A DNA stretch of 31,840 nt from the IMG/VR virus record IMGVR_UViG_3300034039_000027, positions 1 through 31,840 of that record. One strand, 5' to 3'. This DNA is from a virus. Within the stretch, counting starts at the first letter, position 1. The number at the start of each line of letters is the position of its first letter. The notes under the pieces were generated by a model. The model did not search any database. It was given only the letters and a program-made list of their open reading frames with translations, and was not told the origin of the DNA. The position numbers and the translations under genes are program-made. Of this stretch, positions 1-31,840 are shown one piece after another.

Positions 1-94
1 TCCTCCGCTTGGGTTGTCCGTTCCGTCGTAGTCCGTGAGAATTACCGACCTTCTGTTCGCTGGGGTGTCTATTCCGGAGATTAAATAACCAATA
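1..94. repeat. Terminal direct repeat, left copy
   Basis: These 94 bases are identical to 31747-31840 at the other end of the window. The repeat lies inside the primase-helicase gene, whose reading frame stays intact when the ends are joined. It therefore marks a circular assembly of a 31,746-bp genome, not a biological repeat. Physical termini (headful or cos) cannot be inferred from it. Confidence 0.95.
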
Positions 95-1500
95 ATTTTC
101 TTTAAATAAATAAACCGCTCGTTGTCTCCGGATATATTTCTGCAAAATTGCTCAAACTCACCTTTATTTTCATTTATTTGATAACCTTTTTTATTGATTA
201 CCTGCGTTTTCCAGATATGATACGGCACGTTCTCATAACTAACGATTTCTATCCCCTTTTCTTTTGTAATTCTAACGACATTATCTTGGAATGGAAAATA
301 CACTTCGTCTAACGTATTTCTTAAAAACCGGGGGTTTAGATTAGGTGCAACCAATTTTAATGCGTCAGTTTGCAGTAGGTTTTTGTTTTTAATAATTATC
401 GTTTTCTTGTTCTTCTCCGGCGCGAACTTCTCAATCGTGGCAGTAATCAATCGCTTCATGTAGTCGTCCGTTACCTCATCCACTATTTTTTGTCTTTCAA
501 TTGTGACGAATTTGGTATTATCCTTGTTAATATATATATAAAGCCCCTGTTTTTCCATTACTTCTGTAAATAAGTAGTCAATGTCTATTTTTCCCTTTTC
601 ATCAATTACTTTTCTTTCAATCTTTCCGCCCTGCACTCTTGCGTAGTAGTTGCCTTTATACTTGCCAAATTCATAACTTAAATTTGCATATACCGAATTA
701 ATCACTGCCCTAATTTCGCTTTCTGTAAAGTCGTTTTGAACGTATTTGGGTATTAGATAACTTTCTATATTTTCTTTCGGTATGCCTGCCCGGTTTGACC
801 GCCAAACGACCTTATTTATCCACGCATTCCGCTGACCTTCCACGAAGTCAAAACCTACGTTTTTTATAATATACTCAAAAATGTTATAAAAAACATCGTT
901 ATTATTTATATCTGACGCTGGGATTTTCTCCCCCATGTCTGCCGGTTCTTCGTCAATGTCATCATAACCAAACACGTCATCCGGCACGAATAAATCACTT
1001 TCTTTGTTATATACTAATTCGTTATCATAAGACAAAAAACAAAGGCGTGGCAGGTCTTTACACTTCTGGTCGGGTTCTATTCCGGTTAATCGGTGAATAT
1101 ATGCACAAAAGGATAAAATAACCTTTTTATAGTTATTCTTATCAAAGTCAGCCCTTGCGAATACCTTAACGCCCCTACCTCCCGGAGAAGTGAACGCAAG
1201 GCATACGTATCTGTCATTTTTTAATATTTCTTTGATTTTATCCGGGTTTTCTACGTTGTCCAAATCGCAGTGGATAAACCCGCTCGCAACTTGGAAACCT
1301 GCCGTATTTCTAACTTCAAAGATGCCAGCTGGAGTGATTGCCGGTATGTTATGCTTTATGCTCGCCATCGGATTGTTCCGGTATTTTCTAACCAATAAAG
1401 ATGCTTCGTCATTCTCGTCTTGCATTCTCTTTATTAGGTCGTCAAGGGAAATCGTTCCCGATGGCTTAGTTTCTCTAACGTTATTGAAGTATGAGAACAT
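1..1500 (-). CDS. Primase-helicase (BT4734/VirE-type), N-terminal 500 codons; continues at the window's right end
   Basis: This is the N-terminal part of a 752-residue replication protein. The gene starts at ATG 1500 and crosses the circular join to finish at 30988. The first ~200 residues look like an archaeo-eukaryotic-type primase domain of the BT4734-like N-terminal family. The evidence is an HCDLDN acidic motif at residues 77-82, SPGGRGVKVF at 105-114, and DLPRLCFLSYD at about 149-159. Residues ~220-280 resemble a PriCT helical domain (GQRNAWINKVVWRSNRAGI). The SF3/D5-like helicase follows, its P-loop beginning at G499. The predicted role is priming and unwinding at the phage origin. The 29-residue-repeat gene lies 3' of its start in the map and is transcribed in the same direction, upstream of it. 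Family assignment is by motif; catalytic activity is inferred. Confidence 0.9.
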   Translation of the reverse strand, partial: MFSYFNNVRETKPSGTISLDDLIKRMQDENDEASLLVRKYRNNPMASIKHNIPAITPAGIFEVRNTAGFQVASGFIHCDLDNVENPDKIKEILKNDRYVCLAFTSPGGRGVKVFARADFDKNNYKKVILSFCAYIHRLTGIEPDQKCKDLPRLCFLSYDNELVYNKESDLFVPDDVFGYDDIDEEPADMGEKIPASDINNNDVFYNIFEYIIKNVGFDFVEGQRNAWINKVVWRSNRAGIPKENIESYLIPKYVQNDFTESEIRAVINSVYANLSYEFGKYKGNYYARVQGGKIERKVIDEKGKIDIDYLFTEVMEKQGLYIYINKDNTKFVTIERQKIVDEVTDDYMKRLITATIEKFAPEKNKKTIIIKNKNLLQTDALKLVAPNLNPRFLRNTLDEVYFPFQDNVVRITKEKGIEIVSYENVPYHIWKTQVINKKGYQINENKGEFEQFCRNISGDNERFIYLKKIIGYLISGIDTPANRRSVILTDYDGTDNPSGG

Positions 1501-1514
1501 GATTTAATCTTATT

Positions 1515-2012
1515 TTAATTTTTAATATTCCAATTTTCTAACGCTTTTCTATACCATTTTTGATTTTTCTCTTTTAACGCTTTTAGACCCTTCTCAAAGT
1601 CAAACTCTATCCAATCTTCTCCCGCTTTGTATATCCACTCTCCTGTTTTATCTTTTTCAATCAATGCGTCAACCCCTTTATCAAAATCAAAGTTTTTCCA
1701 ATCTAATCCCGCTTCATACATCCACTTCCCGTCTTTGTCTTTTTCGGTAAGTGCGTCAAGACCCTTGTCATAATCAAACTGCTTCCAAACCTCTCCCGCC
1801 CAATATATGTATCTTCCGTCTTCGTCTTTTTCAATTAATGCGTTAAGTCCCTTATCATAATTAAATTCTTTCCAATTCTTGCCCGCTTCATATATCAAAA
1901 AACCCGTGTCATCTTTTTTGATTAACGCATCTAACAATTTATCGTAATCAACACCTTCTCCAGATACTCCCAAATCGTAAATTTCTCTTGCTGTTAAACT
2001 TTTTGTTTTCAT
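1515..2012 (-). CDS. Protein of tandem 29-residue repeats
   Basis: The function is not recognised. The 165-residue product is almost entirely five consecutive repeats of 29 residues (87 bp). Each contains a YDKGLDAL core, an acidic EKDKDG turn, then an aromatic stretch such as WIYxAGxDWK and FD. The last copy is degenerate. There are no cysteines, signal peptide or membrane segments. The regular charged and aromatic spacing suggests a solenoid or a string of small beta-type units that could bind a protein or peptide. It sits directly upstream of the primase-helicase in the same transcription direction (15-base gap). The start at ATG 2012 has the A-rich AAAACTATG context shared by many genes of this arm. 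A host-inhibitor or antirestriction role is possible but has no direct support. Confidence 0.8.
   Translation of the reverse strand: MKTKSLTAREIYDLGVSGEGVDYDKLLDALIKKDDTGFLIYEAGKNWKEFNYDKGLNALIEKDEDGRYIYWAGEVWKQFDYDKGLDALTEKDKDGKWMYEAGLDWKNFDFDKGVDALIEKDKTGEWIYKAGEDWIEFDFEKGLKALKEKNQKWYRKALENWNIKN
1540..1974 (-). repeat. Tandem 87-bp coding repeats (about 5 copies)
   Basis: The repeat units encode 29 residues each and start at the successive YDK/FDK/FEK motifs of the 165-residue protein. The copies have diverged at the DNA level, mostly at third positions, while the protein pattern is kept. This suggests old duplication with selection on the protein rather than a recent expansion. Confidence 0.75.
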
Positions 2013-2023
2013 AGTTTTATTTT

Positions 2024-2227
2024 TTAATTATTTTCACCATATAACAATCTAACCAATTCATCCATTTCAACTCCGCAGAATTTCGCTATCTTACGGAGTT
2101 CAAAAATGTTAAACTTTCCGGTTTCGCACTTGGAATAAAAAGTGGCTCCGGACATTCTAAGGTAGGCTAATAAGTCGCCCATTTTTTTCCCTTTTTGAAT
2201 AACTAAAATTTTAATTTTATCTTTCAT
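2024..2227 (-). CDS. XRE/Cro-type helix-turn-helix protein
   Basis: This 67-residue protein has the layout of a single Cro/CI-type HTH domain. It has an N-terminal helix, then MGDLLAYLRMSGATFYSKCETG as helix-turn-recognition helix (residues ~16-37), then the FNIFELRKIAKFCGVEMDEL stretch typical of XRE proteins. It probably binds DNA as a dimer and is the only obvious classical repressor or activator in the genome. Its place deep in the leftward operon, not next to the divergent promoters, argues against a lysogeny repressor. It fits better as an early regulator of phage or host promoters. Its target is unknown. Confidence 0.8.
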   Translation of the reverse strand: MKDKIKILVIQKGKKMGDLLAYLRMSGATFYSKCETGKFNIFELRKIAKFCGVEMDELVRLLYGENN

Positions 2228-2249
2228 AGCTTTAAGTTTTTAAGTTAAA

Positions 2250-2603
2250 TTATCGTATATACAATAATAAATCAGGTTTCTGATTTTCAAAATAGTTTTC
2301 AACTATCTCCATTTCTTCGCTTTCAATCATATATAACGGCATACCGCCTACAAAATAACACCCCTTATGATACTCAACCACTCCAATAAATTCTTTGTTC
2401 TTTAATTTTATTTTTAGTATATCGAATTCATATATATCCTTTTCGTTTTTGTCTTTTACCCCTGTATATAACAAAAATTCATAGTTTTCCGTATGATAAG
2501 GTAATACAAGTTCTTCTTCTTTTGCTATATCGGACAATGTTAGTTGCATGCTTATCATTCTTTTGTATTTTTTATCCCAGACCTTAAATTTAATTTCTTT
2601 CAT
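2250..2603 (-). CDS. YopX-like protein
   Basis: The 117-residue product begins MKEIKFKVWDKKYKRM and contains LLYTGVKDKNEKDIYEFDIL (residues ~45-64) and GVVEYHKGCYFV. The order and spacing match YopX-family proteins of phages and prophages, which usually start MxEIKFRAWD and carry a QYTGLKDKNGKEIYEGDI motif. The family is very common in Bacillota and Bacteroidota phages but its biochemical role is unknown. The start at 2603 is preferred over an in-frame ATG nine bases upstream (2612) because it fits the family N-terminus. It ends 22 bases before the HTH gene and is probably in the same operon. Confidence 0.75.
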   Translation of the reverse strand: MKEIKFKVWDKKYKRMISMQLTLSDIAKEEELVLPYHTENYEFLLYTGVKDKNEKDIYEFDILKIKLKNKEFIGVVEYHKGCYFVGGMPLYMIESEEMEIVENYFENQKPDLLLYIR

Positions 2604-2614
2604 AATATTCATTT

Positions 2615-2842
2615 TTAAATAAGACCTTTTGAACGCAATTTCATTATCTTGTCAAATTGCGTTTCAGTTAGTTTTATTTCGTTATCTTCCAGCAATTCCA
2701 AAATAATTGAATTGTCGGTTATTAAGCGCTCAAAATATGCCTTAAATAGTATCTCTAATAGCTGGAAATTCTCGCCTGCAATAATAACGAAAATTTCCGA
2801 CATAATTTTCAATTCGCAAGTTAGTAATTTTGTTGTTTCCAT
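2615..2842 (-). CDS. Hypothetical protein, 75 residues
   Basis: No family is recognised. The product is mainly helical in character and has a hydrophobic middle (IFVIIAGENFQLLEILFKAYF) that is too polar and too broken to be a convincing membrane segment. Its C-terminus (ETQFDKIMKLRSKGLI) looks like a short amphipathic helix. The gene is packed between the exonuclease and the YopX-like gene, so it belongs to the leftward operon. A 216-base open frame on the opposite strand has no start context and is taken as a shadow. Confidence 0.6.
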   Translation of the reverse strand: METTKLLTCELKIMSEIFVIIAGENFQLLEILFKAYFERLITDNSIILELLEDNEIKLTETQFDKIMKLRSKGLI

Positions 2843-2843
2843 T

Positions 2844-3536
2844 TTATTTATTTTTAATGGTTAGTAATAATTCTTTATAATATTCATTTGCTAATTCATA
2901 ATTTTCTAACATTTTATTAATTATCTTCTCATCGTATTCAATTTCAAATTCTCTAATTCTAACGTTTATTGGTAAATCGTCAAACGTGTGCTGTTTTCTG
3001 ACGATTTCCGCCAACTTCTCGTCATACGTGTCTGCCATACCCATGTCTAAGTGTGCGTAATAGATTTCTCTATTTATCAATTCTTCCGGAGTGTTGACAA
3101 GGCAATAAACTAACCTTGCCTTTTTTATATCAAAAAGGTTCATGTAAACCTGACATTGTGCTACGTAGTTTCTCGGCGGTTCTTGTAAAAATAACGGGAA
3201 CGTATTGCAGTCCCAACTTGATTTAAATTCTAAAATCATATCCGGCAAAATTACGTCAGGTGTCCCGGAAAAAAAATCATTGTAGAATTCTTTGTCGTTC
3301 TTAATAAGTAGCTTGTCCCCCGTGAATTGCTGATATAATTTTATCGCCTTGCTCTCTACGTCCGTTCCTTTCGTTAGATATTTGGAGCGAATATCCTTTA
3401 TTTTGTCTTTATAAACTAACTCTTTTACTTTTTTCTCAACTAACGTTTTTAAGGTTTTAGAAAGCCGTTCCCCTTTACTTCTGGGGCTTGTCAGTAGTGC
3501 ATCGCTTTCGGATGCTCTTATTATAAGTCGTTTCAT
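2844..3536 (-). CDS. YqaJ/lambda-Exo-type recombination exonuclease
   Basis: This is a 230-residue PD-(D/E)XK nuclease. The visible motifs are V60-E61 after GTD, SGTPDV with D94, LEFKSSW with E103 and K105, and the YVAQCQVYM motif at 124-132 that is characteristic of the YqaJ viral recombinase family. Such enzymes resect double-stranded DNA 5'-3' and load an annealing partner. The Rad52-like protein encoded at 4333-4953 is the natural partner here, giving a phage recombination pair that probably makes concatemers or repairs broken genomes. The start overlaps the preceding gene by four bases (ATGA type), which indicates translational coupling. Confidence 0.85.
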   Translation of the reverse strand: MKRLIIRASESDALLTSPRSKGERLSKTLKTLVEKKVKELVYKDKIKDIRSKYLTKGTDVESKAIKLYQQFTGDKLLIKNDKEFYNDFFSGTPDVILPDMILEFKSSWDCNTFPLFLQEPPRNYVAQCQVYMNLFDIKKARLVYCLVNTPEELINREIYYAHLDMGMADTYDEKLAEIVRKQHTFDDLPINVRIREFEIEYDEKIINKMLENYELANEYYKELLLTIKNK

Positions 3537-3952
3537 TTATTTAGTTTTTGAATTTCTAACATATATTGTGTCACTTCGTTTTCATCCAAATAACCAACCA
3601 CATCGTTAGTTATATGTGTGTTGTAGCATACTTCCCAATCGTTTTCATCGCCTTTTAATACCGCTATTTCGTATGGTTTTATTTCGTTAGTATAAAACGA
3701 TTTGCCGGTTACAACCGAAATACCGTAACCATTAGGAAAAAACATTAATGCGTGTTTTCTGCCTTTGCCTAAGTAATGGTCTTCAAACTTTAAGTCTTTG
3801 AAGGTCTTTAATTCCGTTAGTTTTCGAAGTTCTCTTAATACTTCAAGCTGACCATTATAATATGCTATTTTTTCTTTTGATTCTATTTTTTCAGATTTAA
3901 GCTCTAATTCCTTTAATTTTTCTTTGATGAATTTATTAATTATCTTTTCCAT
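3533..3952 (-). CDS. Conserved-looking phage protein, 139 residues
   Basis: I cannot assign a function. The N-terminal ~45 residues are a charged coiled-coil-like helix (INKFIKEKLKELELKSEKIE). The rest is beta-rich and contains DHYLGKGRKHALMFFPNGYG (residues ~60-79) and THITNDVVGYLDENEV. The second half reads like a small domain I associate with uncharacterised Bacteroidota phage proteins. The gene lies between the zinc-ribbon protein and the exonuclease and overlaps the exonuclease start by four bases, so a role linked to recombination or DNA processing is possible. The start context is AAAAGTTATGG. Confidence 0.65.
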   Translation of the reverse strand: MEKIINKFIKEKLKELELKSEKIESKEKIAYYNGQLEVLRELRKLTELKTFKDLKFEDHYLGKGRKHALMFFPNGYGISVVTGKSFYTNEIKPYEIAVLKGDENDWEVCYNTHITNDVVGYLDENEVTQYMLEIQKLNK

Positions 3953-3985
3953 AACTTTTATTTTTTATTGGTTAGTAATAATTTT

Positions 3986-4327
3986 TTATTTCCATTTGTT
4001 ACAGTTACGACAACATAAATACTCTTTATTATTTTCACGAATGATTTTCCACTCATTATGCCCACATTCTTCGCAGGCATCAAAAGGAAAATGAATATTC
4101 ATAAACCTTTTTGCCTCTCGTTCAACTGTATTGCCTGGCATTCCCACTTCGTGCCATTCATACCACCTCTTCCACCATGTTTGACCTTCGTTTTTTTTGC
4201 ACTCTACGATTACAATTCCATTTCCCTCTATGATTTCATCCCCGTTTTCATCACGCATTACTTTCAAATCTCCAAAGAGAATAAGTTTTCTAGTAATTAT
4301 TAATTTTTTTCTTTTTTTAGTTTCCAT
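3986..4327 (-). CDS. Small protein with C-terminal zinc ribbon
   Basis: This 113-residue product begins with a basic stretch (METKKRKKLIITRKLI). It ends in a four-cysteine zinc ribbon, CEECGH followed by CCRNC near the C-terminus. The middle is rich in tryptophan (TWWKRWYEWHEV). Zinc ribbons of this kind bind nucleic acid or mediate protein contacts. The gene is five bases downstream of the Rad52-like gene's stop, so the two are probably co-expressed. The exact function is unknown. Confidence 0.7.
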   Translation of the reverse strand: METKKRKKLIITRKLILFGDLKVMRDENGDEIIEGNGIVIVECKKNEGQTWWKRWYEWHEVGMPGNTVEREAKRFMNIHFPFDACEECGHNEWKIIRENNKEYLCCRNCNKWK

Positions 4328-4332
4328 AACTT

Positions 4333-4953
4333 TTATTTTTTATTAATTAAACTTAAATACAATTCTTTATTTTTTTCGCTAATAAAAAACTCCTTTTCCA
4401 ATTGCGGCAGCGAATACTTCCGCTCAACCGCTATCTCCCACTCCTCCATTCCAGGTTTCAACTCCTCCCGCTCATCTACTACCTCAACCGGTGAATAATC
4501 ATCTGGAGAGTAAACGTCAGCAGCAATTCCAATCATACTGGCACACTTTTTCAAAGCATCGCTGGCGGCTGCTTTCAGGTCGTTACCCAAGTCAATCGGG
4601 TTTTTTGTGCTTGTAAAATATTTAATATCAGCACGTCCAAATTGTTCCTTAAAAAAGGTTTCCCCATTGATTTTGAAGGTTAAACGCCCTTGCACGATAC
4701 ACTGCCCTGCTTCCAGATTGATTATTTTGTCCATAACTTCAAAACTCCACTGCCAACCGGTCAGCAGGTTAAGAACCTTCTGCACATAACCGGTCTTTAC
4801 ATAACGCCATTTCCCCCCACCTTTCGCAGGTCGTTCCTTAATATATTTTTTCGGGGTTGGTTTTAATATTAAATTCAGTTGCTCCTTAGTTAGCGGGATT
4901 TCGCCCGCTTTTTGTAGTTCTGATTTTGTGATTTTAATTAGTTCCTTTTTCAT
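4333..4953 (-). CDS. Rad52/22-like single-strand annealing protein
   Basis: The 206-residue protein contains the pattern of phage Rad52-type annealing proteins. It has a YVKTGYVQKVLNLLTGWQW segment (residues ~51-69), a GQCIVQGRLTF strand pair, KEQFGRADIKY, and DLGNDLKAAASDALKKCAS (~121-139) followed by GIAADVY. These proteins form rings that coat single-stranded DNA and anneal complementary strands. Together with the YqaJ-type exonuclease encoded downstream it makes a two-part recombination system. The N-terminal ITKSELQKA nearly repeats ITKNELQKA in the 72-residue protein encoded just upstream. The start at ATG 4953 has the A-rich context of the operon. Confidence 0.85.
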   Translation of the reverse strand: MKKELIKITKSELQKAGEIPLTKEQLNLILKPTPKKYIKERPAKGGGKWRYVKTGYVQKVLNLLTGWQWSFEVMDKIINLEAGQCIVQGRLTFKINGETFFKEQFGRADIKYFTSTKNPIDLGNDLKAAASDALKKCASMIGIAADVYSPDDYSPVEVVDEREELKPGMEEWEIAVERKYSLPQLEKEFFISEKNKELYLSLINKK

Positions 4954-4973
4954 AGTTTTTGGTTTTTTAATTA

Positions 4974-4998
4974 CCCCTCCACTTAACGGCTGGAGGGG
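4974..4998. other. Intercistronic hairpin before the Rad52-like gene
   Basis: There is a perfect 8-bp inverted repeat, CCCCTCCA (4974-4981) and TGGAGGGG (4991-4998), with a 9-base loop. It lies between two leftward genes. On the leftward transcript it is followed by A-rich rather than U-rich sequence, so it does not look like an intrinsic terminator. It may act in mRNA processing, stability or translation of the annealing protein. Confidence 0.6.
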
Positions 4999-5008
4999 AT
5001 GGCCGGGT

Positions 5009-5227
5009 TTATTTCACAATTTCACGTAAATTTTCAATCATCCATCCCTTATGCCAACTCTTTAATAGCTTAATTCTGGCGTAAATATCATCATACCCTC
5101 CAATTAAATCCATAATTTTGTCGTCTTGGTGAGGTATTGCTTTCCCTCCCTTTTTGAAAAAATCACGGCCTAATTTAACCGCTTTTTGCAGTTCGTTCTT
5201 TGTGATTTTGTTAACTTGTGCTTTCAT
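5009..5227 (-). CDS. Small hypothetical protein (72 residues) with Rad52-like N-terminal motif
   Basis: No function is recognised. The chosen start at 5227 gives MKAQVNKITKNELQKA and has the AAAACTATGAAA context of neighbouring genes. An in-frame ATG at 5251 lies only four bases after the -7 promoter element and would add eight residues. Residues 8-16 (ITKNELQKA) match ITKSELQKA of the annealing protein encoded next. The two N-termini may come from a duplication or carry a common binding tag. The rest is basic and aromatic (KSWHKGWMIENL). Confidence 0.65.
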   Translation of the reverse strand: MKAQVNKITKNELQKAVKLGRDFFKKGGKAIPHQDDKIMDLIGGYDDIYARIKLLKSWHKGWMIENLREIVK

Positions 5228-5255
5228 AGTTTTATGTTTTATTGTTTTCATAGGG

Positions 5256-5287
5256 CAAAGGTATATACATATTTTTAATTTTCCAAA
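5256..5287 (-). promoter_or_regulatory. Early leftward promoter P2 (Bacteroidota type)
   Basis: On the minus strand there is a -33 TTTG (5284-5287), exactly 20 nt of spacer, and a -7 element TACCTTTG (5256-5263). The box and spacer closely copy promoter P1 at 5875-5906; AGTTTGGAAAATTAAAAA is shared. The -33 box lies inside the last codons of the upstream gene. It would drive the recombination genes from 5227 downward. Confidence 0.8.
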
Positions 5288-5544
5288 CTTTTTTTAAAAA
5301 ATTTTAATTTTTCTCTGTAATTTATAATCATTCTAAATAAGGTGGTTCTCTCATAATAGGAGAACTCCTTATTTATTAATTCAATAAAATTACGCTTGCT
5401 TGCTTCATCCATGCGGGAGAAACGTTTATAAATTACACTTAAAGCTGCCCGCCCATCCGACCTGTCGGGATGGGTTAGGGCTATATAACATAATCTTGTT
5501 ATTGTGCCTGGTGTGTATTTGTTTTTGGTTGATTTTGTTCTCAT
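5275..5544 (-). CDS. Hypothetical basic protein, 89 residues
   Basis: The protein is strongly basic and helical, with no recognised family. It starts MRTKSTKNKYTPGTITRLCY and its C-terminus is lysine-rich (KLKFFKKSLEN). Its last codons double as the upstream part of promoter P2, so DNA constraint may shape this end. The start overlaps the stop of the gene before it by four bases, indicating coupling. Nucleic-acid binding is possible from its charge but not shown. Confidence 0.6.
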   Translation of the reverse strand: MRTKSTKNKYTPGTITRLCYIALTHPDRSDGRAALSVIYKRFSRMDEASKRNFIELINKEFSYYERTTLFRMIINYREKLKFFKKSLEN

Positions 5545-5846
5545 CCTAATATTTTTTTTAGTGCCTCTATACTTTCAAACTCATATCTTGCCCTCGCCTC
5601 CATAGCGTTCCACTTGCCGTTCTTGTGGAAGTAGGCTTCGGGTTTTAACCCTTCTCTTTTTAAGTGTCCTAATTCCCCACGCTTAACTGCATCGTTTAAC
5701 GCCTTACGAACTTCCCGCCTCATTTTTCCAGTTATAAGGACATACCCTTGTAATTGAACAAGTAATACGTTCGCTTGCTCGGTGGTTATTTCTCCCATTT
5801 CTAATTTGTTTTTTACTATTTTTAATGCTTCTTCTTGTGTGTGCAT
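5541..5846 (-). CDS. Hypothetical protein, 101 residues
   Basis: The product is helical and charged (MHTQEEALKIVKNKLEMGEI...). It has a C-terminal GKWNAMEARARYEFESIEAL stretch that looks like a short conserved motif, but I cannot name a family. It is the first gene after promoter P1, with a leader of about 28 nt between the -7 element and ATG 5846. In that leader, an ATG immediately followed by TAA occurs four bases after the -7 element. It is coupled by a four-base overlap to the next gene. Confidence 0.65.
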   Translation of the reverse strand: MHTQEEALKIVKNKLEMGEITTEQANVLLVQLQGYVLITGKMRREVRKALNDAVKRGELGHLKREGLKPEAYFHKNGKWNAMEARARYEFESIEALKKILG

Positions 5847-5874
5847 AATTTTAAATTTTAAGTTTTACATAACA

Positions 5875-5906
5875 CAAAGATAATACACATTTTTTAATTT
5901 TCCAAA
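5875..5906 (-). promoter_or_regulatory. Early leftward promoter P1 (Bacteroidota type)
   Basis: On the minus strand a -33 TTTG (5903-5906) is followed by a 20-nt spacer and the -7 element TATCTTTG (5875-5882). This is the same arrangement as P2 about 620 bp downstream, with nearly identical spacer. The terminator for the upstream gene lies about 100 bp before it, so P1 starts a new transcription unit. Confidence 0.8.
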
Positions 5907-5981
5907 CTTTTTTACGATTTTTTTTAATTTTTTTTCATCCCGAAAATGTAAGTGCTTGATTTATAAGGGGTTGCGGGTTTA

Positions 5982-6000
5982 ATTTAGAAACATTCTAAAT
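5982..6000. other. Perfect 8-bp dyad, operator-like
   Basis: ATTTAGAA (5982-5989) and TTCTAAAT (5993-6000) form a perfect inverted repeat with a 3-base centre, between a terminator and promoter P1. Its size suits a dimeric regulator such as the XRE-type protein, although it lies about 100 bp upstream of P1. A 13-base half of it, CATTCTAAATAAG, recurs at 5329-5341 inside a gene. The rest of 5907-5981 is AT-rich with nothing else recognisable. Confidence 0.45.
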
Positions 6001-6024
6001 AAGAAAAGGGGCTGAAAAGCCCCT
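6000..6024 (-). terminator. Intrinsic terminator of the leftmost early gene
   Basis: A 7-bp stem, AGGGGCT (6007-6013) and AGCCCCT (6018-6024), with a GAAA/TTTC loop is followed, on the minus strand, by the T-rich TTTTCTT (6001-6007). It lies 31 bases after the stop of the gene at 6055-6579 and separates it from promoter P1. Confidence 0.85.
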
Positions 6025-6054
6025 AAAAGTTTTGTTCTTTTCCAAATTATACAT

Positions 6055-6579
6055 CTAAAAAGGAGTGTCAAATTCTTCAAATATATGAAATCCCCTTTTT
6101 CCTTTTAATCGTATCCTTCGCCACTCTATACCTTTTGTTTTACAATAGTAAGCTAAGTGCCTGTAAAATGTTTTTGGGTGCAGGATTATGCCTACATTTG
6201 TTTTTAATTCATTTAAATAATCATCTGTAATGTATTTTTTGCCTAATTCAATATTATTAAAACATGTTTTTAAAATCTTTTCGCTTATATTCTCGTCAAT
6301 CTCAACGTTTTTTATATTATTAAAATCATCATTGTTTAGTATTTTTAAATTATATCTGTTGCATTCTGCGAATAATTGTATTATATACTCTTGGAACTTA
6401 GTTATTTCATACAAACCAGTCGTAATCATTTTAAACCCCTGTAATTGCCGGTAAGATTTAAAAACCCTTACAAGTGTAATTTCCCTATTCTCATCATTAA
6501 CAAATATTAAATCATTTAAGATTTTGGTATCCGATGCACCAAACTGACGTTTTAATACGCTTAATAATTCTTTTTTCAT
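6055..6579 (-). CDS. Protein sharing the primase-helicase C-terminal domain
   Basis: This 174-residue protein is the first gene of the leftward arm. Its last ~55 residues clearly match the C-terminus of the phage primase-helicase. Both have Y(I/V)T..xLxEL, then HPKTFYR, a YC..KG segment and GKRGF, and both end in a short -xPF tail (here FDTPF). In D5-type primases this region is a winged-helix-like domain. The protein may therefore bind the origin, or compete with or assist the primase-helicase. The N-terminal two thirds have no recognised fold. The start at 6579 is used because a longer frame from 6624 would run through the -7 promoter element. It has its own promoter and terminator. Confidence 0.75.
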   Translation of the reverse strand: MKKELLSVLKRQFGASDTKILNDLIFVNDENREITLVRVFKSYRQLQGFKMITTGLYEITKFQEYIIQLFAECNRYNLKILNNDDFNNIKNVEIDENISEKILKTCFNNIELGKKYITDDYLNELKTNVGIILHPKTFYRHLAYYCKTKGIEWRRIRLKGKRGFHIFEEFDTPF

Positions 6580-6601
6580 ATCTGTAAATTTTAAGTTTTT
6601 A

Positions 6602-6609
6602 CAAATATA
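6602..6609 (-). promoter_or_regulatory. Leftward promoter at the divergent region
   Basis: TATATTTG on the minus strand lies 22 nt upstream of the chosen start at 6579. No TTTG is found 20 nt further upstream. A TTGTTGAAAA box like that of the late promoters is present on the same strand at 6649-6658, but its gap to the -7 element is 39 nt, ten more than at the late promoters. Confidence 0.65.
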
Positions 6610-7018
6610 GGTATTTCTTGGCAATATGGTAAAATTTTTTGTGGTTATTTTTCAACAATTGTAAAATATTGTGTTTCAATTACTTGTAACTTTCGTGGTT
6701 TCGTGTAATTCCCGTTACCACGTTCAATCCCGCATCAGCATTGGGCTGAACCGCAAAACCACTTTGACCCCTATACTCTTTTTCTTTTATATATATACCC
6801 CCTTTTCTTCTTTCTATTTTTTACTTTACTCTTTTATAAAAAAAAGTGGATTTATGGAAAAAGAAATATTAAAGTATTGATTTACAATTAATTAGCGTTA
6901 CCACTTCCGATACCACTTAATGCCACGACGCCGTGAAATAGATAGATGTTGCAACATATAATGTTGTAACACGTATTTTTGTTTAAAATTAAAGTGGCAA
7001 CATATATAAGTTTTTTTT
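6610..7018. promoter_or_regulatory. Divergent control region, possible origin
   Basis: No credible gene lies in this ~410-bp stretch between the two arms. It contains two TGTTGyAACA dyads at 6947-6956 and 6962-6971, 15 bp apart. ACCACTT-type motifs recur: TACCACTT at 6899-6906 and 6911-6918, ACCAC at 6717 and 6758, and inverse copies at 6641, 6695, 6844 and 6992. There is a pyrimidine-rich AT tract at about 6775-6840. The layout suits regulator binding and possibly replication initiation. A 69-codon plus-strand frame here has no promoter or plausible protein. Confidence 0.6.
6947..6971. promoter_or_regulatory. Twin TGTTGyAACA operator-like dyads
   Basis: TGTTGCAACA (6947-6956) is a perfect palindrome and TGTTGTAACA (6962-6971) a near-perfect copy 15 bp on. 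They lie just upstream of the late box and -7 element of the packaging promoter, so a bound repressor or activator would control the start of the rightward arm. A third degenerate copy, GTGGCAACA, is at 6994-7002. Confidence 0.6.
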
Positions 7019-7026
7019 TATATTTG
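6979..7026 (+). promoter_or_regulatory. Late promoter PL1 (packaging genes)
   Basis: The -7 element TATATTTG is at 7019-7026 and an upstream TTGTTTAAAA box is at 6979-6988, with a 30-nt gap. There is no canonical -33 TTTG. The ATG at 7032 is only five bases after the -7 element, so the transcript would be leaderless or nearly so. Confidence 0.75.
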
Positions 7027-7031
7027 TGAGT

Positions 7032-7487
7032 ATGGACATTAATAAAATCTATTCAATAGCGATTGATTACATTAACCAAAAGACCGACAGGGTATTTGCT
7101 ACCGGTAATAGAGTAACCCGTGAGCTAGTAGAGGCAGCACCTGTATTATCACACTTTATTTATATTTTCTTGCCTCAGAAATTGGGTGTTACAAAGGACC
7201 AGCGGAGAGAATGGACCGATGAAATCAATAACTTTTTTAAAGACCATCCGGAGGACCTTGAAAAGCTTAGAACGTTATTCAGGGCTAAATTAGAGTGGAT
7301 GGTTGCGAATGACAACGTGTCTAAGTTCTTAGAATTGGTTGAGATTAACGGAAACACGCTTGAAAACCTAACGAAAAACGAAAATAAGGGCTTTTTAACA
7401 AGGTTAATCCCTGATTTAAGAAAACCTAACGAAAAAGAAAATGATAGCGATTACAACCGCGCTGGAACGGATAGCAAAGATGCATAA
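7032..7487 (+). CDS. Possible terminase small subunit
   Basis: The first rightward gene encodes 151 residues (MDINKIYSIAIDYINQK...), mainly helical with a polar, probably disordered C-terminus (KPNEKENDSDYNRAG). No canonical small-terminase HTH can be seen, so the call rests on position: it directly precedes and overlaps the large terminase by 47 bases. ATG 7032 is chosen over GTG 7026 because the latter overlaps the -7 promoter element. Other roles, for example a small head-associated protein, remain possible. Confidence 0.5.
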   Translation: MDINKIYSIAIDYINQKTDRVFATGNRVTRELVEAAPVLSHFIYIFLPQKLGVTKDQRREWTDEINNFFKDHPEDLEKLRTLFRAKLEWMVANDNVSKFLELVEINGNTLENLTKNENKGFLTRLIPDLRKPNEKENDSDYNRAGTDSKDA

Positions 7488-8595
7488 GCGTATCCGGGTT
7501 GTTCAGGGCGGGGCGAGAGCCGGAAAAACTTACGCTATAATGATGCTGTTGATTGACGAGGCAATGAACAGAAAAGTGAAGATAGACGTTTTTTCAATCT
7601 CTCTTCCCCACTTACGAAGGGGGGCAATGTTTGATTTTAAGGAGATAATGATGGACTTGGGAGAATATAACGAAAAAAACCATAATAGGAGCGAACACTT
7701 TTATAAGTTCCCGAACGGCTCATTAATAACGTTTATCTCAGCAGACCAGCCGGCGAAACTTCGGGGTTCTAAAAGGGACATTGCGTTCATTAACGAGGCT
7801 AACCTTATGAGCGTAGAGCATTACTCCCAAATTATACAAAGGACTAACGAATATATTTATATTGACTTCAACCCTACAAACCGGTTTTGGGCTCATGACG
7901 AGTTAGAGGCACGAGCAGACGTAGAGTTTTTAAAGCTAACGTATAAAGATAACGAGGCGTTGCCTGATGAGATAAAACGGGAGTTTGACGCTATTAAGAA
8001 AAAAGCCGAAACGTCGGAGTATTGGTCCAACTACTGGCGGGTTTACGGACTTGGAGAACTTGGAACGCTTGGCGGTCTTGTCTTTGGGAACTGGCAAACG
8101 GCTAACGAAATCCCGGAATATGCGGAGCTTATCGGTTACGGGATTGACTTTGGGTTTTCAAATTCCCCGACCGCTTGCGTAGAGCTTTATAAAGCAGATG
8201 GTTGTTTATATGTTAATGAGTTACTTTATAGAAAGCACATGAGCCCATCAGAAATCTTTGCAATTCTAAACGGACACGTTGATATGACTGCGTTGGCAGT
8301 TGGAGATACGAGTGATAGAATGGTAATTAAAGAGTTACAAAAAATGGGGTGGGTGGGTTTAAGACCGGCAATTAAAATGTCTGTGATTGAAGGGATTGAG
8401 TTGTTGAAAAGTGAGGAAATTTACATAACTAAAAAAAGTGTAAATTTGATAAACGAATTTAAAAATTATATGTATAAGACCGACAGGGACGGCAATTACA
8501 TTAACGAGCCTATCAAGGACTACGACCACGGAATTGATGCATTACGTTATATATTCACATATGAGAAATTCTCACGAAAACTAAAAGTATTATGA
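7441..8595 (+). CDS. terL: Terminase large subunit
   Basis: This 384-residue protein is the packaging motor. Residues 22-30 (QGGARAGKT) are the Walker A motif. The Walker B segment is DIAFINEAN (113-121) with E119 as the catalytic glutamate, and the following strand has IDFNPTN (141-147). The C-terminal RNase-H-like nuclease shows GIDFGFS with D236, VGDTSD with D289, and DHGIDALRY (362-370). The Walker B carries N where most families have D before the glutamate, which is not rare in this group. ATG 7441 is preferred to 7480 because TTALERIxxxxKRI before the P-loop fits the family. The stop overlaps the portal start as ATGA. Confidence 0.93.
   Translation: MIAITTALERIAKMHKRIRVVQGGARAGKTYAIMMLLIDEAMNRKVKIDVFSISLPHLRRGAMFDFKEIMMDLGEYNEKNHNRSEHFYKFPNGSLITFISADQPAKLRGSKRDIAFINEANLMSVEHYSQIIQRTNEYIYIDFNPTNRFWAHDELEARADVEFLKLTYKDNEALPDEIKREFDAIKKKAETSEYWSNYWRVYGLGELGTLGGLVFGNWQTANEIPEYAELIGYGIDFGFSNSPTACVELYKADGCLYVNELLYRKHMSPSEIFAILNGHVDMTALAVGDTSDRMVIKELQKMGWVGLRPAIKMSVIEGIELLKSEEIYITKKSVNLINEFKNYMYKTDRDGNYINEPIKDYDHGIDALRYIFTYEKFSRKLKVL
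8401..8448 (+). promoter_or_regulatory. Possible late promoter PL2 inside terL
   Basis: A TTGTTGAAAA box (8401-8410) is followed after 30 nt by TAAATTTG (8441-8448), the same geometry as PL1. It lies within the coding sequence of terL, about 143 bp before the portal gene, and could boost portal and head expression. Because both parts are also ordinary codons, it is less certain than the intergenic sites. Confidence 0.5.
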
Positions 8596-9683
8596 TTGAA
8601 AAAATAAAAAATTGGTTTAGAAAAAAAGGGCTTATCGTTATTAATACAGCCGGTTTCTTATCAAATTCAAGCTATACAATTAAAGGTAATCCATATCTTT
8701 ATGCGGTTATTAATTTAATTGTTAGAAATGTTCACAGGTTGGAATTAGCAACGATAAACGCAAACAACGGAAATGAAGTAGATAACAGAGTAACAGAATT
8801 GATAAAACAGCCAAATCCATTCCAAAATTGGAGGTTATTTTTTGAAAAGCTGCTTGCGGATAAGTTGGAAATCGGGAATGCTTATATTTTAGTTAGTCGT
8901 GGAGTGGGCGATAAACCGGCAAGGTTAGATATTGTTCAGGACGCAGACGTTAGAATTGAAAACGAGGAATACTTTTATAAAGGTCAGAAAGCGGAAATAA
9001 TACACATAAAAAATTGGTTAGTTGGAGATGACGGAAAGGCGTTAAGTCCGATAAAAATCGCAAAAGAGATATTAAAAACTTCGTCAGAATTACAAAGGCA
9101 GACAGCCGATGCGGTAAGTTCTGCGGGAAAAAGTGGGATTGTGTATATAGACGGAGATAATGTGATTGTTGATGATACAGCAAAAAGCGAGATAAAGGAA
9201 GCGATTAATGACAGGGGGCGTTTTACTATCGTTAATAATAAAGTTGGTTTTATTAATACAAGTTTGAAAGTTAGTGATTTAAGCACGATTGAGCTTGGGA
9301 AAATGACGTTAAGGGATATTTGCAACATTTACGGCGTCAATTCGAAGTTATTAAACGACCCGGAAAATACAACGTATAATAACATGAACGAGGCAAAGCG
9401 GGGCTTATTAGAGAACGTGTTCATACCGGAAATAGAGCAAATCGTAGCAGAAATAAATAACTTTTTATTAAGAGAATTTAAAAATGAAAATACAATTATT
9501 AAGTTAAATTATTCAAAATTTACAGAGTTGGAGAAAGACAAATCAGCGTTAATCAATTCCTTGCAAAATGCTTGGTATATGACCCCGAACGAACGCAGGG
9601 CTTTACTTGGGTTGCCGCCCGTTGACATTCCAGAAGGAAACCAAATCCTTGTTCCGTCTAACCTAATCCCGATGGACGAATGA
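8592..9683 (+). CDS. Portal protein, HK97/SPP1-like
   Basis: The 363-residue product is the dodecameric channel at the capsid vertex. It has portal-type segments: NPYLYAVINLIVRNV (residues ~33-47), LIKQPNPFQNWRLFFEKL (~70-87), GNAYILV, and a C-terminal helical region (EAKRGLLENVFIPEIEQI, then MTPNERRALLGLPPV near the end). The length is on the short side for HK97-type portals but complete. It sits between terL and the Mu-F-like head gene and overlaps each by four bases, so the three are translationally coupled. Confidence 0.9.
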   Translation: MIEKIKNWFRKKGLIVINTAGFLSNSSYTIKGNPYLYAVINLIVRNVHRLELATINANNGNEVDNRVTELIKQPNPFQNWRLFFEKLLADKLEIGNAYILVSRGVGDKPARLDIVQDADVRIENEEYFYKGQKAEIIHIKNWLVGDDGKALSPIKIAKEILKTSSELQRQTADAVSSAGKSGIVYIDGDNVIVDDTAKSEIKEAINDRGRFTIVNNKVGFINTSLKVSDLSTIELGKMTLRDICNIYGVNSKLLNDPENTTYNNMNEAKRGLLENVFIPEIEQIVAEINNFLLREFKNENTIIKLNYSKFTELEKDKSALINSLQNAWYMTPNERRALLGLPPVDIPEGNQILVPSNLIPMDE

Positions 9684-10402
9684 GCGATTTAGTTACTTTT
9701 AATACGTTTGAAAGAAACAGGAAAAGGTTTCAGAAAAGAGCTGTTAATGAAATTTATAACGAATTTTTGGCAATTACCGAAAATCTAACCTTTGAACACC
9801 CCGACGACGTGGAAAGGTTACAGCCGTTCAGCGAGGAAGTATTAAAAAAAATCCAGTTAAGAGTAGGCAGTTTCTTTGCGAATGCGACGTATAAAAAACT
9901 AACCAATAAAAAGGGAATGTTTAAAAGTGACGAGGACTTTTGGGAAATGTTAGTTAGTCAGCATATTGATTTGCGAAATGCAACGATTTTAAAGGGGATT
10001 AACGATTACACAGCAAATAAAATTCGTGAGTTTTTCATTCAGGCAGCCAAACAGGGATTGTCAATTCAGGATACGGCAAGGTGGGTAAAAAAGAAATATA
10101 AAACAATTAGTTATAATAGAGCAAAGCGGATAGCAAGGACGGAAATCATTTCAGCAAGTAATTTCGGTAGCATCGCAGGAGCGAGGGCGACGGGTTTAGC
10201 CGTTAAAAAAAAGTGGATACCAACGCAGGATAGCAGGACAAGGGACTGGCACGAGCTGAGCAATATACAGAAACCAACGGCGGAACTTGACGAACCATTT
10301 ATCGTTATGGGTGAGGAGTTAGATTATCCGGGCGATTATCGGGGGAGTGCGTCAAATGTAGTAAATTGCCGTTGTGCAGTTGGTTATATTACGGGGTTAT
10401 AA
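9680..10402 (+). CDS. Mu-F/SPP1-gp7-like minor head protein
   Basis: The C-terminal half of this 240-residue protein carries the family signature: IARTE (151-155), DSRTRDWH (184-191), DYPGDYRGS (215-223) and VVNCRC (227-232). Members are minor capsid proteins associated with the portal and needed for a productive head or DNA ejection. The N-terminal half is helical and charged. Its start overlaps the portal stop as ATGA. About 50 bases separate it from the protease gene, and that gap contains a late promoter. Confidence 0.88.
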   Translation: MSDLVTFNTFERNRKRFQKRAVNEIYNEFLAITENLTFEHPDDVERLQPFSEEVLKKIQLRVGSFFANATYKKLTNKKGMFKSDEDFWEMLVSQHIDLRNATILKGINDYTANKIREFFIQAAKQGLSIQDTARWVKKKYKTISYNRAKRIARTEIISASNFGSIAGARATGLAVKKKWIPTQDSRTRDWHELSNIQKPTAELDEPFIVMGEELDYPGDYRGSASNVVNCRCAVGYITGL

Positions 10403-10404
10403 AA

Positions 10405-10451
10405 TTGTTGAAAAAACGGGTAAAAATATATTTTATTTATTTATAAATTTG
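10405..10451 (+). promoter_or_regulatory. Late promoter PL3 (protease and capsid)
   Basis: The TTGTTGAAAA box (10405-10414) lies 29 nt upstream of the -7 element TAAATTTG (10444-10451). No TTTG is found at the usual -33 position. The ATG at 10457 is five bases after the -7 element, exactly as at PL1, again implying a leaderless mRNA for the protease. Confidence 0.75.
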
Positions 10452-10456
10452 TGATT

Positions 10457-11101
10457 ATGAGAACAAAAAATCAGGTTATATTAAAATGGCAAGGGGGTGA
10501 AGTAAAAGACCTTGACCTCAAAAAGCGAACCGTAACCGGTTATTTTGCGAAATTTGAAACCATAGATTCAGAAGGGGACGTATTCGTTAAAGGTGCTTTT
10601 AAAAAGTCAATTGAGGAGAGCTTTAAACGAATAAAGCATTTACTTCACCACAATTTCACGCACCCGGTAGGAGCAATTAAAAGGTTAGAAGAGGACGATT
10701 TTGGTTTATATTTTGAAAGTTATATACCTGAGACACAAGCGGGAGATGAATTATTAAAGATGTATGACGCAGGAATTTATAACGAACACTCAGTAGGGTT
10801 TAGGCTAATCAAAGGAGAAAGCACGAAAGACGCATATTTGATTAAAGAGGTTCAACTCTTTGAGGGCAGCACAGTTACATGGGGAGCAAATTCAGAAACT
10901 CCGTTTTTAGGGTTTAAAGACTTACAAGAAATTACTAACCTAAAAGATAAAAACGATTTTTTAATTGTAATAACCGCTTTAAAGGACTTGTTAGAAAAGA
11001 ATTCCCCATCACTTACCGGCAATGAAAAACCGCAAACCGATGAGGAAGTGAAGGAATTTCTAACGAGGATTGATAAAGCATTAAAGAAGTTTAACCAATA
11101 A
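10457..11101 (+). CDS. Prohead maturation protease (U35/S78 type)
   Basis: This 214-residue serine protease cuts the capsid delta domain during head maturation. It shows the family pattern: VTGYFAKFETIDSEGDVF near the N-terminus, LLHHNFTHPVGAI with catalytic His65, EHSVGF with Ser112, and EVQLFEGSTVTWGAN. The start is taken at ATG 10457, because GTG 10451 overlaps the last base of the -7 element. It lies directly before the major capsid gene, as in HK97-like phages. The C-terminal ~50 residues are charged and may contact the scaffold. Confidence 0.9.
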   Translation: MRTKNQVILKWQGGEVKDLDLKKRTVTGYFAKFETIDSEGDVFVKGAFKKSIEESFKRIKHLLHHNFTHPVGAIKRLEEDDFGLYFESYIPETQAGDELLKMYDAGIYNEHSVGFRLIKGESTKDAYLIKEVQLFEGSTVTWGANSETPFLGFKDLQEITNLKDKNDFLIVITALKDLLEKNSPSLTGNEKPQTDEEVKEFLTRIDKALKKFNQ

Positions 11102-11112
11102 AAATTAATAAA

Positions 11113-12255
11113 ATGGAAGTAAAAGAACTAAACAAACTTGCTGAAAAGTTAGAAAGCAAAATCGAAGACATTTTTAAAAAGTCAGAAGAACAAGGCGAAC
11201 TAACGACTAATTTAAAAGAAGAGCTTGAAAAAACGCAAGGCGAATTAAAAGAGGTTACAAAGTCGCTCAACGATTTACTAACTAAAAAAGAGTCGGAAAA
11301 AACCGCTCATTTGATTGTAAAAAATGAGGACTTAGAACCGATTATCAAAAAGGACAGACAAGCCGTTCAATTGGACGTTAAAGCGGACATGCTTATCTCT
11401 TCTCACTTTACCGGCGATGTTATCCAGCCTCAAAGAATTGAAGGGATTTTTGCAGATCCGAACAAGTCATTCCACTTACGGCAAATTCTACCTATTTTAA
11501 ATGTAAACTCAAAAACAGTTGAATTTACACAAGAAGATACGATAACAGACAATACTAACGTTGTATCGGAAGGTGCGACAGCTCCTCAAAGTGAGATTTC
11601 ATTTAAGTTAGTAAAAAAGAGCGTTGAAAAGATTAACACTTATGTGAATGTATCACGGGAAATGCTGGAAGATGCAGAATGGATTTCGTCTTATATCAGA
11701 ACCCGTTTAGGTGATAAATTGTTAGTTAAGGAAGACCAACAAATTCTGTATGGAAACGGAACAAGCCCGCAAGTAGAGGGGATTACAACTGTAGCACAGG
11801 CGTATGCAGATGCTTTGGCAGACTCAAATGTAACGATTTTTGACGTTCTGTTGATGGCAAGCAAGCAAGCCACGCAATTGGAATACGCTCCGGATTTTGC
11901 ATTAGTTAGTTTTGAAGACTATTACAAGATGCTTTTAAGCAAGGACGGAAACGGGGCTTTTGTTGTGCCACAGGCTGTATTTGGAGGACAAGAGGTTAGA
12001 TTAGGCGGACGTATCCGGATTATTCCTACAACAGCGTTGAGCGGTAATGATTTCATCGTGGGAGATTTCCGAAGAGGTGCTGCATTAGGGTTGAAAAAAG
12101 ACGTTACATTAACGATTTCGGCTGAGAACTCTACCAATGTAATTGACGGAAAAGTAACGTTATTGTTAGAGGAAAGAATTGTTGTACAAAACTACCGACC
12201 AAACGCATTTGTATATGGAGATATGGCGTCAGCATTAGCGCTTGGAACTGCCTAA
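11113..12255 (+). CDS. Major capsid protein, HK97 fold with N-terminal delta domain
   Basis: Residues 1-~65 are a long charged coiled coil (LEEELEKTQ-type repeats) that fits the scaffolding delta domain removed by the protease. The capsid fold begins near residue 95 (ISSHFTGDVIQPQRI). It contains TVEFTQEDTITDNTNVVSEG, YVNVSREMLEDAEWISSYI, a QQILYGNGTSPQVEGI segment and, near the C-terminus, ERIVVQNYRPNAFVYGD, all usual in this family. At 380 residues it is of normal length. A strong terminator follows 30 bases after the stop, which ends the head transcription unit before the accessory cassette. Confidence 0.93.
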   Translation: MEVKELNKLAEKLESKIEDIFKKSEEQGELTTNLKEELEKTQGELKEVTKSLNDLLTKKESEKTAHLIVKNEDLEPIIKKDRQAVQLDVKADMLISSHFTGDVIQPQRIEGIFADPNKSFHLRQILPILNVNSKTVEFTQEDTITDNTNVVSEGATAPQSEISFKLVKKSVEKINTYVNVSREMLEDAEWISSYIRTRLGDKLLVKEDQQILYGNGTSPQVEGITTVAQAYADALADSNVTIFDVLLMASKQATQLEYAPDFALVSFEDYYKMLLSKDGNGAFVVPQAVFGGQEVRLGGRIRIIPTTALSGNDFIVGDFRRGAALGLKKDVTLTISAENSTNVIDGKVTLLLEERIVVQNYRPNAFVYGDMASALALGTA

Positions 12256-12284
12256 GGTGTTTTTTTCATAGTTTTATGGTTTTT

Positions 12285-12312
12285 AGAGGGCTTTTTAGCC
12301 CTCTTTTTTTTT
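12285..12312 (+). terminator. Intrinsic terminator after the major capsid gene
   Basis: A perfect 8-bp stem, AGAGGGCT (12285-12292) and AGCCCTCT (12297-12304), with a TTTT loop is followed by a run of nine T (12304-12312). It separates the head genes from the glycosyltransferase cassette. Confidence 0.93.
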
Positions 12313-12319
12313 ATAAAAT

Positions 12320-12349
12320 TTTGTAGTTTGAAAATAATGTTTATTTTTG
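12320..12349 (+). promoter_or_regulatory. Promoter of the accessory cassette
   Basis: The -33 TTTG (12320-12323), an 18-nt spacer and the -7 element TATTTTTG (12342-12349) match the host-type promoter. The TTGTTnAAAA late box is absent here. It starts just after the capsid terminator, 20 nt before ATG 12370. Confidence 0.75.
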
Positions 12350-12369
12350 CCTAAAATAAAACTAACAAT

Positions 12370-12699
12370 ATGTTTTTATTCAAAAGGTATCTTGGAGAAA
12401 AAAATCATAAATATAACCCTCAAATTGATGAGGTGTGCAGGTTTATATTAGAGAATGACCCAATAGAAGTGATAAAAGAAAGCCCATATAGAGAAAAATA
12501 TGTATATAATGATATTACTATAAATATGTGGACGGCGAATAAATGGTATGCTTTTATGTCGCATGGGAGTGTCGTATTAAATAAAAATAACAAAAAAATA
12601 TTTTCATGGAGTTATGAAATGCCGTCAAGGAAAATGATTTATTTGATGAGAAAAAGGTTGCCTGAAATTACGAAAAAGGTTTTGAATAATAAAAAATAA
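12370..12699 (+). CDS. Hypothetical protein, 109 residues, start of accessory cassette
   Basis: No family is recognised. The protein is basic and rich in aromatic residues (NMWTANKWYAFMSHGS, KIFSWSYEMPSRKMIY) and ends KKVLNNKK. It has no signal peptide or membrane segment. It is the first gene behind the cassette promoter and precedes the DnaA-domain-like gene by 15 bases. Its codon use appears more AT-rich than that of the capsid gene, in line with a separately acquired cassette. Confidence 0.65.
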   Translation: MFLFKRYLGEKNHKYNPQIDEVCRFILENDPIEVIKESPYREKYVYNDITINMWTANKWYAFMSHGSVVLNKNNKKIFSWSYEMPSRKMIYLMRKRLPEITKKVLNNKK

Positions 12700-12714
12700 A
12701 GGTTATATCCTCAA

Positions 12715-12984
12715 ATGTGCAACCAAATTTTTCAATATTGGCAAGACAAAGGAATTGATATAACTAACTCGCAAAGGCGGACATTAAAGAGGAGTTGGGC
12801 GAAGATTGCGGTTTGTTATTACCTTTATAAGATAAAAGGATATTCGTTATGTAAGGTTAGGGATATTTTGGGTTATAAAAACCACTCATCAGTAATTTAT
12901 TGCATAAATCAGCATAAGATATTAAGCGAATATGATAAACTTTACAGGTTATTTATTTACGAATTTAAAAACAAATTCCTGTGA
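12715..12984 (+). CDS. DnaA domain IV-like DNA-binding protein
   Basis: Most of this 89-residue protein resembles the C-terminal DNA-binding domain of DnaA. It has a long helix with RSWAKIAVCYYLYKI (residues 26-40), then GYSLCKVRDILGYKNHSSVI (42-61). The SL..VRDILGY part corresponds to the DnaA helix-turn-helix and KNHSSVIYCI (55-64) to its (R/K)DHSTV signature. The nucleotide-binding AAA+ domain is absent, so it cannot be a full initiator. It may bind DnaA-box-like DNA, either to hijack or block host initiation or to regulate transcription. The GTG of the next gene overlaps its stop. Confidence 0.7.
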   Translation: MCNQIFQYWQDKGIDITNSQRRTLKRSWAKIAVCYYLYKIKGYSLCKVRDILGYKNHSSVIYCINQHKILSEYDKLYRLFIYEFKNKFL

Positions 12985-13553
12985 AACTCTGGACAATTGG
13001 AATACTAACGATTAAAGGCAGGGAGCAATTATTAAAACGTTGCCTTAATTCGTTAGATTTCAGGCGGATACCTTCAAACGTTGAAATTCTAATCGTATTT
13101 AATAAGTCAATTAAAGAAGGGCGTAATTACGTATTAGAGAATGCAAAGGGAAAATTCGTTAGTTTTATAGATGACGATGATTTCGTTGCGGATGATTACG
13201 TTCCGGAGATTTTAGACGTTATAAAAACAAAGGAATATATTGATGCGGTTGCATTCAAAGGGAAAATCAGGTTCAACGGCGGGGCGTGGTTTAACGTTAT
13301 ATATGGGCATAAGATAGACAAGAACGCAATTGAGATGACAAGACCCGTATATTACCGGCGATTAAATCATATATGCGTAATTAAGAAAGATATTTTAAAA
13401 GGTTATCAATTCACAGAAGATTATGGTGAGGATATAGACCTTGCAAACTATCTATCAAAGGAAAAACTAAATACTTGTTTCATCAATAAAACGTTATATT
13501 ACTATGACTTCCGTACTAAACCGATTAGCCATTATTCCAAGTCTGACAATTAA
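12981..13553 (+). CDS. GT-A family 2-like glycosyltransferase
   Basis: The 190-residue protein has the GT2 layout: an N-terminal strand (WTIGILTIKGREQLLKRCLN), EGRNYVLENAKGKFVSFIDD with a DDDD metal-binding stretch at 64-67, and a GEDIDLANYL motif (149-158) in the place of the usual acidic catalytic ED. It would transfer a sugar from a nucleotide donor. It starts at GTG 12981, overlapping the preceding stop (GTGA), and ends inside the next glycosyltransferase. The short length means only the catalytic domain is present. Acceptor and sugar are unknown; capsid or tail decoration is inferred from its place. Confidence 0.8.
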   Translation: MKLWTIGILTIKGREQLLKRCLNSLDFRRIPSNVEILIVFNKSIKEGRNYVLENAKGKFVSFIDDDDFVADDYVPEILDVIKTKEYIDAVAFKGKIRFNGGAWFNVIYGHKIDKNAIEMTRPVYYRRLNHICVIKKDILKGYQFTEDYGEDIDLANYLSKEKLNTCFINKTLYYYDFRTKPISHYSKSDN

Positions 13554-14190
13554 TGACGAGCTTTTAGACTTATTAACAACGACAATTAAAACGTTAGATT
13601 GCTATTGCGTAGTTATAGAGAGCGGAGAAATTGAAAGGTCAAAACCGTTAGAAAAAGAATTTAATGTAGAGGTTATAAAATACAACGGGGGAAAGTTTAA
13701 TTATAATAAGGCGTTAAATCAGGGCGTTGCACACGTAAATAATAGGCTTGCAGATAATAGTTATATTTTATTTTCAAATAACGACGTAATTTATCCCCCT
13801 AAATTTTGGGATGATATAATTAACGTTATGAAACACCACCACGCAGAAGTGGCAAGTCCAAGAGATGTAATTACTGACGAATTAAGGGGAAGACCTATTT
13901 TTGGGCTAAAAACTGGAATACATTTTAAAGGATATTCGTTTATTATGAAATATAAAACTTATAGAGCGATTGACGGGTTTAGGGAAAACACATGGTTTTA
14001 TTGTGCAGATAACGAAGTCGTAGAGCAACTAAAAGAAAAAGGTTATAAATGCCTACTAACAGACGTTTATGTGCATCATTTATGCAGTAAAACGCATAAG
14101 TATTTAAACGAAAAAATGTTATTAAATTTCACGATTGAGAGCGTAAAGGTATTTAACAGGAAATATAACAAAAAAATCTTTGGATTATGA
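13504..14190 (+). CDS. Second GT-A family 2-like glycosyltransferase
   Basis: This 228-residue protein shows KFNYNKALNQGV (64-75), a donor-binding LFSNNDVIYP with the NND triplet at 92-94, and FRENTWFYCADNEVVEQLKEKG (about 159-180), a pattern seen in GT2 enzymes. It is not a close copy of the first GT-A enzyme. Its ATG lies 50 bases inside the upstream gene; no later start keeps the first strand. Its stop overlaps the next start as ATGA, so the cassette is tightly coupled. Confidence 0.8.
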   Translation: MTSVLNRLAIIPSLTINDELLDLLTTTIKTLDCYCVVIESGEIERSKPLEKEFNVEVIKYNGGKFNYNKALNQGVAHVNNRLADNSYILFSNNDVIYPPKFWDDIINVMKHHHAEVASPRDVITDELRGRPIFGLKTGIHFKGYSFIMKYKTYRAIDGFRENTWFYCADNEVVEQLKEKGYKCLLTDVYVHHLCSKTHKYLNEKMLLNFTIESVKVFNRKYNKKIFGL

Positions 14191-14741
14191 AAGTAATTAC
14201 AGGAGCCGGGCGTTGTTATTCGTCATTTATAACGTTATTAATTCAAAAAGCTGGCGGAGATGTTGGCGGGATTAAATACCGATGGTTTGACAAAATAAGG
14301 GCGGGAATGGAACATGCAAAGTTTGCAGAACTTAACGAAAAAATATTAAACGAAACACACGACTTAAAGGAATTGAAAGAGTTTGACCCCGGTTGCGAAA
14401 TTGTGAAAGACCCCCGTTTTATCTTCACTGCTGGCGAATGGTTAAAGGTTAGAAATGACTTTGAAGTGTTGTTATTGAAAAGAGATACAGACGAACAATA
14501 CATTAGCATGTTAGACAGCAAAATCAGAATGTTATCTTTATTTGAAAATCCGCACGATATAGGGTATAAAATAAATAAGTTTAAAGAGTTAATGATTAGT
14601 AATAACATAAAAGTATTGGAGTTAGAAGTTCCGGGATGCTTTGATAATTTAGTAACGACTTCATTAACACTATTAAATAACGGATATATTAAAAACCCAA
14701 ATCAATTCATTCAAAACTTTTTTATGTTATGGGCGAAATAA
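14187..14741 (+). CDS. Sulfotransferase-like P-loop protein
   Basis: The 184-residue protein begins with a strand and a loop GAGRCYSSFIT (6-16) that fits the PAPS-binding loop of sulfotransferase-like proteins (often G.GRSGTS). It then has IVKDPRFIF (72-80) with the conserved K-x-PR arrangement and FEVLLLKRD (92-100). These are the landmarks of a compact sulfotransferase fold. Flanking glycosyltransferases suggest that it may sulfate or otherwise modify a glycan. The loop Tyr-Ser in place of Gly-Thr is unusual, so a nucleotide-binding protein of other function is possible. Its C-terminus overlaps the start of the next gene by 13 bases. Confidence 0.62.
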   Translation: MKVITGAGRCYSSFITLLIQKAGGDVGGIKYRWFDKIRAGMEHAKFAELNEKILNETHDLKELKEFDPGCEIVKDPRFIFTAGEWLKVRNDFEVLLLKRDTDEQYISMLDSKIRMLSLFENPHDIGYKINKFKELMISNNIKVLELEVPGCFDNLVTTSLTLLNNGYIKNPNQFIQNFFMLWAK

Positions 14742-15640
14742 AAAATGTTCTAATTGTAGCACCCCACTACTTGCCATTTAAGTATTCAGGGGGAGAAACG
14801 TATTTGCATCAATTAGTTAGAAATATACAAGACGATTACAAGATTTACGCTTTTATTTACAGGAATAATGATAATATAAGCAGGTTTGAAAAAGTAACAT
14901 TTATTAATGACGTTTATTCAGTCGAGCCGGACATAATCATTTCGCAATTGGGCGGAGTTGGTTTGGGTTGTAATTTGAAACGCAGGTGGAAAAAGGCAAA
15001 GCATATCCATATCGTTCATAATTCTAACCATTTTGACCAGCTAAACTATTATTGCGATGTAGTAATTTATAACACTTATTGGCTTAAAGATTATCACAGA
15101 TATAAAGTTGAAAGTTATGTAATTCACCCACCTTTGCGAGATGAAGTAACCAGCTCATTGTCTTATCCGTTAGGGAAATACATAACGATGATTAACTTAA
15201 ACGAAAACAAAGGCGGTTACTTATTCCGTGAGATAGTCAAGCAGATGCCTGACAGACAATTCCTTACCGTTAAGGGCGGTTACGGAGAGCAGATAATACC
15301 GGAAGGAGATAACGTCAAAGTAATTGAAAACGGAGAATGGGAAATAACGAAAATCATAAAAAACACGCATACGTTATTAATGTTAAGCAAATACGAGAGT
15401 TACGGAATTACAGCCGTTGAGTTTGCATATCACGGAAGGCGGGTAATTGCTACAAATACACCGGGATTAAGGGAAAGCGTGGGAGCTGTTGCATATTTCG
15501 TAGATAGAGACGTCGCACAAGTAGTTAATACAATTAAACAACCTTACGAAATAAAAAGGTTAGAATTTAACAGCGAATTGGAAAACAAAAAATTTAGAAT
15601 GTTAATAAATCAGCTAACAGAAAACAAAATAAATACTTAA
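14729..15640 (+). CDS. GT-B family 4-like glycosyltransferase
   Basis: The 303-residue protein has a two-domain GT-B layout. The N-terminal domain carries the APHYLPFKYSGGETYLHQLV segment (11-30), the glycine-rich acceptor loop typical of GT4 enzymes. The C-terminal domain has MINLNENKGG (154-163), and E223 and E231 form the E-X7-E motif in KYESYGITAVE. The enzyme would be a retaining sugar transferase. It is the last gene of the cassette; connectors resume 20 bases downstream. The target is unknown. Working together, the three transferases could build a short glycan on virions or on the host surface. Confidence 0.82.
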   Translation: MGEIKNVLIVAPHYLPFKYSGGETYLHQLVRNIQDDYKIYAFIYRNNDNISRFEKVTFINDVYSVEPDIIISQLGGVGLGCNLKRRWKKAKHIHIVHNSNHFDQLNYYCDVVIYNTYWLKDYHRYKVESYVIHPPLRDEVTSSLSYPLGKYITMINLNENKGGYLFREIVKQMPDRQFLTVKGGYGEQIIPEGDNVKVIENGEWEITKIIKNTHTLLMLSKYESYGITAVEFAYHGRRVIATNTPGLRESVGAVAYFVDRDVAQVVNTIKQPYEIKRLEFNSELENKKFRMLINQLTENKINT

Positions 15641-15660
15641 TTTTATAAAAATTTTACGTT

Positions 15661-15828
15661 ATGAAACAGGTAAAAGCAATTAAAACATTTACAATTCCTG
15701 AAAAAGGGCTTGTCAAAGAAGGCGAAAAATTCGAAGTTACAAATGAAAGAGCAAAGGCATTGCAAGATGCTGGCTTGGTAATAATTTTGAAAATTGAAAA
15801 GCCACAGATAACCAAAAAAGGTAAATAA
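15661..15828 (+). CDS. Small head-tail region protein, 55 residues
   Basis: This gene encodes MKQVKAIKTFTIPEKG at its start and contains VKEGEKFEVTNERAKALQDAGLV. Short proteins of this form occur just before the head-tail connector gene in many phages. They look like a single SH3-like or beta-strand unit followed by a helix. The stop overlaps the next start as TAATG, supporting translation. Function is unknown; a head-decoration or neck role is possible. Confidence 0.75.
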   Translation: MKQVKAIKTFTIPEKGLVKEGEKFEVTNERAKALQDAGLVIILKIEKPQITKKGK

Positions 15829-16364
15829 TGATTTCAATTATCTTTGATTTAAAGATACCCGAGCCGAAACCATACATAACCTTATCGGATGTAAAGCAGT
15901 ATTTGGCAATTAATTACAACGACCACGACGAATTACTGCAAGATATTCTAATCAATTCGCAGTTAGAAGTAGAACGTTATACAAAGCGGTTAATCGGGCA
16001 ACGGGACATAGAACTTTGGGCGGACGAATTTTACACAATAAAATTGCCTTACGCTCCGTATGTTAGTATTACGTCCGTTGATTTGGTTAGTAAAATTACT
16101 AACGTTTCAACTTCACAAACGGAGAACACGGATTTTTTCGTTAGGGGTGGAGAGTTTGCCCGGATTATTCCTGCTGCGGAAATTACAGGGTATTACGTAA
16201 AGGTTGTATATAAGGCAGGCATGGAAAAACCCCCGTTAGTTTTTAAGCACGCAATTTTGCATTTGTGTGATTATTACTATAACTTAAAAGCTAACGTAAA
16301 ACTTGATAAGCACGAAATAAAGAAGGATTTGTCAATGTTAGACGCTTACAAACCTTTCAGGTAA
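15828..16364 (+). CDS. Head-tail connector (gp6-like)
   Basis: The 178-residue protein shows the connector pattern ITLSDVKQYLAINYNDHDELL (residues ~17-37) followed by LINSQLEVERYTKRLIGQRD and a C-terminal AILHLCDYYYNLKANV helix. Proteins of this family form a ring beneath the portal that opens the neck. It is first in the usual neck order here (connector, closure, gp10-like, terminator) and its ends overlap both neighbours by one base (TAATG). Confidence 0.85.
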   Translation: MISIIFDLKIPEPKPYITLSDVKQYLAINYNDHDELLQDILINSQLEVERYTKRLIGQRDIELWADEFYTIKLPYAPYVSITSVDLVSKITNVSTSQTENTDFFVRGGEFARIIPAAEITGYYVKVVYKAGMEKPPLVFKHAILHLCDYYYNLKANVKLDKHEIKKDLSMLDAYKPFR

Positions 16365-16666
16365 TGAGAGATAAAATCGTTATATATAAGGAAACGAGAA
16401 CGTCAGATGGGACTGGCGGTTTTACAAGCTCAAAGACACTTGATAAGGTTATTTTTGCAAATGTAACTCCGGAAAACGTTAAATATAAAGATAATAGCGG
16501 GGTTCAGACGTATTTAAACGGGGTGAAAATCGTTACTTATTCAAAAAATTGGACTTATACAGGAATTGACGGGTTGCATGTTGAATGGAATAGCACACAG
16601 TATAAGATAACAAGGGTTTCAAATGTAGGTTTTTACGTTATAATTAATGCGGTAAATGAGCGTTGA
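16364..16666 (+). CDS. Head closure / head-tail adaptor protein
   Basis: This 100-residue beta-rich protein fits the SPP1 gp16 / head-tail joining family: IVIYKETRTSDGTGGFTSSK (residues 5-24), then a strand-rich end with YKITRVSNVGFY. It would sit on the connector ring and plug or seal the head. The gene overlaps the gp10-like gene by 11 bases. Confidence 0.8.
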   Translation: MRDKIVIYKETRTSDGTGGFTSSKTLDKVIFANVTPENVKYKDNSGVQTYLNGVKIVTYSKNWTYTGIDGLHVEWNSTQYKITRVSNVGFYVIINAVNER

Positions 16667-17066
16667 AATTAAAATACGATTTAATAAGGATATTCTTAAA
16701 AAGTTAGAAAAGGCGACTAACTTAAAAACGAAAGATTTATTAAAACTTGCGGGGTTAGAGCTGGAAACGATTATGAAAGACAACGCACCTGTTGATTTAG
16801 GTCGCTTGCGTTCCAGCATTCACGCAGATTTTGACGGAAAGCCTTTTAAATATTCAGCGAAAGATAGAAACAATAAAGTTATTCAATACGATGGGACTTT
16901 TAAGACCGACAAGGGAGATATTAATCGTTATAAAATCCTTGTAGGAACTAACGTTGAATACGCAATTTTCACGGAGTATAAATCAAGCCGAAAGGGGTGG
17001 GTTAGAAAAAGTAAAGACGAAATCAAAGCGAAAATAAATAAGTTAGTTAATCAGGTGAAAAAATGA
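16656..17066 (+). CDS. HK97 gp10-like neck protein
   Basis: The 136-residue protein carries the HK97-gp10 family signature: a helix ending LAGLELETIMKDNAPVDLGR, then LRSSI (residues ~49-53) and later LVGTNVEYAIFTEY (~88-101). Members act at the head-tail joint or on tail completion. It ends with a lysine-rich helix. The stop overlaps the start of the tail terminator gene by four bases. Confidence 0.85.
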   Translation: MSVEIKIRFNKDILKKLEKATNLKTKDLLKLAGLELETIMKDNAPVDLGRLRSSIHADFDGKPFKYSAKDRNNKVIQYDGTFKTDKGDINRYKILVGTNVEYAIFTEYKSSRKGWVRKSKDEIKAKINKLVNQVKK

Positions 17067-17479
17067 AAAAGAAATCCGCAAGCTTTGAGTTACGTAAGGT
17101 AATTTTTGAACGGTTAAATGCCGTTGGAATAACGTTATACACGACAGCACCGAACGAACCTATTTATCCAATCGCTCAATTAGAAAGCGTTAGTTTTGTA
17201 GATAGTTCTGACAAGACGGAATTTAACGATATTGCAGAGGTTGAAATACAAATATTAGATAGATTTAACATTGGAACAGCGACTTGGAACAACATTGACA
17301 CGCTTGCGGAAACGATTATCGGGGAAATCGTGGACAGGGGGAATTACTTATCATTAACCGGTTGGAAGGTTGTTACTTCTAAACTGGCGAGCGACTTTGC
17401 AACGAAGTTTAGCAATGAAGGTTATATTTACTTAATTAGGACATTACGTTTTGAGTTTTTTGTTGAAAACTTAATATAA
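17063..17479 (+). CDS. Tail terminator/completion protein (DUF3168-like)
   Basis: The 138-residue product begins with SFELRKVIFERLNAVGITLY and has PIYPIAQLESVSF followed by EVEIQILDRFN. This matches the small alpha/beta fold of tail terminator proteins that cap the tail tube and join it to the neck. Its place right before the major tail protein gene agrees. Sequence similarity in this family is weak, so the family name is tentative. Confidence 0.72.
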   Translation: MKKKSASFELRKVIFERLNAVGITLYTTAPNEPIYPIAQLESVSFVDSSDKTEFNDIAEVEIQILDRFNIGTATWNNIDTLAETIIGEIVDRGNYLSLTGWKVVTSKLASDFATKFSNEGYIYLIRTLRFEFFVENLI

Positions 17480-17506
17480 AAGAAATTTGTTTATTAATTA
17501 CATTTG
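17460..17506 (+). promoter_or_regulatory. Late promoter PL4 (tail genes)
   Basis: The TTGTTGAAAA box (17460-17469) lies 29 nt upstream of the -7 element TACATTTG (17499-17506). There is no -33 TTTG at the standard position. The box falls on the last codons of the tail terminator gene. Four bases after the -7 element a mini reading frame, ATG TTA AAC TAA, occurs before the true start at 17535. Confidence 0.75.
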
Positions 17507-17534
17507 TAGTATGTTAAACTAAAAACTAACAAAA

Positions 17535-17933
17535 ATGGCTAAATTCAACGGCACAGATTTACTCGTATATGTAAACGGAACACCAATCGCATTTTCTCAA
17601 AGTGCATCGTTAGAAGTTGCGGCAGACCTACCGGACGCATCAACAAAAGACGACGGCGGATGGGCTGACCATATTCATGGGCAAAGAAGCTGGTCGGTAA
17701 CTACTGACGGGCTTGCAGACCTTCAAAGCACGGCTAACGTTGAGAATTTATTCGACCAGATAGTTAATAGGACAGACGTTACATTAAAATTCTCTACCTC
17801 TACGACCGGAGATGTTTATTTCACAGGGACTGCAAGCGTTGAGAGTGTTAGTATTAACGCAGACAATGAAAATCCCGGAACTCTTTCCGTTAGTTTTAAA
17901 GGAAAAGGACAGCTAACAAAAGCTACCGTATGA
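17535..17933 (+). CDS. Major tail tube protein (TP901-1 type)
   Basis: The 132-residue protein begins MAKFNGTDLLVYVNGTPIAF. It also has SQSASLEVAADLPDASTKDD and GWADHIHGQRSWSVTTDGLA, matching TP901-1-type major tail proteins, which form the hexameric tube of siphovirus tails. Its length is at the low end for the family but complete. It has its own late promoter, in keeping with the high amounts needed. The start overlap with the chaperone gene is ATGA. Confidence 0.88.
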   Translation: MAKFNGTDLLVYVNGTPIAFSQSASLEVAADLPDASTKDDGGWADHIHGQRSWSVTTDGLADLQSTANVENLFDQIVNRTDVTLKFSTSTTGDVYFTGTASVESVSINADNENPGTLSVSFKGKGQLTKATV

Positions 17934-18265
17934 TAACGATTAAAGGGAAGAAATACCACTTTAAATTCGGAATTAACGCTGCTGACTTATATTGCGAACT
18001 CCGGAAATGTGATTTAAACAAATTCCAAGAGGACGTCAGTTCGTTATCTAACGGAAAAATTAATATAGGCGTGTTCCGTGATTTGATTTGGGCTTGCATT
18101 AAAGCGGGTGAATTATCGGCAGGAAATGATTTTGAATATAACAATTTTCAGGTTGGTGATTTGCTTTCAGAAATGACGAATAAAGAATTTGAGCAAATCA
18201 TTAACGAGATAGGCAAGCAAGCAGCCGGTAATGAAAAAAAAAGGGCGGTGAAGACGAAATCATAA
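17930..18265 (+). CDS. Tail assembly chaperone, short form (gpG-like)
   Basis: The 111-residue protein lies between the tail tube and tape-measure genes, the invariable place of the tail chaperone. It is helical (AADLYCELRKCDLNKFQEDV). Near its end nine consecutive A (18234-18242) precede GGG, a slippery site where a -1 shift enters the downstream frame. Frameless translation ends after KRAVKTKS. The chaperone coats the tape-measure protein during tail assembly. Confidence 0.82.
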   Translation: MITIKGKKYHFKFGINAADLYCELRKCDLNKFQEDVSSLSNGKINIGVFRDLIWACIKAGELSAGNDFEYNNFQVGDLLSEMTNKEFEQIINEIGKQAAGNEKKRAVKTKS

Positions 18266-18570
18266 CGAGAAAATATACATTAGATGATATTAAGGTGATT
18301 TTATTAGCATTTGGAATAGGTATTAACGAAATAAAGCATCTCACTTGGAGGGATGCTTTTTTAGTTATTAAAGCGTATGAGAAAAGGCAAGAGGATAACT
18401 GGCGAATTGCACGTGAAATCATCGCTGCGATTTATAACACAGTGTCTAAAAAGAAATACAAGGGGCGTGATATAGTTAGTTTATCAAGCGATAAAATCAC
18501 GTATGACGTGGATACTTTGGTTAAATTACAAGAACGTTATAAAAAACTTGCGGAAAAATGGCAAAATTAG
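17930..18570 (+). CDS. Tail assembly chaperone, -1 frameshift product (gpGT-like, about 213 residues)
   Basis: If the ribosome slips -1 at A AAA AAA within 18235-18241, reading resumes at 18241 with AAG GGC GGT GAA. It continues without a stop to 18570 and adds about 109 residues. The added part includes LGIGINEIKHLTW-like and DAFLVIKAYEKRQEDNW segments. The downstream frame has no good start of its own (only GTG 18295), its upstream codons back to the A-run are open, and it overlaps the tape-measure start by 13 bases. This is the classic arrangement of siphovirus tail chaperones. Confidence 0.8.
18234..18242 (+). promoter_or_regulatory. Slippery A9 frameshift site
   Basis: Nine A, read in zero frame as GAA AAA AAA AGG, allow tandem tRNA-Lys slippage to -1. 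Both frames are open across it and the two chaperone parts flank it. No downstream stimulatory structure was sought by calculation. Confidence 0.78.
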
Positions 18571-21164
18571 AAGAATTACTTATATCGGTAAAGGGCGACC
18601 TTTCGGATTTTGATGCGAAAATGAAAAAGTTAGATAAGTCGGTTGATGACTTATCTAAACGGATGCAGAAGGTAGGGTCAAATCTAACTAAATTTGTAAC
18701 ATTACCATTAACCGGTATTGGAGCGGGGGCGGTATTGACTGCCGGAAAGTTTGAGCAATTGGAAATTGCATTTAAGACAATGACCGGAAGTGCTGAGGAG
18801 GGGGCAAAGGTTTTTGAAAGGTTAAAAAAATTCAGTGCAGAAACCCCGTTTCAATTAGAAGATATAGCGAAGGCGGAAAAGATATTACTTGCTTTTAAGT
18901 TTTCAACCGAAGAATCGCTTGATAGTTTAAAATTCTTGGGTGATATAGCAGCGGGGACGAATGTGCCAATTGCAGACCTTGCCCAAATTCTTGGGAAAGT
19001 AAAAGCCAAAGGAAAGGCGATGACTGAGGAAATAATGCAGTTGGCGGAGCGTGGAATACCGATAATTGACGTATTAGCGGAAAGGTTTAACGTTAGTAAA
19101 GAAGCAATTCTGGATATGGCGTCAAAAAGCCAAATCAGTTTTGACGTCGTGAAAGACGCATTAAAGTCAATGTCAGAGGAAGGTGGAACGTTTGAGGGGA
19201 TGATGAAAAGCCAAAGCCAGTCAATTCTTGGGCTATTTTCCACGTTGAAAGACAACGTAGTAATTGCAATGGCGGAAATGGGTAACGCAATTGCGGAAAC
19301 GCTTAACTTAAAAGAAGTAATCCCAAAATTAACTTCATTAATTAATTCGTTAGTTGAGAAATTCAAAAATCTGTCAGAACCGGCGAAACGGATGATTGTA
19401 ATTTTCGGCGGAATTGCTGCTGCCGTTGGTCCCGTGATGTTAGCCGTAGGAAAACTACTACCATTTATAACTAATAACTTTACTGGGATTGTAAAGGTTG
19501 TAAAAACGTCAATGAACGCAATTAAATTAGTAATGGCAGGAAACCCATTCGGACTGCTTGCCGTTGCCGTTGCTACCGTTGCCGGTGTGATTATTGCGAA
19601 TTGGGACAGGATAGTTGACTATTTTACGAAGGGCGAAGGGGTGGCGTTTTTTAATACGTTTAAGGCAGTAATTAGTAATGCTTGGGAAACAATTAAAGAC
19701 ATATTTCAAGGTGCTTTTAATTTAATTTTGAAAATAGCGGGGAATTTTTACAACATTCTGCGGGACATGGGGGATGTGTTCGCAGGTTTATTTACAGGAG
19801 ATTGGCAACAATTAGCAAACGGACTTTTGAATATATGGAAAAGGTTATTTTCAATTATTTTGGACGTTCTGGAATGGGCAGTAACTAACGTGTTAAAGTT
19901 AGTGGGCAAATTAGTCAGCGTTTTTGATAAGGACTGGGGAAATGCAATTAATAAGGCGGTTGATAGTATAAAAGAATTTAGGAAAGGAATTGATAAATAT
20001 TTCAAATTAGAAGACGTCCAGAAAGAGGCAGAAGATACGGCCAAGACGATTGAAACGAAATTAATCCCATCTGTAAAAGAAACCGAAAAAGTTATAAAAA
20101 GCACAGGGAAAGCCGTAAATTCGTTAGTTGAAGGGCTGGAAAAAGTAAATAAATTACAAGGAAAAAAGATAGATATTCAGATTGACGCGAAATTAAGCCA
20201 AAGGCAAGGGGGGGTAGATTTAAATGTAACGAAATTTGAAGATAAACAATTTGAGTTTATCAATAAACTAAAAAATTCGTTTGATACAATTACAAAGAGC
20301 GTTCTCCCTGCTTTTGGAAATGCAATGTTTTCATTAGGACAGACGATTTTTTCTAACATAAAATTCGGCGATAGCTTAATGGCATTCGCACGTGGAGACG
20401 TTATCGGAGGTTTGATTGGTGGTTTTCAAGAGGTTATAAATTCAAGTCAGGCGTTCAAGGATTTATTCGGCTTTATTAATGAAAGCATCGGTAAATCCCT
20501 TGCGAAATTAGAGCCCTTGTTTTCAAAACTAACAAATAGCATGAAGCCGTTGGGAAAGATAATGGGGAAATACGCACAAATAATGGGGAAAATACTTAAT
20601 GATATACTAACGCCATTAGTTCCTATATTTATGCAATTGTTTAAAAATAGCGTTAGAATGATGGGATTGTTTGCAGAATTAGCACCTACAATTGGGGAGG
20701 TGTTAGCGGCGTTATTTGAGTTATTTATTCCAATACAAGAGTCGTTTATTCCTATCATACAGCTATTAATACCTGTAATTAATTTATTATTAAAAGCGTT
20801 AGTCCCGTTAATACAGCTGATAAACTTAATTCTAACACCAGTTATAAAAGCATTAGCGTTTGTAATGTTAATGGTTATTGGGGCAATTATAACGTTCGTA
20901 AATGCAGTGATTGATTTAATTAATAACGTTCTACCAAAAGATAAAAAAATAGAAAAGTTATCAATCCCGGAAATCCCCGCACTTGCACACGGGGGAATTG
21001 TAACCGCCCCCACAATTGCACAAGTAGGAGAAGCGGGACCAGAGGCGGTAATTCCGTTGAGTAAGTTAGATAATATGATGAATAAAAACGTTAGTTTTGT
21101 CATTCGTGGCGACAGGTTAATCGGAGTAGAAGCACGAGCTTATGAACGTTTAAGTAGATTTTAA
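18558..21164 (+). CDS. Tape-measure protein
   Basis: This 868-residue protein sets tail length; by the usual ~0.15 nm per residue, a tail near 130 nm would be expected. The N-terminal ~250 residues are of the tape-measure N-terminal type (LPLTGIGAGAVLTAGKFEQL, FSAETPFQLEDIAKAEKILL, AERGIPIIDVLAERFNV). Hydrophobic segments follow (MIVIFGGIAAAVGPVML; LLAVAVATVAGVIIANW), and a helical middle. A C-terminal hydrophobic region leads to ALAHGGIVTAPTIAQVGEAG and PEAVIPL, a motif very common at tape-measure C-termini. Large minus-strand open frames here are antisense shadows. Confidence 0.93.
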   Translation: MAKLEELLISVKGDLSDFDAKMKKLDKSVDDLSKRMQKVGSNLTKFVTLPLTGIGAGAVLTAGKFEQLEIAFKTMTGSAEEGAKVFERLKKFSAETPFQLEDIAKAEKILLAFKFSTEESLDSLKFLGDIAAGTNVPIADLAQILGKVKAKGKAMTEEIMQLAERGIPIIDVLAERFNVSKEAILDMASKSQISFDVVKDALKSMSEEGGTFEGMMKSQSQSILGLFSTLKDNVVIAMAEMGNAIAETLNLKEVIPKLTSLINSLVEKFKNLSEPAKRMIVIFGGIAAAVGPVMLAVGKLLPFITNNFTGIVKVVKTSMNAIKLVMAGNPFGLLAVAVATVAGVIIANWDRIVDYFTKGEGVAFFNTFKAVISNAWETIKDIFQGAFNLILKIAGNFYNILRDMGDVFAGLFTGDWQQLANGLLNIWKRLFSIILDVLEWAVTNVLKLVGKLVSVFDKDWGNAINKAVDSIKEFRKGIDKYFKLEDVQKEAEDTAKTIETKLIPSVKETEKVIKSTGKAVNSLVEGLEKVNKLQGKKIDIQIDAKLSQRQGGVDLNVTKFEDKQFEFINKLKNSFDTITKSVLPAFGNAMFSLGQTIFSNIKFGDSLMAFARGDVIGGLIGGFQEVINSSQAFKDLFGFINESIGKSLAKLEPLFSKLTNSMKPLGKIMGKYAQIMGKILNDILTPLVPIFMQLFKNSVRMMGLFAELAPTIGEVLAALFELFIPIQESFIPIIQLLIPVINLLLKALVPLIQLINLILTPVIKALAFVMLMVIGAIITFVNAVIDLINNVLPKDKKIEKLSIPEIPALAHGGIVTAPTIAQVGEAGPEAVIPLSKLDNMMNKNVSFVIRGDRLIGVEARAYERLSRF

Positions 21165-21174
21165 TTAATTAGTT

Positions 21175-24100
21175 ATGGCATACGCAGAGAAGTATTATCA
21201 CAATTTCACGGCAGCAGATGACACCCCCTACCGCTTTTCAATTGAGGAGCGGGATTTCACGGGAACAGCAGCAGAAATAAAAATGGGAGATGAGCCGGTG
21301 CGTATTCGTTATAAGCCAATCGGGGACGACAGGTTGCCATTCGCAAAACTATCGTCTTTGGATTTCAGCGTATATGCGGAGAGCGATTTTCAGTATAGGG
21401 ATTTACTAACTACCGACGAAGAAAAATATATCGTTAAATTAATAAACAGAAATACGAATAAGGTTGTTTGGCATGGGTGGTTATTAGCCGATAGTATGCA
21501 AGAAAGTTATATTTCACCCCCTTATACCATAGAGTTTACGGCGGTTTGTGGGCTGACGAGATTACGAAACATTGACTTTTTAGATAGTTCCGGGAATTTT
21601 TTTGAAGGAAAAAAAACGTTAATTGAGTTAATCGGTATTTGCCTGCAAAAGACGAGCGTTGACAAATTCCAGTATATAAAAGAAAGCGTAGTAACGAAAA
21701 CCAACCAATACTCCTATGCAGCTAACGGCGAGTTTTCAAGCACGTTTCGGGTTATTCAATTAAAAAGGGAGTTATTCCGGAAGATAAAAAACGACGAAAC
21801 AAAGCCGTATAATTGTCTGGAAGTATTACAGGAAATTCTAACCCCTTTTCGTTGTCAGATATTCCAAGCGTTTGACCCCCAAGAAAATTCGTTAGTTTGG
21901 CGAATACGGGAAATAACGGACATTGCAACGGATAACCCCTACCGGATTTGGACGATGGGTGGTGTTTATGTGAGCGAAGGCACGACTAACGAAATTCTGC
22001 AAATGGGTTCGACTGCGAACAGGTCCGACTTTCACTGGATAGAAGGCGGGCAGGTGATGAATTTATCACTATTTAGAAGGCGTGCGGAAGTGCATTTGAA
22101 ATATAAGTATTGGGAAGATATTGCTAACTTTTATAATTTTAATAGTCCGGAATGGGATGAGAATGTATTAATTAATTACACGACTTTTGGTGGATTTTTA
22201 TATGAAAAAAATAACAAAGAAAGTGTGACATATAAGGGGAAAGAGTGTAGGGCTTTGAATATAATTCCTCAATCCTATTATTATTACGCAAATATAGAAC
22301 ACAACGGGATAAGGATAACCCCTTCATTCGTTGGTGAGCCTTTTTCGTTAAAAGTCGTTCATGGGCACGCAAGTCATTTAACATTTTGGAACCCGCCTTA
22401 TGTAATATTAAAATTTAACGACGGAACGACTGATTACTGGCTAACCAATAATGACCACCCCAATCCATATACATGGGACACAACATTTTATGAACCATAT
22501 ATGCTGCACCCACTTGACGATACAATTCAGTGGACATTTCCATCGGAGGGAACTTTATATGTTAGTTTTACTTCCCCATTATCGCCTTATTCTTCGCAAA
22601 CAGGACAATATGAAGATAATGAGCCCTACTGGCTTTTTGCGTGGGACATTAACGGGGGAAGCGCAGGGGAGAATTTGGAAGAAAAGGTATATATTGCGGA
22701 AATACAAGGAAATACGGCGGAGAATTTAACGTTAGATATAATCATTGGGGACACCAGTAACGACGGCTCATTAAGTCAATTAGAAACGATTGACGGCGTT
22801 AATACAAGCACTTGGAACTCAACGGGGGGTAGTATGTTGGAATTAGGTCAGTTGTTGGCGAATGATTTATTACGTTTAAATTACGGATTAAAAAAACAAA
22901 TGGACGGGGTGCTTTGGCGAGGCAGTAACTTATTGCCTCACAATATTATAACCTTTATTGACAACGGAAACACATTATATTGGGACATTTACCAATCGGA
23001 ATGGCTTGTAAAAACTAACTATATTGAGGTTAGTATAAGGGATTTTAAAAGACCTGCAGTGGTAATTCTAACCGCTGATGAACAAATCAATTCTAACAAA
23101 ATCGGCGGAACGCAGATAAGCAACGGAATACCGCCTTCTACAATTGCCACAAAAACGGCAGGGCTTTGGAAAAAAGTTAGTTCGAGTAAGGAAATGTCTG
23201 GCGTTGAATTTAAGGAAATAGACCCAAATCAAGAGCTAAAAGTTAGTTTAACCTCCGCAATAAATGGTTATATTTACATTAAGGACGACCCCTCTACATT
23301 AAAAGAAGGTCAGCAGTTGATGGTGGATGTTACGGGAGGTTCTACGTTACATTTGGGCGGGGGGTTTCGGCAAGATACAAGCGTTGGAACACAAATTACA
23401 GTAGCAAGTAATAGTTTGTTAGTTTTTGAATATGCAAGTGGCGGGTTTGTGTTAGTGAAACAGATTGACCACGCAGATGCATTTGACAGCGATGCATTAG
23501 CATTTTTCAGTGGTTCAAATCTAACGTGGAATGAAAAAATCGCAGTTGATTATTTAGTGAAAAGGTTAAAGCAAGAGGGATATTGGAATGATTTAAGTTA
23601 CATTTATCCGTTAGTAGGGCAAGACCAGACAAGCGTTGAGAAAGAATTAAAGGCGGGGACTAATAATATAACGTTTACAAATTACAACCAATCAACGCAT
23701 TATTCAGAAGTTGGTTTGTTTGCCGACGGCTCATTATACGGCACGATCCCAAATCCAATAAATAGCCAATCTCATAACGTGTTTTTTTACGTTACAAAAG
23801 GAGATTTTGTGGGGAATTTCAGAGATTGCGGGAGTTTTAGCTCATTAAAAGAATTTAGTGTAAACGTTAGAGATAATGTAATCGCAACGCCAGATCAGAC
23901 GTTGTATTATTATGATTCGCCTTCACAATTATTAATGGTTAACTCACCATTCCCAAGCATAGGTTTTTGGAATTTCAGAACGCATGAGCCATCGCCCGGA
24001 AGCTTCGCAAAAGAAATAAGGCAAGATAATAACCTCTTGACTTCGCAAAGTGGGTTGTCAGTAGGGGTATTTGATTTGCCAACATTTGGGTTATTAAATA

Positions 24101-24243
24101 ATTGGGATAATGACTTATCTACTGCTAATAAAATCGTAAATGGCAGGTATTACGGCATATTTTTATTTTCAGAAAACGGAACGCTTTATTCTAACCTTTA
24201 TAATATTGTTAAAAACTACTTGCAAATATTAGCTAGAATATAA
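21175..24243 (+). CDS. Large tail-tip protein (baseplate hub / host specificity)
   Basis: The gene directly after the tape measure encodes 1022 residues. It starts AYAEKYYHNFTAADDTPYRF and has SLDFSVYAESDFQYRDLL and VVWHGWLLADSMQESYI (about 70-110). This N-terminal domain is common in Bacteroidota phage tail proteins, in the place of Dit/Tal proteins of other siphoviruses. Residues ~430-600 have aromatic, beta-rich segments; the last third is rich in Asn, Thr, Ser and Gly, as in receptor-binding parts. Its YYHNF start is repeated at the N-terminus of the LamG-like protein at 24923. It may combine hub and adhesin functions. Confidence 0.8.
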   Translation: MAYAEKYYHNFTAADDTPYRFSIEERDFTGTAAEIKMGDEPVRIRYKPIGDDRLPFAKLSSLDFSVYAESDFQYRDLLTTDEEKYIVKLINRNTNKVVWHGWLLADSMQESYISPPYTIEFTAVCGLTRLRNIDFLDSSGNFFEGKKTLIELIGICLQKTSVDKFQYIKESVVTKTNQYSYAANGEFSSTFRVIQLKRELFRKIKNDETKPYNCLEVLQEILTPFRCQIFQAFDPQENSLVWRIREITDIATDNPYRIWTMGGVYVSEGTTNEILQMGSTANRSDFHWIEGGQVMNLSLFRRRAEVHLKYKYWEDIANFYNFNSPEWDENVLINYTTFGGFLYEKNNKESVTYKGKECRALNIIPQSYYYYANIEHNGIRITPSFVGEPFSLKVVHGHASHLTFWNPPYVILKFNDGTTDYWLTNNDHPNPYTWDTTFYEPYMLHPLDDTIQWTFPSEGTLYVSFTSPLSPYSSQTGQYEDNEPYWLFAWDINGGSAGENLEEKVYIAEIQGNTAENLTLDIIIGDTSNDGSLSQLETIDGVNTSTWNSTGGSMLELGQLLANDLLRLNYGLKKQMDGVLWRGSNLLPHNIITFIDNGNTLYWDIYQSEWLVKTNYIEVSIRDFKRPAVVILTADEQINSNKIGGTQISNGIPPSTIATKTAGLWKKVSSSKEMSGVEFKEIDPNQELKVSLTSAINGYIYIKDDPSTLKEGQQLMVDVTGGSTLHLGGGFRQDTSVGTQITVASNSLLVFEYASGGFVLVKQIDHADAFDSDALAFFSGSNLTWNEKIAVDYLVKRLKQEGYWNDLSYIYPLVGQDQTSVEKELKAGTNNITFTNYNQSTHYSEVGLFADGSLYGTIPNPINSQSHNVFFYVTKGDFVGNFRDCGSFSSLKEFSVNVRDNVIATPDQTLYYYDSPSQLLMVNSPFPSIGFWNFRTHEPSPGSFAKEIRQDNNLLTSQSGLSVGVFDLPTFGLLNNWDNDLSTANKIVNGRYYGIFLFSENGTLYSNLYNIVKNYLQILARI

Positions 24244-24252
24244 TTATATTTG
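24206..24252 (+). promoter_or_regulatory. Late promoter PL5 (adhesion and lysis genes)
   Basis: TTGTTAAAAA (24206-24215) is 29 nt upstream of TATATTTG (24245-24252). A TTG at 24220-24222 could act as a weak -33. The box lies in the last codons of the tail-tip gene. The leader before ATG 24273 is 20 nt. Confidence 0.75.
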
Positions 24253-24272
24253 TAAAATAAATTTTTTTCGTT

Positions 24273-24632
24273 ATGTTCAAAGGGAACGATTACACAATAG
24301 AGTTTGCAGTAACGGATAGCAATTCTAACGTTATTGATTTAACCGGAATTTCTGAAATTATTGTTTACGTTATAGATAGAAAAAATACGTTAGTTGCTAA
24401 ATATAAATACCCAAATACTACCGGATACAAGAACATAACGATTAATGACGCTGTCAATGGGAAATTTCAAATTAAATTGGAAGAAACAGACCTAAATAAC
24501 GCAAGTGCGGGGCTTATCTTCGGGGAAGTCAAACTGGTATGGAGTGATTCGAGCTTTTCGGACGGGGACAGGAAAGAAAGCGATAAGGTTTTGATTGACG
24601 AATTAAAAGAAATTTCGTTACAAAATGAGTGA
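24273..24632 (+). CDS. BppU-like baseplate protein
   Basis: The 119-residue protein starts MFKGNDYTIEFAVTDSNSNV, followed by IDLTGISEIIVYVID and a strand-rich remainder (GKFQIKLEETDL, AGLIFGEVKLVWSD). This is the pattern of the N-terminal beta-sandwich of BppU-type baseplate upper proteins. It may attach the following adhesin to the tail tip. It overlaps the next gene by eight bases. Confidence 0.7.
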   Translation: MFKGNDYTIEFAVTDSNSNVIDLTGISEIIVYVIDRKNTLVAKYKYPNTTGYKNITINDAVNGKFQIKLEETDLNNASAGLIFGEVKLVWSDSSFSDGDRKESDKVLIDELKEISLQNE

Positions 24633-24936
24633 TATTAAAGTAAATGTAAAAGTAACCAATAAGATAAACGTATCATCGGCGTTTAATGTTGTTAATGATA
24701 GAATAAAATCCCTTATCGTTTCCGTTGACGGAGTGGATAATTACACAATTACGGCGGGAAGTGAAGATGCGGGAAACTATACAGGAGAAACGATTACCAA
24801 CGCTTCGGGCGTTAGTTATGAGATTAACGGAAGTCCCGTGTCGTTGCCTTTTACATTGAATAGCGGAGATAGTTTGAAAGTTACTTTTTTAAGTCCAACT
24901 TATCCGGCAAAAGTGAAAATAGATGGCAATTATTAA
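24625..24936 (+). CDS. Small beta-rich tail-associated protein
   Basis: The 103 residues have short strands separated by polar turns (VSVDGVDNYTITAGSEDAGN, SYEINGSPVSLPFTLNSGDS). They suggest an Ig-like or similar beta domain, with no named family. It lies between the BppU-like and LamG-like proteins and overlaps both, so it is probably a virion fibre component. Cysteine is absent. Confidence 0.62.
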   Translation: MSDIKVNVKVTNKINVSSAFNVVNDRIKSLIVSVDGVDNYTITAGSEDAGNYTGETITNASGVSYEINGSPVSLPFTLNSGDSLKVTFLSPTYPAKVKIDGNY

Positions 24937-25669
24937 CACATATTATCACAATTTTGTTGCTGGATTTACTGACCAATATTCATTCCTATTGGACGGGGTT
25001 AATGAGAAATTAATAACGAATAATGATTATGTTTTTAATGTCAATAAAAAACTTTCATTATCTTGCCGGGTGAACTTGCAGGCGCTGGGGATTTTTCAGA
25101 CATTTATTTCTAACCGGTATTATGACGGGAAATATAATGGCTTTCAGTTAGGAATAACGAATACTAACTATTTTTATTTAATTTTATTCGACGATTCAGC
25201 TAATGGGACGGAAACGTTAAGAGTTGATTATCAAGTTGTATCAACAACGGACAATTGGTATCAATTCGGAGCGACTTATGACGGGAGTAATGACGCTAAC
25301 GGAATAAAGTTATATGTTAATGGCTCACAAGTTGTAGGCACGATTAATCACAATTCTGCAAGACCTGGAATTGACAGGATCGCACCTATTAATATCGGCG
25401 CGCATAATCAAGACACAGCGTATTTGAACGGATATATTGACGAAGTTAGTTTATGGGATAATGTAGAACTAACAGCAACGCAAATGAATACGATTTGGAA
25501 TAACGGATGCCCGGGAGATATAACTAACTTAAATCCTACTTCTTGGTGGAGGGCGGATAATGCTAAGTGGGACAGAACAAAATGGGTAGTAAAGGATGCA
25601 ATGTATAACTTTGACATGATTTCCGTTAACATGGATATTGACGATAAAACAACGATTATACCATGTTAG
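24923..25669 (+). CDS. LamG/concanavalin-like adhesion protein
   Basis: The 248-residue product contains a LamG-type jelly-roll: LSLSCRVNLQALGIFQTFIS, NWYQFGATYDGSNDANGIKL then YVNGSQVVG (residues ~110-140), and GYIDEVSLWDNVELTATQMN. Such domains bind glycans and are used by phage tails to recognise host polysaccharide. The N-terminus IINTYYHNFVAGFTDQYSF imitates the start of the large tail-tip protein, which may be an attachment element. A receptor-binding role is inferred from domain and place. Confidence 0.78.
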   Translation: MAIINTYYHNFVAGFTDQYSFLLDGVNEKLITNNDYVFNVNKKLSLSCRVNLQALGIFQTFISNRYYDGKYNGFQLGITNTNYFYLILFDDSANGTETLRVDYQVVSTTDNWYQFGATYDGSNDANGIKLYVNGSQVVGTINHNSARPGIDRIAPINIGAHNQDTAYLNGYIDEVSLWDNVELTATQMNTIWNNGCPGDITNLNPTSWWRADNAKWDRTKWVVKDAMYNFDMISVNMDIDDKTTIIPC

Positions 25670-25866
25670 AGAAAAGGTTTTTAATAAAAAAGGTTAGCGA
25701 AATAACGGAATACGAAAAACAGAATTGCACATTCCGTTATTCGTTAGATAATTCGGAAGTGATTGTAAAGTATCCGAAAGGGGAAGAAGTGCAGAACGGA
25801 CTAACGCAAAGCGAAGTAATTAGTTATATAAAGGAAAACATAGCGAAGTATGAAAGTGAATTTTGA
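25663..25866 (+). CDS. Hypothetical protein, 67 residues
   Basis: The small protein (MLEKRFLIKKVSEITEYEKQ...) mixes strands and a C-terminal helix (SEVISYIKENIAKYESEF). No family is recognised. It overlaps the LamG-like gene by seven bases and the first holin-like gene by 17, so it is translated between adhesion and lysis functions. It may be a small virion or chaperone protein for the adhesin. Confidence 0.6.
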   Translation: MLEKRFLIKKVSEITEYEKQNCTFRYSLDNSEVIVKYPKGEEVQNGLTQSEVISYIKENIAKYESEF

Positions 25867-26065
25867 AAAAACGGGAGATTTAGTGATTGACGCTATTTTA
25901 ATATTATGGTCATCAGTAATCGCCTTTATTATGACTTACGAAGATTATTTTAATAGTTACATTTTATTCGGAACAGCAATTATTATTACAATAAGAGTTA
26001 TATTACTAACCACTGAATTAATAAAAAAATGGAAAACAAGAAAACAAGCAAAAGATTTGCAATAA
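25850..26065 (+). CDS. Holin-like membrane protein, 71 residues
   Basis: Two hydrophobic segments are visible, roughly residues 10-29 (LVIDAILILWSSVIAFIM) and 36-56 (YILFGTAIIITIRVILLTTE), followed by a basic tail (KKWKTRKQAKDLQ). This is the form of a small class II holin with a charged C-terminus. It precedes another membrane protein, the spanin-like protein and the endolysin, so the lysis context is strong. Overlaps with both neighbours indicate coupling. Confidence 0.65.
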   Translation: MKVNFEKTGDLVIDAILILWSSVIAFIMTYEDYFNSYILFGTAIIITIRVILLTTELIKKWKTRKQAKDLQ

Positions 26066-26226
26066 CAACGTTTAATAACGTTGTTTTTATTATCATTTGC
26101 ATCATCGCAATCATCAAAGGAATGAACGACGTGGCACTTGCCTGTATTACGCAAATCGGTATTATAACGTCTTTTTACCTATATGGAGAAACAAAACGCC
26201 CGTCAGATGAAACTGAACGGAACTAA
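26029..26226 (+). CDS. Second small membrane protein of the lysis module
   Basis: This 65-residue protein has a basic N-terminus (MENKKTSKRFAITTF), a strong hydrophobic helix (VVFIIICIIAIIKGM) and a second one (VALACITQIGIITSFYLYG). It could be a holin, an antiholin or a holin partner of the previous protein. The gene overlaps the upstream one by 37 bases. Which of the two makes the hole cannot be told from sequence. Confidence 0.6.
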   Translation: MENKKTSKRFAITTFNNVVFIIICIIAIIKGMNDVALACITQIGIITSFYLYGETKRPSDETERN

Positions 26227-26782
26227 CGTGTTTCTTTTATTAGTTATTGCGTTTTTATTAATCCTACAATTCGGAAATTGTAGGGTAGCGAACAAGTTAA
26301 CTGACAAGTTACGGCAATTAGACCAACAAGTTGTTATTTTGAACAGGAAAAAATCGTTACTTTTAGTGGAAAATGACAGCTTAAAAAGAAAGCTAAAACG
26401 TAACAGGGAGAAGGTTTTAACAAAAATCAAATACGTTACAAAAACGAAGGTTGACACATTAGTAATTCATCGCTTTGATACAATTGTCAGAATTGACACG
26501 TTCAGATTGTTAGTTTTACCGCAGACATTTCAATATAACGAAAAGTGGCTGAAAATGGATTTAACCATTGACAGCGTTATTACGCTTAATTCGTTAGAAA
26601 TTCCGGACACGTTACAGGTATATGTAACAGATAAGAGCGTTGTGTTTGCGAATAGAAACCCGTATGTTAGAATTACGCAATTACCACCGGTGGTTAATTA
26701 TGAAAAGAAAAAACCTAAATATTGGTTATTTTTTGCTACTTTTACAGCTGGAAGTTTAACGACTTTAATACTAACGAAATGA
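26183..26782 (+). CDS. Spanin-like (Rz-like) membrane protein
   Basis: The 199-residue product has an N-terminal membrane segment (VFLLLVIAFLLILQFGN), then a charged coiled coil of about 50 residues (LTDKLRQLDQQVVILNRKKS, LLVENDSLKRKLKRNREK). A beta-like domain and a C-terminal hydrophobic stretch (YWLFFATFTAGSLTTLIL) follow. The N-anchored coiled coil beside the endolysin suggests an i-spanin or u-spanin that spans the periplasm. An internal ATG at 26207 is an alternative start with less overlap. The stop overlaps the endolysin start as ATGA. Confidence 0.62.
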   Translation: MEKQNARQMKLNGTNVFLLLVIAFLLILQFGNCRVANKLTDKLRQLDQQVVILNRKKSLLLVENDSLKRKLKRNREKVLTKIKYVTKTKVDTLVIHRFDTIVRIDTFRLLVLPQTFQYNEKWLKMDLTIDSVITLNSLEIPDTLQVYVTDKSVVFANRNPYVRITQLPPVVNYEKKKPKYWLFFATFTAGSLTTLILTK

Positions 26783-27159
26783 CATTAAGAGAAAAACAAA
26801 GTATATTCGCAAAGAATGTGGCTAAACTTATCTTACACGCTTACGAAAAAGGTTATGAAATCACACTTGGAGAAGCACAACGAACTAACGAACAGCAATT
26901 GCTTTATTATTTCGGTTTTACGTTAGTTGCAGAGGACGGAACGATTAAATTAAGACGTTATAAAAAACGTTCAAAAACGCTTAATAGCAGGCATCTACTT
27001 CGCCTTGCAATTGATTTATATCTATTCAAAAACGGAAAATTCCTAAAAGACAAAGAAAGTTATAAATTCCTCGCTGATTATTGGAAGTCACTGCACCCGG
27101 ACAACGTAGCGGGCTACGACTGGGGCTGGGATGCCAACCATTTTGAAATGAAACCCTAA
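26779..27159 (+). CDS. M15-type peptidoglycan peptidase (endolysin)
   Basis: The 126-residue enzyme resembles phage L-alanyl-D-glutamate endopeptidases of family M15. It has ITLGEAQRTNEQQLLYYFG (28-46), SRHLLRLAIDLYLF with zinc ligands His72 and Asp79, and a C-terminal YDWGWDANHFEM with His121. It would cut the stem peptide of host peptidoglycan at lysis. There is no signal peptide, so a holin is needed. The start at ATG 26779 overlaps the upstream stop; a longer frame from 26722 adds no family-like sequence. Confidence 0.88.
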   Translation: MTLREKQSIFAKNVAKLILHAYEKGYEITLGEAQRTNEQQLLYYFGFTLVAEDGTIKLRRYKKRSKTLNSRHLLRLAIDLYLFKNGKFLKDKESYKFLADYWKSLHPDNVAGYDWGWDANHFEMKP

Positions 27160-27162
27160 TAT

Positions 27163-27969
27163 ATGATTTTACAGCACCTCAACGACGTTATAGAAGTTAG
27201 ATTAACAGACGCTGGAATATTTAATCTATTCATTCTTTCAGACGTTCATTTAGATAGTTTGAAATGTAACGAAAATTTATTAAACAAATGTATAAAAGAG
27301 CTAAACAGCACGGAAAATTCGTTATTACTAATAAATGGGGACTTCTACGATTTAATGCAGGGGAAATACGACCCCAGACGTTCGTATAGCGGGCTAAATG
27401 AAAGGTATTCAAAAGATAATTACATTGACGAAGTCGTTAAGCACGGCAGGGAAATCATATCTAAAATTAAAAGACCTGTAATTCTTGGTTACGGAAATCA
27501 TGAAACTAACATATTAAACCGTTTACATACAGACGTATTACAGAGGACGGCTGACGGCTTTGATAACGTTTTGTTAAGCAAATATGAAGGTTATATTTTA
27601 TTCAGACGTAGGGGCTACCGGACATTCACATTATATCACCATCACGGACACGGAAACGCACCGAGAAGTAAGGGAGCGTTAAAGGTAGATTTAAGAAGCG
27701 TGAAACCCGCAGACGCAATTGTGAGCGGTCATACGCATCAAAACTACTACATAGTCAAAGCGGTTGACCTTATTACGGATAATGGACATATTATAAAGAG
27801 TTATATTCACCACATACAAGTTCCGAGTTTGAAAGAGAAAGATAAAGGGATGGGATGGGCAGTGGAGAAAGAATTTGACAATCCGGTTACAGGTTACATA
27901 AAAATGCGGGTAGCTTTGTCAAATCATTCAGGGGAAATCCATAACGTAAATGTAAATCTTGTGGTATGA
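27163..27969 (+). CDS. Calcineurin-like metallophosphoesterase
   Basis: The five metal-binding motifs of the superfamily are complete in this 268-residue protein: SDVHLD (26-31), INGDFYD (57-63), GNHE (111-114), HHHGHGN (159-165) and SGHTHQ (188-193). It should be a two-metal phosphodiesterase or phosphatase. It starts four bases after the endolysin stop. Such enzymes act on nucleic acid, cyclic nucleotides or phosphoesters, and the substrate cannot be guessed from the sequence. A late role in DNA processing or cleavage of a host signal molecule is possible. Confidence 0.85.
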   Translation: MILQHLNDVIEVRLTDAGIFNLFILSDVHLDSLKCNENLLNKCIKELNSTENSLLLINGDFYDLMQGKYDPRRSYSGLNERYSKDNYIDEVVKHGREIISKIKRPVILGYGNHETNILNRLHTDVLQRTADGFDNVLLSKYEGYILFRRRGYRTFTLYHHHGHGNAPRSKGALKVDLRSVKPADAIVSGHTHQNYYIVKAVDLITDNGHIIKSYIHHIQVPSLKEKDKGMGWAVEKEFDNPVTGYIKMRVALSNHSGEIHNVNVNLVV

Positions 27970-28142
27970 GTATATTGATTTTATTGTTAGTTTTCTGTAT
28001 AGCGTTGCAATTCTGCGTGATTATTGCGTTGGTTTATTTTTGGTTTAAGGTTAGAGAAATATCCAAGCAAATTGACAGCATCTTTGACATGTGTGCGAAC
28101 ATTGAGGGGTGGACGGAACCGGATGAGATAAACTTAAACTAA
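27966..28142 (+). CDS. Small single-membrane-segment protein, 58 residues
   Basis: This gene starts as an ATGA overlap with the phosphoesterase stop and encodes SILILLLVFCIALQFCVIIA, a hydrophobic segment of about 25 residues, then a polar end (EGWTEPDEINLN). It is the last gene of the rightward arm and may be a minor lysis or inhibitor protein. It ends exactly one base before the stop of the convergent minus-strand gene. Confidence 0.68.
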   Translation: MSILILLLVFCIALQFCVIIALVYFWFKVREISKQIDSIFDMCANIEGWTEPDEINLN

Positions 28143-28418
28143 CTAATCCATTACATACAATTCCGTTAGTTTTGTATTCACCAAATGAAACCTTAATCCG
28201 TTCATTTCTGCGAATTGCTTTAATATTCCGATATGATTTATTCTTAATTGCAATAAGCCGTCCACTTCGTCAAAAAGCCGTATGAATTTATCACGTTTAT
28301 TAAAGCGATAAAAAGCATAAAGGCATCCGTCGTGGAATATAACGTTTAATAGAATATACTCAATTTCGTTAGTTTTCAGCTTTTTGCTTTGTAGATATGT
28401 TTTTAATTCATTTTTCAT
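28143..28418 (-). CDS. Hypothetical protein, 91 residues
   Basis: Starting at ATG 28418 (context TTTAGTTATGAAA), the product MKNELKTYLQSKKLKTNEIE is small and mixed alpha/beta. It has FHDGCLYAFYRFNKRDKFIRLF in the middle and ends ELYVMD. I do not recognise it. A longer frame from 28472 would extend far into the methyltransferase gene and is not used. It overlaps the methyltransferase stop by 11 bases and is the last gene of the leftward arm. Confidence 0.62.
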   Translation of the reverse strand: MKNELKTYLQSKKLKTNEIEYILLNVIFHDGCLYAFYRFNKRDKFIRLFDEVDGLLQLRINHIGILKQFAEMNGLRFHLVNTKLTELYVMD

Positions 28419-29121
28419 AACTAAAAAGTTTTGTTTGGCTTTTATGAATTTTGAAACGCTTAATGGCATCATTAAAGTAATCTTTATCTAATTCGCAAAT
28501 ATCTAACTCAAATCCTTCTATATCGCAGGCAATCGCAATACTCATACTTCCCCCGTGGGTGTCAAGTATTTTATCGCCTTTTTTGGCATAATTAACTAAT
28601 AGCCAGCGGTATAATTCTACGGGCTTTTGGGTGGGGTGTATTCGTGTTTCTTTGTTTTTCATATTCTGCTGTAACATACCATTCCATTTCCAGCTAAACA
28701 TTCTTACAGCAGTATCAAATGAAGTCCAAGCCAATTCGCAATCAGCATTATTATTTTTACCATTTACTTTGTTCCAAACTAACCAGCATGAGGAATTTGT
28801 TAAATTTTCAACAAAATAATTGCCCCCCCATACAATTTGATTTTTACTAACTCGCTTTATTTCTTTCCAATATTCAAACGTAGGTTTTTTAAAATCCCAA
28901 TTTTTATGTATATATTTTTTAGCTGCAACTTTTCTTTTTGCACCCCCCATATTCACTACATAACTCCCCCCAAATCTTGCATCAGAACTTGCCCCTATCC
29001 CATACGGCGGGTCAACAATTGCCAAATCGTAGTATTTATCAGGCACTTCCGCCATAAACTTCACGCAATCCACGTTAAAAAACCTTATTCTCGGGTTTTC
29101 GCTTACATAATCAGGTTTCAT
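28408..29121 (-). CDS. DNA methyltransferase, N6-adenine/N4-cytosine type (beta order)
   Basis: The 237-residue enzyme has the catalytic DPPY (37-40) early, HPTQKP (162-167), and the SAM-binding LDTHGGSMSIAIAC near the C-terminus (186-199), the order of the beta group of amino methyltransferases. It would methylate the exocyclic amino group of A or C in a short DNA site. No restriction gene is nearby, so it is an orphan enzyme, probably protecting phage DNA from host restriction. Specificity is unknown. Methylation of GATC is one idea but is not shown; the near absence of GATC from this genome points to avoidance instead. Confidence 0.87.
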   Translation of the reverse strand: MKPDYVSENPRIRFFNVDCVKFMAEVPDKYYDLAIVDPPYGIGASSDARFGGSYVVNMGGAKRKVAAKKYIHKNWDFKKPTFEYWKEIKRVSKNQIVWGGNYFVENLTNSSCWLVWNKVNGKNNNADCELAWTSFDTAVRMFSWKWNGMLQQNMKNKETRIHPTQKPVELYRWLLVNYAKKGDKILDTHGGSMSIAIACDIEGFELDICELDKDYFNDAIKRFKIHKSQTKLFSYEK

Positions 29122-29551
29122 TATCCAAATAATTTAGTAAGTAATTAAACTCCTTTAAAAACCATTCTATAAAGTCGTTTAAGCCTTTCGTTACAATATA
29201 AACCCCGTTAGCACTTTCTACTTTTTCTTTATATTTTTTTTGCCACTTACTCATTCTATCTCCCGGTCTTTTCAGCTCTATATGAACGGCTTTCCCGTCA
29301 ATCGTTGCGATTATATCACTAATCCCCCGTATCATCGGTGAGTAATACCATCCCCCATCGTCGCTCTTTCTCCCCGTGTTCTCAATTACTACCGCATAGC
29401 ATTTTGGTATGTTATTTAAAAAGTAAGTAATTCGCTTTTTCTCCCGTTTCTCAGGGTTCCTCACGCTCTGGAACTTATTAACGGGCTTAGCATAATCGGG
29501 CAGTGTGCTACTTGCCTTAGCAACTCGTTCGTATAGGGGGTGGATTTTCAT
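29111..29551 (-). CDS. VRR-NUC-type nuclease
   Basis: The 146-residue protein ends with the VRR-NUC core. RGISDIIATIDGKAVHIELK (75-94) holds the metal-binding Asp79, Glu92 and Lys94, and SKWQKKYKEKVESANG holds Gln104. It is a PD-(D/E)XK enzyme likely to resolve branched DNA before packaging or to act on flaps. It overlaps the methyltransferase gene by 11 bases and follows the SSB-like gene, which places it in the replication group. Cys51 and a flexible N-terminus precede the core. Confidence 0.84.
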   Translation of the reverse strand: MKIHPLYERVAKASSTLPDYAKPVNKFQSVRNPEKREKKRITYFLNNIPKCYAVVIENTGRKSDDGGWYYSPMIRGISDIIATIDGKAVHIELKRPGDRMSKWQKKYKEKVESANGVYIVTKGLNDFIEWFLKEFNYLLNYLDNET

Positions 29552-29560
29552 AACTAATAA

Positions 29561-29872
29561 TTAAAACGGCAAATCGTTATTTCCTTCTCCATCTGGTGAG
29601 TCGTCAGGCATTTGCTCGCTATAATCAGCAGGTAATTCTCCATCCTCCGTCCAGAACGTCTTTCCGTTTAGAACATAAAACTTTGGCTTTTTATTTTTCT
29701 TATCTTCTTCACTTTGTTTGACCCACCCAGTAATATTATTTCCGTATTGGTTTTTTTCGTTATTTACGTGTATAATTACGGAAACTCCATTTTCTTTCTT
29801 TTTTTCTAACGTTTTTACGATTGTTTTTAACGTTTCAAGTTTTAAATAAACGTCGTGCATTGATTTTTTCAT
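29561..29872 (-). CDS. SSB-like protein with acidic -DLPF tail
   Basis: The 103-residue product has a helical start, then strands (VSVIIHVNNEKNQYGNNITG, KFYVLNGKTFWTEDGEL), and a very acidic tail DDSPDGEGNNDLPF. An acidic tail with a terminal hydrophobic -PF is the hallmark of single-strand DNA-binding proteins, which use it to recruit partners. Short, divergent proteins of this form appear to serve as phage SSBs in Bacteroidota phages. The OB fold cannot be proved by eye. A possible -7 promoter element TATATTTG lies at 29908-29915. Confidence 0.72.
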   Translation of the reverse strand: MKKSMHDVYLKLETLKTIVKTLEKKKENGVSVIIHVNNEKNQYGNNITGWVKQSEEDKKNKKPKFYVLNGKTFWTEDGELPADYSEQMPDDSPDGEGNNDLPF

Positions 29873-29889
29873 GGCTTATAATTTTTTAA

Positions 29890-30192
29890 TTATTCTACAA
29901 AACTAAACAAATATAAATAAAAATCATCGTTTTCATCAGAATTTTCATAAATAAAATTAAGGATAGTTTTTGCGTCCTCAACGTTGCGACCAAATGCAAG
30001 CTGGGAGATAAACTCGTTTAACTCATTTAATTTTAGTTTTTTCCTGCTCAAAATTACCGCATCTCCGACTTCATAATCGCAATGGAAAATCTTGTATTTC
30101 TGCATTACGTCCAGCTTTTCTTTGCGAACGTCAATAAACGACTTGCAGAATAGTTTGCTGTTGTAATTCTTTAAAAAGGTTATTTTTTCCAT
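29890..30192 (-). CDS. Hypothetical protein, 100 residues
   Basis: The protein (MEKITFLKNYNSKLFCKSFI...) contains YEVGDAVILSRKKLKLNELN, a possible short beta unit, then an acidic end (YENSDENDDFYLYLFSF). No family is recognised. ATG 30192 is used because it directly follows the stop of the upstream zinc-ribbon gene; an in-frame ATG at 30210 would overlap that gene. Its C-terminal codons carry the promoter-like element of the SSB-like gene. Confidence 0.6.
   Translation of the reverse strand: MEKITFLKNYNSKLFCKSFIDVRKEKLDVMQKYKIFHCDYEVGDAVILSRKKLKLNELNEFISQLAFGRNVEDAKTILNFIYENSDENDDFYLYLFSFVE
29908..29915 (-). promoter_or_regulatory. Possible internal -7 element before the SSB-like gene
   Basis: TATATTTG on the minus strand, 35 nt upstream of ATG 29872. 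No -33 TTTG or late box was found at the expected distance, and it lies within codons, so it is only a candidate. Confidence 0.35.
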
Positions 30193-30193
30193 T

Positions 30194-30475
30194 TTATTCA
30201 GATTTTTCAATAATTACGGGAGAATTACACTTAATACAGGTGTCGTCCTCATACACTTCCTCATACACATCGTTACAATTCGGGCAGAATGCCAGAGCCT
30301 CGTATTCAAGGCTTCCGTCTCCTCCGCAGGTTTCACAAGGCTCATATTTTGGGCTGTTTTTCCATTCGCCGTCTCGCTTGTAATACCTGTCATAAAGTTT
30401 AAACCTGCGTTTTCCGTTACATTCCGGGCAGGTGAGCGTTAATACGCCAACGGGAATAATTTTTTTCTTTTTCAT
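30194..30475 (-). CDS. DnaJ-like zinc-binding protein with four CxxC motifs
   Basis: The 93-residue protein carries CPECNG, CETCGGDG, CPNC and CIKC. The first two pairs have the CxxCxG form of the DnaJ zinc centre, and the last two make a second ribbon. The N-terminus is basic (MKKKKIIPVG). There is no J domain. It probably binds nucleic acid or unfolded protein. It is followed one base after its stop by the next gene. Confidence 0.72.
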   Translation of the reverse strand: MKKKKIIPVGVLTLTCPECNGKRRFKLYDRYYKRDGEWKNSPKYEPCETCGGDGSLEYEALAFCPNCNDVYEEVYEDDTCIKCNSPVIIEKSE

Positions 30476-30477
30476 AA

Positions 30478-30648
30478 CTAAAAATATTTAGGGTTTAACA
30501 TTAGTAAGTATGGATAACGCTTGTAAATTAAATAACGTTTTTTATGTAATGAAATAATACCCTCCCGGAGCTTGTTATTCATTACGACAAATCCCCCGTT
30601 TTTACGGAGTTTTAAAATAACTTTTACTTCTTCATTTGTGAATTTCAT
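30478..30648 (-). CDS. Small winged-helix-like protein, 56 residues
   Basis: The gene at 30648 encodes MKFTNEEVKVILKLRKNGGF followed by a middle ending KLREGIISLHKKRYLIYKRY. The arrangement of one helix with EVKVILKLRKNGG and a basic second half is like the core of a small winged helix, but the assignment is weak. It starts with an A-rich context and stops three bases before the zinc-ribbon gene's start codon. Confidence 0.55.
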   Translation of the reverse strand: MKFTNEEVKVILKLRKNGGFVVMNNKLREGIISLHKKRYLIYKRYPYLLMLNPKYF

Positions 30649-30686
30649 GGTTATGAATTTTTATGGTTTTACATTAACAAATAGGC

Positions 30687-30971
30687 TCAATTTTTTTTTA
30701 TTACCTCTACAAATTCACAGTTCCAAACATTAAAAGATAATCCATCTACGTATTTAAAAATTATTGTATCGCCCTTTTCTGCATTTTCATAAACCCCGTA
30801 ATTTACATCACAATCACTTCCGTCTGTGAACGCTATTTTAAATTCATCATTAATAATAGTTTTCTTTAAAACTACCTTTTTTCTTAATTCATAAGAAGTT
30901 TTTTTATTACAAGATCCAAGTAAAAATAAAGAGACTAAGAGTAAATAAAAAATATAGCTTAATTTATTCAT
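30687..30971 (-). CDS. Predicted phage lipoprotein, 94 residues
   Basis: Using ATG 30971, the protein begins MNKLSYIFYLLLVSLFLLGS followed by Cys, a signal peptide II with a good lipobox (LLGSC). The mature 74-residue part starts CNKKTSYELR and is beta-like with a conserved-looking DGSDCDVNYGVYE. The residues after Cys are basic (NKKT) rather than the acidic lipoprotein export signal of Bacteroidota, so it is likely to stay on the periplasmic side. An early-expressed phage lipoprotein often blocks further infection (superinfection exclusion); that role is inferred. The longer frame from 31031 would overlap the primase gene. Confidence 0.72.
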   Translation of the reverse strand: MNKLSYIFYLLLVSLFLLGSCNKKTSYELRKKVVLKKTIINDEFKIAFTDGSDCDVNYGVYENAEKGDTIIFKYVDGLSFNVWNCEFVEVIKKN

Positions 30972-30987
30972 ATTATTATGGTTAAAC

Positions 30988-31840
30988 TTAAAATGGCAAT
31001 TCGTTTTCGTTTTCATTGTTTTCATTTTCATTAATTGAATGTATAATAAACCCCCTTTTACCCGCTACCCGCTTTTTCTCTAAAATATAACCTTTTATTG
31101 TGCAGTAATTCTGCAATAATCTATAAAAGGTTTTTGGATGCTTAAATATTTTTTCGTTATCTCTCAATTCATCCAAACAACTCCCCGTTACGTATTCCCT
31201 TTCTAATTCCAACTCCTCAAAGTAATCTAATAAATCCCCGCATTCGTTCTGTAATTTTAAATCCGTGTTAGTTTCTAACTGCTTAAAGAAAGGGTCTTGT
31301 ATATACTCCAAAACGCAACTAAATAAAAAAGTGTAAAACTTATTCCATTCCTCCTCATTCCAGTTATAAAAAAAGTCGTGCTTAAACTCATCACGTGGCG
31401 TAAACTCATCAGAATAATAACGTTTTAATACAAAAATATACTGCCTTCTTTTAAATGATGAAGTCACCCCTCTTGGTAGGTGGTTCGTTGTAATTACTAT
31501 CTTATTTCCCAATTTAACGGGAATGATAAACTCTCCTTTATACATCTTACGGACACTCATCCCGTCTGTAATTGTGCTGAATAGCAACTCAAAATCAAAG
31601 TTCCGCTCAGTATCTTGCAAAATCGTAATTCGGTGATATTCCTCATTCTTACTAAATTTATAACTTTTCAAATCTAATGCTTTTCCGTCATACGAAACCG
31701 TGCTTGTTATATAACTTAACGCTTCGCACAATAACCCCTTACCCGTTCCTCCGCTTGGGTTGTCCGTTCCGTCGTAGTCCGTGAGAATTACCGACCTTCT
31801 GTTCGCTGGGGTGTCTATTCCGGAGATTAAATAACCAATA
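30988..31840 (-). CDS. Primase-helicase, C-terminal part (continues from 1-1500)
   Basis: This is the C-terminal part of the gene starting at 1500, read across the join at 31746/1; bases 31747-31840 repeat 1-94. The P-loop is GGTGKG (499-504), with Gly rather than Ser/Thr after the Lys. A Walker-B-like ITILQDTE (residues ~540-547) is followed by FDFELLFSTITDG, ITTNH (585-589) is sensor 1, and SFKRRQ (~598-603) gives arginines. These make an SF3/D5-type helicase. The end carries a winged-helix-like domain (HPKTFYRLLQNYC, KKRVAGKRGFI) also present in the 6055-6579 protein, and an Asn/Glu tail ending NELPF. Confidence 0.88.
   Translation of the reverse strand, partial: IGYLISGIDTPANRRSVILTDYDGTDNPSGGTGKGLLCEALSYITSTVSYDGKALDLKSYKFSKNEEYHRITILQDTERNFDFELLFSTITDGMSVRKMYKGEFIIPVKLGNKIVITTNHLPRGVTSSFKRRQYIFVLKRYYSDEFTPRDEFKHDFFYNWNEEEWNKFYTFLFSCVLEYIQDPFFKQLETNTDLKLQNECGDLLDYFEELELEREYVTGSCLDELRDNEKIFKHPKTFYRLLQNYCTIKGYILEKKRVAGKRGFIIHSINENENNENENELPF
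31747..31840. repeat. Terminal direct repeat, right copy
   Basis: Identical to 1-94. It is the overlap of a circular assembly and should be counted once in the genome length and gene content. Confidence 0.95.

Follow-up and report, generated by a model that had tools for sequence, protein, structure and literature searches.

The window analysed here is the whole of the IMG/VR virus record IMGVR_UViG_3300034039_000027, a stretch of 31,840 nucleotides. Its two 94-base ends are identical (1-94 = 31747-31840), so that the record probably represents an entire circular genome, ~31.7 kb in size. A primase/helicase gene spans the circular junction, running from ~1501 down to 1 and continuing to 30988. 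The plus strand encodes TerL, portal, head morphogenesis, protease, major capsid, connector, major tail and tape measure proteins, and the minus strand an exonuclease and other early-type genes. Also on the minus strand, at 30194-30475, is the gene of a 93-aa protein with several CxxC pairs, which resembles DnaJ-type or double zinc ribbons. Inserted in the late operon is a cassette (12370-15640) that contains two glycosyltransferase-like genes and has its own canonical -33/-7 promoter at 12342. As a single query, the window TerL retrieved nothing close. It is 42% identical to TerL of Flavobacterium psychrophilum phages, and prophages whose TerL is 40-43% identical to it are present in Flavobacterium genomes. 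The host of the phage is likely a member of the Flavobacteriia.

The initial annotation described a TTGTTnAAAA box at a fixed distance upstream of the late promoters, whose -7 elements read TAnnTTTG. The observation is real, and all positions and gaps of its five plus-strand pairs (30, 30, 29, 29 and 29 nt) proved correct:

6979..6988, plus strand: box TTGTTTAAAA, promoter of the terS/terL module, gap 30 nt
7019..7026, plus strand: -7 element TATATTTG; the ATG at 7032 lies 5 nt 3' of it
8401..8410, plus strand: box TTGTTGAAAA within terL, gap 30 nt
8441..8448, plus strand: TAAATTTG, partner of the box at 8401
10405..10414, plus strand: box TTGTTGAAAA, promoter of the protease/major capsid module, gap 29 nt
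10444..10451, plus strand: -7 element TAAATTTG, with an ATG at 10457
17460..17469, plus strand: box TTGTTGAAAA followed by CT (full host-type TTGTTnAWAACT), promoter of the major tail protein/tape measure genes, gap 29 nt
17499..17506, plus strand: -7 element TACATTTG
24206..24215, plus strand: box TTGTTAAAAA followed by CT (full host-type consensus), promoter of the 24273 module, gap 29 nt
24245..24252, plus strand: -7 element TATATTTG

The four intergenic boxes head the terminase, head, tail and 24273 modules. The core TGTTnAWAA is present at all five plus-strand sites, and the CT extension (AACT) at two of them, 17460 and 24206 only. TTGTTnAAAA occurs six times on the plus strand of the window, and five of these copies stand 29 or 30 nt before TAnnTTTG, where shuffled sequence gives an expectation of 0.01 pairs (0/100 shuffles reach five). 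Over the whole window nine exact boxes were observed against 3.4 expected, an excess close to the number of promoter-linked copies; the other exact boxes (7392 and 28805 on the minus strand, 20637 on the plus strand) are intragenic and have no -7 element. In a test that allows for the post hoc choice of the motif, taking any 10 columns with the register within 1 nt, the four intergenic upstream regions agree in 9/10 aligned columns, and dinucleotide shuffles (n=3000) reached a maximum of seven, once. The spacers differ among these four promoters, so recent promoter duplication does not explain the agreement of the boxes. The pair within terL (8401/8441) falls in a conserved protein-coding stretch; it may be an internal promoter for the portal gene (8592), or due to chance.

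Three promoters of the window carry a -33 element and no box:

5284..5287, minus strand: -33 TTTG of an early promoter, -7 element at 5256-5263, spacer 20 nt
5903..5906, minus strand: -33 TTTG of an early promoter, -7 element at 5875-5882, spacer 20 nt
12320..12323, plus strand: -33 TTTG of the cassette promoter, -7 element at 12342-12349, spacer 18 nt

This agrees with what had been noted for these promoters, in which TTTG stands at 18-20 nt. The reported absence of TTTG at the usual -33 spacing in the five box promoters was likewise borne out, although a TTG stands 22 nt upstream of the -7 element at 24245. Compared with the sigma-ABfr promoter of Bacteroidota (TTTG / TAnnTTTG), the early promoters thus have both parts, whereas the box promoters have the same -7 element, lack a -33 TTTG at 18-20 nt and carry the box ~10 nt further upstream. 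The Flavobacterium johnsoniae study (PMC6847099) places the -7 element at -12 to -5, with starts 4-5 nt later, and describes a weak -33 motif, promoters without it being common; a missing -33 element, on this account, tells little by itself. On the same numbering, the box would span about -51 to -41. At both 7032 (terS) and 10457 (protease) the ATG comes 5 nt after the -7 element, so the late messages starting there are probably leaderless or nearly so. No such box is reported for the promoters of Bacteroides thetaiotaomicron (PMC7366714) or F. johnsoniae (PMC6847099) in the available portions of those papers. The initial annotation knew of no description of the box, and our search of the open-access literature found no paper describing it either.

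A pattern scan of viral contigs with the exact box gave matches which, among those listed, were mostly due to chance and were selected by the box itself. They included phages related through TerL and exonuclease, all of which have the box located between the exonuclease gene and terL. Because these relatives had been selected by the box, sampling was repeated by protein, in a box-agnostic manner. The exact box is missing from most of 107 relatives selected by TerL, a set that is too broad to inform on the box, and the box/-7 pair was not found in phages phi39:1, Fpv5 and hattifnatt. In three sets of phages related by descent, TTGTTnAWAAC(T) stands 28-31 nt upstream of the -7 element in the promoter at the head of the terminase-proximal operon. 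One box-agnostic set consists of the promoters of a gene for an ECF-sigma-like protein (TIGR02937 match at E about 1e-7 to 1e-9, which does not reach the curated cut-off). Here the box, taken as TTGTTnAWAA with no more than one mismatch, stands 28-31 nt upstream of the -7 element in 47 of the 69 distinct promoters. The third set was picked by an 83-aa membrane-type protein and has the box in 47 of its 56 promoters. Conserved box columns lie between variable flanks in promoters of types A, C and D, and the box/-7 pair is mostly single-copy, occurring once in 12 type A genomes, at the promoter of the ECF-sigma-like gene. Conservation of the box with its spacing, which the initial annotation had named as support for its proposal, therefore holds in box-agnostic phage sets.

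In many Flavobacteriia phages the terminase-proximal operon opens with the gene of the ECF-sigma-like protein. The promoter of this gene also carries GATTA-n5-TAATC palindromes, in the spacer and after the -7 element, and in some type C promoters the box is present twice, the additional copy (TTGTTGAAAA) lying ~23 nt downstream of the other and overlapping the -33 region.

Type B and type A promoters of the ECF-sigma-like gene can be aligned: type B reads TTG-N19-TATATTTG and lacks the box, whereas type A has the box and lacks the TTG. When a -33 TTG is counted at 18-20 nt, 45 of the 69 homologous promoters have the box only, 19 the TTG only, two have both and three neither (Fisher 6e-12, a value that ignores descent). 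The TTG-only promoters form two separate groups on the protein tree, which indicates at least two independent switches between box and -33, giving evidence in the same direction. Whether box and -33 exclude each other depends on the spacer lengths admitted, since TTTG is also found at 21-22 nt in some type C promoters. This mutual exclusion backs the earlier suggestion that the box replaces -33 recognition.

The exact TTGTTnAAAA showed no preferred spacing in eight host genomes, and the conclusion of no host use drawn from that search was overturned with the wider core TGTTnAWAAC, for which 10 of 38 matches in six host genomes stand at one single spacing. Across 31 Flavobacterium genomes, 52 of the 73 matches to TGTTnAWAACT lie 27/28 nt before TAnnTTTG with 12 gaps allowed (naive binomial 9e-25, the orthologs not being independent). 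Measured from the end of the 9-mer instead of the 11-mer, this gap is 29/30 nt, exactly the spacing of the window. In 60 Flavobacteriales genomes there were 15 matches at the right spacing against five at shifted gaps, unevenly distributed. The host matches are dominated by two ortholog groups, which we take, from the translated downstream genes as recognised by sequence, to be dnaE and phoH; a further Flavobacterium site precedes what is presumably a 2OG-oxygenase-type gene. In other Flavobacteriales a site precedes a gene that we regard as glmM, and a presumed DUF3127 gene is also found downstream of a host site. In the orthologous dnaE, phoH, glmM and oxygenase promoters the box and its spacing are kept while the spacers diverge, which is the pattern of a functional host element. 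No Rfam family was detected at the host sites. The window boxes are all of the AAAA form, whereas those of the hosts are mostly ATAAC; we treat them as one element on the basis of identical spacing, a common core and interchange of the two forms within type A phages. Two host sites upstream of an alpha/beta-hydrolase gene have the box at a gap of 33, kept between two Flavobacterium genomes.

T-rich and then A-rich intergenic DNA, often past a terminator T-tract, could yield TTGTTnAAAA by accident. The box does often come right after a terminator T-run in relatives, and exact boxes are not rare in A+T-rich phages among the matches listed, but the shuffle tests, the conservation in box-agnostic sets and the spacing peak in hosts contradict such an origin, and we give it hardly any credence. 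Similarity to another known motif was also considered: the reverse complement of the DnaA box TTWTNCACA, TGTGNAWAA, is one base away from TGTTNAWAA, and dnaE is among the box targets. Identity with the DnaA box was dropped, as there is no box-like cluster around dnaA.

The initial annotation proposed that a phage-coded activator reads the box. It would recruit host RNA polymerase to -33-less late promoters, as with P2 Ogr or Mu C, and the boxes at the head of all rightward structural modules, with -33 elements in the early promoters, are what it would lead one to expect. The late promoters of Mu are reportedly activated by phage-coded C. The likeness is that of a late-promoter activator beside a host-sigma promoter; the activator of Mu is phage-coded, whereas none was identified in the window phage. 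In P2, four late promoters have TGT-N12-ACA, which is read by the zinc-finger protein Ogr (PMC3931495). The P2/P4 Ogr/Delta system resembles the window in having several late operons with an upstream activator box at each (PMC3931495), and differs in that the window-type box also serves host genes. TGT-N12-ACA was not found upstream of the window late promoters, nor was the zinc-finger motif CX2CX22CX4C in the six frames of the window.

Candidates for such an activator would be an unrecognised early protein or the product of a gene that stands alone at the early/late junction and adjoins the first late promoter:

6055..6578, minus strand: 174-aa protein, paralogue of the C-terminal part of the primase/helicase (30988-31731, minus strand), E about 4e-15
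6602..6609, minus strand: -7 element TATATTTG, serving the gene at 6055-6578, without TTTG at -33
6649..6658, minus strand: box TTGTTGAAAA, 39 nt (29+10) upstream of the -7 element at 6602-6609

This sixth box promoter thus has its box one helical turn further upstream than the others. The 6055-6578 protein is a possible DNA-binding protein, and its structure model is poor (mean pLDDT 54). It has no detectable relative in phages or in 398 Flavobacteriales genomes. The window phage and the other box phages have only the exonuclease, TerL and a few other genes in common, with no regulator among them, and no gene family tracks the box across promoter types or phage lineages. Some relatives encode a small HTH protein immediately before the box promoter; it was rejected, since it also precedes a box-less type B promoter. 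As the core and the 29/30 spacing are, moreover, enriched in Flavobacterium chromosomes, the proposal of a phage-coded activator is not supported, and we regard it as unlikely. With the same element in hosts and no common phage regulator, a host factor is the simpler explanation.

Such a host factor need not be a separate protein. Bacteroidota RNA polymerase may itself recognise the box, through its alpha C-terminal domain or some other part, as an UP-like element with sequence specificity. Like UP elements the box is A+T-rich and lies in the same upstream region; the position from -51 to -41 suits alpha-CTD contacts, and the box is found in housekeeping host promoters. It differs from UP elements in its sequence-specific core, with a strict GTT and mostly AA(C), and in a spacing fixed to 1 nt within each lineage, which is more like the site of a dimeric protein than an A-tract. 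Direct reading by the polymerase therefore seems to us rather improbable, slightly more so than a phage-coded activator.

The box is probably a host promoter signal used by phages and not a switch private to the window phage. Our main reading, to which we assign a probability of about 0.58, is that it is a promoter element of Flavobacteriia, read by a putative host protein, which phage lineages have adopted for their late operons. The general form would be TTGTTnAWAACT with the core TGTTnAWAA, often as a GTT-N3-AAC palindrome, and would act as the upstream element of one class of Flavobacteriia housekeeping-sigma promoters. We infer that a DNA-binding protein of host origin, bound at about -46, would help RNA polymerase where TAnnTTTG lacks a proper -33 element. 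Host genes including dnaE and phoH would use the box; several phage lineages would place it at the first promoter of the terminase-proximal operon, and the window phage at all four rightward structural modules. Weighing against this reading are the AAAA form of the window boxes, the lack of an exact box in most TerL-selected relatives and the dominance of dnaE and phoH among the host matches. A more specific version has, in our view, a little under even odds: a putative Flavobacteriia transcription factor, whose chromosomal regulon includes dnaE and phoH, would act from a box at ~-46 to activate promoters without -33, and several phage groups only distantly related to one another would have taken up this box for their late or terminase-proximal operons, box and -33 swapping in evolution.

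What is known of promoters in Bacteroidota is chiefly the -33/-7 layout, whose -33 part is difficult to recognise in Flavobacterium. A further element, fixed in position and common to replication/repair-type genes of the host and late operons of phages, would explain promoters without -33. The box would also offer a handle on a global regulator and aid the prediction of late operons in uncultured Bacteroidota phages, and its exchange with -33 in phages amounts to a natural experiment.

The late timing of the box promoters is suggested by gene content only. A constantly active, purely host-made factor alone would not account for it; copy number, other operators or control of the factor could be its source. 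Reading of the box by a host factor is thus compatible with a late switch, and the two are not exclusive. Short palindromic repeats lie around the first late promoter:

6947..6956, plus strand: palindrome TGTTGCAACA, upstream of the terS promoter
6962-6971: repeat of the palindrome, TGTTGTAACA
6995-7002: repeat of the palindrome, TGGCAACA

These are possibly operators of a repressor.
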